The notes: generated from the sequence alone by a model not told the origin. DNA of 64,000 nt from Gemmobacter serpentinus (GCF_008973825.1 NZ_WCHR01000018.1:62001-126000); one strand, 5' to 3'; shown: positions 1 through 64,000, numbered from the stretch's first letter. Translations and numbers: made by a program.

Positions 1-403
1 CCACGACCTGCACCACCAGCGGCGTCTCATCCCCAAGCGCCTGACCTTCGGAAAGGCGCTGGATCGGGCGATAGGGGTCAAGATGGTGGGTGCCGACCCA
101 GGTCAGCGCCCCAAGCGACACGATGATCAACAGCGGGATCGCCCAGATCACCAGTTCCAGCTTGGTTGAATGGCTCCAATCCGGTGCATAGGCGGCACGG
201 CGATTGGACGCCCGGTAACGAAAGGCGAACCAGACGATCATGGCCATCACCGGGATGATGATGATCAGCATCAGCGCCGTCGCCCAGACCAGCATGTCGC
301 GCTGCTGCGCGGCAATATCGCCGGTCGGTGCCAGAACCTCGGCCTTGCAGGCCGCGAGAGAAAGCAGGGGGGCAACCCAGGCGATTCGCTTCAATGTCTG
401 CAT
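1..403 (-). CDS. cyoA: Cytochrome o ubiquinol oxidase subunit II (CyoA), 5' part only
   Basis: Subunit II of the proton-pumping quinol oxidase in the cytoplasmic membrane. The visible 134 residues begin with a lipoprotein signal ending in the lipobox LAAC (Cys19), followed by two membrane segments (about residues 38-60 and 84-104) separated by a cytoplasmic loop containing HSTKLELVIWAIP, and then the start of the periplasmic cupredoxin domain (HHLDPYRPI). This is the typical CyoA layout. The rest of the gene lies beyond the window edge, as presumably does cyoB. The ATG at 403 is the only start giving the signal peptide; its ribosome binding site is weak. It is divergent from the MFS gene across a 295-bp gap that carries a large palindrome. 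Confidence 0.9.
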   Translation of the reverse strand, partial: MQTLKRIAWVAPLLSLAACKAEVLAPTGDIAAQQRDMLVWATALMLIIIIPVMAMIVWFAFRYRASNRRAAYAPDWSHSTKLELVIWAIPLLIIVSLGALTWVGTHHLDPYRPIQRLSEGQALGDETPLVVQVV

Positions 404-512
404 TTTTTCATTTCACATCAGGTGTTTGCTGCAACGTGTGTCCTGTCGGCGCTTGCGGAAGAAAGCGGGCACTCGCTGTCGCGGCCGAAGCTAAATTCTA
501 TTTCTGATATTC

Positions 513-552
513 AACATTGGACAAAATGCCCTAGGACATTTTGTCCAATGTT
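513..552. promoter_or_regulatory. 40-bp near-perfect palindrome, probable operator
   Basis: The 16-bp arms AACATTGGACAAAATG (513-528) and its exact reverse complement (537-552) flank an 8-bp centre (CCCTAGGA) that is itself symmetric except for one pair, so 19 of 20 pairs match. It lies between the divergent cyoA and MFS starts and is not followed by a T tract. A double operator built of TTGGACAA/TTGTCCAA half-sites is more likely than a terminator. The cognate regulator is not identifiable here. Nothing else convincing was seen in 404-698. Confidence 0.6.
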
Positions 553-698
553 CATTCCGGACAAGGCAGCCCATGGCTGGCTTGAACGTCGCAAACATCG
601 CTTGACCCGCAAGTTTGAGACAGCCCAGACTTCGACTCGCCAGACCCAGACTCTTGCTGATCTTGAACCTTCCCCAGAAGACGTTACGGAGCCGCCCC

Positions 699-2015
699 AT
701 GGCAACCCCCTTGCAGCAGGCCGAACGCCGCGCCGCCCCCCATGAAGATCACCACAACGTATCTCCCTCGGATATTGCGGTGGGCGTGGTCATCGGTCGG
801 ACCTCGGAATTCTTCGATTTCTTCGTCTTTTCCATCGCCTGTGTGCTGATCTTCCCGGCGCGGCTGTTCAGCTTTCTTGATCCGCTGGAGGGCACGCTCG
901 CCTCTTTCGTGCTGCTGGCGCTGGCCTTCGTGGCGCGCCCCTTTGGCACCGTGATCTTCATGGCAATCGACCGCGCCTTCGGGCGGGAGACCAAACTGAC
1001 GCTGGCGCTTTTGGTGTTGGGCACCTCGACGGTCGCGATGGGGCTGGTGCCATCCTATGACGTGCTGGGCTGGTGGGCGATTCTGGTCATGGCGCTGCTG
1101 CGCATCGGGCAGGGCATCGCATTGGGCGGGGCCTGGGACGGGCTGCCCTCGCTGCTGGCGCTGTCGGTCAAGCCGGAAAAGCGCGGCTTTTACGCGATGA
1201 TCCCGCAGCTGGGCGCGCCGATCGGGCTGATCGTGGCGGCGCTGCTATTTGCCTATCTGCTGCTGAATGTTTCTGCAGCGGATTTTCTGGATTGGGGCTG
1301 GCGGTATCCGTTCTTCGTGGCTTTCGCGATCAACGTGGTGGCGCTGTTTGCCCGGCTGCGCATTGTTGCCTCGACCGAGTTTCGCACCCTGTTCGAGACC
1401 AGCGAATTGCGCGCCTCGGGCGTGCGTGAAACGCTGCGCGAAGATGGACGCGGCATGATCCTTGGCATTTTCGTGCCGCTGGCGAGCTTTGCCATGTTCC
1501 ACATGGTCACGATCTTTCCGCTGTCCTGGGTCTTTCTCTATTCCGGGGACGCGCCAGAGGCTGTGCTGTTCTCGCTGGCCATCGGCGCTGCTGCCGGGAT
1601 CGTGTCGATCATCGCATCGGGCTATCTGGCCGATTGGATCGGGCGGCGGCAATTGCTGCTGTTGGGTGCGCTTGGCATCGCCATGTTCGCCATCGTCGCG
1701 CCGATGATGCTGGCCGAGGGGCGGATCGGCGCCGCGGCCTATATCACCGTGGGCTTCGTGCTGCTTGGGCTCAGCTTCGGGCAAAGCTCTGGCGCAATTG
1801 CCGCGATCTTCGGGCAGCGCAACCGCTATACCGCCTCGGCGCTCGTATCGGCCCTGTCATGGATGTTCGGCGCGGGCTTTGCGCCGCTGACCGCGCTGTT
1901 CCTGGCCAGCCATCTGGGGCTTTGGGCGGCGGGCCTTTACCTGATATCGGGGGCCTTCTGCACCATCATCGCCATCCGCATCTCGCCGCGCGAAGAGCTT
2001 GAGACCAAAGCCTGA
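699..2015 (+). CDS. MFS transporter, metabolite:H+ symporter type
   Basis: A 438-residue polytopic carrier with about 12 hydrophobic segments. The N-terminal stretch VVIGRTSEFFDFFVF matches the first helix of the metabolite:H+ symporter (MHS/ShiA-ProP) family, and the following loop has the basic charge pattern (DRAFGRETK) typical of the MFS loop 2-3 motif. Such proteins import organic acids or osmolytes with protons; the substrate cannot be read here. I chose the ATG at 699, preceded by ACGGAG, over an upstream in-frame ATG at 615 because residues before it are arginine-rich and unlike the family. It is divergent from cyoA and ends in a terminator shared with the convergent IclR gene. Confidence 0.85.
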   Translation: MATPLQQAERRAAPHEDHHNVSPSDIAVGVVIGRTSEFFDFFVFSIACVLIFPARLFSFLDPLEGTLASFVLLALAFVARPFGTVIFMAIDRAFGRETKLTLALLVLGTSTVAMGLVPSYDVLGWWAILVMALLRIGQGIALGGAWDGLPSLLALSVKPEKRGFYAMIPQLGAPIGLIVAALLFAYLLLNVSAADFLDWGWRYPFFVAFAINVVALFARLRIVASTEFRTLFETSELRASGVRETLREDGRGMILGIFVPLASFAMFHMVTIFPLSWVFLYSGDAPEAVLFSLAIGAAAGIVSIIASGYLADWIGRRQLLLLGALGIAMFAIVAPMMLAEGRIGAAAYITVGFVLLGLSFGQSSGAIAAIFGQRNRYTASALVSALSWMFGAGFAPLTALFLASHLGLWAAGLYLISGAFCTIIAIRISPREELETKA

Positions 2016-2021
2016 TCGAAG

Positions 2022-2049
2022 AAACGGGCGGCGTCCGCGCCGCCTGTTT
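2022..2049. terminator. Bidirectional rho-independent terminator
   Basis: The stem AAACGGGCGGCG (2022-2033) pairs with CGCCGCCTGTTT (2038-2049) around a TCCG loop. A-rich and T-rich flanks allow it to end the MFS gene on the plus strand and the IclR gene on the minus strand. Confidence 0.8.
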
Positions 2050-2889
2050 TCACAGCCGCCGTGCCACGGCCTTCAAGGCCTCAAGCGCCTTGATGCGGGG
2101 TTGCGGCCCGGGTTCTTCCGGGTGTTCGATAAAGGCGCAGGTCAGCGCCGCAATGGCCTCGCCACGATGGCCGATCACCGGCACGCTGAGATCGGTCACG
2201 CCGACCAGATAGCCCGATGCCTCGATCCGCGCACCCTGCGCGCGCACGTCCTGCAGATGGTGGGCGGCAGCTGCCAGACGCGCGGCAGCATCGCTGACGC
2301 CCCAGACGCCAAGCGTTTCCTCGACCCGGGCGGGATCTTGAAACGCCACCAGCGTCAGACCGGAGCCTGTGGTGAACAGGTCCAGAATCCCGCCGATTCT
2401 GGCGCGGAACTCCCAGTGACCCTGCGGGCTGGCCTGCGCGACGATGTGGCCCATGCCGCGATCCGGCACCACAAGATGGCAGGACTGCCGCGCGTCACGG
2501 GCAAACTCGTCCATCAAGGGCTGCGCCTGCGCGATCAGTCTGCGCAATGGCGGGTGCCGGGTCGACAGCTGGAACAGCTTCATCGTCAGCGCGTAACGGT
2601 CGCCGCCCTCGTCGCGGCTGACATAGCCGCGTGCCACCAGACGTTCCAACATCCTGTAGATCTGTGAAGGGCTTAGCCCCAATTCCTTGACGATCTCGGC
2701 CCGGGTCAGGCCGCGCGCCTGTTCGGCCAATACCTCAAGAATATCCAGTCCCTTGTCCAGCGCAGGCGCACGATACCGATCTGCGGCGGTCTCCACCTCA
2801 TCTGCGGCGCTGTCCACTTCGCTCTCGGTCACGATGTCTGCTCCCTGCTGCCTGTCTTCAGCGATAGCGGGCAATGCCCTGGCCCGCAA
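2050..2889 (-). CDS. IclR-family regulator of the L-fucose operon
   Basis: A 279-residue transcription factor. Residues 40-105 form the IclR winged helix-turn-helix (LDKGLDILEVLAEQARGLTRAEIVKELGLS, written here in part: LTRAEIVKELGLSPSQIYRM), and residues 115-275 the GAF-like effector domain. The first ~35 residues are an acidic extension, so translation could start a little later. It is divergent from the fucose catabolic operon with a 73-bp gap carrying repeated TTCATAT elements, which makes it the probable local repressor or activator. The effector is unknown; a pathway intermediate such as L-fuconate or 2-keto-3-deoxy-L-fuconate is a reasonable inference. Confidence 0.85.
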   Translation of the reverse strand: MRARALPAIAEDRQQGADIVTESEVDSAADEVETAADRYRAPALDKGLDILEVLAEQARGLTRAEIVKELGLSPSQIYRMLERLVARGYVSRDEGGDRYALTMKLFQLSTRHPPLRRLIAQAQPLMDEFARDARQSCHLVVPDRGMGHIVAQASPQGHWEFRARIGGILDLFTTGSGLTLVAFQDPARVEETLGVWGVSDAAARLAAAAHHLQDVRAQGARIEASGYLVGVTDLSVPVIGHRGEAIAALTCAFIEHPEEPGPQPRIKALEALKAVARRL

Positions 2890-2907
2890 GAAATCGCTTG
2901 CAGGATG

Positions 2908-2937
2908 TGTTCATATCTGAATAATCTGTTCATATGA
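2908..2937. promoter_or_regulatory. Divergent operator region with repeated TGTTCATAT
   Basis: TGTTCATAT occurs at 2908-2916 and again at 2927-2935, spaced by 19 bp. The first copy lies in the dyad TTCATATCTGAA and the second in TCATATGA. Spacing of about two helical turns in a 73-bp divergent promoter suits binding of an IclR tetramer. Confidence 0.5.
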
Positions 2938-2962
2938 GGGCTTATCGCGCCGGGGGGATCTG

Positions 2963-3700
2963 ATGCGCCTGAAGGGGAAAACCGTGCTGGTCACGGCAGC
3001 CGGACAAGGGATCGGCCGGGCCAGCGTGATTGCATTGGCGGCCGAGGGCGCGCGCGTCATTGCCACCGATATTCGCGCGGATCTGCTGGTTGGGCTGGAC
3101 GGGATCGAGACCCGCGTGCTGGATGTGACCGATGCCGCCGCCATTCAGGCGATCGCGGCGGATCTGGGCCAGATCGACGGGCTGTTCAATTGCGCAGGTA
3201 TGGTTGCCAATGGATCGCTTCTGGATCTGACCGATCAGGACTGGGATGCAAGCCTTGCGCTGAATGTCACATCCATGATGCGGCTGACGCGGGCGCTGCT
3301 GCCCGGCATGTTGGCACGGGCCGAGACCACTGGCACCGCCGCGATCCTCAACATGGCCTCGATGGCCTCGTCGATCAAAGGCTTCACCAATCGCACCGCC
3401 TATGGCGCGACCAAGGCCGCGGTGATCGGTCTGACCAAGGCGATTGCCGCCGATTTCGTGAAGCAGGGCATTCGGTGCAATGCGCTATGCCCCGGCACGG
3501 TGGACACGCCGTCGCTGCGCGGGCGCATCGCTTCGGCGGCCGATCCCGTGCAGGCGGAAAAGGATTTCATCGCGCGTCAGCCCATGGGCCGTCTGGCCAC
3601 GGTCGAGGATATCGTGCCGATGGTGGTCTATCTGCTGTCGGATGAAAGCCGCTTCGTCTCTGGGCAGGCGCTGCTGGTCGATGGGGGTGTGACGATCTGA
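2963..3700 (+). CDS. SDR oxidoreductase, probable 2-keto-3-deoxy-L-fuconate dehydrogenase
   Basis: A classical short-chain dehydrogenase of 245 residues. The cofactor loop TAAGQGIG is near residue 11, NCAG near 77, and the catalytic Ser (MASMAS) and YGATK lie at about 131-151. It should oxidise 2-keto-3-deoxy-L-fuconate to 2,4-diketo-3-deoxy-L-fuconate with NAD+, the fourth step of the route. The assignment rests on the family plus context: the lactonase, dehydratase, diketo-acid hydrolase and fucose dehydrogenase all lie in the same operon, and this is the only SDR left for that step. First gene of the operon, right beside the regulator's operators. Confidence 0.82.
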   Translation: MRLKGKTVLVTAAGQGIGRASVIALAAEGARVIATDIRADLLVGLDGIETRVLDVTDAAAIQAIAADLGQIDGLFNCAGMVANGSLLDLTDQDWDASLALNVTSMMRLTRALLPGMLARAETTGTAAILNMASMASSIKGFTNRTAYGATKAAVIGLTKAIAADFVKQGIRCNALCPGTVDTPSLRGRIASAADPVQAEKDFIARQPMGRLATVEDIVPMVVYLLSDESRFVSGQALLVDGGVTI

Positions 3701-3760
3701 GGCAAGGGCCGCGCGACAGCGGCCATCATCGTCTTACAGCCATGGGAGGGGCCGGACGAC

Positions 3761-4582
3761 ATGCTTGATGCGCATTGCCATTTCTGGAGCCTTGACCGGG
3801 GGGATTACGGCTGGCTTGCGGGGGAAGGTGGGCCGCTCGCCCCGATCCGCCGGGATTATCTGCCCGCCGATTATCCGGGTGCAGCACGGGTGATCGCCGT
3901 GCAGGCGGCACCGACCCTGGCCGAGACCGACTGGCTGCTGGCGCAGGCCGCAAGTGACATCCGCATCGCAGGCGTGGTGGGCTGGGTCGATCTGGCGGAT
4001 GAAGGTGCTGCTGACGCGCTGTGCAGCCGCGCGAAGGATCCGGCGTTTCTGGGGATCCGTCCGATGTTGCAGGATATCGCGGCCACCGACTGGTTGCTGA
4101 CGGCACCGCGGCGTGATGCGCTGCTGGCGCTGGCCGCGCTTGGCCTGTGCTTCGATGCGTTGGTGGCACCGCATCATTTGCCTGTGCTGGCACAGTTTGC
4201 CAATGCCAATCCGTCCGTGCCGATTGTCATCGATCATGCCGCCAAGCCGCAGGATATCGCTGATCCGCAATGGCAGACGGGAATGCGGATGCTGTCCGCC
4301 GATCCGCGCGTCTTCTGCAAACTGTCGGGGCTTTTGACCGAATTGCCGCAATCGGCGCTGGTCGATCCGATGCCTGGGCTGCGGCAGACCTTCGATCTGC
4401 TGCTGGAATGGTTCGGGCCGGATCGCCTGATCTGGGGCAGCGACTGGCCGGTGCTGACGCTGGCCGCCGATTACGATCGCTGGCTGGCGCTGACGCAGGA
4501 TCTGCTGCAACCGCTGCCGCAAGCCACGCAAGACGGCATCCTTGGCGGCAATGCCGCCCGCTTTTATGGGGTGAAGGCATGA
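3761..4582 (+). CDS. Amidohydrolase-family L-fuconolactonase
   Basis: A 273-residue TIM-barrel hydrolase of the amidohydrolase-2 family. It starts with the metal motif DAHCHFW (HxH) and shows FCKLSGL near residue 186 and WGSDWPV near 226, the conserved strand-8 Asp motif of fuconolactonase/rhamnono-lactonase-type enzymes. It opens L-fucono-lactone, the product of L-fucose dehydrogenase, to L-fuconate in the cytoplasm. The stop codon overlaps the start of the following ABC ATPase by 4 bp (ATGA), so the two are translationally coupled. The exact sugar lactone is inferred from neighbours. Confidence 0.85.
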
Positions 4583-6081
4583 CCGAGCTTGTCCGGATGG
4601 AGGGGATCGAGAAACGCTTCCCCGGCGTTCACGCGCTGAAATCCGTCAGCTTTGATCTGCGCGCGGGCGAGGTCCATGCGCTGATGGGCGAGAATGGTGC
4701 CGGCAAGTCGACACTGATGAAAGTGCTTTCGGGCGTCTATCAACCCGATGCCGGGCGCATTCTGGTCGATGGGAGAGAGGTCACGCTGCCTGGCCCCGCG
4801 GCCGCACAGGCGCAGGGCATCGGCATCATCCATCAGGAACTGGCGCTGATGCGCGACCTGACGGTGGGACAGAATATCTGGATCGGGCGCGAACCGCGCC
4901 TGTCCTTTGGCCGGATCGACGAGGCGCGGCTGAATGCGGATGCGCAGGCGCTGCTGGCGCGGCTGAATCTCAATATCGATCCGCGCACCCCGGTTGGCGG
5001 CCTGACCATTGCGCGCCAGCAGATGGTGGAGATCGCCAAGGCGCTGTCCTATCGCTCGCGCGTGTTGATCATGGACGAGCCGACGGCGGCCCTGAATGAC
5101 GCAGAGATTGCGGAACTGTTCCGCATCATCGCGGCCCTGAAGGCCGAGGGCGTGGGCATCATCTATATCAGCCACAAGATGGACGAGATCAAACGCATCT
5201 CGGACCGGGTGACGGTGATGCGGGACGGGGCATTGGTCGATACCGTGCCCGCCGCCGACACGCCGATTTCGCGCATCATCGCGATGATGGTCGGGCGCGC
5301 GCTGGCCGATGAGGCGGTGGTGATCCCCGATCTGTCGGCGGCGAATCCGGCGCTTGAGGTGCGCGGTCTTTGGCGCGGGCAAGAATTGCGCGACATTTCC
5401 TTCAGTCTGAAAAAGGGCGAGATCCTTGGCTTTGCCGGGCTGATGGGGGCCGGACGCACCGAACTTGCCCGCGCGATCTTTGGCGCGGAACCTTGCGACA
5501 AGGGCGAGATCCTTGTCGCGGGCCTGCCGGTCAGCATCCGCAGCCCGTCGGACGCCGTGCGCGCGGGCATCGGTTATCTGTCCGAGGATCGCAAGCAATT
5601 CGGACTGGCGCTTGGCATGGATGTGCGCGCCAATATTGCGATGGCCAGCCTGCCGCGCTTTGCGTCCCGTATCGGGGCGATTGACGAAGACGCCTTGGGG
5701 GACATCGCCAGCGATTACATCGCGAAACTCAGCATCCGCACCCCCGGCGACCGGCAGGAAGTGCGACTGCTTTCGGGGGGGAACCAGCAAAAGGTGGTGA
5801 TCGCGAAGTGGCTGCTGCGCGATTGCGACATCCTGATCTTTGACGAACCCACACGCGGCATCGATGTCGGGGCCAAAGCAGAGATTTACCGTTTGCTGAA
5901 TGATCTGGCAGCAAAGGGCAAGGCGGTCATCGTGATTTCGAGTGAGCTGCCAGAGGTGTTGCGCCTTGCCCACCGCATCGCGGTCATGTGCGAGGGGCGC
6001 CTGACCGGCATCCTGCCGGGCGGGGCGGCGCAGGAGCAGATCATGGAACTTGCGACGAAACGTGAAGGAGTGGCGGCATGA
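4579..6081 (+). CDS. Sugar ABC importer ATPase, RbsA/MglA type (two nucleotide-binding domains)
   Basis: A 500-residue double ATPase of the CUT2 class. The N-terminal half has Walker [10 protein letters not shown] and Walker B MDEPTAAL; the C-terminal half has the degenerate P-loop GLMGAGRTE, the CUT2 motif LSEDRK, and LSGGNQQKV followed by [12 protein letters not shown]. It drives sugar uptake with the permease and binding protein that follow. I start it at 4579, overlapping the lactonase stop, because an upstream extension in frame is arginine-rich shadow sequence. Context suggests L-fucose or a related 6-deoxy sugar as the transported substrate. Confidence 0.93.
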
Positions 6082-7082
6082 CCACGGCAAAGGCACAACC
6101 GGAGCGCCCGGCCCCGGTCCGGCGTGCGGGCGGGGCGCACCAAAAGCTGCTGGCCTTTGCCAGCCTGATCGTTCTGGTCATCGGCTTCTCGATCGCCAGC
6201 CAGAGATTTTTCCAGATCGACAATATCCTGTCGATCCTTCAGGCGGCTTCGGTGAACGGGGTTCTGGCTGTGGGGGTGACGCTGATCATCATCACCGGCG
6301 GGATCGATCTGTCCATCGGCACGATGATGACCTTTTGCGCGGTCATCACCGGCGTGGTGCTGACATGGATGGGGGCACCGCTTCTGGTGGGTGTGCTGAC
6401 CGCCATCGCGACAGGTGCGGCCTGCGGCTTGCTGTCTGGGACATTGGTCACCAAGGCGCGTATCCCGCCCTTTATCGCCACGCTTGGGCTGATGCTGGTG
6501 CTGAAGGGGCTGTCGCTGATCGTGACCGGCACCAAGCCGATCTATTTCAACGACACGCCTGGCTATACCGAGATTTCAACCGGCTCGCTGGTCGGTTTGG
6601 TGATGCCGCAATTCCCGCTGCCCAACGGTGTGCTGGTGCTGTTTCTGGTGGCGGCGATCGTGGGCTGGATCCTGACCCGCACCGTGCTGGGCCGTTACAC
6701 CTTTGCGCTTGGCTCCAATGAGGAGGCGGTGCGCCTGTCGGGGGTCAATACCGACCGCTGGAAGATCGCGATCTATGCGCTGGCCGGGGCGATCTGCGGC
6801 ATTGCAGGCCTGCTGATCTCCAGTCGGCTGAATTCGGCCCAACCTGCGCTTGGCCTTGGCTATGAGCTGGAGGCGATTGCAGCGGTGGTGATCGGCGGCA
6901 CCTCGTTGTCGGGCGGGCGCGGGACCATCCTTGGAACTCTGATCGGGGCGCTCATCATGGCGGTGCTGACCAACGGGTTGCGCGTGCTGTCGGTTGCGCC
7001 GGAATGGCAGACTGTTGTGACCGGGGTCATCATCATCGTGGCGGTCTATGCCGATCAATTGCGGCGCCGCAAGGCGGCGTGA
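6078..7082 (+). CDS. Sugar ABC importer permease, RbsC type
   Basis: A 334-residue inner-membrane permease with about 9-10 hydrophobic segments. The family motif [14 protein letters not shown] is at about residue 70, and the late motif [13 protein letters not shown] at about 270 contacts the ATPase in this CUT2 family. The ATG overlaps the ATPase stop by 4 bp. It forms the channel of the putative L-fucose importer, with the ATPase upstream and the binding protein downstream. Confidence 0.93.
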
Positions 7083-7160
7083 CGATCGCAGTTTGCGGCG
7101 CGGGTTCGCCCGTCAGGGTGTGAGTGAGACGATTGAATCGTGAACAAAAGGGAGGATACC

Positions 7161-8102
7161 ATGTTCACCAGACGGCAATTGACGGGTGCAGTGGCGGCGC
7201 TTTCGCTTCTTGGCAGCGCGGGCATGGCCTTCGCGGACGAGGTATATATCCCGCTGGTTTCCAAGGGCTTCCAGCACCAGTTCTGGCAGGCCGTGAAACA
7301 GGGCGCTGACAAGGCCGGTGCCGAGTTTGGCGTGAAGGTCAGCTTTGATGGCCCCGATAATGAAACCCAGGTCGACAAGCAGATCGATATGCTGTCGGCG
7401 GCGCTTGCCAACAATCCGGCGGCCATCGGCATCGCCGCGTTGGACAGCCAGGCGGTGATCCCGCTGCTGAAAAAGGCGCAAGAGGCCGGCATCCCCGTTG
7501 TGGCCTTCGACTCGGGCGTGGACAGCGACATTCCGGTGACCACCGCGACCACCGACAACAAGGCCGCCGCGGCCCTGGCCGCCGACAAGATGGGCGAGCT
7601 GCTGGGCGGCGAGGGCAAGGTTGCGGTCATCGGCCACAGCCAGACCTCGCTGACCGGGATCGACCGCCGCGACGGCTTTGTGAATGAGCTGGCCGCGAAA
7701 TTCCCCAAGATCGAGATTGTCGCGGTGGAATATGGCGATGGCGACCACCTGAAATCGACCGAAATCACCAAGGCGATCCTGGCGGCCAACCCCGATATCA
7801 AGGGCATTTTCGGCACCAATGAAGGCTCGGCCATCGGGGTGGTGAACGGTGTGCGCGAGATGGGTGCGAAAGTGACCATCGTGGGCTTCGATTCCGGCAA
7901 GGCGCAGAAAGACGCCATTCGGGAAGGGTTGATGGCGGGTGCGATCACCCAGAACCCGGTCGGCATCGGCTATGAGACGGTGAAGGCAGCGCTTGCCGCG
8001 TCGAAGGGTGAGGCCCTGCCGAAGATCATCGATACCGGCTTTTACTGGTATGATGCGACCAATATCGACGACCCGACCATTTCCGCCGTTCTGTATGACT
8101 GA
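7161..8102 (+). CDS. Periplasmic sugar-binding protein of the RbsC-type importer
   Basis: A 313-residue periplasmic-binding-protein type I fold. It has an N-terminal export signal (MFTRRQLTGAVAALSLLG, cleavage after AFA), the ribose/galactose-like opening VYIPLVSKGFQHQFWQ, the segment VVAFDSGVDS at about 120, and the C-terminal GETLP-like turn GEALPKIIDTGFYWY. The ATG at 7161 follows the strong site GGGAGG; an upstream GTG at 7140 lacks one. It captures the sugar for the importer encoded just upstream. A stable 11-bp hairpin follows its stop and may raise the level of this message. Confidence 0.9.
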   Translation: MFTRRQLTGAVAALSLLGSAGMAFADEVYIPLVSKGFQHQFWQAVKQGADKAGAEFGVKVSFDGPDNETQVDKQIDMLSAALANNPAAIGIAALDSQAVIPLLKKAQEAGIPVVAFDSGVDSDIPVTTATTDNKAAAALAADKMGELLGGEGKVAVIGHSQTSLTGIDRRDGFVNELAAKFPKIEIVAVEYGDGDHLKSTEITKAILAANPDIKGIFGTNEGSAIGVVNGVREMGAKVTIVGFDSGKAQKDAIREGLMAGAITQNPVGIGYETVKAALAASKGEALPKIIDTGFYWYDATNIDDPTISAVLYD

Positions 8103-8115
8103 TCCGGCACGACCC

Positions 8116-8142
8116 GGTCCGGGGGCATCACGCCTCCGGACC
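8116..8142 (+). other. Intercistronic hairpin after the sugar-binding-protein gene
   Basis: Bases 8116-8126 pair with 8132-8142 (11 pairs with one G-T, loop ATCAC) and no T run follows. It lies 13 bp after the binding-protein stop and 17 bp before the next start, so it is more likely an mRNA 3'-end stabiliser than a full terminator. Confidence 0.6.
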
Positions 8143-8159
8143 CCATCCATGAGGACGAG

Positions 8160-9002
8160 ATGAAACTTCTGCGCTTTGGCCCGGCGGGGCAAGAAAAACC
8201 CGGCATTCTGGATGCATCGGGCGCGATCCGGGATCTTTCCGGCCACGTCGGCGATATCGCAGGCCAAGCCCTGACCCCCGAAGGTCTGGCAGATCTGGCC
8301 GCCATTGACCATATGTCGCTGCCGCTGGTTGCGGGCAATCCGCGCCTTGGCCCCTGTGTGGGTCGCGTTGGAAAGTTCATCTGCATCGGGCTGAACTATG
8401 CCGATCACGCCGCCGAAACCGGCGCGCCGATCCCGTCCGAGCCGATCGTCTTCAACAAATGGACCAGCGCGATTTGCGGGCCGAATGACGATGTGGAAAT
8501 CCCGCGCGGCGCGAGCAAGACCGATTGGGAGGTCGAGCTGGGCGTGGTGATCGGCAAGGGCGGTCGCTATATCGAGCAGGCCGATGCGCTGCGCCATGTC
8601 GCGGGGTATTGCGTCATCAATGACGTGTCGGAACGCGAATGGCAGCTGGAGCGTGGCGGCACCTGGGACAAGGGCAAGGGCCATGACACCCACGGCCCGA
8701 TTGGCCCCTGGCTGGTCACGCCCGACGAGGTGGCGGATGTGAACAATCTGGCCATGTGGCTGGATGTCGATGGCCAGCGTTATCAGAACGGCAGCACTGC
8801 CACGATGATCTTCAAGGTTGATGAAATCATCGCCTATGTCTCGCGCTTTCTGTCCTTGCAGCCGGGCGATGTCATTTCCACCGGCACCCCGCCCGGCGTG
8901 GGTCTTGGCCAGAAGCCGCCGGTCTTCCTCAAGGGCGGCGAGGTGATGCGTCTTGGCATTGAGGGGCTGGGCGAGCAGGTCCAGAAAGTGGTGAAGGCAT
9001 GA
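8160..9002 (+). CDS. FAH-family 2,4-diketo-3-deoxy-L-fuconate hydrolase
   Basis: A 280-residue fumarylacetoacetate-hydrolase-fold enzyme. It shows CIGLNYADHAAE near residue 77, the metal-binding WEVELGVVIG near 125 and the family signature TGTPPGVG near 243. In the diketo-hydrolase branch of L-fucose breakdown this family cleaves 2,4-diketo-3-deoxy-L-fuconate to pyruvate and L-lactate. That role is assigned from the complete operon around it. Start 8160 has GAGGACG upstream, and its stop overlaps the fuconate dehydratase start (ATGA). Confidence 0.87.
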   Translation: MKLLRFGPAGQEKPGILDASGAIRDLSGHVGDIAGQALTPEGLADLAAIDHMSLPLVAGNPRLGPCVGRVGKFICIGLNYADHAAETGAPIPSEPIVFNKWTSAICGPNDDVEIPRGASKTDWEVELGVVIGKGGRYIEQADALRHVAGYCVINDVSEREWQLERGGTWDKGKGHDTHGPIGPWLVTPDEVADVNNLAMWLDVDGQRYQNGSTATMIFKVDEIIAYVSRFLSLQPGDVISTGTPPGVGLGQKPPVFLKGGEVMRLGIEGLGEQVQKVVKA

Positions 9003-10273
9003 CCAGGATCACAGGTTTGCGCACGGTCGACGTGCGCTTCCCCACCAGCCAGTCGCTGGATGGGTCGGATGCGATGAACCCCGATCCCGACTATTCGGCG
9101 GCCTATGTCATCCTGGAAACCGACGGCCCCCATGAGGGCCATGGCCTGACCTTCACCATCGGGCGCGGCAACGAGATTTGCGTGGCGGCGATCACCGCGC
9201 TGAAGCCGCTGGTTGTCGGCCTGGATCTGTCCTGGATCGCCGAGGATATGGGCCGGTTCTGGCGTCATGTCACCAGCGACAGCCAGCTGCGCTGGATCGG
9301 GCCGGACAAGGGCGCGATCCATCTGGCAACCGGCGCTGTGGTCAATGCCGCCTGGGATCTGTGGGCCAAATCCGAAGGCAAGCCGGTCTGGCAGCTGGTT
9401 GCCGAAATGACGCCCGAGGAATTGGTGCGCTGCATCGACTTCCGCTATCTGACCGATTGCATCACCCCCGAATGGGCGCTGGATTTCCTGACCAGGCAGG
9501 CGGCGGGTAAACCCGCCCGGATCGAGACGCTGAAACGCGAGGGCTATCCCTGCTACACCACTTCGGCCGGGTGGCTGGGCTATGACGATGCAAAATTGCG
9601 CCGTCTGTGCCGCGAGGCGGTGGATGCGGGCTTCAAATTCATCAAGATGAAGGTCGGCCGCGATCTGGACGACGATATCCGCCGTCTGACCATCGCGCGC
9701 GACGAGGTTGGCCCCGATGTCAATCTGATGATCGATGCCAATCAGGTCTGGGAGGTGGATCAGGCCATCGACTGGGTCAGGAAACTGTCCTTCGTGAATC
9801 CGTGGTTCATCGAGGAGCCGACCAGCCCTGATGACGTGGCAGGCCATCGCAAGATCCGCGCAGGCGTGGCCCCGGTGCAGGTCGCGACCGGCGAGATGTG
9901 CCAGAACCGCATCATGTTCAAGCAGTTCATCATGGAAGGCGCGATTGACGTCGTTCAGATCGACAGTTGCCGCATGGGGGGCTTGAACGAGGTGCTGGCG
10001 GTCATGCTGATGGCCGCGAAATATGATCTCAAGGTCTGTCCCCATGCCGGGGGCGTGGGGCTTTGCGAATATGTGCAGCATATGTCGATGATCGATTATC
10101 TCTGCATCGCGGGCACCCGCGAGGGAAGGGTGATCGAGTTCGTGGATCACCTGCACGAGCATTTCCTGGATCCCTGCGTGATCGAGAATGCCGCCTATAT
10201 GCCGCCCAAACTGCCGGGGTTTTCCATCGAGATGAAGCCGGAAAGCCTGGAAACCTATCGGTTCAGGGGCTGA
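8999..10273 (+). CDS. L-fuconate dehydratase (enolase superfamily)
   Basis: A 424-residue mandelate-racemase-subgroup enolase. The catalytic KMKVG is near residue 216, and the metal ligands are in LMIDANQVW (Asp), WFIEEPTSPDD (Glu) and ATGEMCQN (Glu). The catalytic His lies in CPHAGGVGLCEYVQH near 351. Length and these blocks, including the long capping-domain sequence FTIGRGNE, match L-fuconate dehydratase closely. It dehydrates L-fuconate to 2-keto-3-deoxy-L-fuconate. It is coupled to the upstream hydrolase and is 4 bp from the fucose dehydrogenase. Confidence 0.94.
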   Translation: MTRITGLRTVDVRFPTSQSLDGSDAMNPDPDYSAAYVILETDGPHEGHGLTFTIGRGNEICVAAITALKPLVVGLDLSWIAEDMGRFWRHVTSDSQLRWIGPDKGAIHLATGAVVNAAWDLWAKSEGKPVWQLVAEMTPEELVRCIDFRYLTDCITPEWALDFLTRQAAGKPARIETLKREGYPCYTTSAGWLGYDDAKLRRLCREAVDAGFKFIKMKVGRDLDDDIRRLTIARDEVGPDVNLMIDANQVWEVDQAIDWVRKLSFVNPWFIEEPTSPDDVAGHRKIRAGVAPVQVATGEMCQNRIMFKQFIMEGAIDVVQIDSCRMGGLNEVLAVMLMAAKYDLKVCPHAGGVGLCEYVQHMSMIDYLCIAGTREGRVIEFVDHLHEHFLDPCVIENAAYMPPKLPGFSIEMKPESLETYRFRG

Positions 10274-10277
10274 CAGG

Positions 10278-11042
10278 ATGGATCTGAACCTGAAGGGCCG
10301 GGTTGTGGTGGTGACGGGCGGTGCCTCCGGCATCGGTCAGGGCATCACCGAGGTTCTGTCCGAAGAAGGCGCGCGGGTGGCGGTGATCGCCCGGCGCGCG
10401 CCGGATGCGGACTGGCTGGGCCGGACCGGCGCACGGTTCTATCAGGCAGAGCTGTCGGATGACGGTGCCTGCGCGGCGGCCATCGCCGCGCTGCGCGCCG
10501 ATCTGGGGCCGGTTTATGGGCTGGTCAACAATGCCGGTGCCAATGACGGGGTGGGCTTGGACAAGGGGCCGCAGGCCTTTCGCGACAGCCTGAACCAGAA
10601 CCTTGTCCATTATTACACCATGGTGCATCTGCTGGCCGATGACCTGCGGGCGCAAAAGGGGGCGGTGGTCAATATCAGCTCCAAGACCGCGCTGACAGGC
10701 CAGGGCGGCACCTCGGCCTATGTCGCGGCCAAGGCGGCAGAGCTGGGTCTGACCCGCGAATGGGCGGTGGAGTTTCTGCCCGATGGTGTGCGCGTCAATG
10801 CCATCGTCGTCGCCGAGGTGATGACGCCGCTCTATCGCCGCTGGCTGGACACATTGCCCGCGCCGGAGGCGAAGCTGGCCGAGATCACCCGCCGCATTCC
10901 GCTGGGCCAGCGCATGACCTCCGCGCGCGAGATCGCCGATACCTGCGCCTTCCTGCTGTCGGATCGGGCCAGCCATACCACCGGGCAATGGATCTTCCCC
11001 GATGGCGGCTACACCCATCTGGATCGGGGCATCGGATCGTGA
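10278..11042 (+). CDS. SDR L-fucose dehydrogenase
   Basis: A 254-residue short-chain dehydrogenase. TGGASGIG near residue 13, NNAGAND near 88, catalytic Ser in NISSKTALTGQGGTS and YVAAK near 153. The stretch AEVMTPLYRRWLDT after the active site is characteristic of bacterial L-fucose dehydrogenases and less so of general SDRs. It oxidises L-fucose (often also L-galactose or D-arabinose in this family) to the lactone, the entry step of the pathway. It is the last gene of the operon. Confidence 0.88.
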   Translation: MDLNLKGRVVVVTGGASGIGQGITEVLSEEGARVAVIARRAPDADWLGRTGARFYQAELSDDGACAAAIAALRADLGPVYGLVNNAGANDGVGLDKGPQAFRDSLNQNLVHYYTMVHLLADDLRAQKGAVVNISSKTALTGQGGTSAYVAAKAAELGLTREWAVEFLPDGVRVNAIVVAEVMTPLYRRWLDTLPAPEAKLAEITRRIPLGQRMTSAREIADTCAFLLSDRASHTTGQWIFPDGGYTHLDRGIGS

Positions 11043-11118
11043 CCGGGTGGCGGATATCCTCCGCCCGGTCTGCCGAAATGTTCTTTGATACGTCGCCGGT
11101 CGTGACCGGAATGGAACT

Positions 11119-11149
11119 GGATCGGGGGGTGGTCCCCCATTCCCGATCC
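11119..11149. terminator. Strong hairpin between convergent fucose and ygiB-like genes
   Basis: GGATCGGG (11119-11126) pairs with CCCGATCC (11142-11149), with an inner GGG/CCC. It sits between the 3' ends of two convergent genes. There is no clear T tract, so it may be a weak or factor-assisted terminator. The rest of 11043-11214 shows nothing recognisable. Confidence 0.45.
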
Positions 11150-11214
11150 CGGAGGGAACAGCCCCTGGAAGGTCGCCTTCAACAAGCGGCCTGCCGGATC
11201 AGGTGACCCGCGTA

Positions 11215-11805
11215 TCAGCCGCCCGAGGTGACGCCCTTGCTGCCGCCGAAGCCGCCGCGTGATTGCAGGGTGGTCGGCGTCATCGGCGGTTTGCCGACCG
11301 TGGCGGCCGGTCGGGTGAACTGGCTGGCGGAGAGCTGCCCCTTGCCGCTGTTCGACGAGAAGGTCGAGGTGCCGGCGGCGTTGGTGAACTTGCCATCGGG
11401 GGTCTTGTAAAGCGGCTGCGCCGCCGCCATCCCGCGTTGACCGCCCAGCATATTGCCGATCAGATAGCCCATCATCAGCGGCATGAAGATCGACCCGGAT
11501 CCCCCCGATTGCACCTGTTGCTCATTGCCACAGGCCCCCGCGCCGTGTTGGGATTCGCAGGTTGCAAGGCTGTCATAGCGCGGCGCGGATTCGGCATGTA
11601 GCGCCGTTGCCTCGGCAAAGGCGGCATCGCAATCAGCCACGGTGAACATGCCGGTGGGCGAGGCCGCGGCCTTGCAGCTTTGCAGATCGGGAAAGGCCTC
11701 GGCATCGACCTTGTCCTCGGTGCAGCCCGCCAAGGTGAAGGCGGTGGCACCCAGAATGGCCAGTGCGACATGGCGGGAACGTTTTGTCGGGTTGCGATGC
11801 GTCAT
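11215..11805 (-). CDS. DUF1190 (YgiB/YjfM-like) lipoprotein
   Basis: A 196-residue protein with a lipoprotein signal ending LAGC, then a Cys-containing region (SCKAAA, DCDAAF, TCESQHGAGACGN). A hydrophobic MPLMMGYLIGNMLGGQ follows, and a low-complexity Ser/Gly/Thr-rich tail ends in GGFGGSKGVTSGG. This is the UPF0441/DUF1190 pattern. The function is unknown; these lipoproteins are typically encoded beside ATP-grasp glutathionylspermidine-synthase-like proteins, as here. I prefer the ATG at 11805 (AAAGG upstream, 22 bp after the ygiC-like stop) over 11835, since it gives a standard signal peptide. Confidence 0.82.
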   Translation of the reverse strand: MTHRNPTKRSRHVALAILGATAFTLAGCTEDKVDAEAFPDLQSCKAAASPTGMFTVADCDAAFAEATALHAESAPRYDSLATCESQHGAGACGNEQQVQSGGSGSIFMPLMMGYLIGNMLGGQRGMAAAQPLYKTPDGKFTNAAGTSTFSSNSGKGQLSASQFTRPAATVGKPPMTPTTLQSRGGFGGSKGVTSGG

Positions 11806-11827
11806 GGGAAAACCTTTCGAACCTGTC

Positions 11828-13054
11828 TCAGTCACGGATGAAATGCGGTTTGAATCGGGAAAGATCCTGGGTGATGCGGGCGCGGTCCTCGCGGATGCCG
11901 ATGCCCACGCAGTCCCGCCCCACGACCCAAGCCCCGATCACCGGGCGGAATGTGTCAAAGACCGGCAGCGGCTGATAGGCCTGAATGATGCGCGGATGCG
12001 CGTCATAGTCGCGGATCATCGCCCGGTCAGTCTGCTGACCATGCTCGAAGATGTCGATCGAGGCCCCCTCGCGCGAGAAGACGGGTTTGGAGACATAGCC
12101 TGCGGCAAGCTGTTTCTCGGCGCGGGTGAAGGCACCGCGCACCGCATTGGGCGCGAGCCCTTGGCCCGCCAGGGCCTGTGCCACATCAGCCTCGAAAAAC
12201 GCAGGCAACAGGTTCGGATGCCCTTCGAACATCTGCCACAGCACCGGCAGCAGACCCTTGTTCGACAGCACCGCCTTCCAGGCCGGTTCCAGAAACATCG
12301 CGCCGGATCCCGCGATATGGCGGGCATAATCGTCGCGCAGCAGGTCTTCCCACGGGTATAGCTTGAACAGCGTGCCGATCACCCGGGACTGGTCATCGAC
12401 GAATTGGCCATCGGGCGAGATACCGATCTTTTCCAGATCGCAATAATGCGCGCCAAGCCCCGCCTCGCGTGCGGCCCAGCCCATGCATTCGACCGTGGCA
12501 TAATCTTCGGGATTGCCGCCAATGGCGGTGAAATGCAGATCGGTATCCGGCGGGAACAGCGTGCGAAAGCGTTCCACCAGGGCCTCATGGATGCCGTTGA
12601 ACTGGTCATCGTCATCCTGCAACACGCCTGCCGCGATCTGGTCTTCCAGCCAGGACCATTGGAAAGACGCGCTTTCATAGAGCGAGGTCGGCGTATCGGC
12701 GTTGTATTCCAGCAGCTTGGCGGGGCCGCGCCCGTCATAGACCAGATCGAAGCGGCCATAGATTTCGGGCTCATTGCGGCGCCAGCTGTCGGCAATCAGG
12801 TCGCGATGCGCCTCGGGGATCGCCAGCCGCTCCATCAATTCCTGGCTCTGGACGATATGATCCACCGCCTCGCGGCACAGGCCGTGCAACTCTGTCGCGG
12901 GGTCCTCCAGATCATCCTCGATCTGACGCAGGCTGAATTGATAGGCCGAGCTTTCATCCCAATAGGGTTCGCCATGCATATCGGCGAAGGTGAAACCCAG
13001 CTCTGCCGCCTTGTCGCGCCATGAGGGGCGCTCGGGAAGCGTGATCTTCTGCAT
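11828..13054 (-). CDS. Glutathionylspermidine synthase-like ATP-grasp protein (YgiC/YjfC family)
   Basis: A 408-residue ATP-grasp-fold ligase related to the synthetase half of glutathionylspermidine synthetase. It contains GRFDLVYDGRGPAKLLEYNADTPT-type sequence near residues 108-130 (NADTPTSL visible), the block SNKGLLPVLW near 270, and a C-terminal YVSKPVFSREG that matches the ATP-binding Lys/Arg region. It lacks the amidase domain of bifunctional Gsp. YgiC-type proteins have no settled substrate, so it is best called a peptide/polyamine ligase of unknown specificity. The start at 13054 follows AGGAGAGG. It is co-directional with the DUF1190 lipoprotein downstream and with urtE upstream. Confidence 0.87.
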   Translation of the reverse strand: MQKITLPERPSWRDKAAELGFTFADMHGEPYWDESSAYQFSLRQIEDDLEDPATELHGLCREAVDHIVQSQELMERLAIPEAHRDLIADSWRRNEPEIYGRFDLVYDGRGPAKLLEYNADTPTSLYESASFQWSWLEDQIAAGVLQDDDDQFNGIHEALVERFRTLFPPDTDLHFTAIGGNPEDYATVECMGWAAREAGLGAHYCDLEKIGISPDGQFVDDQSRVIGTLFKLYPWEDLLRDDYARHIAGSGAMFLEPAWKAVLSNKGLLPVLWQMFEGHPNLLPAFFEADVAQALAGQGLAPNAVRGAFTRAEKQLAAGYVSKPVFSREGASIDIFEHGQQTDRAMIRDYDAHPRIIQAYQPLPVFDTFRPVIGAWVVGRDCVGIGIREDRARITQDLSRFKPHFIRD

Positions 13055-13240
13055 TCTCGGCCCCTCTCCTTCTCCGGCTCTCGGGAGATAGACGAATGCA
13101 GGCAGTTTCGCCAGCAAAGACCGCCCTGAACAAAATCGAGCAGGATGCTGGTCTCGCGGTTGGTGATGCCGGGGGCCTCGCGCGTTGCCCGTTCGGAGCC
13201 AAGTCCGATCCGCGCCATATCCGGGCCGGGCAGCCCTCTG

Positions 13241-13936
13241 TCAGATACTGAGCGCCTCTTGCAGCGCCTCGCGGCTCAGGCCTTCGCGGGCATGGCTGAA
13301 ATGCACGGCCCCCCGGCGCAGAACATGAAATTCATCGCCAAGCGCATAGGCAAAATCGAAATACTGCTCCACCAGAATGATCGCCATATTGCCCTTGGCC
13401 TTCAGGTATTCGATCACGCGCCCGATTTGCTGGATGATATTGGGCTGGATGCCCTCGGTCGGTTCATCCAGCAACAAGACCTTGGGGCGCATGATCATGG
13501 CGCGGGCAATCGCCAGCTGCTGTTGCTGGCCGCCAGACAGATCGCCGCCGCGCCGATGGCCCATATCCTTCAGCACCGGGAACAGCTCATAGATCTCGTC
13601 CGGGATCTTGTGTTCCGATTTCGGCAGCAGCGAGAACCCGGTTTGCAGGTTCTCGGTCACCGTTAGCAGCGGAAAGATCATCCGACCTTGCGGCACCACC
13701 GCCAGCCCGCGCCGCGCCATCGCCTGCGCGGGCAGCACCGGCAGCGCCTCGCCATCCAGCGTGACCGCACCGCCCGAGCGCGGATGGGTGCCCGCCAACG
13801 CCTTGAGCAAGGACGTCTTGCCGACGCCATTGGTGCCCATGATGCAGGTGACGACCCCGGCGCGCGCCTCCAGATCGATGCCGTTCAGGATCTGGCTGCC
13901 GCCATAATGCAGGGTCAGGCCTTCGGTTTTCAACAT
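13241..13936 (-). CDS. urtE: Urea ABC importer ATPase UrtE
   Basis: A 231-residue LivF-type ATPase with Walker A GTNGVGKTS, signature LSGGQQQQLAIAR and Walker B LLLDEPTEGIQPNI. The GTNGVGKT form of the P-loop and the TEGIQPNIIQQIG block are typical of UrtE rather than LivF. It energises urea uptake with UrtD at the inner membrane. It is 1 bp downstream of urtD and ends the urt cluster; no urease genes follow. The 186 bp before the ygiC-like start hold no gene I can support. Confidence 0.93.
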   Translation of the reverse strand: MLKTEGLTLHYGGSQILNGIDLEARAGVVTCIMGTNGVGKTSLLKALAGTHPRSGGAVTLDGEALPVLPAQAMARRGLAVVPQGRMIFPLLTVTENLQTGFSLLPKSEHKIPDEIYELFPVLKDMGHRRGGDLSGGQQQQLAIARAMIMRPKVLLLDEPTEGIQPNIIQQIGRVIEYLKAKGNMAIILVEQYFDFAYALGDEFHVLRRGAVHFSHAREGLSREALQEALSI

Positions 13937-13937
13937 C

Positions 13938-14678
13938 TCAGCGTCCCAGATAGACTTCGATCACTTGCGGGTTCTTGGTGACGTGATCCAGCGAGCCCTC
14001 GGCCAGAACCGAACCCTCATGCAGCACGGTCACCCGACAATTCAGACGGCGGATGAAGTCCATGTCATGTTCCACCACCACCACCGCGCGGGTCTTCGCC
14101 AGTTCCACCAGCAGGGCGGTGGTCTGTTCCCGCTCGATGAAGGACATGCCTGCGGCGGGTTCATCGACCAGCAGAAGCCGGGGCTCCTGCGCCAGCAGCA
14201 TGGCGATCTCCAGCCATTGCTTCTGGCCGTGGGACAATTCGCCCGCCTTGCGTGGCAGGTGGTCTTCAAGGCCGACCTGATCGGCCAAAGCCTGCACGCG
14301 ATCGCGATGCGCCTGTGTTTCACGCCAGAACAGCACGCGCCATGGCGCGCGATGGGCCTTCAGTGCCAGCATCAGGTTCTCGGAGACCGTCTGATCCTCG
14401 AACACCGTGGGGCGCTGGAACTTGCGGCCGATGCCCGCGCGCGCGATCTGCGCCTCTGACATTTTCAGCAACGATCTAGGCATTTCGCCAAAGGTCACCG
14501 TGCCCTCATCGGGGCGGGTCTTGCCTGTCACGATATCCATGAAGGTGGTCTTGCCCGCGCCATTCGGCCCGATCACCGCGCGCAACTCGGCCGCGCCAAT
14601 GGCAAAGGACAGGTTGTTGATGGCGCGAAAGCCGTCAAAGGTGACAGAGACGCCGGAAACCTCCAGAAGCGAACTCAT
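13938..14678 (-). CDS. urtD: Urea ABC importer ATPase UrtD
   Basis: A 246-residue LivG-type ATPase with Walker A GPNGAGKTT followed by FMDIVTGKTRPDEG, a UrtD hallmark. Signature ELSHGQKQWLEIAMLL is the usual UrtD variant of LSGGQ, and Walker B is LLLVDEPAAGMS. It overlaps the urtC stop by 4 bp and precedes urtE, the standard urt order. It pairs with UrtE as the ATPase dimer. Confidence 0.94.
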   Translation of the reverse strand: MSSLLEVSGVSVTFDGFRAINNLSFAIGAAELRAVIGPNGAGKTTFMDIVTGKTRPDEGTVTFGEMPRSLLKMSEAQIARAGIGRKFQRPTVFEDQTVSENLMLALKAHRAPWRVLFWRETQAHRDRVQALADQVGLEDHLPRKAGELSHGQKQWLEIAMLLAQEPRLLLVDEPAAGMSFIEREQTTALLVELAKTRAVVVVEHDMDFIRRLNCRVTVLHEGSVLAEGSLDHVTKNPQVIEVYLGR

Positions 14679-15916
14679 TCCTGCGCCTCCTTCTCTTGCA
14701 GGGCACCGTCATTCGGACCAAGCGCCGCGCCATGCCGGGCAGGCGTGGCGATATGGGCCAGCCGGTCGAACAGCCCGCCGATGCCCTTGGGCGCAAACAG
14801 CGTGACCGCAACGAAGGACAGGCCCAGCAGTACCGTCCACCAGTCAACCCAGTGGATGGTGTAGAAGCCCAGGGGGATCGACGGTGCCATGCCGCCCGTG
14901 AACCAGCTGGACAGCAGCGACACGAACGCCGCCCCGATCACCGCGCCGTAAAGCCGACCGCGCCCGCCGATGGCGACCCAGACCGCCAGATAGATCGAGG
15001 CGATGGGCGCAAGCTCTGCCGGGTTGATGATGCCGGCCTGCGGATAATAGAAGGCACCCGCAATCGCCGCGATCATCGCGGTCAGGGTGAAGATGAACAG
15101 CTTGTAGCCCTCGACCGGGTAGCCGAGGAAGCGCAGGCGCTGTTCATCATCGCGGATGCCACGCAGCGCGCTGCCGAATTTGCCGGAGATGACAAAGGCC
15201 GCCAGAACATAGCCAAGCGCCAGAAGCATGGCTGAGGCCAGGAAGAACAGGATCGAGGTCGTGGCCTGCGAGACATGGCCAAGGCCCGGCAGGTTCTGCA
15301 GCCCCGACAGCCCGTTATTGCCGCGCAACCCGCTGTCGTTCTGGAACAGGTAAAGCGCCAAGGCGAGGGTCATGGCTTGCGTCAGGATCGACAGATAGAC
15401 CCCGTTCACCCGCGCCCGGAAGGCCAGCCAGCCAAAGACCAGCGCCAGAAGGCCGGGCACGATCAGCACCAAGGGCAATTGCAGCCAGGCACTATGGGCG
15501 AAAGACCAGATCGCAGGCAGGTCCGATCCGCCGACCACGCCGAAAATCTGGGTGGTCACGCCCTGCGCCACCTCCTCCGGGGTGGCGGGGATCGGGCCGG
15601 AGGCCAGCGCCTGCACCACGATTTCTTCGGTGCGGGCATACATCAGCCACATGCCGGTCATGTAGCCCCCGACCGCAAAGAACGCCATGTGGCCCAGCGA
15701 CAGGATGCCGGTATAGCCCCAGATCAGATCCATCGCGACGGCGACCAGACACAGGCACAGCGTCTTGCCCAGCGTCTTGACGAAGGCGGTGGGGATCAGC
15801 CCGATCCCGAAACCCTCAGACAGAACGGTGATGACCAGGGTGAAGACCGCAAGGCTTGCGAGAAACCACAGGATCGACGGATTGCGGGCGATGAAGCTGC
15901 GGCTCATGTGGCACAT
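14675..15916 (-). CDS. urtC: Urea ABC importer permease UrtC
   Basis: A 413-residue LivM-type permease with about 10 membrane segments and the motif VAMDLIWGYTGILSLGHMAFFAVGGY (seen in part: GYTGILSLGHMAFF). A periplasmic insertion (about residues 95-145) and SGLRGNNGLSG near 200 are typical of UrtC. It forms the channel with UrtB. The start at 15916 is the first in-frame ATG after the 67-bp gap to urtB. Confidence 0.94.
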   Translation of the reverse strand: MCHMSRSFIARNPSILWFLASLAVFTLVITVLSEGFGIGLIPTAFVKTLGKTLCLCLVAVAMDLIWGYTGILSLGHMAFFAVGGYMTGMWLMYARTEEIVVQALASGPIPATPEEVAQGVTTQIFGVVGGSDLPAIWSFAHSAWLQLPLVLIVPGLLALVFGWLAFRARVNGVYLSILTQAMTLALALYLFQNDSGLRGNNGLSGLQNLPGLGHVSQATTSILFFLASAMLLALGYVLAAFVISGKFGSALRGIRDDEQRLRFLGYPVEGYKLFIFTLTAMIAAIAGAFYYPQAGIINPAELAPIASIYLAVWVAIGGRGRLYGAVIGAAFVSLLSSWFTGGMAPSIPLGFYTIHWVDWWTVLLGLSFVAVTLFAPKGIGGLFDRLAHIATPARHGAALGPNDGALQEKEAQE

Positions 15917-15983
15917 CCGGGGGTTTCACACCCCCGGACCCCCGTGGGATATTTGTGAACAGATGAAGGGTGGTAGCGCATGA

Positions 15984-17909
15984 TCAATCCCCCGCCGCGC
16001 GGCCCTTGAGGGCGATGATGCCCCGGGGGCGGAACTGGATGAACAGGATGATGAAGAGGATCATATAGGTCTGGGCCGCCAGCGTATTGGCCGGGTTCAG
16101 CCATTCGATGCCCTTCTGGAAGCCGCCGATCATCGCAGCCCCCGCAAGCGCCCCCCAGATATTGCCGACGCCGCCGACAACCACGGTCATGAAACTTTGC
16201 ACGATGTAATCGGAGCCGAGCTCCGAGGTGACCTTGGCGAAAAGCCCGATCGCCACGCCCGCAATGCCCGCAATGCCGGAGCCAAGGCCGAAGGTCAGCA
16301 TATTGATGCGGTCGGGGTCGATGCCCATCGAGGCGGCCATGGTCGGGTTCTGGGTGACAGCCCGCACTTCCAGCCCGAGCCGCGTGCGCTTCATCAGCCA
16401 GAGGAAGAAGGCAAGGAAGGCCAGCGCCAGCACGAAGATCGCGATGCGGATATAGCTGATGGCGATGATGTCGTTGAAGGCCAGTTGTCCGTCCAGCCAG
16501 GCCGGCGCGGTCAGGGGCCGGGCCTGCGTGCCGAAGATGTTCTTGGCGATCTGTTGCAGCGCGATGGAGATGCCGAAGGTGGCCAGCAGCGTTTCCAGCG
16601 GGCGCTTGTAAAGATGGCGGATCACCAGCCGTTCCATCGCGACACCGGCGGCGAAGGTGACGGCAAAGGCCAAAGGCAGCGCCACGACAATCGAGATCGT
16701 GTAGTTCGGGATCAGTTGCTGCACAACATACCCGGTATAGGCACCCATCATGATGAACTCACCATGCGCCATATTGATGACCCGCATCACCCCGAAGGTG
16801 ATGGCAAGGCCGATGGCGGCGAGGAAGTAGATCGAGGCGAGCGACAGCGCGTCAAGGCCAAGATCGGTCGCGGTCATCAGCCCGACCTTGGTGTCGATAC
16901 TGGCCAGCGCCGCGCGAGCGGCATCGGTGACGCCTTTGTCCTTTTCGCGGTAGGCATCATAGAAGACATGGGATTTCAGGGCGGCGGCCACCTCGGCATC
17001 GGTCGCGGCAGGCGGGACGGCACCGGATTGTTCCAGCGCCTCATAGGCCTTGTCGCGCCCGGATTGCGTGGCCAGATCGGCCAGCGGCACACCGGCCACC
17101 GCGCCATCCCGCAGATGGGCGGCCAGCGCGTCCTTCTGATCCTTGGGCGTGAGGCGGGCGGGGGCAAGGCCCGCCGTGACCAGCAGATCATAGGCCCCGG
17201 GCAGGTCTGCGGGCAGAATGGCCGCGATATTCTCATCCGAAGGCAGCGCCGTGGCCGCATGCCGCGTGGTCAGCAGAAGCGGGTTCAGCGCGCCACGCGC
17301 ATCCAGTGCGGTATCGCCCTCCAGCCGCTGGATCGCGGCGATGCGGGCGGCGCTGTCGGGATCGAATTGCAGGGTCAGAAAGGTATCCAGCCGTTCCTTG
17401 CGGGTCTTCAGGGCAGGATCGGTCTCGCCCGCAATCGCCGCGCGCAGCGGTTCCAGCTGGCTGGCGGCGGGGGATTTCGCAATCGCGTCCAGCGCGCGGG
17501 CGCGGTTGGCGGGATCGGGGTCCGACAGGGTGAATTGCACCAGCGCCGCCGCGATCAGTTCGCGCACACCGGCATTGGGTTTCAGCTCTGTCACATCGGC
17601 CTTGGCGGCAAGCCCTGCGGAGGTGCCATCGGGGGCGGTCAGGGCCCAGCCCGCGCCCTCGGGCGCGATCACGAAGAACGCGCCATCGGATTTGCGCAGA
17701 CCCAGATGCCGATCGCCCCAGGCGCGCAGCAATGCCGCCGCCGCCGGATCGCCGGTTGCGGTGATCGCATCGATCACCGGGCCGATGGTCTGGCGCGAGG
17801 GTTTCTCGATCTTGGCGCGCTCAAGGCTCAGGATCTCTGGTAGGGTTTGGGCAAAGCCGGGCAGGCCAAGGCACAGCGCCACGGCAAGCGGCAGCAGCAA
17901 ACGGAACAT
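15984..17909 (-). CDS. urtB: Urea ABC importer permease UrtB with long periplasmic N-terminal domain
   Basis: A 641-residue protein. Residues 1-21 are a signal peptide (cleavage near GFAQ). Residues 22-340 form a soluble, Ala-rich helical domain, followed by a LivH-type permease of about 8 segments (from DALSLASIYFLAAIGLAI), with INMAHGEFIMMGAYTG near 375 and VVVGGVGNIWGA near 590. Plain LivH proteins are about 300 residues; the extended form is the norm for UrtB. The N-terminal domain is presumed periplasmic and of unknown role. It lies between urtA and urtC. Confidence 0.95.
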   Translation of the reverse strand: MFRLLLPLAVALCLGLPGFAQTLPEILSLERAKIEKPSRQTIGPVIDAITATGDPAAAALLRAWGDRHLGLRKSDGAFFVIAPEGAGWALTAPDGTSAGLAAKADVTELKPNAGVRELIAAALVQFTLSDPDPANRARALDAIAKSPAASQLEPLRAAIAGETDPALKTRKERLDTFLTLQFDPDSAARIAAIQRLEGDTALDARGALNPLLLTTRHAATALPSDENIAAILPADLPGAYDLLVTAGLAPARLTPKDQKDALAAHLRDGAVAGVPLADLATQSGRDKAYEALEQSGAVPPAATDAEVAAALKSHVFYDAYREKDKGVTDAARAALASIDTKVGLMTATDLGLDALSLASIYFLAAIGLAITFGVMRVINMAHGEFIMMGAYTGYVVQQLIPNYTISIVVALPLAFAVTFAAGVAMERLVIRHLYKRPLETLLATFGISIALQQIAKNIFGTQARPLTAPAWLDGQLAFNDIIAISYIRIAIFVLALAFLAFFLWLMKRTRLGLEVRAVTQNPTMAASMGIDPDRINMLTFGLGSGIAGIAGVAIGLFAKVTSELGSDYIVQSFMTVVVGGVGNIWGALAGAAMIGGFQKGIEWLNPANTLAAQTYMILFIILFIQFRPRGIIALKGRAAGD

Positions 17910-17943
17910 CCGACGCCTTTCGGGGAAGGGGCTTGTTGAAAAG

Positions 17944-17971
17944 GCCGGGGGAGACCTGGGTCACCCCCGGC
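17944..17971 (-). other. urtA-urtB intercistronic hairpin (partial terminator)
   Basis: GCCGGGGG (17944-17951) pairs with CCCCCGGC (17964-17971), and on the minus strand it is followed by CCTTTTC. It lies 8 bp after the urtA stop inside the operon. Such hairpins usually end or stabilise part of the message, so the binding protein is made in excess over the permeases. Confidence 0.6.
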
Positions 17972-17979
17972 AAGTCAGC

Positions 17980-19278
17980 TCAGTAGTTCGAGGTCAACTG
18001 CACGCAGGTTTTGGTCTCGGTGTTATACATGCCGCATTTCAGGTCTTTCCAATCCGATTCCAGCACCGCCGAGGCGGGCAGGAAATCGGTCCAGGCATCG
18101 CCCGGCACCGGCTCGGTCTGGCTGATGATGTCGAACTGGCCATCGGCGCGGATCTCGCCGATCAGCACCGGCTTGGTCAGGTGGTGGTTCGGCAGCATCT
18201 CGGCCACACCGCCCGTCAGGTTGGGGAATTTCTGCCCGACCATCGCATCGATCACCGGGTCCACGGCGGTGGTGCCTGCCGCCGTCACCGCATTCACCCA
18301 CATGTTGAAGCCGATATAATGCGCCTCCATCGGGTCATTGGTGACGCGCTTGTCATCCTTGATGAAGGCTTTCCATTCCTTGATGAACGCAGCATTTTCC
18401 GGGGTGTCGGCCGACATGAAATAGTTCCAGGCGGCAAGGTGGCCGACAAGGTTGGTGGTATCCAGACCCGAAAGTTCTTCCTCGCCCACCGAGAAGGCTA
18501 CGACGGGCAGCTTGTCGGCGGTGACGCCCGCAGCCGCCAGTTCCTTGTAGAAGCCGATATTGGCATCGCCATTGATGGTGGAGACCACACCGACCTTCTT
18601 GCCATCGGCACCAAGTGCCACGACATCGGCCACGATCTTGGACCAGTCGCTATGACCGAAGGGGGTGTAGTTCACGAAGATGTCTTCCTTCGGAATGCCC
18701 TTGGAGATCAGATAGCTTTCCAGAATGTTGTTGGTGGTGCGCGGATAGACATAGTCGGTGCCGAGCAGCGCAAATTTCTGCACGCCCAGCTCGTTCAGGT
18801 AGTAATCCACCGCCGGAATCGCCTGCTGGTTCGGCGCGGCGCCGGTGTAGAAGACGTTTTTCGACGATTCCTCGCCCTCATACTGCACCGGGTAGAACAG
18901 CAACCCGTTCAGTTCCTCGATGACCGGCAGCACGGATTTGCGGCTCACGCTCGTCCAGCAGCCGAACATCACATCGACCTTGGAGACGGTCAGCAACTCG
19001 CGCGCCTTTTCGGCGAACAGGGGCCAGTCAGAGGCCGGATCGACCACCACCGCCTCCAGCTTGCGACCCAGCACACCGCCCTTGGCGTTCTGTGCCTCGA
19101 TCAGCATCAGCATGGTGTCTTTCAGCGTGGTTTCGGAAATCGCCATCGTGCCCGACAGCGAATGCAGGATGCCGACCTTGATCGGTGCTTCCTGCGCAAA
19201 GGCAAAGCGTGGCGCGACCATCGGGGCGGCGAGGGCGGCGGCGACGGTGGCAAGAAGCTTGCGGCGCGTGAATTGCAT
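17980..19278 (-). CDS. urtA: Urea-binding periplasmic protein UrtA
   Basis: A 432-residue periplasmic-binding protein. The N-terminal signal is MQFTRRKLLATVAAALAAP with twin Arg, so Tat export is possible. The mature start IKVGILHSLSGTMAISE, the block FGCWTSVSRKSVLPVIEE and YPVQYEGEESSKNVFYTGA are diagnostic of UrtA among amide/urea-binding proteins. It delivers urea to UrtBCDE. I chose 19278 over an upstream in-frame ATG at 19332 because the signal peptide begins there. It is the first gene of the urt operon, and its leader lies in the 377-bp gap upstream. Confidence 0.95.
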   Translation of the reverse strand: MQFTRRKLLATVAAALAAPMVAPRFAFAQEAPIKVGILHSLSGTMAISETTLKDTMLMLIEAQNAKGGVLGRKLEAVVVDPASDWPLFAEKARELLTVSKVDVMFGCWTSVSRKSVLPVIEELNGLLFYPVQYEGEESSKNVFYTGAAPNQQAIPAVDYYLNELGVQKFALLGTDYVYPRTTNNILESYLISKGIPKEDIFVNYTPFGHSDWSKIVADVVALGADGKKVGVVSTINGDANIGFYKELAAAGVTADKLPVVAFSVGEEELSGLDTTNLVGHLAAWNYFMSADTPENAAFIKEWKAFIKDDKRVTNDPMEAHYIGFNMWVNAVTAAGTTAVDPVIDAMVGQKFPNLTGGVAEMLPNHHLTKPVLIGEIRADGQFDIISQTEPVPGDAWTDFLPASAVLESDWKDLKCGMYNTETKTCVQLTSNY

Positions 19279-19655
19279 GAGGGTCCCCCTGGGCAAGCCG
19301 GTATCGCATCGCGCCCGGTCAGGGCACGGCATCGGCGATCCGGCAGTCTTGTTGTTTCAGCGACTTGGTTCTTGGGCGAATGCGGGATGGTGGTAGCCAT
19401 CCACGATACAAATCCTGCGGACCCTGCGGCCCACATTCAGGACGCTACGCAAGCTGTCGCGGCGGCGGCAAGGGGCGTGCTGCATCGCAGCGCGGGCGCG
19501 GAGATTTTGCCGCAGAAATGGCGCAAGATACGGGCATTTGCCTGTTTCCTGCGCAGGTCGGGAAGGGAATCGGCTGAAAACGGCACCGGATTGCCGGAAA
19601 GCGGCAGGTCCGGTGCCAGGGGTTACTCATAGGAAGGGAGGCCCTGCGCCCGTCA
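19279..19655. other. Gap upstream of urtA: promoter region expected, few signals seen
   Basis: This 377-bp stretch holds the glycerate-kinase terminator (19582-19617) and, by position, the urtA promoter. I found no convincing NtrC or sigma-54 site, and no open reading frame with normal codon use. Confidence 0.5.
19582..19617 (-). terminator. Terminator of the glycerate kinase gene
   Basis: GGCACCGG (19582-19589) pairs with CCGGTGCC (19610-19617), with an inner TGCCG/CGGCA stem around GAAAG. Read on the minus strand it is followed by GTTTTC and lies 39 bp after the glycerate-kinase stop. Confidence 0.7.
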
Positions 19656-20915
19656 TCAGCCGATCAGAATCGCCCTGAAATCATTGACATTTGTCAGGGT
19701 TGGGCCGGTCACCACCTGCCCGCCGATGGCAGCAAAGAAGCTATGCGCATCATTGGCGGCCAGGGCGGAATCGGGGTCAACTCCGGCTCTGCGCGCTTTT
19801 GCCAGCGTCTCGGGGCCGATCAGCGCGCCCGCAACCTCGGCCGCGCCATCGACGCCATCGGTGTCGCAGGCAATGGCATGGATGCCAACAGCACCTTGCA
19901 GGGCGATGGCAAGCGCAAGGCAATATTCCGCATTCGGCCCGCCCACGCCCTTGCCGCGCCGCGTCACCGTCAGTTCCCCGCCCGAGATCAGCAGAAGCGG
20001 TGCATCGCCGGGCTGGCGTGCGGCTTGCAGACGCAACGCCTCTGCCGCATGGGCTGCCGCCACCTCCCGCGCCTCGCCCTCCAGATCATTGCCAAGGCTG
20101 ATGACGTGCAATCCTGCCGCCTCGGCCTGCGCCTGTGCCGCCGCCAGCGATTGCGAAGGGGCGGCATAGATCAGGTTTTCCACCCGGGACAGGCGCGGAT
20201 CATCGGGCGTGACCACACCGCTTTGCGAAAGGGCTGCTTTAGCGGCTGCGGGCAGCGGGATCTGCCATTCCGTTGCGATCTGCGCCGCATCCGCCGCTGT
20301 GGCCGCCTCGCCCACGGTCGGGCCAGATCCGATCAGCCCCGGCGCATCGCCCGGCACATCGGAGATCAGCAAGGCCAGCATCCGGGCGGGATGGGCGGCG
20401 GCGGCAAGCTGCCCGCCCTTCACCCGGCTCAGATGCTTGCGCAGGATGTTCATCTGCCCGATGGGCGCACCCGACGACAGCAGCGCCTGATTGACCGCCT
20501 GCTTTTCCGCAAGCGTCATATCGCCTGCGGGCGCGCAAAGCAGCGCCGAGGCCCCACCGGAGATCAGCGCCAGCACGAAATCATCCTGTCCCAGACCCGC
20601 GACCAGATCCAGCATCCGGGCGGTGGCCGCCACCCCCGCGGCATCCGGCACCGGGTGGGCGGCCTCGACAATCTCGATCCCGGTGCAGGGGCGGGCATAG
20701 CCGTAGCGGGTGATCACCAGCCCCTCGCAGGGGCCCCATGCGGCCTCGACCGCCTCGGCCATGCGGGCGCTGGCCTTGCCCGCGCCGATCACCAAGACCC
20801 GGCCCGCAGGTTTCGGCGGCAGATGCGCGGCCAGCGAACGGATCGGATCGGCCACCTCGACCGCGCGGTCAAAAAGCTGGCGCAGCAGCAGGTGCTCGGG
20901 GCAATCGGCGGTCAT
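19656..20915 (-). CDS. Glycerate 2-kinase (MOFRL family, GckA/TtuD type)
   Basis: A 419-residue type-II glycerate kinase. The N-terminal Rossmann-like half has VLVIGAGKASARMAEAVE near residue 42 and ALISGGASALL near 118. The block LSRVKGGQLA near 165 and the C-terminal MOFRL domain GGELTVTRRGKGVGGPNAEY near 310 complete the family pattern. It phosphorylates D-glycerate to 2-phosphoglycerate. Start 20915 follows GGAGAAAGAG; an in-frame upstream ATG (21005) would add 30 atypical residues. It is divergent from the 2-hydroxyacid dehydrogenase, which suggests shared glyoxylate/hydroxypyruvate-linked metabolism. Confidence 0.9.
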   Translation of the reverse strand: MTADCPEHLLLRQLFDRAVEVADPIRSLAAHLPPKPAGRVLVIGAGKASARMAEAVEAAWGPCEGLVITRYGYARPCTGIEIVEAAHPVPDAAGVAATARMLDLVAGLGQDDFVLALISGGASALLCAPAGDMTLAEKQAVNQALLSSGAPIGQMNILRKHLSRVKGGQLAAAAHPARMLALLISDVPGDAPGLIGSGPTVGEAATAADAAQIATEWQIPLPAAAKAALSQSGVVTPDDPRLSRVENLIYAAPSQSLAAAQAQAEAAGLHVISLGNDLEGEAREVAAAHAAEALRLQAARQPGDAPLLLISGGELTVTRRGKGVGGPNAEYCLALAIALQGAVGIHAIACDTDGVDGAAEVAGALIGPETLAKARRAGVDPDSALAANDAHSFFAAIGGQVVTGPTLTNVNDFRAILIG

Positions 20916-21096
20916 ATCGGGCTCTTTCTCCGGGGGATGGTGGGAGAGGGCGGCGCGGCGGGCGCGCCATCTGGTGCTTGGCAAATCGGGTTTGCGCGGG
21001 CACAACAGGGCCGATTCCTAGTGCATCACGCGCCGCCGGTCCAGTGGGCTGCGGCATTGGCCGGTCGATGATCCCGGCATCCCCTTCCAGAGCAAA

Positions 21097-22476
21097 GTGC
21101 AAGAGATGAGCCGAACCACCCCGAAAATCCTGATCGCCGATCTGATCGGCCTCGCCTTCGGCCCGGATGGCCAGCCCGATCCGTCTGCCGCCCGCGCCCA
21201 TATCGAGGGGCGTGGCGGGTGGTTCCATTTCGGCTCTGCCAAGGGCGTGCAGATTGAGGAAGGCCGCGCGCATTTCTTCTATCTGCCGCATCTGTCCACC
21301 CGCGAGGATCTGATCGCCGAGGCAGGCGACGGGCTTTATGACGCGGTGATTGCGGCGGCAACCTTCCTGCCCGCAGAGACGCGGTTTGATCTGGGCGGCG
21401 TACGGATCGGCACCGGCACCGGCAATATGGGATCGGCCAGCTGGGGCGGCGGCGATGGGGCGGGGGGTATGGCTCCGTTGATGAACACGCCCGGCATCAA
21501 TGCCCGCGCCACCGCGCAGATGGTGCTGAAGGCGCTGATCCGCGTGCGCCCCGATCTGCCGGTCGAGTCGCTGCATGAGCAGGTGGCTGCCGGGCAATAT
21601 GACACCGGGCGCGATCTGGTGAAGACCCCGACCGCCAAGCTGGAAGGCCAGCGTCTGGCGGTGATCGGCTATGGCAATATCGGGCGCGAGGTCGCCAAAC
21701 TGGCCCGCGCTTTCGGGATGGAGGTGGTGATCCATGCCCGCCCACGTCACCGCGTCTGGATCGAGAGCGAAGGCTTCATCTGGGCCGCAACGCCCGAGGC
21801 TGCGGCACAAGGTGCCCATGCGCTGACCGTGCATCTTGGTCTTGGACCGAAAGGCCCGCAGGGCTTTGCCAATGCGGGCCTGATCGATGATGCGGTGCTG
21901 TCGGCGATGGCCCCTGGTGCGGTGCTGTTGAACTATGACCGGGGCGAGCTGGTCGAGATCGCGGCGCTGGATCGCGCACTGGCCTCGGGGCAGATCGGCC
22001 ATGCGGCGATTGACGCGGACCTGTTTCACGATCGCGACAGCGGTGCGTTGTCCGGCCCGATGCAGCCCTATCTGGCGCTGCTGGCGGCGCATGGGGCAAA
22101 GCTGTCGCTGCTGCCCCATGCGGCGGCCGATACCGATCACCCGACCCGGGTGGCGGGGGCTGTTCAGGCCATTGATCAGATCCTTGAGGCGATCGAAACC
22201 GGCGTGGTCCGCAACCTCAAGGGCGATCTGCCGGAAGGATATACCGATGGTGGCGCGACCGCGCCGATGGGCCTGGGCGGGGTGACGGCGGGCGATCTGA
22301 ACCGGCTTGCGCCCGATCTTGCCGCGCTGTCCGATCAGCTTGCGGCGCTGAGCACCGCCTTGCAAACCCTGCAATCATCCGGGCCGCAGGCGGCGGGCGA
22401 AGGGCTGATGCTGGCCGCAAACCGGGTGGCTACCCTGCTGCGGCAATACGGTCTGGAAGGCCCGTGGAAGGGGTGA
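21097..22476 (+). CDS. D-isomer-specific 2-hydroxyacid dehydrogenase, long form
   Basis: A 459-residue NAD(P)-dependent dehydrogenase, longer than the usual 310-410. It has the Rossmann loop IGYGNIGREVAKLAR near residue 188, the catalytic Arg in LNYDRGELVE near 285 and the catalytic His in SLLPHAAADTDHP near 345. The extra ~80 C-terminal residues are helical, Leu/Ala-rich and end in a coiled-coil-like run. A Gly-rich insertion (SASWGGGDGAGGM) precedes the active-site domain. The substrate is unknown. Divergent from glycerate kinase, so hydroxypyruvate or glyoxylate reduction is possible. The start is uncertain: GTG 21097 or ATG 21106. Its stop abuts the stop of the convergent LysR gene. Confidence 0.82.
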   Translation: MQEMSRTTPKILIADLIGLAFGPDGQPDPSAARAHIEGRGGWFHFGSAKGVQIEEGRAHFFYLPHLSTREDLIAEAGDGLYDAVIAAATFLPAETRFDLGGVRIGTGTGNMGSASWGGGDGAGGMAPLMNTPGINARATAQMVLKALIRVRPDLPVESLHEQVAAGQYDTGRDLVKTPTAKLEGQRLAVIGYGNIGREVAKLARAFGMEVVIHARPRHRVWIESEGFIWAATPEAAAQGAHALTVHLGLGPKGPQGFANAGLIDDAVLSAMAPGAVLLNYDRGELVEIAALDRALASGQIGHAAIDADLFHDRDSGALSGPMQPYLALLAAHGAKLSLLPHAAADTDHPTRVAGAVQAIDQILEAIETGVVRNLKGDLPEGYTDGGATAPMGLGGVTAGDLNRLAPDLAALSDQLAALSTALQTLQSSGPQAAGEGLMLAANRVATLLRQYGLEGPWKG

Positions 22477-23451
22477 TCAAAGCGGTGGATCTGTGGGGGT
22501 TTCCGCCCCCCAGATCACCGCGCGTTCATGCCGCCGGATGACGTGTTTCAGGTTGTCGAAGGCCGCGATGATATGGCCCGCAAACCGTTCTGCCGCAGGC
22601 GCGCGGGCCATATTCACGCGCCGCAAAATCCCGAGCGACCTGTTGGGCTGCGGGATGTTGTAGGGCAGCACCGTGATGCGGTTTTCCTTGCGCTGCGCGA
22701 AAACCGTGGAATAGGGCAGCACCGCCAGCGCATCGGTTTCCACCAGCACATTCACCACGCTCATCAGTGACCCGCCCGAATAGCGGATGTTCAGATCCGA
22801 CATGCCGATGGACATCAGGATCATCTGCAAATCCGACATCAGTGGCGATCCGGGCAGCGGCGCGACCCATGGATAGGTGGTCAGATCCTGGGTTTCCAGC
22901 GGGCGCTTGCGCATCAGGGGATGGCCGGGGCGGCAGGCCACGATATTGCGGCCGGGCAGGATCTCGGTGAATTCGAAACCGGGGCCAAGATCCAGCACGC
23001 CAATCGGCACGATGCCCATATCGATCTGCGCGGCCTCAAGGGCTGCCGCCATTTCCGGCAGGTTCATATAGCTTTGCTGCACGGTGACGCCGGGTTCCTG
23101 ATTGAGAAATTCGCCAATCATCTGGCTGATCATCGCATCCATGAAAAACGGCACGCCCGCCACCCGCACCACGCCCTTGGTGCCGCGCACAAAGCCCTGC
23201 ACCGCGTCTGACGCCCGGCGCGAGGCCGCAATGATCATGCGCCCCTGCACCGCAAGTTGCAGCCCAAGGGGCGTGGCCTGCAAAGGGCGACGGCCCTTGA
23301 TGAACAGGGGCTCGCCCACCCGGTCTTCCAGCATGGCAAGCGAGCGCGAGACGGCGGGCTGGGTCAGCCCCAGCATCGCGGCCCCTTCGGAAACCCCGCC
23401 CGCATCCAGAACGGCGGCGAGCTGCATCAGATGGCGTTCATTCAGCTTCAT
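22477..23451 (-). CDS. LysR-family regulator, aromatic island copy 1
   Basis: A 324-residue LTTR with an N-terminal HTH (residues 6-64, LTQPAVSRSLAMLEDRVGEPLF in part) and a PBP-like effector domain. It is colinear with the second LysR at 43468-44418 across the whole length: FMDAMISQMIGEF against FMDGVVASMIAEF, and ALAVLPYSTVF against ALTVLPYSVVF. It is divergent from the intradiol dioxygenase at 23543 with a 91-bp gap, the classical LTTR arrangement, and probably activates that unit in response to a ring-cleavage intermediate. Its stop codon abuts that of the convergent dehydrogenase. Confidence 0.9.
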   Translation of the reverse strand: MKLNERHLMQLAAVLDAGGVSEGAAMLGLTQPAVSRSLAMLEDRVGEPLFIKGRRPLQATPLGLQLAVQGRMIIAASRRASDAVQGFVRGTKGVVRVAGVPFFMDAMISQMIGEFLNQEPGVTVQQSYMNLPEMAAALEAAQIDMGIVPIGVLDLGPGFEFTEILPGRNIVACRPGHPLMRKRPLETQDLTTYPWVAPLPGSPLMSDLQMILMSIGMSDLNIRYSGGSLMSVVNVLVETDALAVLPYSTVFAQRKENRITVLPYNIPQPNRSLGILRRVNMARAPAAERFAGHIIAAFDNLKHVIRRHERAVIWGAETPTDPPL

Positions 23452-23542
23452 AGCACTCTGTTATACCGCCCCTCGAACAACTCAAACAAAAAAGCAGGGC
23501 GCGGGGTAAACCTGTTCTTACGGGGATGGGAGGCCCCGGCGG

Positions 23543-24436
23543 ATGCAGCGCGAAACATCGGTTCTGCCTGTGGGCGAAAACCCCGCAGCAGAAAGCAGCA
23601 CACCCCAGAAAGGCGCCGCGTTTTCCGCGCGGCTGGCCGGCCTGCCGGTCACCCGGCTTGGGCAGGGGCTGGCGGCGCTGGTCGATGCGCTGGACGGGTT
23701 GGTGCGCGATCTGCGCCTGACACCCACCGAGTTCCGGCAGGTGCTGGATTACCTGACCGACGTGGGCCATGCGGCGGATGCAAGGCGGCAGGAATGGGTC
23801 TTGCTGGCCGATGCGCTTGGCCTGTCTGCCTTGGTCGAAGATCTGAATGGCAGGCGACCAGCGGGCTGCACCCCCAATACCGGGGCCGGGCCGTTCTACC
23901 GCGCCGATGCACCGCTGCGCGACAATGGCGCGACGATCAGCCTTGATGGTGTGGGCACGGTGTTGCAGGTGCGCGGACGCGTGCTGTCGCTGAACGGCGC
24001 GGCTTTGGCGGGGGCTTTGGTCGAGGTCTGGCAGGCCAACGGCCAGGGCAAATACGAAAATCAGGAACCCGACCTGCAACCCGAAAACAATCTGCGCGGG
24101 CGGTTGAAAACGGATGCGCAGGGGCGCTTTGCCTTCCGTTCCGTGATGCCGGGTGGCTATGCGCTGCCCTCTGACGGGCCGGTGGGGCAGCTGATGACCC
24201 GGCTGGGCCTGTGCCTTATCCGCCCCGCCCATATCCATTTCCGCGTCTCTGCCGCAGGGCATGAGCGGCTCACGACCCATATCTTCGACCGCGCCGATCC
24301 CGCCATCAATCGGGATGCGATCTTCGGGGTGAAACCCGAACTCTTGGCCGATTTCCGCGCGATGCCCCTCGACGGAGGTGTGATGGGCCGCGCGCTCGAC
24401 CTTGACCTTGTGCTTTGCCCGCTGCGGCAAGGCTGA
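23543..24436 (+). CDS. Intradiol ring-cleavage dioxygenase (hydroxyquinol/catechol 1,2-dioxygenase type)
   Basis: A 297-residue Fe(III) dioxygenase. The N-terminal helical dimerisation domain (residues 40-105) precedes the beta-sandwich. All four expected iron ligands are present: Tyr119 in GPFYR, Tyr206 in GGYALPSDGPVG, and His230/His232 in RPAHIHF. It inserts O2 between the two hydroxylated carbons of a catechol or hydroxyquinol, giving a muconate. The first ~30 residues are extra compared with the paralogue at 42285. Start 23543 follows GGGAGG. It is the first gene of a unit with the VOC dioxygenase and esterase. Confidence 0.9.
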   Translation: MQRETSVLPVGENPAAESSTPQKGAAFSARLAGLPVTRLGQGLAALVDALDGLVRDLRLTPTEFRQVLDYLTDVGHAADARRQEWVLLADALGLSALVEDLNGRRPAGCTPNTGAGPFYRADAPLRDNGATISLDGVGTVLQVRGRVLSLNGAALAGALVEVWQANGQGKYENQEPDLQPENNLRGRLKTDAQGRFAFRSVMPGGYALPSDGPVGQLMTRLGLCLIRPAHIHFRVSAAGHERLTTHIFDRADPAINRDAIFGVKPELLADFRAMPLDGGVMGRALDLDLVLCPLRQG

Positions 24437-24532
24437 CCGAAAACCGCCCAGCACCCTGTCCTGGGGCGGGCTGCACGACAAACGCCCCAAGCCCGGATCG
24501 GGCCGGGCTGAACGACCAAAGGAGGAGAGACC

Positions 24533-25492
24533 ATGTCCACGATCAGCGGATACCACCACCTGACCATGTCCACGGACGGCGCGCAGGAAGATTTCGATTT
24601 CTACACCAAGACGCTTGGCCTGCATTCGGTGAAGCGGACCGTGCTGTTTGACGGCACAGTGCCAGTCTATCACCTGTATTACGGCTCACCCAATGGCGAT
24701 GCCTCGACCATCATCACCACCTTCCCCTTCAAGAAGCCCGGTGTTTACGGCCGTCGCGGCACCAACCAGTCGCGCACCATCATGCAGTCGATCCCGATGG
24801 GTGCCGCCGATTTCTGGGTGGACCGGCTGAATGCACGCGGCATCCCGGCCGAAAAGATCACCCGTTTCGGGGCGGATCGCGTGGCCTTCGCCCATCCCTG
24901 CGGCATCCCGCATGAGCTGGTGGAAAGCGACAGCGATAGCCGCACGCCGATCACCAATGACGCGCAAGGCATCGGGGCGGCCCATGGCATCAAGGGCATC
25001 TATGGCGGTCTGGTCGCCTGTTTCGACCGCACCGCGATGGATGATTTCATGACCATCGCGCTGCCGCTGACCAAAGAGGCCGACACCCATGAGGGCACCG
25101 TCTATCGCGTGCCGGACGCCAATGGTGTGATCCAGCGCGTCGAGGTCGTTGAGGACCGCACCAGCCCGCAAGGCACCTGGACGCTGTCGGGCGGCACCAT
25201 CCACCACCTTGCGCTGAACACCGGCGATGAAGAAAACCAGATGAAGCTGCGTGCCCATATCGAGGGCCTGGGCTTCACCGATATCTCGGAACAGAAGGAC
25301 CGCAACTATTTCAAGTCCTGCTATGTCCGTTCGCCTGGCGGCGCGCTGTTCGAACTGGCATGGACCACGCCGCAGGGCTGGGCCCGCGACGAGGAGCCGG
25401 GCGAGATCGGCAAGACCCTTGTCTTCCCGCCGTGGTTCAAGGATCGCGAGGCCGAGCTGCGCGAAGGTCTGGAACAGGCCGAGTTCGCCTGA
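24533..25492 (+). CDS. VOC-family ring-cleaving dioxygenase (MhqO-like)
   Basis: A 319-residue protein of two vicinal-oxygen-chelate modules. Putative metal ligands are His in GYHHLTMST near residue 8, His in TIHHLALNT near 223 and Glu in GALFELAW near 272. The size and N-terminus resemble the MhqO/LinE-type hydroquinone-cleaving dioxygenases, not the classical catechol 2,3-dioxygenases. It probably cleaves a hydroquinone or substituted dihydroxy ring. The ATG follows a perfect AAAGGAGGAGA. The next gene, an esterase, overlaps its stop (TGATG), and MhqO-MhqD-like pairs of this kind are known from quinone-responsive operons. Confidence 0.87.
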   Translation: MSTISGYHHLTMSTDGAQEDFDFYTKTLGLHSVKRTVLFDGTVPVYHLYYGSPNGDASTIITTFPFKKPGVYGRRGTNQSRTIMQSIPMGAADFWVDRLNARGIPAEKITRFGADRVAFAHPCGIPHELVESDSDSRTPITNDAQGIGAAHGIKGIYGGLVACFDRTAMDDFMTIALPLTKEADTHEGTVYRVPDANGVIQRVEVVEDRTSPQGTWTLSGGTIHHLALNTGDEENQMKLRAHIEGLGFTDISEQKDRNYFKSCYVRSPGGALFELAWTTPQGWARDEEPGEIGKTLVFPPWFKDREAELREGLEQAEFA

Positions 25493-26151
25493 TGACTGCG
25501 GTCGTTGCATCCGGGGCACTCGCATCGGGTGCGGTGCATCTGGCAGCGTCAAGGGCAAGGGCGGTCTGCGTCCTTGTCCATGGCCGCGGCCAATCACCCG
25601 AAGAGATGCAGTCCCATATTCTGGCGCGGCTGGCCGTGCAGGATGTGGCGTTCATCTTGCCGCGTGCGCCCCATTCCGGCGAAGCGGGCGGGGCCTGGTA
25701 TAATGCCAAGGCGGTCGATCCGCTGAGTGATGACACGATCGCGGCGCTTGCCACGGCACGCGACCATCTGGCGGCGGATGTGGCCTCGGCCCGGGCGCTC
25801 TATCCCCGCCTGCCGTTGGTGCTGGCAGGGTTCTCGCAAGGGGCGTGCCTGTCGCTGGAATATGCCTTTGCAGGGCTGCCCGCGCCTGAGGCATTGGTGG
25901 CCCTGACAGGCTGCCGTGTCGGCGCGTTGGCAGACCTGCGGCCAAGGGCGTTGCCGCCGGAATTGCCCGTCTGGCTGACCGGATCGGACAATGATCCGTG
26001 GATCCCGGTCACCGCCTTTGCCGAGGCCGCGCTGGAACTGGGACGCGGGCGCGCGCGCTTGCAGGCCGCGCTTTACCCCGGACGCGGGCACGAGGTCTCA
26101 GATGCCGAGATCGCGCTGCTGCAAGGCGTGCTGCAGGCCCCGCTTGGGTGA
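25492..26151 (+). CDS. Alpha/beta hydrolase, carboxylesterase/phospholipase type (MhqD-like)
   Basis: A 219-residue serine hydrolase with the oxyanion segment LVHGRGQSPEEM near residue 29, nucleophile GFSQGACLS near 116, Asp in TGSDNDPWIP near 164 and His in GRGHEVSD near 200. It belongs to the small carboxylesterase/phospholipase group. The start overlaps the dioxygenase stop by 1 bp, so the two work together; it may hydrolyse the dioxygenase product. A larger in-frame start at 25360 is rejected because it would read through the upstream gene. Confidence 0.87.
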   Translation: MTAVVASGALASGAVHLAASRARAVCVLVHGRGQSPEEMQSHILARLAVQDVAFILPRAPHSGEAGGAWYNAKAVDPLSDDTIAALATARDHLAADVASARALYPRLPLVLAGFSQGACLSLEYAFAGLPAPEALVALTGCRVGALADLRPRALPPELPVWLTGSDNDPWIPVTAFAEAALELGRGRARLQAALYPGRGHEVSDAEIALLQGVLQAPLG

Positions 26152-26176
26152 CCATGAGGGCATGATCCGGCGGTTT

Positions 26177-26193
26177 CATAACGCCGGGTTATG
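26177..26193. promoter_or_regulatory. Dyad CATAAC-N5-GTTATG upstream of a binding-protein gene
   Basis: A perfect 6-bp dyad with a GCCGG centre lies 108 bp before the binding-protein start at 26301. A second dyad, GTCCGC-CT-GCGGAC, is at 26223-26236. Both are candidate regulator sites or RNA hairpins in this 149-bp gap. Confidence 0.35.
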
Positions 26194-26300
26194 CTGCCCG
26201 ACCAAGATCCTAAACAAAAGCGGTCCGCCTGCGGACATGCTTGGCGCGGAGACGGCGCGGGCGGGACGGGTCGCGCCAGACGCTCATCAGGGAGGATGAC

Positions 26301-27575
26301 ATGATTACCAGACGCAGGTTCCTGCATACATCGGCGGCCACCGGCCTGACGCTTGCGGCCTCCGGCCTTGCTGCGCCAAGTCTTGCGCAGGGGGCAAAGA
26401 TCAAGCTGGGCTATGTTTCGCCACAGACCGGCCCGCTTGCGGGCTTTGCCGAAAGCGATGCCTGGAACATCCAGGCCTTTCTGGCCTCCGAACTTGGCCA
26501 GAATTTCGAGGTCGTGGTGAAGGACAGCCAGTCCAACCCGAACCGCGCGGCAGAGGTCGCAAAAGAACTGATCCTGAGCGATGGCGTCAATCTTATGCTG
26601 GCGGCCTCGACCCCGGAAAACACCAATCCGGTGGCGGGTGTGTGTGAGGGTGAGGGCGTGCCGGTCATCACCACGGTTGCGCCGTGGCAGCCTTGGTTCA
26701 TCGGCCAGCAGGGCAATCCGCGCGATCCCGCAAGCTGGAAACCCTTCGACTATGCCTTCCACTATTTCTGGGGCATGGAGGATGTGATCCGCGTCTATAC
26801 CGCGATGTGGGATCAGCTGGCGACCGACAAGGCGGTGGGCGGCCTCTTTCCCAATGATGCCGATGGCAATGCCTGGGGCGACAGTGACAATGGCCTGCGT
26901 CCGGGCCTTGCCGAAAAGGGCTATGCCCTGACCAATCCGGGCAGCTTCCAGAACCTGTCGGATGATTTCTCGGCCCAGATCAACGCGTTCAAATCGGCCA
27001 ATACCGATATCATCACCGGCGTGCTGATCCCGCCGGATTTCGCCACCTTCTGGGCGCAGCTGCGCCAGCAGGGGCTGAAGCCCAAGGCGGTCACGGTGGC
27101 CAAGGCGCTTTTGTTCCCGCAATCGGTGGAGACGCTGGGGGCGGCAGGGCACAACCTTTCCTCCGAAGTCTGGTGGTCGCCCTCGCACCCGTTCGCATCG
27201 ACGCTGACCGGACAAAGCTCGGCCGATCTGGCCGCCGACTTCACGGCAAAGACCGGACGGCCCTGGACGCAGCCCATCGGCTTTGTTCATTCGCTGTTTG
27301 AGGTTGCGGCCAATGTCATGGGCCGGGTGGATGACCCGAGCGATGGCGATGCCGTGGCCGAGGCTGTGGCCGCGACCGATATGACCACCGTGGTCGGCAA
27401 GGTCGCTTGGAACGGCGCGGGCGTGCCGGACTTTGCCGCAAAGAACGTCTGCAAGACGCCGCTGACCGGCGGGCAGTGGCGCATGAAAGAAGGGGGCGGT
27501 TACGATCTGGTGATCGTCGAAAACGGCGGGGCGACCGAGATCCCCACCGGCGGGCAGATGGAAGCCCTGGCCTGA
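26301..27575 (+). CDS. HAAT-type ABC substrate-binding protein 1
   Basis: A 424-residue branched-chain-amino-acid-type binding protein with a Tat signal (MITRRRFLHTSAATGLTLAA, cleavage near SLAQG). The mature start IKLGYVSPQTGPLAGFAESD and the block DSQSNPNRAAEVAKELIL are typical of the family. It is homologous along its length to the second binding protein at 30468. Neighbouring genes point to an aromatic or aryl-acid ligand and not an amino acid. Start 26301 follows GGGAGGATGAC. No permease lies next to it; its partner is probably one of the two Liv-type sets downstream. Confidence 0.9.
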   Translation: MITRRRFLHTSAATGLTLAASGLAAPSLAQGAKIKLGYVSPQTGPLAGFAESDAWNIQAFLASELGQNFEVVVKDSQSNPNRAAEVAKELILSDGVNLMLAASTPENTNPVAGVCEGEGVPVITTVAPWQPWFIGQQGNPRDPASWKPFDYAFHYFWGMEDVIRVYTAMWDQLATDKAVGGLFPNDADGNAWGDSDNGLRPGLAEKGYALTNPGSFQNLSDDFSAQINAFKSANTDIITGVLIPPDFATFWAQLRQQGLKPKAVTVAKALLFPQSVETLGAAGHNLSSEVWWSPSHPFASTLTGQSSADLAADFTAKTGRPWTQPIGFVHSLFEVAANVMGRVDDPSDGDAVAEAVAATDMTTVVGKVAWNGAGVPDFAAKNVCKTPLTGGQWRMKEGGGYDLVIVENGGATEIPTGGQMEALA

Positions 27576-27585
27576 ATGCGCATCC

Positions 27586-27608
27586 GGGCGGCGTGTTCAG
27601 CGCCGCCC
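27586..27608. terminator. Hairpin between convergent genes
   Basis: GGGCGGCG (27586-27593) pairs with CGCCGCCC (27601-27608). It overlaps the last codons of the regulator gene and ends the binding-protein message on the plus strand (TTGT follows). Confidence 0.6.
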
Positions 27609-29225
27609 TTGTGACTCGGTTCCGTCGCGGCCGGACTGTTCCCGATAGGCCAGTTGCGGGCGGGTGATGCCCAGCAGGCGCGCGGCAGCGGACAGATTGC
27701 CGCCGGTTTGCGCCAGTGCCATGGCGCGGATCCGCGCCTCATGCGCGGGCAGGGAAAACCCGCCCGCTGCCAGTTTTGCAGCAATCCAGCCCTCATCCGC
27801 ATCTTGTCGGGCCGGGCAAATGCGCGCCAGCGCGCTGTCCAGATCCGCAGGCGTCAGCTCATTGCCGGATTGCGCGGCAAGGGTCAGGGCGGTCAGCACC
27901 CCATCCAGTTGATCCAGATCGGCGATCTTGCCATGCAACTCTGGCAGGTCAGCGGGTTCCGCAAGGCCCAGTTGCGCCGCGATCTGGGCCATGCGTTCCT
28001 TTGCCAAAGCCTGCAGATCGTCGCGCTGTGGCAGGCCCGGCAGTTCCAGCGCCAAGGGCGCCAGCCGCGCCCAAAGCGCAGGTGCCAGATGCCCGGCCAG
28101 CCATGCCAATGGCCGGGCAGAGACCAGCACCAGACGTGGCAGCGGATCAGGATCGCCAGGCAGCAAGGCTGCCCGCAGACGCGCCGCCAGTTCAGCCTGT
28201 GTCGCCGGGGGCAGATCCTCGACCCCTTCGATCAGCACTGACTCGGGCTTTGGACGTTTGCGCCCCGGCTGCGCGCGGGCCATCGCCTCGCGCAAGCTTT
28301 CTGGATTGCAACTTGCGGCCACCAGACGCAGCGCCTCATCGCTGTTGCGGGCCAGAAGATGATTTGCCGCCGCCTCTTGCCCGCAACTGCCCGCGCCTGC
28401 GATCAGGCAGGGCAGCGGCAGCCGGGCGGCCAGATCCAGCGCCTCCAGCACCGGGGCCAGCAGGGCGGTTGCTGCCCCGCGCGACCGGCTGATCCGGGCA
28501 GGTTTGCGCAGCCCCTCAGCGTCGGAGCTTTCGCCGGGGCTTGCGGGCAGGATGCGGCTGCGGAACAGCACGACATCGGGGTCATCCTCGCCCCAGCCTT
28601 CGGCCAGCTTGCCAATCACCCGGCAGGCGCGATGACCCTGCGCCGCGCAGGCGGTTTCCTTATAGACCACCAGCGCGCCGAAGAAATGGCTGGCGTAGCC
28701 CGAGGCATAACCAAGCTGCTGCCAGCAGACCGGGCGCGCCGCCTGTCCGGGCATCGGTGCCCCGCGCATGTCGCCTTCAGCCTCGCTGGCCTCAAGCGAA
28801 TTGTGCCACAGGAATTCCGCCGAAAACCGCCCGCGTGCAAAGTCGAAATCGTTATGCACGGTCTCGACCCGCACGATGCCGCTGAACATATGCAGCCGCG
28901 TGCCTGCGGTGAAGGCATCGCCCCGGTCCAGCATCGGCCAGCTGGAGGCGACGAAAGCCGCATCATTGCGCCCCATGCGAAAGCCGCGCCGCAGCAGGAA
29001 AATGCGCGCCTCATCCTCGCCTATCTGGCGCACAAGTTCACGCCGCAGGATATGCTCGGCCTCGGCCAGTTGCAGCGTCACCCGCGCACCATTCAGGTGC
29101 AGCGTGCCGCTGGCGGGGTCAAATTCCAGCCCGGCCAGAAATTCGCGCAAGGTGGGCCGCCCGCCCCGATCCAACAGGGCGGCGGAGTCGGAATTGCCCC
29201 GGATCGGCAGCAGCGGACGCTTCAT
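27597..29225 (-). CDS. XylR/DmpR-type aromatic-sensing regulator with degenerate AAA+ domain
   Basis: A 542-residue protein. Residues 20-110 match the XylR_N sensor, and about 130-215 the V4R domain with the Cys pair TACAAQGHRACRV that binds zinc in phenol sensors. Residues ~250-440 follow the outline of a sigma-54 AAA+ domain, but the Walker A is eroded (AGAGSCGQEA in place of GETGVGKE) and Walker B reads LIEGVED. The GAFTGA region is missing. A Fis-type HTH (GGNLSAAARLLGITRPQLAYR in part) ends the protein. It can probably sense a phenol and bind DNA but not remodel sigma-54 polymerase. It is divergent from the SDR gene at 29586. Confidence 0.88.
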   Translation of the reverse strand: MKRPLLPIRGNSDSAALLDRGGRPTLREFLAGLEFDPASGTLHLNGARVTLQLAEAEHILRRELVRQIGEDEARIFLLRRGFRMGRNDAAFVASSWPMLDRGDAFTAGTRLHMFSGIVRVETVHNDFDFARGRFSAEFLWHNSLEASEAEGDMRGAPMPGQAARPVCWQQLGYASGYASHFFGALVVYKETACAAQGHRACRVIGKLAEGWGEDDPDVVLFRSRILPASPGESSDAEGLRKPARISRSRGAATALLAPVLEALDLAARLPLPCLIAGAGSCGQEAAANHLLARNSDEALRLVAASCNPESLREAMARAQPGRKRPKPESVLIEGVEDLPPATQAELAARLRAALLPGDPDPLPRLVLVSARPLAWLAGHLAPALWARLAPLALELPGLPQRDDLQALAKERMAQIAAQLGLAEPADLPELHGKIADLDQLDGVLTALTLAAQSGNELTPADLDSALARICPARQDADEGWIAAKLAAGGFSLPAHEARIRAMALAQTGGNLSAAARLLGITRPQLAYREQSGRDGTESQGRR

Positions 29226-29252
29226 GATGTGACCTATCAGGATTTCATGTAA

Positions 29253-29279
29253 TGATGATCTGATTTTATCAATACATCA
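29253..29279. promoter_or_regulatory. Interrupted dyad, candidate upstream activator site
   Basis: Outer arms TGATG/CATCA and inner TGATTTTATCA share one centre at 29266. It lies 28-54 bp upstream of the XylR-like gene and about 330 bp before the SDR. Its position suits autoregulation or an upstream activator site. Confidence 0.45.
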
Positions 29280-29352
29280 ATGTCGCGCGACCAATCTGTT
29301 TCCTGTTTTCGGCGTCCTTGCGAAAAACCAAATAAATTCAGCGCCTTGCCTA

Positions 29353-29369
29353 TATAGCGTTCCGCTATA
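29353..29369. promoter_or_regulatory. Palindrome TATAGCG-TTC-CGCTATA
   Basis: A perfect 7-bp dyad in the AT-rich divergent region. It could be an operator; no family is assigned. Confidence 0.4.
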
Positions 29370-29395
29370 AAAATTCCTGTTTTCCGCATTTGACT

Positions 29396-29410
29396 TGGCA
29401 GGTCATCCGC
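29396..29410 (+). promoter_or_regulatory. Weak sigma-54-like promoter
   Basis: TGGCAGGTCATCCGC has the invariant GG and GC with correct 10-bp spacing, but the -12 element is CCGC where TTGC is expected. It reads toward the SDR gene, 176 bp upstream of its start. Confidence 0.25.
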
Positions 29411-29585
29411 CCGCTTCATGCTGCCTGTGATCGCGCTCTCTGGGAGGGGGGCGGGAGTTTCTCGTCAAGGTTTCCAGCAACAACCGGGGATTTCCCCGGG
29501 CGAAGGTGCATGTCCTGCCCCACCGGGCGGGCCGGTCGCCTTTTGCCGGACCGGAGGGGCGAAAGGCGCAGGGAAGGAAAAGGCC

Positions 29586-30395
29586 ATGGCTTCACTTGAG
29601 ACAATGTTCGATGTGCGCGGCAAATCCGTGATCGTCACCGGCGGGGCCAGCGGCATTGGCCGGGCTTACGCCGAAATCATGGCCGAAGGCGGCGCGCGGG
29701 TCTGCATCTTCGATATCGACAGCGCCGGCATCGCCCGCGCCGTGGCCGAGATTGCGGGCGATGTCTGGGGGCAGGTGGTTGATGTGGGCGACCGCCGCGC
29801 CATGGCCGAGGCCTTTGACGAGGTGGCCGCGCGCCATGGCCGGATCGACACGGTCTTTGCCAATGCGGGCATCGATCCGGGGCCGGGCTTCATGACACCA
29901 GAAGGCGAGCGCAACCCCGATGGGGCCATCGAGAATATTCCCGACAGCCAGTGGGATCGCGGCATCGAGATCAATCTGACCTCGGTCTATACCACCGTGA
30001 AAAATGCCGTGCGCCACATGAAGCCGCAGGGCCGCGGCGAGATCATCGTGACCTCGTCGATTGCGGCAGAGATCAACGAAAGCATCGTCGGCACCAGCTA
30101 TATGCCCGCCAAGGCGGCGGTGAACCATTTCGTGCGCCATATGGCGATGGAACTGGGCGCCTTTGGCATCCGCGTCAACGCGATCCTGCCCGGCCCCTTC
30201 ATCACCAACATCGCCGGGGGGCGCTTGCGCAACAAGGCCGATCGCGCGGCATTTGAAGCGCAATCGCTGATCGGCCGTATCGGCGATGTGGAAGATATCA
30301 AGGGCCTCGCGCTGCTCTTGGCCTCGCCCGCAGGCAGTTACTTTACCGGCTCGCTCATCGTGATCGATGGCGGCTCGCTCACCCGCATGACCTGA
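29586..30395 (+). CDS. SDR-family NAD(P) oxidoreductase
   Basis: A 269-residue classical short-chain dehydrogenase. TGGASGIG is near residue 18, NAGID near 92, catalytic Ser in VTSSIAAE near 150 and YMPAK near 168, with PGPFITNIAGG after it. Its substrate is unknown; the position, between an aromatic sensor and an aryl-type importer, suggests oxidation of a side-chain alcohol or a cyclic diol. The ATG at 29586 follows GGAAGGAAAAGG; an in-frame ATG 168 bp upstream is rejected. First gene of the long plus-strand unit that runs to 38783. Confidence 0.85.
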   Translation: MASLETMFDVRGKSVIVTGGASGIGRAYAEIMAEGGARVCIFDIDSAGIARAVAEIAGDVWGQVVDVGDRRAMAEAFDEVAARHGRIDTVFANAGIDPGPGFMTPEGERNPDGAIENIPDSQWDRGIEINLTSVYTTVKNAVRHMKPQGRGEIIVTSSIAAEINESIVGTSYMPAKAAVNHFVRHMAMELGAFGIRVNAILPGPFITNIAGGRLRNKADRAAFEAQSLIGRIGDVEDIKGLALLLASPAGSYFTGSLIVIDGGSLTRMT

Positions 30396-30467
30396 CCATT
30401 CCACCCCCCGACCCGCTCAGGAGGAGGGCGGGTCGGGGGCACCGTGCCAACCCCGAGGGAGGAAGAC

Positions 30468-31763
30468 ATGACCTATTACAACAAGCTGATAGGATCGGGC
30501 ATCAGCCGCCGGTCCCTGCTGCGCGGCATGGGGGCAGGGGTTGCGGCCTCGACCCTTGCACTGCCGGGCTATCTGCGGGCGCAGACCGCGGGCAAGATCA
30601 AGATGGCCTATATCACCCCGGCGACCGGCCCGCTTGGCCTGTTTGGTGAGACCGATGGCTATACCGTGCAGAAAATCCGCGCAGCCCTTGGCGGCCAGAT
30701 CACCACGGTGGATGGCCGGGTCTATGAGCTGGAGATCCTGGAACGCGACAGCCAGTCCAATCCCAACAAGGCGGCCGAAATCGCGGGCGATCTGATCCTG
30801 AATGACGAGGTGCATCTTGTGGTGCCGGCCTCGACCACCGACACGATCCTGCCGGTGATGGAACAGGCCGAACTTTACGAGACGCCCTGCATTTCCTCGG
30901 GCGCGCCCTGGCAGGCTGTGGTCTTCCCGCGCGGTGGTGGCGAGTTCGACTGGACCTATCACTTCTTCTGGGGGCTGGATGAGGCGCTGAACACCTTTGT
31001 CGGGCTTTGGGACGGGCTGGAGACCAACAAGAAGGTTGGAATGCTGTTCCCGCAAAACATCGATGGCGAGACCTGGGGCAATGACGAATATGGCCTGCCG
31101 GTGCCGACGCGGGCCGCAGGCTATGACGTCACCATACCGGGCTATTTCCAGGCGCGGACCAATGATTTCTCGGCGCAGATCGCGGCCTTCAAACAGGCGG
31201 GCTGCGAGATCATCGGTGGCATCACCTATCCCGATGACCTGAAGACCTTTGTCACCCAGTGCAACCAGCAGGGCTTCAAGCCCAAGGCGGTGACGGTGGC
31301 GGCGGCGCTGCTGTTCCCCGGCGGAGTGGAGGCCATGGGCCCCTTGGGCACAGGCATGTCGTCCGAGGTCTGGTGGACGCCCGCCTTCCCCTTCCCCTCG
31401 ACGCTGACCGGCCAGAATGGTCGCGCGCTGGCCGACCAGTGGGAGGCCGACCAGAAGCGGCAATGGACCCAGCCCCTGGGCTATTCGCACGCGCTGCTGG
31501 AGGTCGCGATCGACATCCTGCGCCGTTCTGCCGATCCGCTGGACCGCGAGGCCAACCGGGCGGCGATGGCTGCGACCGATATCACCACCGTCTGTGGCCC
31601 GGTGAAATTCGCAGGCACGCCGCACAAGAACATCTGCACCATGCCGATTTTCGGCGGCCAGTGGGTAAAGGGTGAGAAATGGCCCTATGACCTGAAGATC
31701 GTCGACAATTCGGTCAATCAGCTGTTCCCGCCGGAGCAGAAGATCGTGCCGATTTCCTGGTAA
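30468..31763 (+). CDS. HAAT-type ABC substrate-binding protein 2
   Basis: A 431-residue binding protein with a Tat-like signal (ISRRSLLRGMGAGVAAS, cleavage near LRAQT). It is homologous to binding protein 1: IKMAYITPATGPLGLFGETD against IKLGYVSPQTGPLAGFAESD, and DSQSNPNKAAEIAGDLIL against DSQSNPNRAAEVAKELIL. It leads directly into livG/F/H/M-type genes, so it is their cognate receptor. Start 30468 follows GAGGGAGGAAGAC. The ligand is probably an aromatic compound, by context. Confidence 0.9.
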   Translation: MTYYNKLIGSGISRRSLLRGMGAGVAASTLALPGYLRAQTAGKIKMAYITPATGPLGLFGETDGYTVQKIRAALGGQITTVDGRVYELEILERDSQSNPNKAAEIAGDLILNDEVHLVVPASTTDTILPVMEQAELYETPCISSGAPWQAVVFPRGGGEFDWTYHFFWGLDEALNTFVGLWDGLETNKKVGMLFPQNIDGETWGNDEYGLPVPTRAAGYDVTIPGYFQARTNDFSAQIAAFKQAGCEIIGGITYPDDLKTFVTQCNQQGFKPKAVTVAAALLFPGGVEAMGPLGTGMSSEVWWTPAFPFPSTLTGQNGRALADQWEADQKRQWTQPLGYSHALLEVAIDILRRSADPLDREANRAAMAATDITTVCGPVKFAGTPHKNICTMPIFGGQWVKGEKWPYDLKIVDNSVNQLFPPEQKIVPISW

Positions 31764-31786
31764 TCATGCTGGGCGGGGGGGCCGGG

Positions 31787-32515
31787 ATGACCCGGGACAT
31801 TCTGCTGGGCGCGCGCGACGTGTCGAAAAGCTTTGGCGCGGTGCGGGTTCTGCACGGCGTCAGCTTTGATGTGCATCGTGGCGAGGTGCTGGGCATTCTT
31901 GGCCCCAACGGGGCGGGCAAGACCACGCTGTTCAACATGATCAGCGGCGATATCAAACCCTCGGCCGGGGAGATCCGGCTGGGGGGCGTGACGCTGAAGG
32001 GCGAGCCACCGTTCCGGCGTTGCAAGATGGGGATCGGGCGCACCTATCAGATCCCGCGCCCCTATTCTGGCATGACCACGTTCGAGAACCTGCTGGTCGC
32101 CTCGGCCTTTGGCGGCGGCAAGTCGGAACAGGACAGCTATGCCTTCTGCGCGCAGGTGCTTGAGGATTGCGAACTGGCCGACAAGGCCAATCTGCGGGCA
32201 GGGGGCTTGACGCTTCTGGACCGCAAGCGGCTGGAACTGGCGCGCGCGCTGGCCTCTGACCCGCAGCTTCTGCTGCTGGATGAAATCGCGGGCGGGCTGA
32301 CGGATGAGGAATCGAAAGACCTTGTCGCGCTGGTCCGGCGCATCCGGGATCGCGGTGTCACCATCGTCTGGATCGAACATGTGCTGCACGCGCTGCTTGC
32401 GGTGGCTGATCGACTGATGGTGCTGAATTTCGGTGAGAAAATTGCCGAAGGCGCGCCGGATGCGGTGATCGCCGATGCGGAAGTGAAGCGCGTCTATATG
32501 GGGATCGAGGGATGA
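31787..32515 (+). CDS. HAAT importer ATPase, LivG type, set 1
   Basis: A 242-residue ATPase with Walker A GPNGAGKTT and Walker B LLLLDEIAGGLTDEE. The signature region reads LTLLDRKRLELARAL in place of the usual LSGGQ, exactly as in the set-2 homologue. The start is either ATG 31766 or 31787; I prefer 31787, where the LivG core begins soon after. It follows binding protein 2 closely and overlaps the next ATPase by 4 bp. Confidence 0.92.
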   Translation: MTRDILLGARDVSKSFGAVRVLHGVSFDVHRGEVLGILGPNGAGKTTLFNMISGDIKPSAGEIRLGGVTLKGEPPFRRCKMGIGRTYQIPRPYSGMTTFENLLVASAFGGGKSEQDSYAFCAQVLEDCELADKANLRAGGLTLLDRKRLELARALASDPQLLLLDEIAGGLTDEESKDLVALVRRIRDRGVTIVWIEHVLHALLAVADRLMVLNFGEKIAEGAPDAVIADAEVKRVYMGIEG

Positions 32516-33243
32516 GCGGCCCTATTCTGTCCACCCATGGCCTGATCGCGCGCTATGGCGATTTCCAGGCACTTTACGGCATTGATTTCGAGATCGCGGC
32601 GGGCGAGGCCGTGGCGCTGATCGGCGCCAATGGCGCGGGCAAATCCACCTTCCTGCGCGCGGTGATGGGTCTTTTGCCGGTCGCCCCCGATATGGTGCGG
32701 ATGGAGGGGTCCAATATCGGCGGCACCGCCACCGACCGCATGGTGCAGATGGGGGTCGCCATCGTGCCCGAGGGGCGGCGCCTTTTCGCGGGCATGTCGG
32801 TCGAAGACAATCTGCGCGTGGCCATCGATCAGGCCGAACGGTTGGGCCGCAAGGGCGGCTGGTCGCTCCCGCGCCTGCATGACCTGTTCCCGATCCTGAA
32901 GGAAAAGGCCCGCACCCCGGTGCAAAGCCTGTCGGGCGGTCAGCAACAGATGGTCTCCATCGGGCGGGCGCTGCTGTGTCAGCCAAGGCTGTTGCTGTGC
33001 GACGAGATCAGCCTTGGCCTTGCGCCCAAGGTGATCCGCGAGATTTACGCCGCCTTGCCGGAGGTGCGGGCGCAGGGCACCTCGGTCATTCTGGTGGAAC
33101 AGGATGTGGGCCTCGCCAAGCAAGCCAGCGACCGGCTCTACTGCTTGCTGGAAGGCCGCGTGACCCTGACCGGGCGGTCAATCGAGGTCACCCGCGACGC
33201 CATTTCCCAAGCCTATTTCGGAGGATCCCATGCAGTGGTTTGA
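32512..33243 (+). CDS. HAAT importer ATPase, LivF type, set 1
   Basis: A 243-residue ATPase with Walker A GANGAGKST, canonical signature LSGGQQQMVSIGRAL and Walker B LLLCDEISLGLAP. The IVPEGRRLF block near residue 83 is characteristic of LivF. It forms the ATPase dimer with the LivG-type protein. It overlaps the next permease gene by 14 bp. Confidence 0.93.
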   Translation: MSGPILSTHGLIARYGDFQALYGIDFEIAAGEAVALIGANGAGKSTFLRAVMGLLPVAPDMVRMEGSNIGGTATDRMVQMGVAIVPEGRRLFAGMSVEDNLRVAIDQAERLGRKGGWSLPRLHDLFPILKEKARTPVQSLSGGQQQMVSIGRALLCQPRLLLCDEISLGLAPKVIREIYAALPEVRAQGTSVILVEQDVGLAKQASDRLYCLLEGRVTLTGRSIEVTRDAISQAYFGGSHAVV

Positions 33244-34087
33244 TGCGCTTGTGCAGGGCGTGCTGCTGGGCGGCATGTATGCGCAATATGCCCTCGGCAT
33301 GGCGCTGATGTTCGGCGTCATGAAGATCGTGAATGTCAGCCATGGCGATCTGGTGATCCTGCTGTCGCTGGTGGGGATTTCGCTTTCGTCGTCCTTTGGT
33401 CTGGGGCCGTTCACGGTGATGGTGGCCTTGGTGCCGCTGGCGCTTGGTCTGGGATGGCTCTTGCAAAAGGCGATCCTGAACAAAGTGGTGGGCGAAGACC
33501 CGCTGCCGTCGCTGATCGCGACCTTCGGCCTGTCGCTGGCGCTGCAGAACCTGATGCTGCAGATCTGGTCGGCCAACAGCCGGTCGCTGCCTGGTGGCGG
33601 GATTGAAAGCAAATCGATCCAGATCGGCGGCATCTATATCGGCCTGTTGCCGGTGATCGTTCTGGTCTTTGCGGTGGCGCTGACATGGGGGCTCGACCTC
33701 ATGCTGAAACGCTCGCGCTTTGGCCGCGCCCTGCGGGCCGCTGCGGCGGATGTGGAGGCGGCCGCGATGACCGGGATCAACCCGCGCCGCGTCTATGCCT
33801 CGGCCACCGCCATTGCGGTCGGCATCCTTGGCTTTGCGGCGGTGTTCCAGTCGCTGCGCTCGACCGTGGCACCCGCCGATGGCGGCGCGCAGCTGATCTA
33901 CGCCTTTGAGGCGGTGATCATCGGCGGCATGGGATCGGTCTGGGGGGCCTTCATCGGATCGATGGTGCTGGGCGTCACACAGGCGCTTGGCTTCCGCATC
34001 GATCCCGGCTTCGGCGTGCTGGCCGGGCACCTTGTTTTCCTGCTCGTGCTGGCGACCCGCCCGCAGGGCCTGTTCGGAAAGGCCTGA
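33230..34087 (+). CDS. HAAT importer permease, LivH type, set 1
   Basis: A 285-residue permease with about 8 hydrophobic segments. MKIVNVSHGDLVILLSLVG near residue 27 is the LivH signature, and AFEAVIIGGMGSVWGAFIGS near 224 is the ATPase-contact loop. Its start lies inside the livF-type gene (14-bp overlap), and the livM-type gene follows 3 bp after its stop. Confidence 0.93.
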   Translation: MQWFDALVQGVLLGGMYAQYALGMALMFGVMKIVNVSHGDLVILLSLVGISLSSSFGLGPFTVMVALVPLALGLGWLLQKAILNKVVGEDPLPSLIATFGLSLALQNLMLQIWSANSRSLPGGGIESKSIQIGGIYIGLLPVIVLVFAVALTWGLDLMLKRSRFGRALRAAAADVEAAAMTGINPRRVYASATAIAVGILGFAAVFQSLRSTVAPADGGAQLIYAFEAVIIGGMGSVWGAFIGSMVLGVTQALGFRIDPGFGVLAGHLVFLLVLATRPQGLFGKA

Positions 34088-34090
34088 CCC

Positions 34091-35116
34091 ATGGCATTGA
34101 CTGCAACCCTTCCCGGGCCGCGTCTTACGGTGCAGCGCCAGACCAGATCGGGGCGCATCGCGCTGGTGCTGTTCGTCGTGGCGGTGATCGGCCTCGCCGC
34201 CATGCCGTTCTGGGCCAAGACCGGCACGATCCGCATGGTGCTGGAACTGTGCTGCTATATCGCGGTGGCGCAGATGTGGAACATGCTGGCGGGCTATGCC
34301 GGGCTGGTCTCTGTCGGCCAGCAGGCCTTCATGGGCGCGACCGGTTATGCACTGTTCGTGCTGGCGCAGACCTTTGGCATCAACCCTTTCATCGCGATCT
34401 TCCTGTCGCTGCTGGTGCCTGCGGTGCTGGCGGTGCCCTGCTATCTGCTGCTGCACCGGCTGGACGGGCCCTATTTCGCCATCGGCACATGGGTGGTGGC
34501 CGAGGTGTTCCGGCTGGTTGCCTCCAATATGGGATGGCTCAATGCCGGGGCGGGGATGTCGCTGTCGGTGATGAAGGAATATTCCGCCTTCGAGCGCAAT
34601 CTGGCGATGTCGCTTCTGTGCGCGCTGATGATCCTTGTCACCATCGGCGGCAGCTACTGGTTCCTGCGCTCGCGCTATGGGCTGGCGCTGATTGCGATGC
34701 GCGACAATCCGGTCGCGGCGGCGAGCCAGGGTGTGAACGTGAAACGCCTGCGCTTCATGATCTATGTCGCGGCGGCGGTGGGCTGCGGCTTTGTCGGCGC
34801 GGTCTATTTCATGGCGCAGCTGCGCATCAATCCGCCCTCGGCCTTTGACCCGATGTGGTCGAACCTTGCGATCTTCATCGTCATGGTGGGCGGCATCGCC
34901 TCCATCGAGGGGGTGCTGATCGGCACGCTGATCTATTTCATCGCGGATCGCTATTTCGGCGAATACGGCGCCAGCTACTTTGTGGTGCTGGGGGTGATGA
35001 CCGTTCTGGTCGCGCTTTATGCCCGGGGTGGCATCTGGGGCATGGTCTCAAAACGCTGGGATGCGCCGTGGTTCCCGATCCGCCGTCACCTGATCATCAC
35101 GAAGGACATGCCATGA
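34091..35116 (+). CDS. HAAT importer permease, LivM type, set 1
   Basis: A 341-residue permease with the LivM motif MLAGYAGLVSVGQQAFMGATGY near residue 60 (GYAGLVSVGQQAF visible), GPYFAIGTWVVAEV near 125 and ALIAMRDNPVAAASQGV near 200. The stop overlaps the alcohol dehydrogenase start by 4 bp, which ties transport and catabolism into one message. Confidence 0.92.
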   Translation: MALTATLPGPRLTVQRQTRSGRIALVLFVVAVIGLAAMPFWAKTGTIRMVLELCCYIAVAQMWNMLAGYAGLVSVGQQAFMGATGYALFVLAQTFGINPFIAIFLSLLVPAVLAVPCYLLLHRLDGPYFAIGTWVVAEVFRLVASNMGWLNAGAGMSLSVMKEYSAFERNLAMSLLCALMILVTIGGSYWFLRSRYGLALIAMRDNPVAAASQGVNVKRLRFMIYVAAAVGCGFVGAVYFMAQLRINPPSAFDPMWSNLAIFIVMVGGIASIEGVLIGTLIYFIADRYFGEYGASYFVVLGVMTVLVALYARGGIWGMVSKRWDAPWFPIRRHLIITKDMP

Positions 35117-36123
35117 AGGCCGTCATCTTTGATGCGGTCGGCGCGCCCCTGCGCGTCGAGACCCGCCCCGATCCGACCCCCGGCCCCGATGAGGTGGTTC
35201 TGCGCGTCGCAGGCTGCGGCATCTGCGGCAGCGATCTGCACATCACCGAAGACCCCGCCCCCTTTGGCATCGGCGCTGGTTTCGTGCTGGGGCATGAAAT
35301 CGCGGGCGAGGTCGTGGCGATGGGCGCTGAGGTGCAGGGCCTGCGGATGGGTGACGGCGTGGCTGTGGTGCCAATGCGCGGCTGTGGCCGTTGCGCCCGC
35401 TGTCTGGCCCAAGACCCCGCCCGTTGCGCCGAGATGGTGCTGATCGGCGGTGGCTATGCCGAATATGTCACCGTCGCTGCGCGCCAGTGCCGCCTGATGC
35501 CTGCGGGCGTCGATCTGGCTGATGGCGCGCTGGCCGAACCGCTGTCGGTTGCGCTGCATTGCATCGTGCGGTCGGGCATGAAGCCGGGTGACCGGGTGGC
35601 GATTGTGGGCGCGGGCCCCATCGGGCTTCTGGTCGCCTTCTGGGCGCGGCGCATGGGGGCCAGCCATGTGGTGGTGGCCGATATCCATTCGCATCAGCGC
35701 GCGCGTGCGCTGGCGCTTGGGGCCACCGATTTTGCCCTGGCGGGCGAGCGGCTGGCGGAAAACCTTGCCGATCTTTGCGGGGGTCCGCCCGATATCGTCT
35801 TTGAATGCGTGGGCAAGCGCGGTCTGCTGCAGGCCGCAACTGAGGCGGTGCGCTTGCAAGGCAAGGTGGTCGCCGTGGGCCTGTGCATTGGCGGCGACGC
35901 TTGGGACCCATTCGTGGCGCTGTCGAAGGAAATCGACCTGATCTTCACGGTCTTCTTCCATCAAGGCAACGAGTTTGGCGTGGCGTTGGACGCGCTGGCC
36001 TCCGGCCTGCCGCAGCATCTGGTCACCGATCGTATCGGCCTGTCACCAGTGCCACAGATCTTTGAAAGCCTGCGCCGCCGCACCACCCAATGCAAGGTGC
36101 TGATCCAGCCCGCATTGTCCTGA
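35113..36123 (+). CDS. Zinc-dependent alcohol dehydrogenase (MDR family)
   Basis: A 336-residue medium-chain dehydrogenase. Catalytic zinc ligands are Cys in GICGSDLH near residue 37, His-Glu in LGHEIAGEV near 60 and the third ligand in ALAEPLSVALH near 145. The structural zinc is complete: Cys-x2-Cys-x2-Cys-x7-Cys in the segment after PMRG near 90. The Rossmann loop is GAGPIGLL near 167. It oxidises an alcohol with NAD(P); the substrate is unknown. An in-frame extension to 34855 is rejected in favour of 35113, coupled to the permease. Confidence 0.87.
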   Translation: MKAVIFDAVGAPLRVETRPDPTPGPDEVVLRVAGCGICGSDLHITEDPAPFGIGAGFVLGHEIAGEVVAMGAEVQGLRMGDGVAVVPMRGCGRCARCLAQDPARCAEMVLIGGGYAEYVTVAARQCRLMPAGVDLADGALAEPLSVALHCIVRSGMKPGDRVAIVGAGPIGLLVAFWARRMGASHVVVADIHSHQRARALALGATDFALAGERLAENLADLCGGPPDIVFECVGKRGLLQAATEAVRLQGKVVAVGLCIGGDAWDPFVALSKEIDLIFTVFFHQGNEFGVALDALASGLPQHLVTDRIGLSPVPQIFESLRRRTTQCKVLIQPALS

Positions 36124-36136
36124 CAGGAGGAATGTC

Positions 36137-36925
36137 ATGCCCCCAAGTTTCGAGACCCTGACCTTTGATATCGGCGGTGTGCAGACGGTGGTAAAGGCCA
36201 TCGGGCAGGGCAAGCCGATCCTGTTCCTGCATGGTGCGGCCACGCTGGAAGGCTTTGATTTTGCCGAAGGTCTGGCAGATCGCTTCCGCGTGCTGTGCCC
36301 GAGCCATCCGGGCATGGGCTTTTCCGGCCCGGCACCGCATATCGCCGATATCTCGGATATGCTGGTGCATTACCTGAACCTGCTGGATGCGCTGGACCTA
36401 CCTGAGAAACCGCATCTGATGGGCTTTTCCATGGGCGGCTGGATGGCCACGGAACTGGCCGCCATCGCGCGCGACCGCTTCGACAAGGTGGTGCTGATCG
36501 CGCCTGCCGGGCTGAACGATCTGGCGCATCCGGCAACGCCCTTGGGCGGGATCGCGCCGCAGGATTTCCCCGGCTACATGACGCATGACCCTGCCATTGC
36601 TGCGCGGTTTTTCCCCGACGGGACCGATCCGGATTTCGCGGACAGGTTCGGTGCCGACCGTGCCCGCGAGGGTGATCTTGTGGGCCGCCTTTGCGCGCCT
36701 TTCGGCATGGGGCACCCGAACCTGCACCGTTTCATGGCACGCATCACCAACCCGACTTTGCTGGTCTGGGGGGCCGAGGATCGGCTGCTTCCGGCAAGCC
36801 AGGCACCGATCTGGCTCGCCCATCTGCCCAATGCGCAATTTCTGCCCGTGCCAGGCACTGGCCATCTCGTGCCGCAAGAGCGGCCCGAAACCCTGACATC
36901 CATCGGCGATTTCCTCGCCGCCTGA
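36137..36925 (+). CDS. Alpha/beta hydrolase, meta-cleavage-product-hydrolase type
   Basis: A 262-residue serine hydrolase with the oxyanion segment FLHGAATLEGFD near residue 33, nucleophile GFSMGGWMA near 96, Asp in VWGAEDRLLP near 213 and His in GTGHLVPQE near 240. It resembles carbon-carbon bond hydrolases of aromatic pathways. The start follows AGGAGGA, 13 bp after the dehydrogenase stop. Together with the VOC dioxygenase it could process an extradiol product; this is inference. Confidence 0.82.
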   Translation: MPPSFETLTFDIGGVQTVVKAIGQGKPILFLHGAATLEGFDFAEGLADRFRVLCPSHPGMGFSGPAPHIADISDMLVHYLNLLDALDLPEKPHLMGFSMGGWMATELAAIARDRFDKVVLIAPAGLNDLAHPATPLGGIAPQDFPGYMTHDPAIAARFFPDGTDPDFADRFGADRAREGDLVGRLCAPFGMGHPNLHRFMARITNPTLLVWGAEDRLLPASQAPIWLAHLPNAQFLPVPGTGHLVPQERPETLTSIGDFLAA

Positions 36926-36947
36926 CCCGATCCTGAGGAGGAGCAAG

Positions 36948-38168
36948 ATGAACAAGCCCATGACCCACGGCTATTGGGGCACCAGCGTGGATTATCGCGC
37001 GGTGCTGAAACAGATCGCCGAGATCGGCCCGCAGCTGGAGGCCAACGCCCCCTCGGACGAGGCGGCGGGTGAGCTGACGCCGGAAACCTTTGCGCTGCTG
37101 AAGCCGCTGCGCTTTTCGCATCTGCTGGCGACCGAGGAACTGGGCGGCGCGCAGATGCGCCCGACCCAAGTGCTGCAACTGCTGGAGGCGGTCAGCTATC
37201 ATTCCGGCTCGGCCGGCTGGGTGTCGATGGTGCATTGCTGCATCGGGGCCATGTCGGCGGCCTTCCTGCCCGATAGCGCGGTGGAACGTCTCTTCGCACC
37301 GGGCACCGACAACCGCTTCTCGGGGCAGGGCGCGCCGCTGGGGATGCTGAAAAAGGTCGAGGGCGGTTACACCCTGACCGGGAAATGGAGCTACGGCTCG
37401 GGCTTTTCGCACGCCACCTGGTCGCATTCGGCCTGTTTCGTGGATGACGGCAACGGCAAACCTGCCAAGGATGCGGCGGGCAATGTCATCGTCATGTGTG
37501 CCCATGCCCCGATCCCAGAGCACAAGCAGCTTGGCAACTGGGATGTGCTGGGCCTGAAGGGCACTGGCTCCATCGATTATGCGGCCGAGGATGTCTTCAT
37601 TGCCGAGGATCTGGTCTTCCCGATCCTGACCGCGCCGCCGCAGCGCCTGAAAGAGCTGTTCAGCCTTGGCATCGTGGGGCTGGCTGCCATCGGCCATACC
37701 GGCTGGGCCATGGGCGCAGGTCGCCGTATGCTGGACGAGATCGCGGCGTTCGCCCGGTCGAAATCCGGCCGCGCCGGAATGCTGGGCGAAAGCGAAAAGT
37801 TCTGGAACGACTATGGCCGCGCCGAGGCCAGCTACCGCGCCGCCCGCGCCCTTGTGATGGAGGTCTGGGGCGAGATCGAGGCGCTGGCCGAAACCGGCCA
37901 GATGATGACCACCCGTCAGGTCAGCCTTGTGCATCTGGCCAAGGCGCAGATCCACGAGGTCGGTGTCGAGGTCTGCAACTTTGCCTATCGCGCCTCGGGC
38001 GGGGCCGGGCTGCGCGCAGGCGTGATCCAGCGCACCTTCCGCGACATGATGGTGGCGGCGAACCACTTCACCATCGCGCCCTCCATCGTCACCGCGGCCG
38101 GGCGTGAGATCGGCGGCCAATGGTCGGATCGGGTCTGGCAGTTCTACGACCTGATCGAGAAGAAGTAA
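36948..38168 (+). CDS. Two-component flavin-dependent monooxygenase, oxygenase subunit (HsaA/HpaH-C2 type)
   Basis: A 406-residue protein with the acyl-CoA-dehydrogenase fold. LATEELGGAQ near residue 58, SGQGAP near 125, the substrate/flavin region GYTLTGKWSYGSGFSHATW near 140-160 and LGLKGTGSIDYAAEDVF near 200 match FMNH2-dependent hydroxylases such as HsaA and C2-type 4-hydroxyphenylacetate hydroxylase. The flavin reductase gene follows 54 bp downstream. It hydroxylates a phenolic ring, possibly resorcinol to hydroxyquinol. Start 36948 follows GAGGAGGAGC. Confidence 0.86.
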   Translation: MNKPMTHGYWGTSVDYRAVLKQIAEIGPQLEANAPSDEAAGELTPETFALLKPLRFSHLLATEELGGAQMRPTQVLQLLEAVSYHSGSAGWVSMVHCCIGAMSAAFLPDSAVERLFAPGTDNRFSGQGAPLGMLKKVEGGYTLTGKWSYGSGFSHATWSHSACFVDDGNGKPAKDAAGNVIVMCAHAPIPEHKQLGNWDVLGLKGTGSIDYAAEDVFIAEDLVFPILTAPPQRLKELFSLGIVGLAAIGHTGWAMGAGRRMLDEIAAFARSKSGRAGMLGESEKFWNDYGRAEASYRAARALVMEVWGEIEALAETGQMMTTRQVSLVHLAKAQIHEVGVEVCNFAYRASGGAGLRAGVIQRTFRDMMVAANHFTIAPSIVTAAGREIGGQWSDRVWQFYDLIEKK

Positions 38169-38222
38169 CTGCGATATCCCGGGCAGGAAATCGTTCCGGC
38201 CCGGGGTTCTGGAGCATTGCGC

Positions 38223-38783
38223 ATGACCGACCAACCGCTTTCCCAGGCCTTCCGCGAGGCCTTTCGTTGCCATCCCGCCGGGGTGGCGGTGATTACCGCC
38301 GATCCGGGCGACCAGCCGGTCGCGATGACGGTCTCGTCGCTAATCTCGGTCAGTTCCGAGCCGCCGACAGTCGCGTTTTCGCTGTCGTCAAGATCGGGCT
38401 CCACCGCGGCAGTGCTGGCGGCGGGCGGAATCGTGATCCATCTGCTGCGCTATGGTGATCTGGATCTGGCGCGGCTTGGCGCCACACCGGGGGCGGATCG
38501 TTTCGGCCCCGGCACGGACTGGGCGCGCCTGCCAACGGGTGAGCCGCGTTACAATGGCGTGGCCACCTGGTTTCGCGCCCGCATCAAGGGCGCGCTGCCG
38601 GTGGAGGGCGCGACCGTGGTCGTGGCCGAATTGCTGGAAGGCGCGGCAGGCCAGCCCCCCGGCGCGCCAGAGCTGGAATCGCTGATCTATCTGGACCGGC
38701 GCTGGCACCGTCTGCGCGAGGCGGCGGATGGCCATCTCGATGTGACCCTGATGGCGGAAGACGGTCGCGATGTCTTTCGCTGA
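38223..38783 (+). CDS. Flavin reductase component (PF01613 type) of the two-component monooxygenase
   Basis: A 186-residue protein with the flavin-reductase core: FRCHPAGVAVITAD near residue 15, VAMTVSSLISVSSEPPTVAFSL near 35-57 (in part) and IHLLRYGD near 74. It supplies reduced FMN or FAD to the oxygenase. The ATG at 38223 is 8 bp after GGAG. It is the last gene of the first long unit; a 161-bp gap follows. Confidence 0.87.
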   Translation: MTDQPLSQAFREAFRCHPAGVAVITADPGDQPVAMTVSSLISVSSEPPTVAFSLSSRSGSTAAVLAAGGIVIHLLRYGDLDLARLGATPGADRFGPGTDWARLPTGEPRYNGVATWFRARIKGALPVEGATVVVAELLEGAAGQPPGAPELESLIYLDRRWHRLREAADGHLDVTLMAEDGRDVFR

Positions 38784-38856
38784 CCGGGTTGCGGGCTTGG
38801 GCTGCCCTGCCGTCAAGGCTTCGATCCACTTCATAACATGATGCGATATTGAGGCC

Positions 38857-38871
38857 CGATCATCCGATCAT
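38857..38871. promoter_or_regulatory. Shared motif CGATCATCCGATCAT
   Basis: Lies 74 bp before the set-2 livG-type gene. A close copy (CGATCTTCCGATCAAT) lies at 44441-44456 in the LysR/maleylacetate-reductase divergent promoter, which suggests one regulator acts at both. Confidence 0.45.
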
Positions 38872-38944
38872 CTTAGCCCGGTAGCTGCCCTAGGATGGGA
38901 TCAGGAAGGCGCGCCGGGGAGGGCGGGCCGAAGGGGAGGACACC

Positions 38945-39664
38945 ATGGCGATCCTGTCGCTGCAGGGCGTGTCGAAAAGTTTCGGTGCGCTTCGCGTCAC
39001 CGACGATGTCAGCTTCGCGCTGGAACCGGGCGAGGCCTTGGGCATCATCGGCCCGAATGGCGCGGGTAAATCGACGCTGTTCAACCTGATCACCGGCAAT
39101 CTGCGCCCCGATCAGGGCAGGGTGATGCTGGACGGGCGCGACATCACCGATGAGACGCCGATGCAGCGCTGTGCCAGCGGCATCGGGCGATCCTTCCAGA
39201 TCCCGCAGCCCTTTGGGAATTTGTCAGTCTATGAAAATCTGCTGGTCGCGGCGCGGTTCGGCGGCGGGCTTGCGGCGACCGAGGCCCCTGCGCATTGCAT
39301 GGATATCCTGCGCCGCACCGGCCTTGCCCGTCATGCCGACCGCAAGGCGGGTGGCCTGCCGCTGCTGGATCGCAAGCGGCTGGAACTGGCCCGCGCCATG
39401 GCGACCCGCCCCCGCGTCATCCTGCTGGACGAGATCGCGGGCGGGCTGACCGATGCCGAATGCGTCGAACTGGTCGCAACCATCCGCGCCATCCATGCCG
39501 AGGGCACCGCGATCATCTGGATCGAGCATGTGCTGCACGCGCTGACCTCGGTGGTCAGCCGGTTGATGGTGCTGAATTTTGGCCGGATGCTGATGATCGG
39601 CGCGCCGGATGCCGTGATGGCCGCGCCGGAAGTGCGTGAGATCTATCTGGGGATCGAGGCATGA
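38945..39664 (+). CDS. HAAT importer ATPase, LivG type, set 2
   Basis: A 239-residue ATPase with Walker A GPNGAGKST, Walker B ILLDEIAGGLTDAEC and the same altered signature LPLLDRKRLELARAM as set 1. The ATG follows AGGGGAGGACACC. It overlaps the livF-type gene by 4 bp. No binding-protein gene adjoins this set, so it must rely on one encoded elsewhere, most simply binding protein 1 at 26301. Confidence 0.92.
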   Translation: MAILSLQGVSKSFGALRVTDDVSFALEPGEALGIIGPNGAGKSTLFNLITGNLRPDQGRVMLDGRDITDETPMQRCASGIGRSFQIPQPFGNLSVYENLLVAARFGGGLAATEAPAHCMDILRRTGLARHADRKAGGLPLLDRKRLELARAMATRPRVILLDEIAGGLTDAECVELVATIRAIHAEGTAIIWIEHVLHALTSVVSRLMVLNFGRMLMIGAPDAVMAAPEVREIYLGIEA

Positions 39665-40374
39665 CCGCGCTGTTGGACCTGCGCGGGCTGACCGCGCATT
39701 ACGGGGATTTTCAGGCGCTGTTCGGGGTCGATCTGACGCTGGAAGAAGGCCAGACCCTTGCCATCATCGGTGCCAATGGCGCGGGAAAGACCACGCTGAT
39801 GCGGGCGATCACCGGCATCGCCCGGGTTTCCGGCGGCAGCGCCACGCTGGCGGGCACGCGGATCGACCGCATGGCCGCCCCCGATATCTTGCGCGCGGGC
39901 ATCGCCATGGTGCCTGAAGGGCGGCGGCTGTTCCCCAGCCTGTCGGTGGAAGAAAACCTGCGCATCGGTGCCCATAGCCGTCAGGGCAATGGCTTCTGGA
40001 CGCTGGCCCGGATTTACGACCTGTTCCCGGTGTTGCGCGAACGCCGCCTGCATCCGGGCACGGCGCTTTCGGGCGGGCAGCAACAGATGGTGGCCATCGG
40101 GCGCGCGCTGATGTCGAACCCGCGCGTGCTGCTGTGCGATGAGCTGAGCCTTGGCCTTGCCCCGGTGGTGATCCACGAGATCTACGCGGCCTTCCCCACC
40201 ATCCGCGACAGCGGCACCGCCATCGTGGTGGTGGAGCAGGATATCAGCCAGGCGCTGAAGGTGGCGGATCATGTCCATTGCATGATGGAAGGCCGGATCA
40301 CCCTGTCGGGCGCGCCCGAAAACCTCAGCCGCGCGGCAATCCATGACGCCTATTTCGGGGTGAGACACGCATGA
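39661..40374 (+). CDS. HAAT importer ATPase, LivF type, set 2
   Basis: A 237-residue ATPase with Walker A GANGAGKTT, signature LSGGQQQMVAIGRAL and Walker B LLCDELSLGLAP. It is parallel to the set-1 LivF (AMVPEGRRLF near residue 80 against AIVPEGRRLF). It overlaps the permease gene by 4 bp. Confidence 0.93.
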   Translation: MTALLDLRGLTAHYGDFQALFGVDLTLEEGQTLAIIGANGAGKTTLMRAITGIARVSGGSATLAGTRIDRMAAPDILRAGIAMVPEGRRLFPSLSVEENLRIGAHSRQGNGFWTLARIYDLFPVLRERRLHPGTALSGGQQQMVAIGRALMSNPRVLLCDELSLGLAPVVIHEIYAAFPTIRDSGTAIVVVEQDISQALKVADHVHCMMEGRITLSGAPENLSRAAIHDAYFGVRHA

Positions 40375-41234
40375 TCTGGCTGGATACGCTGCTTCAGGGG
40401 TTGATGCTGGGCGGGCTCTACGCGCTGTTTGCCGCAGGCCTTTCGCTGGTTTTCGGCATCATGCGACTGGTCAATCTGGCGCATGGCGACCTGATCGTGC
40501 TGGGGGCCTATCTGATCCTGGGTCTGGGGTCGGCGCTTGGGCTGCATCCATTTCTGGCGGCGGTGCTGGCGCTGCCCTTGATGTTCGGCCTCGGCTGGCT
40601 GTTGCAGACCGCCCTGCTGAACCGGGTGCTGGGCGAGGATATCCTGCCGCCGCTTCTTGTGACCTTTGGCCTGTCGGTGGTGATCCAGAACGCGCTGCTT
40701 ATGGGTTTTTCCGCCGATAGCCGCAAATTGCCGGTGGGCCCGATCGAGGCACAGGCGCTGCCGCTGGGGCCGGTGACAGTGGGGGTGATGCCGCTGATCA
40801 CCTTTGCTTCGGCCATTCTGGTGATCTGGGGGCTGAACCAGTTGTTCTACCGCACCGCGCTTGGCCGCGCCTTCCGCGCCACATCGGATGATCCGGTGAC
40901 GGCCCAGCTGATGGGCATCCGGCCCCGGTCGATCTTTGCCATTGCCACCGGCATCGCGCTGGTCGTGGCAGCGATTGCGGCACTTTACCTTGGCGCAAGG
41001 GCGAATTTCGACCCGGCAACCGGCCCGGCCCGCCTGCTTTACGCCTTTGAGGCGGTGATCATCGGCGGTCTTGGCAGCCTTTGGGGCACGCTGGCGGGCG
41101 GGTTGGTGATCGGGGTTGCGCAGGCCCTTGGCGCGGCGCTGAACCCCGAATGGCAGATCCTTGCCGGGCATCTGGCCTTTGTCGCGGTGCTGCTCTTGCG
41201 CCCGCGCGGGCTGTTCCCGCGCGCCCATGATTGA
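40371..41234 (+). CDS. HAAT importer permease, LivH type, set 2
   Basis: A 287-residue permease with about 8 segments. IMRLVNLAHGDLIVLGAYL near residue 26 and AFEAVIIGGLGSLWGTLAGG near 224 are the LivH landmarks. The 3' end overlaps or abuts the livM-type gene, depending on the start used there. Confidence 0.93.
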   Translation: MIWLDTLLQGLMLGGLYALFAAGLSLVFGIMRLVNLAHGDLIVLGAYLILGLGSALGLHPFLAAVLALPLMFGLGWLLQTALLNRVLGEDILPPLLVTFGLSVVIQNALLMGFSADSRKLPVGPIEAQALPLGPVTVGVMPLITFASAILVIWGLNQLFYRTALGRAFRATSDDPVTAQLMGIRPRSIFAIATGIALVVAAIAALYLGARANFDPATGPARLLYAFEAVIIGGLGSLWGTLAGGLVIGVAQALGAALNPEWQILAGHLAFVAVLLLRPRGLFPRAHD

Positions 41235-41238
41235 GGCC

Positions 41239-42264
41239 ATGATGATGCGGAAAATCCTTTTGCCCCTGATCCTGCTGATCGCTGTCGCCCTTCTGGCCGC
41301 ATTGCCGGTGATCGGCAGCCGGGCCTTGGTGCAGGATCTGTTCATGGTGCTGTGCCTCTTGGTGCTGGCGCTGAACTGGAACCTGCTGGCGGGCTTTGCG
41401 GGGCTTGTCTCGGTTGGCCAGCAGGCCTTTGTCGGCATCGGGGCCTATGCGATGTTTGCCTGTGTCATCCTTTGGGGGATGGACCCGCTGACGGGGCTGC
41501 TGGTGGGTGGGCTGGTCGCCATGGCGCTGTCGGTGCCCGTCGCCTTCTTCGCCTTCCGCCTGCATGGTGCCTATTTCGCCATCGGCACCTGGGCCGTGGC
41601 CGAGATCGCAAGGCTGAGCCTTGGCCAGTGGAAAGCGCTTGGCGGCGGCACCGGCACATCGCTGCCCAAAGGCGCCGCACAAGAGATGTGGGGGGCCGAG
41701 ACCGTGCGCGCCCTGATCGGCGGATCAAAGGCCGCGGCCGTCGATGCGCTGACCTATTGGCTGGCACTGGCGCTGGTCGTGGTAATGCTGATCGCAAGTT
41801 TTGCCTTCCTGCGCTCGCGCATGGGGCTGGGCTTGCAGGCGGTGCGCGACAATCCGGTGGCGGCGCGGTCTGTGGGCGTTGATCCCACGCGGCTGAAGGC
41901 GCTGGTCTTCCTGCTGACCGCCTTCGGCACCGGGATTTGCGGCGGCTTGTTGTTCATCCAGATCGGGCGGATCTCGCCGGACGCGGCGTTTTCGCTGCTG
42001 GACTGGACTGCCTTCGTCATATTCATCGTGGTGATCGGCGGCATCGGCACCTTGCCCGGCCCGGTCATAGGCGTTCTGGTCTTCTACGCGCTGGAGCGGC
42101 TTCTGGCCGATTACGGCACCGTCTATCTGATCGTCCTCGGGCTGATCGGCATCGCGATCATGTTGTTCGCGCGCCGTGGCCTCTGGGGCAGTTTTATCCA
42201 ACAGACCGGCTTTGATCCGCTGCCGCTGTCACATGCCGCGCCGCGCGCCGGTTCCGCCAACTGA
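41239..42264 (+). CDS. HAAT importer permease, LivM type, set 2
   Basis: A 341-residue permease with LLAGFAGLVSVGQQAFVGIG near residue 46, GAYFAIGTWAVAEIARL near 110 and GLQAVRDNPVAARSVGV near 194. In-frame ATGs at 41227, 41239, 41242 and 41245 are all possible; GAGG at 41233-41236 favours the cluster from 41239 on. It is followed 20 bp later by the hydroxyquinol dioxygenase gene. Confidence 0.9.
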   Translation: MMMRKILLPLILLIAVALLAALPVIGSRALVQDLFMVLCLLVLALNWNLLAGFAGLVSVGQQAFVGIGAYAMFACVILWGMDPLTGLLVGGLVAMALSVPVAFFAFRLHGAYFAIGTWAVAEIARLSLGQWKALGGGTGTSLPKGAAQEMWGAETVRALIGGSKAAAVDALTYWLALALVVVMLIASFAFLRSRMGLGLQAVRDNPVAARSVGVDPTRLKALVFLLTAFGTGICGGLLFIQIGRISPDAAFSLLDWTAFVIFIVVIGGIGTLPGPVIGVLVFYALERLLADYGTVYLIVLGLIGIAIMLFARRGLWGSFIQQTGFDPLPLSHAAPRAGSAN

Positions 42265-42284
42265 TCTTTTGAAGGAGAGGGATC

Positions 42285-43121
42285 ATGAGCTACTTTACCG
42301 AAGCCAATTCCACCGCCAGCGTGAATGGCCGTATCGGTCCCGAAACCGATGCGCGTCTGGCCGAGGTCATGTCCAGCCTGACCCGGCACCTGCATGATTT
42401 CGTCAAGGATGTCGCGCTGACCCCGGCAGAATGGGAATATGCCGTGGGTTTTCTGACCCGCACCGGCCAGATCTGTTCGGGCGAGCGGCAGGAATTCATC
42501 CTGCTGTCGGATACTTTAGGCGTGTCGATGCTGGTCGATGCGATCAACAATCGCCGTCCGAAGGGGGCCACCGAAAACACGGTCTTCGGCCCCTTCCATG
42601 TCGAGAATGCGCCGATCCGTGCCATGGGTGACAATATCAGTCTGGATGGCAAGGGCGAAAGCTGCCTGTTTGAAGGGCGGGTGCTGGATCTAGATGGCAA
42701 TCCGATCGAGGGGGTTACCGTCGATGTCTGGTCCGACAATGCCGACGGTTTCTATGATGTGCAGCAGCCGGGTATCCAGCCGAAATGGAACAACCGGGGC
42801 CGCTTCATCACCGGGCCGGACGGGGTCTATGCCTTTCGCGGCATCAAGCCGGTCAGCTATCCGATCCCCGATGACGGTCCGGTGGGGCAGATGCTGGCGC
42901 AGCTGGGTCGCCACCCCTATCGCCCGGCGCATATGCATTACCTTGTCACCAAGCCGGGCTGGCAGAAGCTGGTCACCCATACTTTTGTCGGCGGCGATGA
43001 ATACCTGACCTCCGACGCGGTGTTCGGCGTGAAGGACAGCCTTGTCGCCCCCTATGAGCGGCTGGAGGGCGCTGACACCCTGTGGCGTTCGCCTTTCGAT
43101 TTCATTCTGGTTCCCGCCTGA
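42285..43121 (+). CDS. Hydroxyquinol 1,2-dioxygenase-type intradiol dioxygenase with Tyr-to-His at a ligand site
   Basis: A 278-residue intradiol enzyme with an N-terminal helical domain (residues 20-90) and a beta-sandwich core. Tyr192 (VSYPIPDDGPVG) and His216/His218 (RPAHMHY) are kept as iron ligands, but the fourth position is His105 in GPFHVENAP, where the paralogue at 23543 has Tyr (GPFYRADAP). The sequence fits hydroxyquinol 1,2-dioxygenases, which give 3-hydroxy-cis,cis-muconate/maleylacetate, and maleylacetate reductase lies 1.4 kb downstream. The start follows GAAGGAGAGG. A small Pro-1 protein gene follows 7 bp later. Confidence 0.9.
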   Translation: MSYFTEANSTASVNGRIGPETDARLAEVMSSLTRHLHDFVKDVALTPAEWEYAVGFLTRTGQICSGERQEFILLSDTLGVSMLVDAINNRRPKGATENTVFGPFHVENAPIRAMGDNISLDGKGESCLFEGRVLDLDGNPIEGVTVDVWSDNADGFYDVQQPGIQPKWNNRGRFITGPDGVYAFRGIKPVSYPIPDDGPVGQMLAQLGRHPYRPAHMHYLVTKPGWQKLVTHTFVGGDEYLTSDAVFGVKDSLVAPYERLEGADTLWRSPFDFILVPA

Positions 43122-43128
43122 GGCCCAA

Positions 43129-43461
43129 ATGCCAAATGTGAAGATCTACATCGACGATGCGCATTTCCCGGCGCTGCGGCCCGCGATTGCGGCGCTGCTG
43201 CCGGGCCTGCGCGAGATGCTCTGCGCCGAGCTGGAGGTGGACAGGACCGCCTGCCAGTTCGCGGTTCTGCCGGTATTGGCCTTGCCCGATCAGCCATGTT
43301 TGAACGCGGAATTGCATGTCCTGCCACGCGCCGCGCGCAGCCGTGCCAAGCTGGAGGCGGTGGCGGCAGAGCTGCGCGGACAACTGGCGCAGGCGTCGGG
43401 ATCCAGCGTTGCGGTCAGGATCGCGACGCTGGACCCCGCAACCTATGTGGCCCTGAAATGA
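43129..43461 (+). CDS. Small tautomerase-like protein with N-terminal Pro (candidate maleylacetate/hydroxymuconate ketonase)
   Basis: A 110-residue protein starting MPNVKIYIDD, so Pro becomes the first residue after Met removal, as in 4-oxalocrotonate and CHMI-type tautomerases that use Pro1 as the base. A beta-alpha-beta pattern follows (VKIYI strand, ALRPAIAALLPGLREMLCAEL helix, QFAVLPVLAL strand) and a second such unit after residue 60. The family assignment is by pattern only. It lies 7 bp after the hydroxyquinol dioxygenase, whose product 3-hydroxymuconate must ketonise to maleylacetate. No ribosome-binding site better than AGGCCCAA is present, so it is probably coupled to the upstream gene. 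Confidence 0.6.
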   Translation: MPNVKIYIDDAHFPALRPAIAALLPGLREMLCAELEVDRTACQFAVLPVLALPDQPCLNAELHVLPRAARSRAKLEAVAAELRGQLAQASGSSVAVRIATLDPATYVALK

Positions 43462-43467
43462 GCGCGC

Positions 43468-44418
43468 TTACCCGCGCCGCCGGGTGATCTGCTGGTCATG
43501 GTCCATCCGTCCCTGAAGCCGCGCGCATTCGGCCTGCAGAAATCCGGTCAGCTGGCGCACAGCGGGGGGCGCCTGACGGCCTGTTACGCTCAGGATCCCA
43601 AGCTGACGTTCGGCATGGTCGATCTTGAGTGGCAGCGCCTCCAGCGGCATGGAGCGGCGCGACAGGAACACCACCGAATAGGGCAGCACGGTCAGCGCAT
43701 CCGACCCGCCCAGCACCGACTGGATCGAGGCCAGCGTCCCGCCCGAGAAGTTCACCCTGAAATCCTCTTGCCCGATGCTTTTCAGCGCCCGTTGCAGGTC
43801 GCGGTAGAGCGGGCTGTTGGCAGGCGGCGCGATCCAGGCATAGGGCGCGATATCGTTCAGCGTGATCGCCCTGGTCCGGGTCAGCGGATGGCCTGCCCGG
43901 CAGGCAATGACATTGTTGCCCGACAGAAGCGGGATGAAATCCAGATCGGGCGGCACCTGACCCGGATGCAACGGAAGGATCGCCACATCCAGCCCGCCAT
44001 TGCGCAAACCCGCCTCCAATTGCTCGAAGTAACCATAGGACTGGTCGATCTGCACATCGGCATGGCGCGACTGGAATTCGGCAATCATCGAGGCCACGAC
44101 GCCATCCATGAAGATCGGCGACCCACCGACGCGCAGCCGCCCCGCCAGACCCTGACGAAAGCGCTGGACCAGCAGGCTGGCTTCCTTGTTCGCGGCATGG
44201 ATGCGGGCACCGAGGCGCGCAAGGCTTGCGCCCAGTTCGGTCGGGCGCAGCGGGCGACGGCCCGGCTCGAACAGCGGCAGGCCGATACGTTCTTCCAGAA
44301 GCGCCATGGAGCGCGAGACCGAGGGCTGCGATTTGCCAAGCGCCTCAGCCCCTTCGGTGAGGCCGCCGCGTTCCACGATCGCGGCGAGGATCTCAAGATG
44401 TTCGCTGTCCAGTTTCAT
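43468..44418 (-). CDS. LysR-family regulator, aromatic island copy 2
   Basis: A 316-residue LTTR. HTH at residues 6-62 (SQPSVSRSMALLEERIGLPLF in part) and a PBP-like effector domain. It is a full-length homologue of the LysR at 22477. It is divergent from maleylacetate reductase with an 88-bp gap, so it should control that gene and perhaps the set-2 transporter and dioxygenase. A 13-bp palindrome, TGCCTTAAAGGCA (44418-44430), overlaps its start codon and suggests autoregulation. The 3' end is 6 bp from the convergent tautomerase-like gene. Confidence 0.9.
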   Translation of the reverse strand: MKLDSEHLEILAAIVERGGLTEGAEALGKSQPSVSRSMALLEERIGLPLFEPGRRPLRPTELGASLARLGARIHAANKEASLLVQRFRQGLAGRLRVGGSPIFMDGVVASMIAEFQSRHADVQIDQSYGYFEQLEAGLRNGGLDVAILPLHPGQVPPDLDFIPLLSGNNVIACRAGHPLTRTRAITLNDIAPYAWIAPPANSPLYRDLQRALKSIGQEDFRVNFSGGTLASIQSVLGGSDALTVLPYSVVFLSRRSMPLEALPLKIDHAERQLGILSVTGRQAPPAVRQLTGFLQAECARLQGRMDHDQQITRRRG

Positions 44419-44456
44419 GCCTTAAAGGCATATAATGACTCGATCTTCCGATCAAT
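44418..44456. promoter_or_regulatory. Divergent LysR/maleylacetate reductase promoter elements
   Basis: Contains the palindrome TGCCTTAAAGGCA (44418-44430), a perfect TATAAT hexamer at 44431-44436 and CGATCTTCCGATCAAT at 44441-44456, the near copy of the motif at 38857. Which strand the TATAAT serves cannot be decided. Confidence 0.45.
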
Positions 44457-44506
44457 ATTTATATTGCCCGGGGCTAGATTTCACTTCGATACAGGGGAGG
44501 AACCCG

Positions 44507-45580
44507 ATGTCCTTTTTCCGCGATGAGTTCACCGCGCGCAGCGCGTCTGTCCGCGTGCGCTTTGGTGCCGGGATCCGCAAATCGCTGGCGGAAGAGATCG
44601 ATGCACTTGACGCAAAGCGCGCGCTGATCCTGACCACGCCGCATCAGGCGGCGATGGCGGATGAGTTTGCGGCGCTGTGCGGGCCGCGCGCGGTCGGGCG
44701 CTATACCAAGGCCGCGATGCACACGCCGGTCGACGTGTCGGAAGAGGCGACCGCGCTTGCGCGGGAATTGCAGGCCGATGTGCTGATCTCGGTCGGGGGC
44801 GGCTCGACCACGGGTCTGGGCAAGGCCATCGCGCTACGCACCGATCTGCCGCAGATCGTGGTGCCCACCACCTATGCCGGGTCCGAGGCTACGGGCATTC
44901 TGGGCCAGACTGAAAACGGGGTGAAGACCACGCTGACCAGTGCGGCGGTCCAGCCCGAGGTGATCCTGTATGACGCCGAACTGGTGACCAGCCTGCCAGT
45001 CGCGATGACCGTGACCTCTGCCCTCAATGCCATGGCCCATGCGGCCGAGGGGCTTTATGCCCGCGACCGCTCGCCCCTGTCATCCCTGATGGCGGTGGAA
45101 GGTCTTCGGGCCTTTCGCGACAGTCTGCCCAAGGTGATGGCGCAGCCCGAGGGCGTGTCGGGGCGGGGCGAGACGCTTTATGGCGCCTGGCTTTGCGGCA
45201 CGGTGCTGGGGCAGGTCGGCATGGCGTTGCATCACAAGCTTTGCCACACGCTGGGGGGCAGTTTCGATCTGCCCCATGCCGAAACCCATGCGGTGATCCT
45301 GCCTCATGCCATCGCCTTTAACGCCGCCGCCGTGCCGGATCTGCTTGCGCCGGTGACTGATCTGTTCGGCCATGGCAATGCGGGCCTTGGCCTGTGGCAT
45401 TTTGGCAAGGATGCGGGCGCGCCGATGGCGCTGCGCGATCTGGGCCTGAGCGAAACCGATCTGGACCGCGCCGCCGATCTGGCCTCGGCCAACCCATATT
45501 GGAACCCGCGGCCTGTCACGCGCGAGGGCATCCGCGCGTTGCTGCAAGCGGCATGGGCCGGGCAAGCCCCCGCAATCTGA
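44507..45580 (+). CDS. Maleylacetate reductase
   Basis: A 357-residue iron-type alcohol-dehydrogenase-family enzyme. NAD-binding loop SVGGGSTTGLGKA near residue 92, YAGSEATGILGQTE near 123, and the metal His region ALHHKLCHTLGGSFDLPHAETHA near 236-258 (visible as HHKLCHTLGG). These are maleylacetate-reductase landmarks. It reduces maleylacetate to 3-oxoadipate with NAD(P)H. Start 44507 follows AGGGGAGGAAC; an upstream in-frame ATG at 44435 lies in the promoter. It links the hydroxyquinol cleavage step to PcaIJF. Confidence 0.93.
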   Translation: MSFFRDEFTARSASVRVRFGAGIRKSLAEEIDALDAKRALILTTPHQAAMADEFAALCGPRAVGRYTKAAMHTPVDVSEEATALARELQADVLISVGGGSTTGLGKAIALRTDLPQIVVPTTYAGSEATGILGQTENGVKTTLTSAAVQPEVILYDAELVTSLPVAMTVTSALNAMAHAAEGLYARDRSPLSSLMAVEGLRAFRDSLPKVMAQPEGVSGRGETLYGAWLCGTVLGQVGMALHHKLCHTLGGSFDLPHAETHAVILPHAIAFNAAAVPDLLAPVTDLFGHGNAGLGLWHFGKDAGAPMALRDLGLSETDLDRAADLASANPYWNPRPVTREGIRALLQAAWAGQAPAI

Positions 45581-45632
45581 CATCCGGGCCTTGGGCGGGA
45601 GGCCCGGCCATCGACCAAAGGGAGAGGACCCC

Positions 45633-47405
45633 ATGGCAGACAAGACAAGCGCAGACATCAGCACCGATGTCCTGATCATCGGCACCGGGCCTGCGGGCTC
45701 GGCCACGGGGGCGCTGCTGTCCAGCTACGGCATCGCCAATATGGTGGTGAACCGCTATCGCTGGCTGGCCAATACGCCGCGCGCGCATATCACCAACCAG
45801 CGCACGATGGAGGTGCTGCGCGATCTGGGCCGCGAGGTCGAGGACGAGGCCTATATGTTCGCGGCGCATCAGGATCTGATGGGCGAGAACGTGTTCTGCG
45901 AAAGCCTTGCCGGCGAGGAAATCGGCCGGATGAAGGCATGGGGCAATCATCCGCTGTCGCGCGCCGAACATCTGATGTCCTCGCCCACGCGGATGAACGA
46001 TCTGCCGCAGACCTATATGGAGCCCCTGCTGTTCAAGACCGCCTGCCAGCGCGGCACGCAGGCGCGCATGTCCACCGAATATCTGCGCCACGAACAGGAC
46101 GCGACGGGGGTGACGACCACCTGTCTGGATCGCCTGACGGGCAAGGAAATCACCATCCGCTCCAAATACCTTGTCGGCGCGGATGGCGCGAAATCGCTGG
46201 TGGCCGAACATGCGGGCCTGCCCTTTGAGGGCAAGATGGGTGTTGGCGGCAGCATGAACATCCTGTTTCGTGCGGACCTCACGAAATATGTCGCCCACCG
46301 CCCTTCGGTTCTCTACTGGGTCATGCAGCCGGGGGCCGATGTCGGTGGCATCGGCATGGGGCTGGTGCGGATGGTGCGGCCCTGGAACGAATGGCTGATC
46401 GTCTGGGGCTATGACATCAACGGGCCGGAACCCGAGGTCACGCCGGAATTCGCCACCGGCGTTGCGCGTCAGCTGATCGGCGACCCGGATCTGGAGATCG
46501 AACTGCTGGCCGCCAATGTCTGGACGGTGAACAACTATTACGCCACCCGCACCGCCGAGGGCCGGGTGTTCTGCATGGGCGATGCGATCCACCGCCACCC
46601 GCCGTCGAACGGGCTTGGCTCCAACACCTCGATCCAGGATGCGTTCAACCTGGCCTGGAAGCTGGCCATGGTGCTGAAGGGGCAGGCGGGCACGCGGCTG
46701 CTGGACAGCTATGACACCGAACGCGCGCCGATCGCCAAGCAGATCGTGACCCGCGCCAACCAGTCCATCGCCGAGACCGGGCCGATCTTTGCCGCGCTTG
46801 GTATGGCCGAAGGTGTAAGCCCCGAACAGATGCAGAAGAACCTGCAGGCCCGGACCGAAGGCACGCCCGAGGCCGAGGCGCAGCGCGCCGCGATCCGCAA
46901 GGCCATTGCCTTCAAGAAATACGAATTCGACGCCCATGGGGTGGAGATGAACCAGCGTTACCGCTCCGGCGCGGTGGTGACCGACGGCCAGATCGAGCCG
47001 GCGTTCCAGCTGGATGCCGATCTTCATGCGCAGCCCACCACATGGCCGGGCGCGCGTCTGCCGCATGTCTGGCTCTATCGTCATGACAACGGGGCCGAGG
47101 TCTCGACACTGGATCTGTGCGGGCATGGCCGTTTCACCCTTTTGACGGGCTTGGGCGGCGAGGCATGGGCGCAGGCGGCGCAGGCGGTCGCGGCAGAGCT
47201 GGGCCTTGATCTGGTGGTGCATGTCATCGGGCCGCGCCAGCCGCATGTCGATCACAGCGGCGAATGGGCGCGCCTGTCGGAGATCCGCGACGATGGTTGC
47301 CTTTTGGTGCGCCCCGATCACCATGTCGCATGGCGCGCCACCGGCATGAGCGCGGCACCCGAGGCCGATCTGGCCCGCGTATTGCGCGCGGTTCTGGATC
47401 GCTGA
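45633..47405 (+). CDS. FAD-dependent aromatic hydroxylase, TfdB/phenol 2-monooxygenase type
   Basis: A 590-residue class A flavoprotein monooxygenase. N-terminal FAD motif VLIIGTGPAGSATG near residue 13, the DG motif YLVGADGAKSLV near 190 and the GD motif FCMGDAIHRHPPSNGLGSN near 315 are all intact. A C-terminal thioredoxin-like domain (about 490-585) is typical of phenol and 2,4-dichlorophenol hydroxylases. It puts a hydroxyl ortho to a phenolic OH with NADPH and O2. Start 45633 follows AAAGGGAGAGGA. Adjacent to maleylacetate reductase, it is a second candidate for producing hydroxyquinol. Confidence 0.9.
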   Translation: MADKTSADISTDVLIIGTGPAGSATGALLSSYGIANMVVNRYRWLANTPRAHITNQRTMEVLRDLGREVEDEAYMFAAHQDLMGENVFCESLAGEEIGRMKAWGNHPLSRAEHLMSSPTRMNDLPQTYMEPLLFKTACQRGTQARMSTEYLRHEQDATGVTTTCLDRLTGKEITIRSKYLVGADGAKSLVAEHAGLPFEGKMGVGGSMNILFRADLTKYVAHRPSVLYWVMQPGADVGGIGMGLVRMVRPWNEWLIVWGYDINGPEPEVTPEFATGVARQLIGDPDLEIELLAANVWTVNNYYATRTAEGRVFCMGDAIHRHPPSNGLGSNTSIQDAFNLAWKLAMVLKGQAGTRLLDSYDTERAPIAKQIVTRANQSIAETGPIFAALGMAEGVSPEQMQKNLQARTEGTPEAEAQRAAIRKAIAFKKYEFDAHGVEMNQRYRSGAVVTDGQIEPAFQLDADLHAQPTTWPGARLPHVWLYRHDNGAEVSTLDLCGHGRFTLLTGLGGEAWAQAAQAVAAELGLDLVVHVIGPRQPHVDHSGEWARLSEIRDDGCLLVRPDHHVAWRATGMSAAPEADLARVLRAVLDR

Positions 47406-47412
47406 ACGTCAG

Positions 47413-47438
47413 TTAAGGGGGGCTTTGCTCTCCCTTAT
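47413..47438. terminator. Terminator between convergent hydroxylase and IclR genes
   Basis: TAAGGG (47414-47419) pairs with CCCTTA (47432-47437) around a loop with further G-C and G-T pairs. It lies between the two stop codons and just overlaps the IclR end. Confidence 0.5.
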
Positions 47439-48208
47439 CGCAGCATCTTGCGCAAACTGTCCTGCACGCCTTGCAGGGCGGGCAGGAAGCGCGCGCGCAT
47501 CTCGTCCGGTGTGGCGCGGGCGGCGGAAACCCCGATATTCATCGCGGCCACCACCCGTCCGCGCGCATCCTGCACCGGCACGGCGATAGAGCGCAGGCCG
47601 GTCTCGATCTCCTGGTCGTTCAGCGCGTGTCCCTCCGCGCGGATGCGGGTGAGTGCTGCCATCACCGCCTCGGGCTCGGTCAGGGTGAGTGGTGTGCGCG
47701 CGGCCAGCGGGCCGGGTCCAAGCAGGGCGCGGGCAGCAGCCTCTGGCAATGCCGCCAACAATACGCGGCCCATGCTGGTGCAATGCGCCGGCAGGCGCGA
47801 TCCGGGCATCAGCGCAATCGACATCACCTTTTGCTGTGCCGCACGGGCGACATAGACGATCTCGGCCCCATCAAGGATCGACACCGACGAACTTTCGCCG
47901 ATCTGATCCGACAGCGCATCAAGGAAGGGTTGCACGATCTGCGGCAGCGGCATGGTGGCCAGACAGGCGGTGCCAAGCCGCAGCACGCGCGGCGTCAGCG
48001 TAAAGAACTTGCCGTCCCAATCGGCATAGCCCTGATGCGCCAGCGTCAGCAGGCAGCGCCGCGCCGTGGCACGATCGAGCCCCGAGGCGGCGGCGACCTC
48101 GGCAATCGACTGGCGCGGGCGTTCGGCGGAGAAGGTCTCGATCACGGCAAGACCTTTGGACAGGCCGCTCATCATGTCGCGTTCAGCTATGGCCAAGTCT
48201 GCCCTCAT
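47435..48208 (-). CDS. IclR-family regulator, PcaR/PobR type
   Basis: A 257-residue IclR protein. Winged HTH at residues 12-75 (SGLSKGLAVIETFSAERPRQ, then AEVAAASGLDRATARRCLLT) and an effector domain with VYVARAAQQKVMSIALMPGSR in part near 130. GRVLLAALPE near 155 is a PcaR/PcaU landmark. It should control the divergent pcaIJF genes in response to 3-oxoadipate or a related acid. Start 48208 has no strong ribosome binding site; a Met-Met pair at 48175 is an alternative. A long antisense frame continuing upstream over pcaI and pcaJ is not real. Confidence 0.88.
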   Translation of the reverse strand: MRADLAIAERDMMSGLSKGLAVIETFSAERPRQSIAEVAAASGLDRATARRCLLTLAHQGYADWDGKFFTLTPRVLRLGTACLATMPLPQIVQPFLDALSDQIGESSSVSILDGAEIVYVARAAQQKVMSIALMPGSRLPAHCTSMGRVLLAALPEAAARALLGPGPLAARTPLTLTEPEAVMAALTRIRAEGHALNDQEIETGLRSIAVPVQDARGRVVAAMNIGVSAARATPDEMRARFLPALQGVQDSLRKMLR

Positions 48209-48212
48209 CGTT

Positions 48213-48245
48213 GTGCGATATGTAAACAAATATGCTATATCGCAC
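48213..48245. promoter_or_regulatory. Inverted repeat GTGCGATAT-N15-ATATCGCAC, candidate IclR/PcaR operator
   Basis: Perfect 9-bp arms in the 120-bp gap between the IclR gene and pcaI. The half-site with CGAT resembles the PcaR-type recognition sequence as I remember it. The IclR start lies 5 bp away, so binding would block its own transcription. Confidence 0.55.
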
Positions 48246-48328
48246 GAGATGGATTTACCGCAAGCCCGGCCGGCCCTATCCCTGAAACCGGATCGGGGCA
48301 GGGCCCCCGGACGAGAAGAGGACTTCAC

Positions 48329-49060
48329 ATGGACAAGACAGTCGCAGACCTTGCCACGGCGGTGGCAGGGATCGAGGACGGCATGACCGTGATGATCGGC
48401 GGCTTTGGCGGGGCAGGTGCGCCCATCGAGCTGATCCACGCGCTGATCGACCGCTTTCGCGCCACCGGCCACCCGAAGGGGCTGATCGTGGTGAACAACA
48501 ATGCGGGCAATGGCCATATCGGTCTGGCCGCGTTGATCGAGGCAGGGATGGTGGCAAAGCTGATCTGCTCTTTCCCGCGCTCGGCCGATCCGGTGGTGTT
48601 CACCGAAATGTATCTGGCGGGCAAGATCGACCTGGAGCTGGTGCCGCAGGGCACGCTGGCCGAACGGATCCGCGCGGGCGGGGCCGGGATTCCGGCCTTC
48701 TATACGCCGACTTCCTATGGCACCGATCTGGCCAAGGGCAAGCATGTCGAAGAATTTGACGGGCGGCCCTATGTGCGCGAACGCTGGCTGAAGGCCGATT
48801 ACGCGCTGGTCAAGGCCGAAAGCGCCGATCCCTATGGCAACCTGACCTATCGGGCGGCGGCGCGGAACTTCAACCCGCTGATGTGCATGGCCGCGCGCGT
48901 GGCTGTGGTGCAGGCCAGCCGCATTGTCGCGGCGGGGGATCTGGACCCCGAGGGCATCGTGACCCCCGGCATCTTTGTGCAGAAGGTGGTGCAGGTCGCC
49001 AATCCGCATCAGGAAGAAGACCTGAACCGCGCCCATGCCACCTATCCGCTGGAGGCCTGA
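48329..49060 (+). CDS. pcaI: 3-oxoadipate CoA-transferase subunit A
   Basis: A 243-residue class-I CoA transferase alpha subunit. MIGGFGGAGAPIELIHAL near residue 21, VVNNNAGNGHIGLAALIEAG near 50 and the region TLAERIRAGGAGIPAFYTPT near 108 are family landmarks. With PcaJ it transfers CoA from succinyl-CoA to 3-oxoadipate. Start 48329 follows AGAAGAGGAC; longer in-frame starts would cross the IclR gene. First gene of the pcaIJF unit. Confidence 0.93.
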   Translation: MDKTVADLATAVAGIEDGMTVMIGGFGGAGAPIELIHALIDRFRATGHPKGLIVVNNNAGNGHIGLAALIEAGMVAKLICSFPRSADPVVFTEMYLAGKIDLELVPQGTLAERIRAGGAGIPAFYTPTSYGTDLAKGKHVEEFDGRPYVRERWLKADYALVKAESADPYGNLTYRAAARNFNPLMCMAARVAVVQASRIVAAGDLDPEGIVTPGIFVQKVVQVANPHQEEDLNRAHATYPLEA

Positions 49061-49063
49061 CAG

Positions 49064-49732
49064 ATGCAGAAACTTTCCAACAACCAGATCGCGTGGCGCG
49101 CGGCGCAAGACATTGCCGATGGTGCCTATGTGAACCTTGGTATCGGCTTTCCCGAAAAGGTCGCGCAGTTCCAGCCGCCGGGCCGTGAGGCGATCTTTCA
49201 CACCGAAAATGGCATCCTGAACTTTGGCGAGGCCCCGCCTGCCGGTCAGGAAGACTGGGATGTGATCAATGCGGGCAAGAAGGCCGTGACGATCAAGCCC
49301 GGCACCGCCTTCTTCCACCATGCCGACAGCTTTGCCATGGTGCGGGGCGGTCATCTGGATGTGGCGATTCTGGGCGCCTATGAGGTGGCCGAGACCGGCG
49401 ATCTGGCGAACTGGTCGACCGGCCCGAAGGGCGTGCCTGCCGTGGGGGGCGCGATGGATCTGGTGCATGGGGCCAAGCGTGTGGCGGTCATCACCGATCA
49501 CGTCACCAAGGATGGCAAGCCCAAACTGCTGAAACGGTGCACCCTGCCGCTGACCGGCGTGGGTTGCGTGACGCGGGTCTATACCAGCCTTGCAGTGATT
49601 GATATCGAGGGCGGGCGGTTTGTTCTGCGCGAGAAACTGCCTTCGATTTCTGTCGAGGATCTGCAATCCGTGACCGGGGCCGAACTTCTGGTGCCCGGAC
49701 CTGTCGCCGATTTGATCGTGCCCGAGGTTTGA
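49064..49732 (+). CDS. pcaJ: 3-oxoadipate CoA-transferase subunit B
   Basis: A 222-residue CoA-transferase beta subunit. NLGIGFPEKVAQF near residue 25 and the active-site Glu region HTENGILNFGEAP near 45 are intact, followed by GGHLDVAILGAYEVAETGD near 100 and MDLVHGAKRVAVITDHVTKDG near 130 (in part). It lies 3 bp after pcaI and 1 bp before pcaF. Confidence 0.94.
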   Translation: MQKLSNNQIAWRAAQDIADGAYVNLGIGFPEKVAQFQPPGREAIFHTENGILNFGEAPPAGQEDWDVINAGKKAVTIKPGTAFFHHADSFAMVRGGHLDVAILGAYEVAETGDLANWSTGPKGVPAVGGAMDLVHGAKRVAVITDHVTKDGKPKLLKRCTLPLTGVGCVTRVYTSLAVIDIEGGRFVLREKLPSISVEDLQSVTGAELLVPGPVADLIVPEV

Positions 49733-49733
49733 C

Positions 49734-50936
49734 ATGCAAGACGCCTATATCTGTGACTATATCCGCACCCCCATCGGCCGCTTCGGCGGCAGCCTGTCTT
49801 CGGTGCGTGCCGATGATCTGGGGGCTGTGCCGCTGCGTGCCTTGATGGCGCGTCATGCTGGCCTTGATTGGGATGCGGTGGATGACGTGATCTTCGGCTG
49901 CGCCAATCAGGCGGGCGAGGACAATCGCAACGTTGCCCGCATGTCGCTGTTGCTGGCGGGGCTGCCGACCACGGTCGGGGGCACCACGATCAACCGGCTG
50001 TGCGGGTCGGGGATGGATGCGGTGATCGCGAGCGCCCGCGCCATCAAGGCGGGCGAGGCCGATCTGATGATCGCGGGCGGTGTGGAGTCGATGTCGCGCG
50101 CGCCCTTCGTCATGCCCAAGGCCGAAAGTGCCTTCAGCCGTGCTGCGGAAATTCACGACACCACGATTGGCTGGCGTTTCATCAACCCGTTGATGAAGGC
50201 ACAATACGGCGTCGACAGTATGCCCGAGACCGGCGAGAATGTGGCGGAAGATTTCGCCATCTCGCGCGAGGATCAGGATGCTTTTGCGTGGCGCTCGCAG
50301 GCCAAGGCGGCTGAAGCGCAGGCCAATGGGCGCCTGGCGCGCGAAATCACCCCGGTCGTGATCCCGCAGCGCAAGGGCGATCCGGTCGAGGTGGGGCGCG
50401 ACGAGCATCCCCGCGCCACCACCATGGAGGCGCTGGCCAAACTTGGCACCCCGTTCCGCAAGGGCGGCAGCGTGACGGCGGGCAATGCCTCGGGCGTGAA
50501 TGACGGGGCTGCGGCGCTGATCATTGCCAGTGCCGAAGGCGCGCGCAAACATGGGCTGACCCCGATTGCCCGCATCCTTGGCGGGGCCGTCGCAGGCGTT
50601 GCACCGCGCATCATGGGGATCGGGCCTGCGCCTGCCTCGGAAAAGCTCATGGCGCGGCTGGGGCTGACGCAAGCCGATTTCGACGTGATCGAGTTGAACG
50701 AGGCTTTCGCGAGCCAGGGCCTTGCCACCCTGCGCCGTCTTGGCATCGCCGATGATGATGCAAGGGTGAACCCCAATGGCGGTGCGATCGCGCTGGGCCA
50801 TCCCCTTGGTATGTCGGGCGCGCGTATCACCGGCACTGCGGCGCTGGAATTGCAGCTGAATGGTGGCCGGCGCAGCTTGTCCACCATGTGTATTGGCGTG
50901 GGGCAGGGGATCGCCATCGCGCTGGAGCGGGTCTGA
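49734..50936 (+). CDS. pcaF: 3-oxoadipyl-CoA thiolase
   Basis: A 400-residue thiolase. Nucleophilic Cys in NRLCGSGMDAV near residue 88, His in GGAIALGHPLGMSGAR near 355 and Cys in STMCIGVGQG near 385 are all present. The start MQDAYICDYIRTPIGRFGG is the PcaF/PaaJ form. It splits 3-oxoadipyl-CoA into succinyl-CoA and acetyl-CoA, ending the catabolic route. A strong terminator follows. Confidence 0.95.
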   Translation: MQDAYICDYIRTPIGRFGGSLSSVRADDLGAVPLRALMARHAGLDWDAVDDVIFGCANQAGEDNRNVARMSLLLAGLPTTVGGTTINRLCGSGMDAVIASARAIKAGEADLMIAGGVESMSRAPFVMPKAESAFSRAAEIHDTTIGWRFINPLMKAQYGVDSMPETGENVAEDFAISREDQDAFAWRSQAKAAEAQANGRLAREITPVVIPQRKGDPVEVGRDEHPRATTMEALAKLGTPFRKGGSVTAGNASGVNDGAAALIIASAEGARKHGLTPIARILGGAVAGVAPRIMGIGPAPASEKLMARLGLTQADFDVIELNEAFASQGLATLRRLGIADDDARVNPNGGAIALGHPLGMSGARITGTAALELQLNGGRRSLSTMCIGVGQGIAIALERV

Positions 50937-50942
50937 AACAGA

Positions 50943-50974
50943 AGGGGCGGGCGCTGCGGCACCCGCCCTTTTTC
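50943..50974 (+). terminator. Terminator after pcaF
   Basis: GGGCGGG (50945-50951) pairs with CCCGCCC (50962-50968), followed by TTTTTC. Confidence 0.88.
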
Positions 50975-51389
50975 ATGCGGTCAGGCCTGAGAAGCCGCAT
51001 TGCCGTCCGCTGACGCTCTTGCGCGATGGCGCAGTTTTCGCGGCACGCTGACGGCAGATGCGTCCCGCCTTTGCCCCATTCGGCTCGCGGGGAATCACCT
51101 GCGCGACCATTCCGCGCAACCGCATCGGAATGCGTGTCCGCTGTCTTGCCCTGTCCCGCCTCATGCCGGTCAAATCGTCACATTCCTTGCAAATGCTGTC
51201 CTGGGCCGCTGTCTGGCACGGGCCGCAATCTTGCAGCTTCGCGAAAATGGGACGTTCAGGCGCTAAGGAGCCTCTTGCGATGGTGGCTCGATCGGTATAC
51301 AACTGCATACAATTAGCTTGCCGCCGCTCGCCACATCCTATCGCGACCCGGTGTCTTCGCTTGTTTCGCGCTGAATCGTAGGGATCGTC
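50975..51389. other. Upstream region of acnB
   Basis: A 415-bp gap with no supported gene. It should hold the acnB promoter. The only notable elements are the GTATAC-type repeats near 51295-51312. Small frames here have atypical composition. Confidence 0.5.
51295..51312. promoter_or_regulatory. Tandem GTATACAA/GCATACAA in the acnB upstream region
   Basis: GTATACAACTGCATACAA at 51295-51312, 78 bp before the acnB start. A third GTATAC (in TTGTATACAG) is at 51398-51403, inside the first codons of acnB. Candidate repressor site; the cognate factor is unknown. Confidence 0.4.
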
Positions 51390-54179
51390 ATGAGCTTGTA
51401 TACAGACTACCTAACCGAAATCGAAACCCGCAAAGGTCAGAACCTGCACCCCAAGCCCATTGATGATGGAGCATTGGTGGCAGAGTTGATCGCGCAGATC
51501 GAAGATGCCGAAAATCCGCATCGCGCGGACTCTCTGAACTTTTTTATCTACAACACGCTGCCCGGCACCACGAGCGCGGCAGGGGTGAAGGCGGCGTTCC
51601 TGAAGAAGATTGTCACCGGCGAAGCGGTGGTGCCGGAAATCACCCCGGATTTCGCGCTGGAATTGCTGTCGCATATGAAGGGCGGCCCCTCGGTCGCGGC
51701 GCTGCTGGACGTGGCGCTGGGCGAGAATGCCGCCATTGCCGACAAGGCGGGCGATGTGCTGAAGACCCAGGTCTTCCTTTATGACGCCGACATGTTCCGC
51801 CTGCGCGACGCCTACAAGGCCGGCAACGCGGTCGCGAAATCCGTGCTGGAAAGCTACGCCAAGGCGGAGTTCTTCACCAAACTTCCCGATGTCGAGGATG
51901 AGATCAAGGTTGTGACCTTCATCGCCGCCGAAGGCGATATCTCGACCGACCTGCTGTCGCCCGGCAATCAGGCCCATTCGCGTTCTGACCGGGAACTGCA
52001 CGGCCAGTGCATGATTACCCCGCAAGCGCAGGCAGAGATCGTTGCGCTGCAAAAGGCGCATCCCGACAAGCGCGTGATGATGATTGCCGAAAAGGGCACG
52101 ATGGGCGTCGGCTCGTCGCGGATGTCGGGCGTGAACAACGTGGCGCTCTGGACCGGCAAACAGTCCAGCCCCTATGTGCCCTTCGTGAACTTCGCGCCGA
52201 TCGTCGCGGGCACCAACGGCATTTCCCCGATTTTCGCCACCACGGTGGACGTGACCGGCGGCATCGGCCTGAATCTGAAAAACTGGGTCAAGAAAACCGA
52301 TGAGGATGGCGCGCCGATCCTCAACAATGACGGCAATCCGATCCTGGAACAGAAATACTCGGTCGAGACCGGCACCGTTCTGGTGATCGACGCCAAGAAC
52401 AAGAAGCTGCGTGATGAGTCCGGGAAGGAACTGGTCGATATCGCCTCGGCCTTCACCCCGCAAAAGGTGGAATTCATGAAGGCGGGCTCGTCCTACGCCA
52501 TCGTCTTCGGCAAAAAGCTGCAAACCTTTGCGGCGCAGACGCTGGGTGTCGAGGCGACCCCGGTCTTTGCGCCCAACAAGGAAATCAGCATCGAAGGTCA
52601 GGGCCTGACGGCTGTGGAAAAGATCTTCAACCGCAATGCCGTGGGTGTCACCCCCGGCAAGGTGCTGCACGCGGGTTCCGATGTGCGGGTGATCGTGAAT
52701 ATCGTCGGCAGCCAGGACACCACCGGGCTGATGACCGCGCAAGAGCTGGAGGCGATGGCCGCCACCACCATCTCGCCGCTGGTCGACGGGGCCTATCAGT
52801 CGGGCTGCCATACCGCATCGGTCTGGGACAAGAAGGCCCAGGCCAACACCCCCAAGCTCATGGCCTTCATGAACAATTTCGGCGTCATTACCGGCCGAGA
52901 CCCGAAGGGCGTCTATCATTCGATGACCGACGTGATCCACAAGGTGCTGAACGACATCACCGTGGATGACCGCGCCATCATCATCGGCGGCGACAGCCAC
53001 ACCCGCATGTCGAAAGGCGTGGCCTTTGGTGCCGATAGCGGCACCGTGGCGCTGGCTTTGGCCACGGGTGAGGCCACCATGCCGATCCCGCAATCGGTGA
53101 AAGTGACCTTCAAGGGCAAGATGAAGCCCTGGATGGATTTCCGCGATGTGGTCCATGCAACGCAGGCGCAAATGCTGAAACAGCATGGCGACAACGTGTT
53201 CCAAAGCCGCATCATCGAGGTGCATATCGGCACGCTGCTGGCGGATCAGGCCTTTACCTTCACCGACTGGACTGCCGAGATGAAGGCCAAGGCCTCGATC
53301 TGCATCAGCGAGGATGAGACCCTGATCGAAAGCCTGGAGATTGCCAAGTCGCGCATCCAGATCATGATCGACAAGGGCATGGACAATGCCGCGCAGACCT
53401 TGCAGGGCCTGATCGACAAGGCCAATGCCCGCATTGCCGAGATCCGTTCGGGCGAAACGCCCGCGCTGGCCCCGGATGCCAACGCGAAATATTTCGCCGA
53501 GGTCGTGGTCGATCTGGACCTGATCGACGAGCCGATGATTGCGGACCCGGATGTCAACAATCCCGACGTTTCGCGCCGCTACACCCATGACACCATCCGC
53601 CCGGTTTCCTATTATGGGGCAAGCAAGAAGGTCGATCTGGGCTTTGTCGGTTCCTGCATGGTGCATAAGGGCGATATCAAGATCGTGGCCCAGATGCTGA
53701 AGAAGATCGAAGAAGCCAGCGGCAAGGTTGAGTTCAAGGCCCCGCTGGTAGTGGCTGCGCCGACCTACAACATCATTGATGAGTTGAAGGCCGAGGGCGA
53801 CTGGGAGATCCTGCAGAAATATTCGGGCTTCGAGTTTGATGACATCAAGCCGAAGACCCAGAGCCGGACCGAATACGAGAACATCCTCTATCTCGAGCGT
53901 CCCGGCTGCAACCTCTGTATGGGCAACCAGGAAAAGGCCGCGAAGGGGGATACCGTTCTGGCGACCTCGACCCGTCTGTTCCAGGGCCGCGTCGTGGAGG
54001 ATTCCGCCGAGAAGAAGGGCGAGTCGCTGCTTGCCTCGACGCCGGTCGTCGTGCTGGCGGCGATCCTTGGTCGCACCCCGAGCGCGGAGGAATACAAGGA
54101 AGCGGTCGAGGGGATCGACCTGACCACTTTCGCCCCGCCGATGGCAAAGCCCGGTCTCGCGCGGTCTATCCAGTTCTGA
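51390..54179 (+). CDS. acnB: Aconitate hydratase B
   Basis: A 929-residue bifunctional aconitase/2-methylaconitate hydratase of the AcnB type. The N-terminal HEAT-like domain (residues 1-160) includes LNFFIYNTLPGTTSAA near 50. GQCMITPQAQ and GDSHTRMSKGVAFGADSG near 533 mark the catalytic domains, and the iron-sulfur Cys are in VGSCMVHKGD near 755 and PGCNLCMGNQ near 840. E. coli AcnB is about 865 residues; the extra length includes DEDGAPILNNDGNPIL near 305, a small insertion. Start 51390 follows AGGGAT. It is a separate unit from the pca genes. Confidence 0.96.
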   Translation: MSLYTDYLTEIETRKGQNLHPKPIDDGALVAELIAQIEDAENPHRADSLNFFIYNTLPGTTSAAGVKAAFLKKIVTGEAVVPEITPDFALELLSHMKGGPSVAALLDVALGENAAIADKAGDVLKTQVFLYDADMFRLRDAYKAGNAVAKSVLESYAKAEFFTKLPDVEDEIKVVTFIAAEGDISTDLLSPGNQAHSRSDRELHGQCMITPQAQAEIVALQKAHPDKRVMMIAEKGTMGVGSSRMSGVNNVALWTGKQSSPYVPFVNFAPIVAGTNGISPIFATTVDVTGGIGLNLKNWVKKTDEDGAPILNNDGNPILEQKYSVETGTVLVIDAKNKKLRDESGKELVDIASAFTPQKVEFMKAGSSYAIVFGKKLQTFAAQTLGVEATPVFAPNKEISIEGQGLTAVEKIFNRNAVGVTPGKVLHAGSDVRVIVNIVGSQDTTGLMTAQELEAMAATTISPLVDGAYQSGCHTASVWDKKAQANTPKLMAFMNNFGVITGRDPKGVYHSMTDVIHKVLNDITVDDRAIIIGGDSHTRMSKGVAFGADSGTVALALATGEATMPIPQSVKVTFKGKMKPWMDFRDVVHATQAQMLKQHGDNVFQSRIIEVHIGTLLADQAFTFTDWTAEMKAKASICISEDETLIESLEIAKSRIQIMIDKGMDNAAQTLQGLIDKANARIAEIRSGETPALAPDANAKYFAEVVVDLDLIDEPMIADPDVNNPDVSRRYTHDTIRPVSYYGASKKVDLGFVGSCMVHKGDIKIVAQMLKKIEEASGKVEFKAPLVVAAPTYNIIDELKAEGDWEILQKYSGFEFDDIKPKTQSRTEYENILYLERPGCNLCMGNQEKAAKGDTVLATSTRLFQGRVVEDSAEKKGESLLASTPVVVLAAILGRTPSAEEYKEAVEGIDLTTFAPPMAKPGLARSIQF

Positions 54180-54217
54180 TCCTGGCCCCCTGAACCGGGG
54201 TGCAGCATCCCCCGTTT

Positions 54218-54252
54218 AAGCCCGCCCCGCGCAAGATGCCGGGGCGGGCTTT
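54218..54252 (+). terminator. Terminator after acnB
   Basis: GCCCGCCCCG (54220-54229) pairs with CGGGGCGGGC (54240-54249), flanked by AA and TTT. Confidence 0.85.
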
Positions 54253-54386
54253 GCATTTCTGGCCGCCGCATCCGATCTGCGCGCCCGATCTGCACGCCCG
54301 ATCTGCACGAATGAACGCTTCTTGCGGCGCGCCGAACATATTGAAGGACCAGCAGGATCCGTGCAGGATCGGCCAAAGAGGAAATC

Positions 54387-55511
54387 ATGCCCCCCATTGT
54401 CTTCGGCGCGCCGATGATCCCTGATCCGGCCCTGCTGGCCGCCCTGACCGCCGAGGCGCTTGGGTCCGGCTGGCTGTCGAATGGCGGCGCGCTGCATATG
54501 CGGCTGGAACAGGCGCTGAGCGGGCAGGAGCGCGCGGGCGACGCGGTCTCGTTGACGTCTTCTGGCACGATGGCGCTGCTATTGGCACTGGGGCTGGGCG
54601 ATTTGCCACCGGGGGCCGAGGTCATCACCTCGCCCCTGTCATTTGCCGCCACCGCGCAGGCGATTGCATGGTGCGGGTTGCGCCCGGTCTTTGCCGATGT
54701 CGAACCCGATACGCTGACGCTATGCCCGCGGGCGGTGCGGGCCGCGATCACGCCGCGCACCGCCGCCATCCTGCCGGTGCATTTTCTGGGTGTCCCCTGC
54801 GACGTGAAAGCCCTGGCGGCGCTGGCGCGCGAATACGGGCTGTGGCTGGTCTATGATGCGGCGCAGGCTTACGGCGTCAGCTTCAATGGGCGGCCCATTG
54901 GTAATTATGGCGATGCCTCGGCCTTTTCGCTGCATCCGACCAAGGTGCTGCACACGGGCGAGGGTGGCTATGTCGTGACCCGACGCAAGCAGGCTGCCGC
55001 CTTACGGCGGATGCGCAATTTCGGGCTGGAGGGCGGGCGGGCCGTCGGGCGCGGGTTGAATGGCAAGATGTCAGAGGTGAATGCGGCGATGGGGCTTGCC
55101 CTGCTGCCTGACCTTGCGGCGGAACTTGCGGCGCGCGCTGCGCTGCGCGCGACCTATGATGCGGGCCTTGGCGGCATCGCCGGGCTTCGGCTGCACGCCA
55201 CCCGATCCGGGGCCAGTGCCAGCCCCGGCTATTACGCCCTGCGTCTTGCCCCGGATCTGCGGGCGCGGGTGTTTCATGCGCTGGCAGCGGCGGGCATTCT
55301 GGCGCGGGACCATTTCCCGCTGCTTTGCGGGGCGGGCACCTTCTGGGCCGATGCCCCGATCATGACAGCGGAAGGTGGTGCCCCGCTTGCGCCCGAACTG
55401 GGGCCGGAGGTGCTGTGTTTGCCGCTGCATGGCAGGGTGACGCAGGACGCGGCTGCAGCCATTGTCAGGATCGTGCGGCAAAGTGTCGGGCAGGCAGGAG
55501 GGATGGCATGA
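54387..55511 (+). CDS. DegT/DnrJ/EryC1/StrS-family sugar aminotransferase
   Basis: A 374-residue PLP enzyme of the sugar-aminotransferase family. LTSSGTMALLLALGL near residue 56, VHFLGVPCDVKALAAL near 131, LVYDAAQAYG near 154 and the PLP Lys in FSLHPTKVLHTGEGGYV near 180 are all in place. It transfers an amino group to a nucleotide-linked keto-sugar, for a cell-surface glycan. It overlaps the acyltransferase gene by 4 bp (ATGA), so the two should make an N-acylated amino sugar. Confidence 0.88.
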   Translation: MPPIVFGAPMIPDPALLAALTAEALGSGWLSNGGALHMRLEQALSGQERAGDAVSLTSSGTMALLLALGLGDLPPGAEVITSPLSFAATAQAIAWCGLRPVFADVEPDTLTLCPRAVRAAITPRTAAILPVHFLGVPCDVKALAALAREYGLWLVYDAAQAYGVSFNGRPIGNYGDASAFSLHPTKVLHTGEGGYVVTRRKQAAALRRMRNFGLEGGRAVGRGLNGKMSEVNAAMGLALLPDLAAELAARAALRATYDAGLGGIAGLRLHATRSGASASPGYYALRLAPDLRARVFHALAAAGILARDHFPLLCGAGTFWADAPIMTAEGGAPLAPELGPEVLCLPLHGRVTQDAAAAIVRIVRQSVGQAGGMA

Positions 55512-56221
55512 AAGCCACCACGGATTTTACCGAGATCACGGTTTTCGGCGCGCGCGGGCATACTTTGATGATCCTGCGGGGTCTTGAGGAAGGCTGGCAG
55601 GGCAGGGTCCGCATCCGCGCGCTGATCGACGATATCGAAAACGGCTTTGTCCATCCAACCTTGAATGTGCCGGTGATTTCCTCGGATCAGCGGTTGCGCG
55701 ATTATTCAAATCTGCCGGTTCTGCTGACCGTCACGCATCCGGGTCTGCGTCGCCGCGTGGTGGATCGCCTTACGGCTGAGGGGGCGACCCTTGCCACCGC
55801 GGTCTTCCCCGAGGCGGTTCAGGTCGATCCGGATGTGCGGTTCGGGCCCGGGGTCGTCTGTATGCCCTGGACGCGGATCGGTGCCAATGTGGATATCGGT
55901 GCCTGCGCGATCATTCTGGCCCGTGCGATTGCCCATGATGTGGAGATCGGTGCCTTTTCGACGCTTGCGGGCGAGGTGCTGGTTTCAGGTCATGTGCGCA
56001 TCGGCGCGGATGTGAACATCGCGCCGCGCGCCTCGATCGCCAATGGCAATCGTCAGCGCTGGCTGACCATCGGCGACGGGGCGGAGATCGGGGTGGGCGC
56101 GGCGGTGCTGGGCCGCGTTCCGGCCCAGGCGCGGATGATCGGCAATCCGGCCATGCCCATCCGGGACTGGGTCAGGTTGCGGCGCCTGATCCGGGGGCAA
56201 GACGCGCCATCAGCGCATTGA
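55508..56221 (+). CDS. PglD/NeuD-like sugar O/N-acyltransferase (hexapeptide repeats)
   Basis: A 237-residue protein. The N-terminal Rossmann-like domain (residues 8-75) has VFGARGHTLMILRGLEEG and LIDD, as in PglD. From about 105 on a left-handed beta-helix of hexapeptide repeats follows (VRFGPGVVC, IGANVDIGACAII, IGAFSTLAGEVLV, IGADVNIAPRASI). An acyl-CoA would be the donor. Its last 50 bp overlap the 3' end of the convergent glycosyltransferase. Confidence 0.84.
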   Translation: MKATTDFTEITVFGARGHTLMILRGLEEGWQGRVRIRALIDDIENGFVHPTLNVPVISSDQRLRDYSNLPVLLTVTHPGLRRRVVDRLTAEGATLATAVFPEAVQVDPDVRFGPGVVCMPWTRIGANVDIGACAIILARAIAHDVEIGAFSTLAGEVLVSGHVRIGADVNIAPRASIANGNRQRWLTIGDGAEIGVGAAVLGRVPAQARMIGNPAMPIRDWVRLRRLIRGQDAPSAH

Positions 56222-57737
56222 CATAGGGCTCAAAGCCGCTATGGGCGCGCAGGTGGCGGCGCAACGCACGCCGCTTGCTTGGGGTAACTGCGGCGGCAGC
56301 GGCTAGGGCCGCATCGGAAAACGCGCGTTCTGCCCCGGCAGGCAGGAAGGTGCCGACCCCTTCGGTTTGGCCAATCAGGCCGATATCTGCGGCATAGCCG
56401 ACAAAGGCCGTGCCCATGGCGGCGGCGTGCATTGCGGTTGTCGGGCCGGGATCCTGTCTTGAGGTCAGCAGATAGATATCGGCGGCGCGATACCAGGCAA
56501 GGCTGTGTTCGGTGAAGCCTGGAAGGATCAGATCAAGCCCGTCTGCCTGCGCCTGCCGGGCCAGACCCTGTGCCCAATCCCCAAGCGCGCCCAGCCAGAC
56601 AAAACGCGCCTGCGGGCGTTGCGCGACGATGCGTCGTGCCGCTGCCAGAAACAGGTCGAACCCCTTGCGATGATCGGCATAGCCAGCGGATATGAAAACC
56701 GGCCCCGCGCCCCGCATCTGACGGCGGATCTGTCGAAATGCCGCCATAGGGGTTTGGGGCAGGATGATGCCGGGCCGGATCTGTGTCAGATCCTTCAGAT
56801 CCGGGGCAAGCGCCGCGACCATGGACGGCATCGAGACCACGATACGCGCCCCCGCCGCCTGTGCGGCACGCAGACCGGGCAACAGGCCCTGATCGCGGAT
56901 ATAATCGGCCATCTCATGCACCAGCAGCAGGCAGTTGGACCGTGTTCTGGCCAAGGCGACCGCATCCATTGCGGCGGTATTGATGAGGGCGGGCACGCGG
57001 GCGGGCAGGGCTTCTGCCAGCTCATCCATGGCCCAGCCTTCTGCAAGAACAAAGGTCGGGCCCTGGGCGCGGAAGCGCGGCAAAAGCGGCCCCGCCCGTT
57101 GCAGCAGGAATACTGGATCATAGCCGCGCGCGCGCAGGCTTGTTGCAAGATCCAGCGTCAGGATCGGCACGCCGGCCGCCTGCGCGTCGTGACAGGCCAG
57201 CAGAAGGGGTCGGTTAAGCCCCCGGATGGCATCCCGCACCGCCCGATGGGTGCGGCGCGGCTTTTTCGGTGCCGGTCGCGGCAAGTGACCAAGCGTCGCC
57301 CCATGGCGGGAGAAATGCCGAAACGGATGCGAGGTGCCAAGCGGCAGATAGCACATCCGGTAGAAGGCCGCATCAAAGGCCCCAGATGGATTGCGGCCCT
57401 CGGCATCGCCATGCAGCATGAAATGCAGCGGGGCCTTGGCACCGATTGCAGCCAGATCCGCATGATTGGCGCGGTAAAATTCCCCATCGATCAACGGATG
57501 GGGGTTGCGTTCCATGCCGCGCCCGATGCGGAACAGGAAGTCGTCAAAGGCCGTCGCCGCGCCGCGCCTTGCCCAATTTCGGTAGCGCGCCTTATACCAC
57601 AGGGTGGCAAAATACGGGCTCGGGTCCAGCCCGAGGGCGTCGCCCGTCTGGCGGAAATGCTGCATCAGACCCTGCCGGTCCAGGTCAAGGCCGGTCTGGT
57701 GCCGATAGTGATCGCAGTCGAAAAACTCGTCTACCAT
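56172..57737 (-). CDS. GT4-type glycosyltransferase with N-terminal FD-xx-YY repeats
   Basis: A 521-residue protein. The first ~160 residues hold repeats of an FD..FY....D...HF...G pattern (FFDCDHY, LIDGEFY, AFDAAFY) seen before the catalytic part of many alphaproteobacterial glycosyltransferases. The GT-B region runs from about 180: HDAQAAGVPILTLDLATSL near 185, ISAGYADHRKGFDLFLAAA near 365, and the sugar-nucleotide region LTSRQDPGPTTAMHAAAMGT near 440. The donor and acceptor are unknown. Convergent with the acyltransferase and sharing 50 bp of 3' coding sequence with it. Confidence 0.85.
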   Translation of the reverse strand: MVDEFFDCDHYRHQTGLDLDRQGLMQHFRQTGDALGLDPSPYFATLWYKARYRNWARRGAATAFDDFLFRIGRGMERNPHPLIDGEFYRANHADLAAIGAKAPLHFMLHGDAEGRNPSGAFDAAFYRMCYLPLGTSHPFRHFSRHGATLGHLPRPAPKKPRRTHRAVRDAIRGLNRPLLLACHDAQAAGVPILTLDLATSLRARGYDPVFLLQRAGPLLPRFRAQGPTFVLAEGWAMDELAEALPARVPALINTAAMDAVALARTRSNCLLLVHEMADYIRDQGLLPGLRAAQAAGARIVVSMPSMVAALAPDLKDLTQIRPGIILPQTPMAAFRQIRRQMRGAGPVFISAGYADHRKGFDLFLAAARRIVAQRPQARFVWLGALGDWAQGLARQAQADGLDLILPGFTEHSLAWYRAADIYLLTSRQDPGPTTAMHAAAMGTAFVGYAADIGLIGQTEGVGTFLPAGAERAFSDAALAAAAAVTPSKRRALRRHLRAHSGFEPYVNALMARLAPGSGAAT

Positions 57738-57888
57738 TCCCGGCTTCGATCAAGAGGAACAACACGAAGGGCGCAGGGCCCGGCCATCATGCTTGCACCG
57801 CTTGGCCGCGTCAGACAAGCGGCTTTGATGGGGGCTAACGCATTGACCTTGTGCAAACAATCGCAGAGGCTGGCCCAAGGCAAAGGCT

Positions 57889-60117
57889 ATGGGGCTGCGT
57901 GGGACTTTGGGCGACGAAGTTTTTATCCATCTCAGCATCAACGCCTTGCAACAGAACAAGGCCGCCTGGGGCGACACGCAATTTGCACAGGGGCTGGCAG
58001 CGGCGATCCGGTCGATACCAGGCTGTGACGCGGGGCTTCTGTATCGCGGTGAGGTGCCGCCGGAGACCGGCGTGCCGTCGGTTGTGCTGCGGATCGTCGG
58101 GCCGCATCTGGAAGATCCGGTGCCGGGCCTGCCCAATATGATCTGGATGATCAGCCCACCCAATCTTGCGCCGCGCGCGATGATGGCGCGTTATCAGATG
58201 GTGTTCCTTGCCTCTGCGCTGATGGTGCCGATCCTGCGAAGGCGTGGCATTCCCGTGGCCTATCTGTCGCAGGCGACCGATAGCGCGCATTTCCACCCCG
58301 ATCGGGCCGACCCTGGGGCAGAGACATATCCTTTGGTCTTTGTTGGCGGCCATGCGGCGCGGGCAGAGCGGCATCTGGTGCAAGAGGCGGTTGCCGCGGG
58401 GTTCGAGCCGCAGATCTGGGGTCCTGGCTGGGGCGGCGTGATCCCCGACCGGCTTTGGCGCGGCGAAAGGTTGAACTATGCAGAACTTGCGCAGGTCTAT
58501 GCCGCGTCGCGGGTGATCCTGAACAGCCATATGACGCAAATGGCCAATCTCGGCTTCATGAGCAACCGCAGCTATGATGCATTGGCATCTGGGGCCTGCG
58601 TCCTGTCCGATCATGTGGCGGGTTTCATGGCCCCCGATCTGCCGGAACTGCGGATGCTTGGGCCCGATAACGGCCTCGGCTCCGCATTGGAGGCGCTGCT
58701 TGCCGCGCCTCCCCTGGATCGGCTGGCCCGCCTTGCGCTGCATGAAAGGATCGCGCGACGTCACGGATTTGACGCCCGCGCCGCAGAGATCGTCACGGCG
58801 GCGCGGCGGCTGCTGGCCGAAGGCAAGGTGGCACAGCCGGCATTTTCGCCGACACGAGCACCTTTGTCTGGACCAGTCCCGGTTTTGAGCGATCCGGCCC
58901 GCAGCGCCGCCGACACCCTCACGGCGGTGCGGGCAGCCACAACCGAGATCCTGGCGATTTCCCGCTATCTTGAAGATCCCCACGCCCCGGCCCTGCCGCC
59001 CCCTGCGCCTGCCGCGGCGGATCGTCAGGGCGTGATCCATGTCATGATGGCCGATCTGCGTGAGATGCAGCAGATTGCCGCGTTGCCCGCAGCCCTGCGT
59101 CCGTTGGATCGCGTTGGCGCATTGGCGGCACGGGCATTGCGTGTGCATGAGGTCATGCAGCCGGAACCGCCGCCGCTTTCGGTCGACCTGCTGCCAAATA
59201 TCGCCGATCAGCTTTTGCCGCGTATCCTTCGGGGTGAGCCACTATGGACTCACAACCCGGAGGGGTTCAATCGCGAACAGGGCAAAGTCAGCCTGCCGCT
59301 CTGGCCACGCAAGCAGGTGCCCGCCCCTGCGCAGGCGCCCGGCGTCTTTCTGCATCTTTTTCATGACGATCTGGCACCCGTCTTTGCGGAACGGCTGCGG
59401 GCCATCGAATGCCGGTATCAGGTCTATGTTTCGACCGATGACCCGGCAAAGGCCGCGCGCATCCTTGCGCATCTGCCGCAAGCGGAGGTGCGGGTGTTGG
59501 AGAACCGGGGCCGCGACATCTATCCCAAACTGTATGGTTTTGGCGATGTCTATGACCGGCACGAGGTGGTGTTGCATCTGCATGGCAAGAAAAGCCCGCA
59601 TTCAGGCAAGCTGGATGCCTGGCTCGACCATATTTTGACCTGTCTGCTGGGGTCGCCGGGCGAGGTCAGCCGTATCCTGTCGCTGTTTGACGCGATCCCC
59701 CGGCTGGGCATGGTCGTGCCGCTGACCTACCGCCCGGTTCTGGGGGCCGCGCATTGGGCCGCCAATCGCGAGATCGCGCAGGAATTGGCCTTTCGCATGG
59801 GGATGAAGCAACCTTTGCCGGAGGATGCGGACCTGCGCTTTCCGGTGGGATCGATGTTCTGGGCGCGGACGGCCGCCATCCGGCCGCTGCTGGATCTGCG
59901 GTTGACACCTGCGCAGTTCCCGCCCGAGGCGGGGCAGGTCGATGGCACAGTGGCCCATGCGCTGGAGCGGATGCTGGGGGTGACCTGTCAGGCAGGAGGC
60001 TATCACATCCTGCCGGTCAGCGGTGCGGGCCAGAAGCTGCATGTGAAACACCAGAAGGCCTATCGCAGCAATGGCGCGTTGCGCGAGGCGCTGGACAGCG
60101 GTGCCTTCGACGCCTGA
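57889..60117 (+). CDS. Fused glycosyltransferase / rhamnan-synthesis F protein
   Basis: A 742-residue protein with two parts. Residues 1-310 are a CgeB-like GT-B fragment ending in MANLGFMSNRSYDALASGAC and LSDHVAGF, a layout also seen in spore-coat glycosyltransferases. Residues ~480-735 match RgpF (rhamnan synthesis F): VFLHLFHDDLAPVFAERL, VYVSTDD, LENRGRDIYPKLYGF, LHLHGKKSPHSGKL and FPVGSMFWARTAAIRPLL. A Pro/Ala-rich linker separates them. It should extend a rhamnose-type or similar surface glycan. The start is uncertain (weak AAGG site before 57889). It is divergent from the glycosyltransferase at 57737. Confidence 0.85.
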   Translation: MGLRGTLGDEVFIHLSINALQQNKAAWGDTQFAQGLAAAIRSIPGCDAGLLYRGEVPPETGVPSVVLRIVGPHLEDPVPGLPNMIWMISPPNLAPRAMMARYQMVFLASALMVPILRRRGIPVAYLSQATDSAHFHPDRADPGAETYPLVFVGGHAARAERHLVQEAVAAGFEPQIWGPGWGGVIPDRLWRGERLNYAELAQVYAASRVILNSHMTQMANLGFMSNRSYDALASGACVLSDHVAGFMAPDLPELRMLGPDNGLGSALEALLAAPPLDRLARLALHERIARRHGFDARAAEIVTAARRLLAEGKVAQPAFSPTRAPLSGPVPVLSDPARSAADTLTAVRAATTEILAISRYLEDPHAPALPPPAPAAADRQGVIHVMMADLREMQQIAALPAALRPLDRVGALAARALRVHEVMQPEPPPLSVDLLPNIADQLLPRILRGEPLWTHNPEGFNREQGKVSLPLWPRKQVPAPAQAPGVFLHLFHDDLAPVFAERLRAIECRYQVYVSTDDPAKAARILAHLPQAEVRVLENRGRDIYPKLYGFGDVYDRHEVVLHLHGKKSPHSGKLDAWLDHILTCLLGSPGEVSRILSLFDAIPRLGMVVPLTYRPVLGAAHWAANREIAQELAFRMGMKQPLPEDADLRFPVGSMFWARTAAIRPLLDLRLTPAQFPPEAGQVDGTVAHALERMLGVTCQAGGYHILPVSGAGQKLHVKHQKAYRSNGALREALDSGAFDA

Positions 60118-60289
60118 TCATGGCCGTGGCTTGCCTGTCCCGCGCGCAACCGCATCATGTGAACATCGCCACCAGAGCGCCCCTGACCGGAACGCGGCGG
60201 AGGGCGATCAGACCTTGATCTGATGCGCCGGCGATCGCGACGCCGATAGAGAAAGGGGGCTCATCCCGACCAGTTCAAGCAACTGTTCG

Positions 60290-60480
60290 ATCCTGCCACC
60301 CTTTTGCGCAAGCCGGCGCTGATCGTGGCGACCTGGTGCTGCGCGTGACCTAGGTGATTGCGCATCGGCGGCACCCCCTTGGTTGCCATTTCCGAGATGC
60401 CGATCTTGTACGCTGCCGCTCATGCCGGGGCCCACCATGCCGGGCTGCGCGCTGTGGGGCGGATCAAGTAATTCCGGCAG
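60290..60480 (+). pseudogene. Possible C-terminal remnant of a tyrosine recombinase
   Basis: One plus-strand frame, interrupted by stops, reads GGTPLVAISEMPILYAAAHA, which resembles the GTPL..I.E.LGH....YAHLAP end of integrases, then HHAGLRAVGRIK. The resemblance is short and comes from pattern memory only, so it is a weak call. A random GC-rich translation is a real alternative. Confidence 0.25.
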
Positions 60481-60562
60481 CAAGTCAACGCCATCGCAGA
60501 TCTTGGGTTGTTGCGAAGCGACGTTCCACACGCGCTCTGCGATTGCCTGGCATTGTATCGGA

Positions 60563-60597
60563 CCTAAATTGCGAGCGCATACAGGTTAAAATTTAGG
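60563..60597. repeat. Inverted repeat CCTAAATT-N19-AATTTAGG
   Basis: Perfect 8-bp arms in the AT-rich part of the gap. It may be an operator or the trace of a mobile-element end. The first arm is next to TATCGGACCT, repeated about 95 bp downstream. Confidence 0.4.
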
Positions 60598-60925
60598 CGC
60601 ATCATGGGATTTGCGGAAAATCTTAGTTCGCGCAAGAATATGCGACCATATCGGACCTTTAATTTGTAAATATTCTACCGGAGGAACAGGGAATCGTCTT
60701 GCAAGGCGTATTTATGTCAGCATATGAGACATAAGTGCCATCTGCCGGGTCAGCCGGGGGTGGCAAGCCGTCTGCATGAGGCACAAAGCCCGCGCGACAG
60801 CAATCATCCAGCCGGATCGGCCCACCGATCTTTGCCAGAGAACCGGATATGCCGCCCATCCGGTGCCATTTGGCAAAGCGATCAGGGGTGGCCTCGACCG
60901 ATGTGGCAGGGAAGGGCAACAGCAG

Positions 60926-63900
60926 ATGAACCGCGATGATCAGACGAATTACGGTCTTTACGACCCGACTTCGGACAAAAGCAGCTGTGGCGTTGGTTTC
61001 CTCACGCGCAAGGACGGTCTGCAAACCCACGAGATCCTGACGCTGGGCCATGAGGCGCTGTGCGCCGTGCCCCATCGCGGCGGCATGTCCGCCGAAGGCG
61101 TGGGCGATGGCGCCGGTGTCTCGCTTGATCTGTCGCTGGGCTATTTCTCGGCGCTGACGGGGCAGGTGCTGGAGGCAGGTGCCTTCGGTGTCGGCAACTT
61201 CTTTCTGCCCGATGATGCCAGCCAGCATGGTGTGGCCGCGACGCTGATCGAGGCGGCGCTGGCCGCGCAGGGGCTGGCGGTGCTGTTGCAACGCGCGGTG
61301 CCGGTCGACAATTCGGTACTGCGCCCGGCGGCGGTGCGCTGTCAGCAACCGATCCGGCAATGGGTCTTTGCGGCCCCCGAGGGCCTGCGCGGCGCGGCGC
61401 TGGATCTGCGTATCCACCGCGCGCTGCTGGCGATCGAGGCGCGCGCTTATACCGATCCGGCGCTGGCAGGGCTTTATCCGCTGTCGCTGTCGGCCCGGAT
61501 GCAGGTGCTGAAGGGGCGGCTCAAATCCGATGAGATCGTGCCCTATTTCCGTGATCTGGTGGACCCGTCGCATGGTGTTCATACGATGTATTTCCACACG
61601 CGGTTTTCCACCAATACCGACCCGCATCCGTCGATGGCGCAGCCCTTCCGCTTCATGGCGCATAATGGCGAGCTGAACACCGACAAGAAGAACCGCCTTT
61701 CGGAAGCGGCGGTGGCGCGGGCACGCAACGGTGCCATCCTGCGCCCCAAGGGGCAATCCGATAGCTGCCGTCTGGACCAGACCTTGCAGGCGCGGGTGGT
61801 CGAGGATGGGCTGGACCTGATCACCGCCGTCGTGTCGATGATGCCGCCCGCATGGGAGAATGACGCGACGCTGTCGGGCCAGGTGCGGGCCATGCTGGAA
61901 TATTTCAGCCTTTATGAAGAAAAGAACGATGGCCCCGCCGCGCTGATCTTTGGCGATGGCGAGATCATCGGCGCGCGTCTGGACCGGCTGGGCCTGCGCC
62001 CGCTGCGCACGGTGGAGACGGCGGAATATCTGGCGGTCATGTCCGAGGCAGGCCAGATCGCCTTTCCGCCGGAAACCGTGCTGGCGCGGGGCCGGATCGA
62101 GGCGGGTGGGATGCTGTGCTATGATCACAGGGCCCGGCGCAGCTTTGGCACCACCGAGGCACTGGAGATGCTGGCCGCGCGGCGCGACTATCCGGCGCTC
62201 TTGTCGCAGGCGCGGCTGCGTCTGGCCGATCTGCCGCAGGTGCCGGAGGATCGTCAGGGCAGCCCCTTGCGCTATTCCGGCGATCTGGGGCGCGCGGCGC
62301 GCTATGTCGCCTATAGCCACAATCAGGAAAGTTTCCGCTTTCTGATGGACCCTATGCTGGCGACCGGGGCCGAAAAGGTTTCGGCGATGGGCTATGGCAA
62401 TGCGATCAACGCCCTGTCGGACAATGAGGGTGGTGTCGCCAAGTATTTCAGTCAGCGTTTCGCGCAGGTGACCAACCCGCCGCTCGACAGTATCCGTGAG
62501 GCGGATGGCATGACGCTGCGGGTGGCGCTTGGGGCCAAGCCCAATCTCGGCGCGCAGCCCGCGCCGCAGATCGTTGTCGACAGCCCGATCCTGAGCCATC
62601 TGGACATGCTGAAGATCCGCGAGCAGACGGCAACGCCGGTGCGCCGTTTCGAGATGCTTTATTCCCCGGTCTTCGGCGTCCCTGCCGCGAATGAGGCGGC
62701 GCTGACCGCCGCGATTGACGCCATCGCGGCCGATGTCGCGGGCTTTGCGGCCGAAGCCGGAGGTATTGCCACGATCTCGGATCGCCACGTCAGCACGGAT
62801 CGGGCCGCGATCCCGATGACGCTGATGGTGTCGGCCATCAACCAGAAACTGATCGAGGAAGGCCTGCGGCTACGCGTGTCGCTGATCGTGGAATCCGGCC
62901 AGATTTCCTCCAGCCATCACATCGCTTGCGCCTTGGGCTTTGGGGCGGCGGCGGTCTATCCGCTGGGCGTGCAATTGCGCGCCGAAGAGAAATACGGGGC
63001 AGATGCCGACAAGGCCTTCCAGAAATTCGCCAAGGCCGCCGAGAAGGCCCTGATGAAGACCATGGGCAAGGTCGGACTTTGCACCGTCGAAAGCTATTCG
63101 GGCGGCGAGTTCTTTGAACCGAACTTCCTGGATACCAATGATGCAGTGTTCCGCCGTTACTTCCCGAATGTGAAAACGCCGGTGGGCGGCGTGACCTTTG
63201 AGGTTGTGGCGCAGGCAGTGGCCGACTGGCACCAGCACGCGCTGCGGGTCACGCGTGAGGACGAGATCCCCCTGCTGGGTCTGTTCAAGGAACGGGCCGA
63301 AGGCGCGGGCCACAGTTTTGGCACCACCGCCGTGCGCGGCTTTGTCGATATGACGGAAGAGGCGATCAGCTTCCCGCAGGGCGACGAAGATTCCGATCCG
63401 CTGCGCCTGATGACGCTGAACCGGCTGGAAGATGCCTTTGGCATTTCCGATGACGGCTATGCCAATACGAGCTTTGATCGCCTGACGCCGGAGCGGATCG
63501 ATGCCTTCCGCATCACGCCGGGTTATCGCGCCTTCTCGCGCATGATGGTCGAGGAACGCACCCGCCGTCCGGCCGCGCTGCGCGACGTGCTGGCCTTCCC
63601 CGCCGATGTGACGCGGGCGCAGGCCCCGGACGAGCTCCGCCGCGAGATGAAGAAGTTCGACCGCAAGGGTAACAACAGTTTTCTGGTGCGCGGCCTTGCC
63701 TGCGACGATCTGGGGGCAGGCCAGTTCCGGCTGGTTCTGACTGGGCCGTTGAAGGCCGATCTGGGCCGTCTGGATGCGCTGTCGCAAAGCCTGATCGCGC
63801 GCTTTGGCACAGATATCACCGGCCATTGGATCGAGGGGCTGGCGCTGCGCGTCGAGGCTGCGGGACAGGCCCGTGCCTGGCTGGCGCGTCTGCGTCCGGC

Positions 63901-64000
63901 ACCCGAGGGCTTGGATCTGGATGCGGTGCAACCCGCGCATCAGATCACGCCGCTTCTGGCCTCCGGCGCAATGTCGCATGGCGCGCTGGTTGCCACCGCG
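60926..64000 (+). CDS. Divergent glutamate synthase large subunit (GltB-like), 3' end missing
   Basis: 1025 residues are visible before the window ends. A 20-residue propeptide precedes Cys21 (SSCGVGFL), the glutaminase nucleophile, and AHNGELNT near 248 and GQSDSCRLDQTL near 276 continue the class-II amidotransferase domain. The central domain follows (SHNQESFRFLMDPML near 465, SPILSHLDMLKIRE near 555). The FMN domain begins only at GAMSHGAL near 1014. Between LRDVLAF (about 885) and that point an extra ~100-residue segment occurs that ordinary GltB does not have. It makes glutamate from 2-oxoglutarate and glutamine, or a related ammonia transfer. Start 60926 follows GGGAAGGG. Confidence 0.85.
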   Translation, partial: MNRDDQTNYGLYDPTSDKSSCGVGFLTRKDGLQTHEILTLGHEALCAVPHRGGMSAEGVGDGAGVSLDLSLGYFSALTGQVLEAGAFGVGNFFLPDDASQHGVAATLIEAALAAQGLAVLLQRAVPVDNSVLRPAAVRCQQPIRQWVFAAPEGLRGAALDLRIHRALLAIEARAYTDPALAGLYPLSLSARMQVLKGRLKSDEIVPYFRDLVDPSHGVHTMYFHTRFSTNTDPHPSMAQPFRFMAHNGELNTDKKNRLSEAAVARARNGAILRPKGQSDSCRLDQTLQARVVEDGLDLITAVVSMMPPAWENDATLSGQVRAMLEYFSLYEEKNDGPAALIFGDGEIIGARLDRLGLRPLRTVETAEYLAVMSEAGQIAFPPETVLARGRIEAGGMLCYDHRARRSFGTTEALEMLAARRDYPALLSQARLRLADLPQVPEDRQGSPLRYSGDLGRAARYVAYSHNQESFRFLMDPMLATGAEKVSAMGYGNAINALSDNEGGVAKYFSQRFAQVTNPPLDSIREADGMTLRVALGAKPNLGAQPAPQIVVDSPILSHLDMLKIREQTATPVRRFEMLYSPVFGVPAANEAALTAAIDAIAADVAGFAAEAGGIATISDRHVSTDRAAIPMTLMVSAINQKLIEEGLRLRVSLIVESGQISSSHHIACALGFGAAAVYPLGVQLRAEEKYGADADKAFQKFAKAAEKALMKTMGKVGLCTVESYSGGEFFEPNFLDTNDAVFRRYFPNVKTPVGGVTFEVVAQAVADWHQHALRVTREDEIPLLGLFKERAEGAGHSFGTTAVRGFVDMTEEAISFPQGDEDSDPLRLMTLNRLEDAFGISDDGYANTSFDRLTPERIDAFRITPGYRAFSRMMVEERTRRPAALRDVLAFPADVTRAQAPDELRREMKKFDRKGNNSFLVRGLACDDLGAGQFRLVLTGPLKADLGRLDALSQSLIARFGTDITGHWIEGLALRVEAAGQARAWLARLRPAPEGLDLDAVQPAHQITPLLASGAMSHGALVATA

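Follow-up and report, generated by a model that had tools for sequence, protein, structure and literature searches.

A recurrent alphaproteobacterial gene island in Gemmobacter serpentinus with a probable role in phenolic catabolism and an XylR-type regulator lacking its AAA+ machinery

Among the closest described systems, the gra cluster of Rhizobium MTP-10005 and the tsd cluster of Rhodococcus combine, by description, a resorcinol-type hydroxylase, a hydroxyquinol 1,2-dioxygenase and a maleylacetate reductase, as does the island analysed here. To our knowledge, and again by description, they possess no PcpA-type dioxygenase, second intradiol enzyme or pair of HAAT importers, unlike this island. 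In the mnp cluster of Cupriavidus, MnpC acts with a proposed amidase, MnpE, and the maleylacetate reductase MnpF, and the C1–C2 cut is its authors' proposal (PMC5604080). For the Paenibacillus Mhq cluster, the accessible portion of the report describes a His-His-Glu iron-ligand role in MhqO and names a MarR-type regulator and, within that portion, no maleylacetate reductase (PMC12673573).

The analysed window comprises 64,000 nucleotides of Gemmobacter serpentinus (GCF_008973825.1, NZ_WCHR01000018.1:62001-126000), in which the island occupies positions 22,477-50,936. Its inventory in an earlier note, two LysR regulators, two intradiol dioxygenases and two HAAT importers, was borne out by Pfam and NCBIfam, which also identified both importers as complete and confirmed a maleylacetate reductase and PcaIJF. 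Together, the approximately two dozen genes probably serve to take up phenol-type compounds and to use them as food by ring opening. The analysis likewise upheld the view of a single catabolic island that leads to maleylacetate and 3-oxoadipate and has import, sensing and cleavage in duplicate, as well as the decision to leave the substrate unassigned. The composition, which had been thought unfamiliar, is not peculiar to this genome, as all 15 contexts compared, drawn from Rhodobacterales and Hyphomicrobiales, contain the island core. The FAD hydroxylase, the hydroxyquinol 1,2-dioxygenase (HQDO), the two-component monooxygenase and the alpha/beta hydrolase are each present in 15 of 15 and the maleylacetate reductase in 14, while PcaIJF lies inside the island in only four. 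Gene identities, candidate iron ligands, conservation, co-occurrence and the loss of AAA+ motifs were directly established. The stretch 47,406-48,322 carries no assigned gene. No characterisation of the set was found in the titles and abstracts of the matches listed among open-licence PMC papers, so a description may exist. With slightly more than even confidence, we regard the island as catabolic, common to many alphaproteobacteria, and composed of two branches, one of hydroquinone type and one of hydroxyquinol type, that share the maleylacetate reductase and join at maleylacetate; this describes it better than the "one hydroxyquinol route" proposed before.

The VOC ring-cleaving dioxygenase (24,533-25,492, plus strand) is followed by an MhqD-type serine hydrolase/carboxylesterase (25,489-26,151, plus strand) with an Abhydrolase_2 domain, a GFSQG nucleophile motif and a match to carboxylesterase 4h0c (E 1e-16). 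The previous designation of the VOC enzyme as MhqO-like was rejected: it scored 217 bits against PcpA (4huz) and 145 bits against MhqO, and in a tree whose long branches were flagged by the tool, 14 rows including PcpA, LinE and the MnpC-like gene part from three MhqO-type rows with support of 100/99. Family and tree place it in the PcpA/LinE/MnpC type (type I hydroquinone 1,2-dioxygenase-like), within which the window enzyme lies outside a sub-clade made up of LinE, PcpA and RK1. The MnpC-like sequence is the HN-2 gene, chosen by its neighbours, and is 40% identical to the window enzyme. The columns of the two-domain His-His-Glu iron site (HH, HH, E), which we take to be the iron ligands, are kept in 17 of 17 tree rows, PcpA, LinE and the MnpC-like row included, and in all 23 island rows, 17 of them distinct; since the MhqO rows keep them too, this site does not discriminate between the PcpA/LinE type and MhqO. 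The VOC protein is 84-97% identical in most islands and 70% in Rhizobium NZLR1.

A VOC-adjoining hydrolase of the MhqD kind also occurs in Actinomycetota, and a VOC gene followed by a hydrolase and a maleylacetate reductase is found in Pseudarthrobacter and Cupriavidus RK1. The grouping of the VOC enzyme, the serine hydrolase, the maleylacetate reductase and the lack of any aldehyde dehydrogenase in the Pfam assignments of the island suggest that a substituted hydroquinone is cleaved in a hydrolase-coupled manner alongside the hydroxyquinol branch. As such pairs also accompany halogenated substrates (lin, RK1) and MhqO relatives in Sinorhizobium and Halococcus, the pair alone is no proof of a methoxy substrate. 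A hydroquinone dioxygenase, possibly of another clade than the VOC enzyme, is reported to turn over 2-methoxyhydroquinone at a rate 59% of that for hydroquinone, but methylhydroquinone is cleaved there away from its substituent, which counts against the proposed reading (PMC3222310).

Upstream, LysR1 (22,477-23,451, minus strand; HTH_1 and LysR_substrate in Pfam) diverges from IDO1, a fast-evolving hydroxyquinol-type intradiol dioxygenase (23,543-24,436, plus strand; Dioxygenase_C/N in Pfam; dN/dS 0.21-0.37). The T-N11-A palindrome ATAGCACTCTGTTAT at 23,450-23,464 overlaps the LysR1 start codon and is a candidate LysR1 operator: of 14 LysR1-IDO1 intergenic regions, 13 retain no fewer than 9 of its 12 arm positions at the corresponding site. 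LysR1 and IDO1 co-occur in 11 of the 15 islands (12 when the MAG23 copy is counted), and IDO1 is missing from the stretches read in three. The VOC gene adjoins IDO1 in all 21 IDO1 relatives of at least 60% identity, an association of more than chance. The best PDB match of IDO1 is 6-chlorohydroxyquinol 1,2-dioxygenase with 218 bits, while HQDO (42,285-43,121, plus strand; Dioxygenase_C/N) matched such an enzyme (8r2x) with 463 bits. For each of the two, the top five PDB sequences comprise three (6-chloro)hydroxyquinol dioxygenase sequences, one of PnpC and one named merely as an intradiol dioxygenase. The Tyr-Tyr-His-His positions, presumably the iron ligands, are kept in 27 of 27 aligned HQDO rows and in 26 of 27 IDO1 rows (21 distinct), the exception being Rhizobium ruizarguesonis, where Gln replaces the last His.

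Downstream of HQDO lies a gene for a 110-residue protein (43,129-43,461, plus strand) that was overlooked in the earlier reading. It is present in 11 of 15 islands, begins with MPN in all 11 and reaches the cut-off of no Pfam family. In the tautomerase superfamily, an N-terminal proline becomes catalytic after removal of Met; with its invariant Pro after Met, this gene may encode a tautomerase. LysR2 (43,468-44,418, minus strand; Pfam) follows; 11 of 15 islands have it with at least 65% identity. The maleylacetate reductase (44,435-45,580, plus strand; Fe-ADH in Pfam) is 49% identical to the annotated one of the RK1 cluster. The next gene encodes an FAD aromatic hydroxylase (45,591-47,405, plus strand), which matched HbpA (4cy6) with 627 bits over residues 23-594, thus full-length, and 2,4-dichlorophenol 6-monooxygenase with 491 bits; by sequence, it belongs to the 2-hydroxybiphenyl 3-monooxygenase class. 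The lower pathway is encoded on the plus strand by PcaI, 3-oxoadipate CoA-transferase A (48,323-49,060; TIGR02429, 343 bits), which occupies the 3' portion of a longer ORF and starts at about 48,323, PcaJ, CoA-transferase B (49,064-49,732; TIGR02428, 300 bits), and PcaF, 3-oxoadipyl-CoA thiolase (49,734-50,936; TIGR02430, 691 bits, above cut-off). The genome holds a second PcaF elsewhere.

Each HAAT importer possesses one binding protein, two ATPases and two permeases. SBP1 (26,241-27,575, plus strand; Peripla_BP_6) lies 11 kb from LivG1, LivF1, LivH1 and LivM1 (38,945-42,264, plus strand; Pfam) in the window, while the two are adjacent in Mesorhizobium, Kaistia and Rhizobium. The second importer, SBP2 with LivG2, LivF2, LivH2 and LivM2 (30,444-35,116, plus strand; Pfam), is flanked by an SDR oxidoreductase (29,418-30,395, plus strand; adh_short_C2) and a Zn-dependent alcohol dehydrogenase, ZnADH (35,113-36,123, plus strand; ADH_N, ADH_zinc_N). 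The true SDR start is probably near 29,580, about 160 bp downstream of that of the longest ORF, because family matches begin at residues 58-69 and the Martelella protein has 272 residues. In the islands, this conserved SDR-SBP2-LivGFHM2-ZnADH block is followed by the alpha/beta hydrolase (36,137-36,925, plus strand; Abhydrolase_1, GFSMG), of esterase or C-C hydrolase type, which weakly resembles esterases as well as meta-cleavage hydrolases, and by the oxygenase subunit of a two-component flavin monooxygenase (36,948-38,168, plus strand; HsaA/HpaH-C2 class with an acyl-CoA dehydrogenase fold). Identity of this subunit to its counterparts in the other 14 islands is 67-94%; it scored 101 bits on the HsaA model (NCBIfam cut-off 450) and 116 bits against Rv3094c, and as it falls far below the NCBIfam cut-offs compared, no specific reaction is assignable from its family. 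Its flavin reductase partner (38,217-38,783, plus strand; Flavin_Reduct) is present in 14 of 15 islands.

From these gene families we infer the activities, step order, substrates and regulation of the two branches. In the hydroxyquinol-type branch, HAAT1 (SBP1 with LivGFHM1) would bring in a resorcinol-like phenol, which the FAD hydroxylase would convert to hydroxyquinol by adding a hydroxyl group; HQDO would open the ring, the maleylacetate reductase would yield 3-oxoadipate, and PcaIJ and PcaF would form succinyl-CoA and acetyl-CoA. In the hydroquinone-type branch, an aryl-alkyl alcohol or ketone may enter via HAAT2 and be sensed by the XylR-type regulator. Its side chain would be oxidised by the SDR and ZnADH and removed by the two-component monooxygenase and the alpha/beta hydrolase, leaving a substituted, most likely O-methylated, hydroquinone. 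The PcpA-type VOC enzyme would cut this ring next to the substituent, and MhqD would hydrolyse the resulting ester to maleylacetate without an aldehyde dehydrogenase. IDO1 could be a dispensable accessory acting on a substituted hydroxyquinol.

The XylR-type regulator (27,597-29,225, minus strand) shares XylR_N, V4R and a Fis HTH (Pfam), in the same order, with the sigma54 activators XylR, DmpR and MobR. Unlike these, all 11 members have lost the Walker A Lys, the Walker B Asp-Glu pair, ESELFG, the GAFTGA segment and FRADL, with remnants of Walker B in two (G377 keeps the Asp, G273 has Glu-Glu) and a weak Sigma54_activ_2 match of 28.9 bits in the window protein. In the canonical controls, Walker A and B are present in three of three, with GAFTGA in two and GAYTGA in the third. 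The erosion noticed earlier thus concerns the AAA+ machinery, and the sensor is the better-kept part. No -24/-12 element was found in the 11 intergenic regions between the regulator and the SDR (up to two mismatches, GG/GC kept; 230 bp adjoining the regulator in the six stand-alone cases). A conserved TTCCGCATTTGAC stretch in the aligned intergenic regions contains TTGACT (29,390-29,395, plus strand), a candidate sigma70-like -35 hexamer upstream of the SDR. An imperfect inverted repeat (29,244-29,280; arms 12, gap 13) is a tentative operator; comparable repeats arose in 15 of 300 shuffles, which is weak, and the repeat recurs near the regulator in four of five island members (exactly in G273) and at that place in none of six stand-alone members. 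The regulator may act independently of sigma54, a ligand altering its grip on the operator at a sigma70-type promoter. In these six further, stand-alone contexts, it diverges from the same SDR-HAAT2-ZnADH block, and a 2,4'-dihydroxyacetophenone-dioxygenase-like cupin, found in six of six and in none of the island contexts searched, takes the place of the hydrolase and monooxygenase, hinting at an aryl-alkyl carbinol or ketone as substrate.

That the regulator is instead a decaying gene without a role appears improbable. It is present in only four of 15 islands, Cereibacter changlensis retains a remnant, its dN/dS values are some two- to fourfold those of the flanking SBP1 and SDR, and an in-frame TGA is listed in the matched stretch of the G377 relative, though the extracted frame has none. 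Against decay, sensor and HTH are 66-83% identical in four island relatives compared with 42-45% for the middle, dN/dS against three full-length relatives is still 0.29-0.35, so that the AAA+ loss is accompanied by purifying selection, and the divergent arrangement recurs in the stand-alone contexts.

The enzymes themselves can be read in other ways. One alternative, a single linear route that degrades a bicyclic phenol from plants or lignin (similar to a flavonoid, an isoflavone or biphenyl), is unlikely, although a little less so than decay of the regulator: the HbpA-like FAD hydroxylase and the HsaAB-like pair would hydroxylate the two rings, the VOC enzyme would perform extradiol cleavage, and a C-C hydrolase would free the second ring to be finished via hydroxyquinol. 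The resemblances of the FAD hydroxylase, the oxygenase and, weakly, the alpha/beta hydrolase to 2-hydroxybiphenyl 3-monooxygenase, HsaA and meta-cleavage hydrolases agree with this, as do, by description, the fde and ifc flavonoid clusters, which employ an FAD hydroxylase together with a glyoxalase-family dioxygenase and, in ifc, cupins (PMC11069340). However, the VOC enzyme groups with single-ring hydroquinone dioxygenases, the assigned genes include no hydratase or aldolase for 2-hydroxypentadienoate, and a Roseicitreum stretch has the hydroxyquinol-branch enzymes without VOC and MhqD. Least probable, and quite unlikely, is a recently assembled pathway for chlorophenol or another xenobiotic, like pcp, lin or RK1. 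The nearest solved relatives of HQDO and VOC, the 6-chlorohydroxyquinol and 2,6-dichlorohydroquinone dioxygenases, would fit it, but diverged orthologues are present in Mesorhizobium, Kaistia and Paracoccus, dN/dS is 0.03-0.17 across eight tested island genes (IDO1, MhqD and the XylR-type regulator excepted), and neither a LinD/PcpC-type dehalogenase among the assigned genes nor a transposase among those given a family was found.

Compared with known systems, the island resembles MhqO/MhqD of Bacillus and Paenibacillus in pairing a ring-cleaving VOC enzyme with a downstream serine hydrolase, although the MhqO rows stand apart in the tree. The pcp/lin (PcpA, LinE) and Cupriavidus basilensis RK1 clusters share with it the VOC dioxygenase group and a LysR, lin and RK1 also the alpha/beta hydrolase, and RK1 the maleylacetate reductase; they act on halogenated substrates, contain neither HAAT importers nor HQDO in the stretches read, and form the VOC sub-clade outside which the window enzyme lies. 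While the mnp cluster has an amidase where the island has a carboxylesterase-type hydrolase, a nitroreductase next door and, in the stretch read (HN-2), neither HAAT importers nor an intradiol gene, it shares with the island a single-subunit hydroquinone-type dioxygenase (MnpC, an aminohydroquinone dioxygenase), a hydrolase (MnpE), a maleylacetate reductase (MnpF) and a LysR regulator.

The island at 22,477–50,936 of the window was recovered as described in the earlier note: every gene listed there was found as a family profile match. At its left end, LysR1 and the hydroxyquinol-type intradiol dioxygenase IDO1 diverge from an intergenic region at 23,452–23,542, and 13 of 14 such regions contain a LysR-type T-N11-A palindrome overlapping the start of LysR1. 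VOC, a ring-cleaving dioxygenase of the PcpA/LinE/MnpC type, and the serine hydrolase/carboxylesterase MhqD overlap by 4 bases as called, and the periplasmic binding protein SBP1 comes next. XylR*, a XylR-type regulator without the AAA+ machinery (27,597–29,225), is oriented leftwards, away from the SDR gene. The latter opens a rightward run of SDR, SBP2, LivGFHM2, ZnADH, hydrolase, monooxygenase and flavin reductase, followed by LivGFHM1, the hydroxyquinol 1,2-dioxygenase HQDO and a small gene. Beyond it lie LysR2 (leftwards), maleylacetate reductase, the FAD hydroxylase, PcaI, PcaJ and PcaF; the stretch of roughly 900 bases that separates PcaI from the FAD hydroxylase (47,406–48,322) has no assigned gene. 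The small gene (43,129–43,461, 110 amino acids) had been missed at first reading and occurs in 11 of 15 compared islands. Its product carries an invariant N-terminal Met-Pro-Asn and matched no Pfam family; our guess is a putative tautomerase acting on the ring-opened product. Elsewhere in the genome, the intradiol family has four further matches, all outside the window, and PcaF has a second copy.

Both flanks look unrelated to the island. On the left are a 2-hydroxyacid-dehydrogenase-like gene at the island edge (21,097–22,476), a glycerate-kinase-like gene and a Peripla_BP_5 binding protein, and on the right an AcnB-type aconitase (51,390–54,179, 929 amino acids) and a DegT aminotransferase. 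A 61% relative of the 2-hydroxyacid-dehydrogenase-like gene adjoins the FAD hydroxylase at the opposite end of the island in the relative genome MAG23. The aconitase scores above the PRK09238 cut-off and far under that of TIGR00117 (362 vs 1287 bits), and its gene is absent from the 14 other island contexts.

The island is a conserved unit. Scanning for IDO1 with one genome per species returned 28 loci. VOC lies beside IDO1 in all 21 loci with at least 60% IDO1 identity, as does MhqD in 20 of them, the contig ending in the remaining one, while no VOC match was found in the seven loci below 60%. Extended regions and annotated plasmids from Rhodobacterales and Hyphomicrobiales were then compared as 15 contexts, with identity thresholds set gene by gene. 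The FAD hydroxylase, HQDO, the two-component monooxygenase and the alpha/beta hydrolase are present in all 15, and maleylacetate reductase, MhqD, SBP1 and the flavin reductase in 14. VOC occurs in 13 contexts and IDO1 with LysR1 in 11, or in 14 and 12, respectively, when the MAG23 copies on a separate locus (L035) are counted. LysR2 is found in 11/15, PcaIJF in 4/15 and XylR* in 4/15. The Xinfangfangia SDR and SBP2 and the Rhizobium NZLR1 SDR fall outside the stretches compared and are not countable as absent; the remaining absences apply to the stretches compared, not to whole genomes. Two copies were left out of the 15, namely the G377 island, which is split across contigs, and an Agrobacterium LN-1 plasmid. 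The latter bears part of the set (LysR1-IDO1-VOC-MhqD-maleylacetate reductase-hydrolase-monooxygenase-flavin reductase), beside which neither the FAD hydroxylase nor HQDO was found.

The gene set is constant, and its order differs between most Rhodobacterales and the Hyphomicrobiales copies. In Mesorhizobium, Kaistia and Rhizobium, SBP1 stands immediately before LivGFHM1, and the orphan SBP1 of the window was therefore assigned to the first HAAT importer. The island is scattered, since the monooxygenase was detected at E 1e-120 or better in only 8 of 394 genomes of the family, sampled at nearly one genome per genus. The best IDO1 match among 40 relatives reaches 45% identity.

VOC belongs among the most conserved island proteins (84–97% identity; 70% in Rhizobium NZLR1). 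Its filing as MhqO is rejected by score (217 bits to PcpA vs 145 bits to MhqO) and by a 17-sequence tree, in which it groups with PcpA, LinE, an MnpC-like gene and actinobacterial relatives, the three MhqO types splitting off at 100/99. Inside this group its closest neighbours are the actinobacterial rows rather than PcpA or LinE, with long branches flagged. Cleavage of a hydroquinone without a leaving group requires a subsequent semialdehyde dehydrogenase to reach maleylacetate. No aldehyde dehydrogenase occurs among the island genes given a family, and none is annotated in a Pseudarthrobacter stretch encoding FAD monooxygenase, VOC, phospholipase, YceI, maleylacetate reductase, thiolase and CoA transferase. 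This compact cluster is located on plasmid pACHL02 of Pseudarthrobacter chlorophenolicus A6 (L100, 10285–18361). VOC and a hydrolase were also seen on Rhodococcus plasmids (L103, L104) near a P450, a PDR/VanB reductase, a lactonase-like gene and maleylacetate reductase, with a formaldehyde dehydrogenase nearby in L104.

In the mnp pathway, MnpC, an amidase and maleylacetate reductase are combined: the ring is cut beside the substituent and the product hydrolysed, the cut and the amidase being the authors' proposals (PMC5604080). Whereas the hydrolase following the dioxygenase is a proposed amidase in this precedent, that of the island is of carboxylesterase type, which, by analogy with the MnpC route, would imply an ester product and suggests that VOC may act on an O-alkyl hydroquinone. 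In another study, a hydroquinone dioxygenase, not necessarily of the VOC clade, accepted 2-methoxyhydroquinone, but methylhydroquinone was cut on the unsubstituted side, which speaks against a cut at the substituent (PMC3222310). Hydrolases also occur in lin and RK1, operons whose substrates are chlorinated, and beside MhqO relatives in Sinorhizobium and Halococcus, which likewise counts against the methoxy reading. That reading is therefore a lead, not a result. A GMC oxidoreductase gene, present in 7 of the 15 islands and absent from that of the window, is in keeping with an upstream substrate that contains an alcohol.

The two intradiol dioxygenases differ in their similarity to a solved 6-chlorohydroxyquinol dioxygenase (463 bits for HQDO, 218 bits for IDO1). 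Candidate iron ligands, at positions that we presumed and then checked across the aligned rows, are present in 27/27 HQDO and 26/27 IDO1 rows, on which ground the reading of IDO1 as a dead enzyme is rejected. An IDO1-like protein of Rhizobium ruizarguesonis (L032) has its last candidate ligand changed from His to Gln and is possibly inactive. IDO1 and HQDO rows form separate groups in the intradiol tree (6 of 20 inner branches open, long branches flagged), which argues that the pair is not a recent duplication. The dN/dS of IDO1 (0.21–0.37) is about 2–6 times that of the flanking LysR1 and VOC, and MhqD also evolves fast (0.17–0.29). Within the stretches compared, IDO1 is missing from three islands (Martelella, Roseicitreum and G268), each time together with LysR1. 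Given its fast evolution and these absences, IDO1 looks like an accessory part of the island.

Compared with its four island relatives, XylR* shows 75–78% identity in XylR_N, 71–78% in V4R and 66–83% in the Fis HTH vs 42–45% in the middle. When aligned with pWW0 XylR, an Acinetobacter MobR and a Polymorphobacter homologue as canonical references, all 11 XylR* have lost the Walker A lysine, the Walker B Asp-Glu pair, the ESELFG/GAFTGA segment and the FRADL motif. GAFTGA mutants are mostly unable to activate, according to a review (PMC7175178). Against three full-length relatives, dN/dS is 0.29–0.35, looser than for SBP1 and SDR; judged by these ratios, XylR* is still under purifying selection. 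A mere pseudogene is not favoured, given the kept sensor and HTH identity and the dN/dS. Cereibacter retains only a remnant, so XylR* is dispensable there. At E 1e-40, XylR* was detected in 10 of the 394 family genomes, five at 60–100% identity and five at 41–43%. A Rhizobium sp. RCAM05350 plasmid island (L139) contains many fragmented genes, possibly through sequencing errors, including a broken XylR-type gene near SBP2 annotated with a sigma54-interacting domain.

The five 41–43% members, together with one on a Pseudosulfitobacter plasmid, lie in a stand-alone module, XylR*-cupin-SDR-HAAT2-ZnADH (L133–L138). The cupin is present in all six modules, the other five being 87–94% identical to that of Pseudosulfitobacter, and was not found in the island contexts searched. 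Its relation to 2,4'-dihydroxyacetophenone dioxygenase (E 3e-19) makes aryl-ketone catabolism a possible role of this module.

No -24/-12 element was found in the 11 XylR*-SDR intergenic regions as scored, the six stand-alone ones over the 230 bp next to XylR*. With a broad pattern, the whole window gave 123 matches vs 95.5 expected (as many in 0/100 shuffles); these were dispersed, 29,226–29,417 contained none, and no conclusion is drawn from the excess. A TTGAC hexamer, a candidate -35 element, was placed by script 145–166 bases away from the start of XylR* in 8 of 11 regions and by alignment in the other three. An inverted repeat occurs near XylR* in four of the five island members; it is exact in G273, weak in the window's copy, and missing from the corresponding position of all six stand-alone members.

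Combined, we lean slightly towards a scheme of two branches meeting at maleylacetate, a hydroquinone-type branch (VOC, MhqD) and a hydroxyquinol branch (FAD hydroxylase, HQDO); the individual substrates are less certain. A bolder joint reading, which we consider rather improbable, holds two novelties. XylR* would represent a subfamily without the sigma54 ATPase, acting at sigma70 promoters as a plain DNA-binding regulator switched by its ligand. The island would encode a natural, non-halogen PcpA-type dioxygenase/esterase route from O-alkylated, lignin-type hydroquinones directly to maleylacetate. In such a route the hydrolase would suit the substituent on the ring: none, or a spontaneous step, for Cl, an amidase for NH2 and an esterase for OCH3. 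If these readings hold, conversion of (methoxy)hydroquinones and resorcinols to TCA intermediates would be the function of an island of two dozen genes common to Paracoccus, Cereibacter, Mesorhizobium, Kaistia, Martelella and others, and bacteria could open the ring of methoxylated lignin hydroquinones without prior O-demethylation. The pairing of dioxygenases with hydrolases suited to the leaving group would become testable. XylR*, a sigma54 activator minus its ATPase, would have survived as another kind of regulator, usable as a simple aromatic biosensor.

Among the titles and abstracts listed from the open-licence PMC literature, none gave an account of this island. The isoflavone (ifc) and naringenin (fde) clusters, compared by their described parts, differ from the island and were kept only as a rival model. 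The island is real and conserved, and is a new variant of the known hydroxyquinol and hydroquinone pathways.
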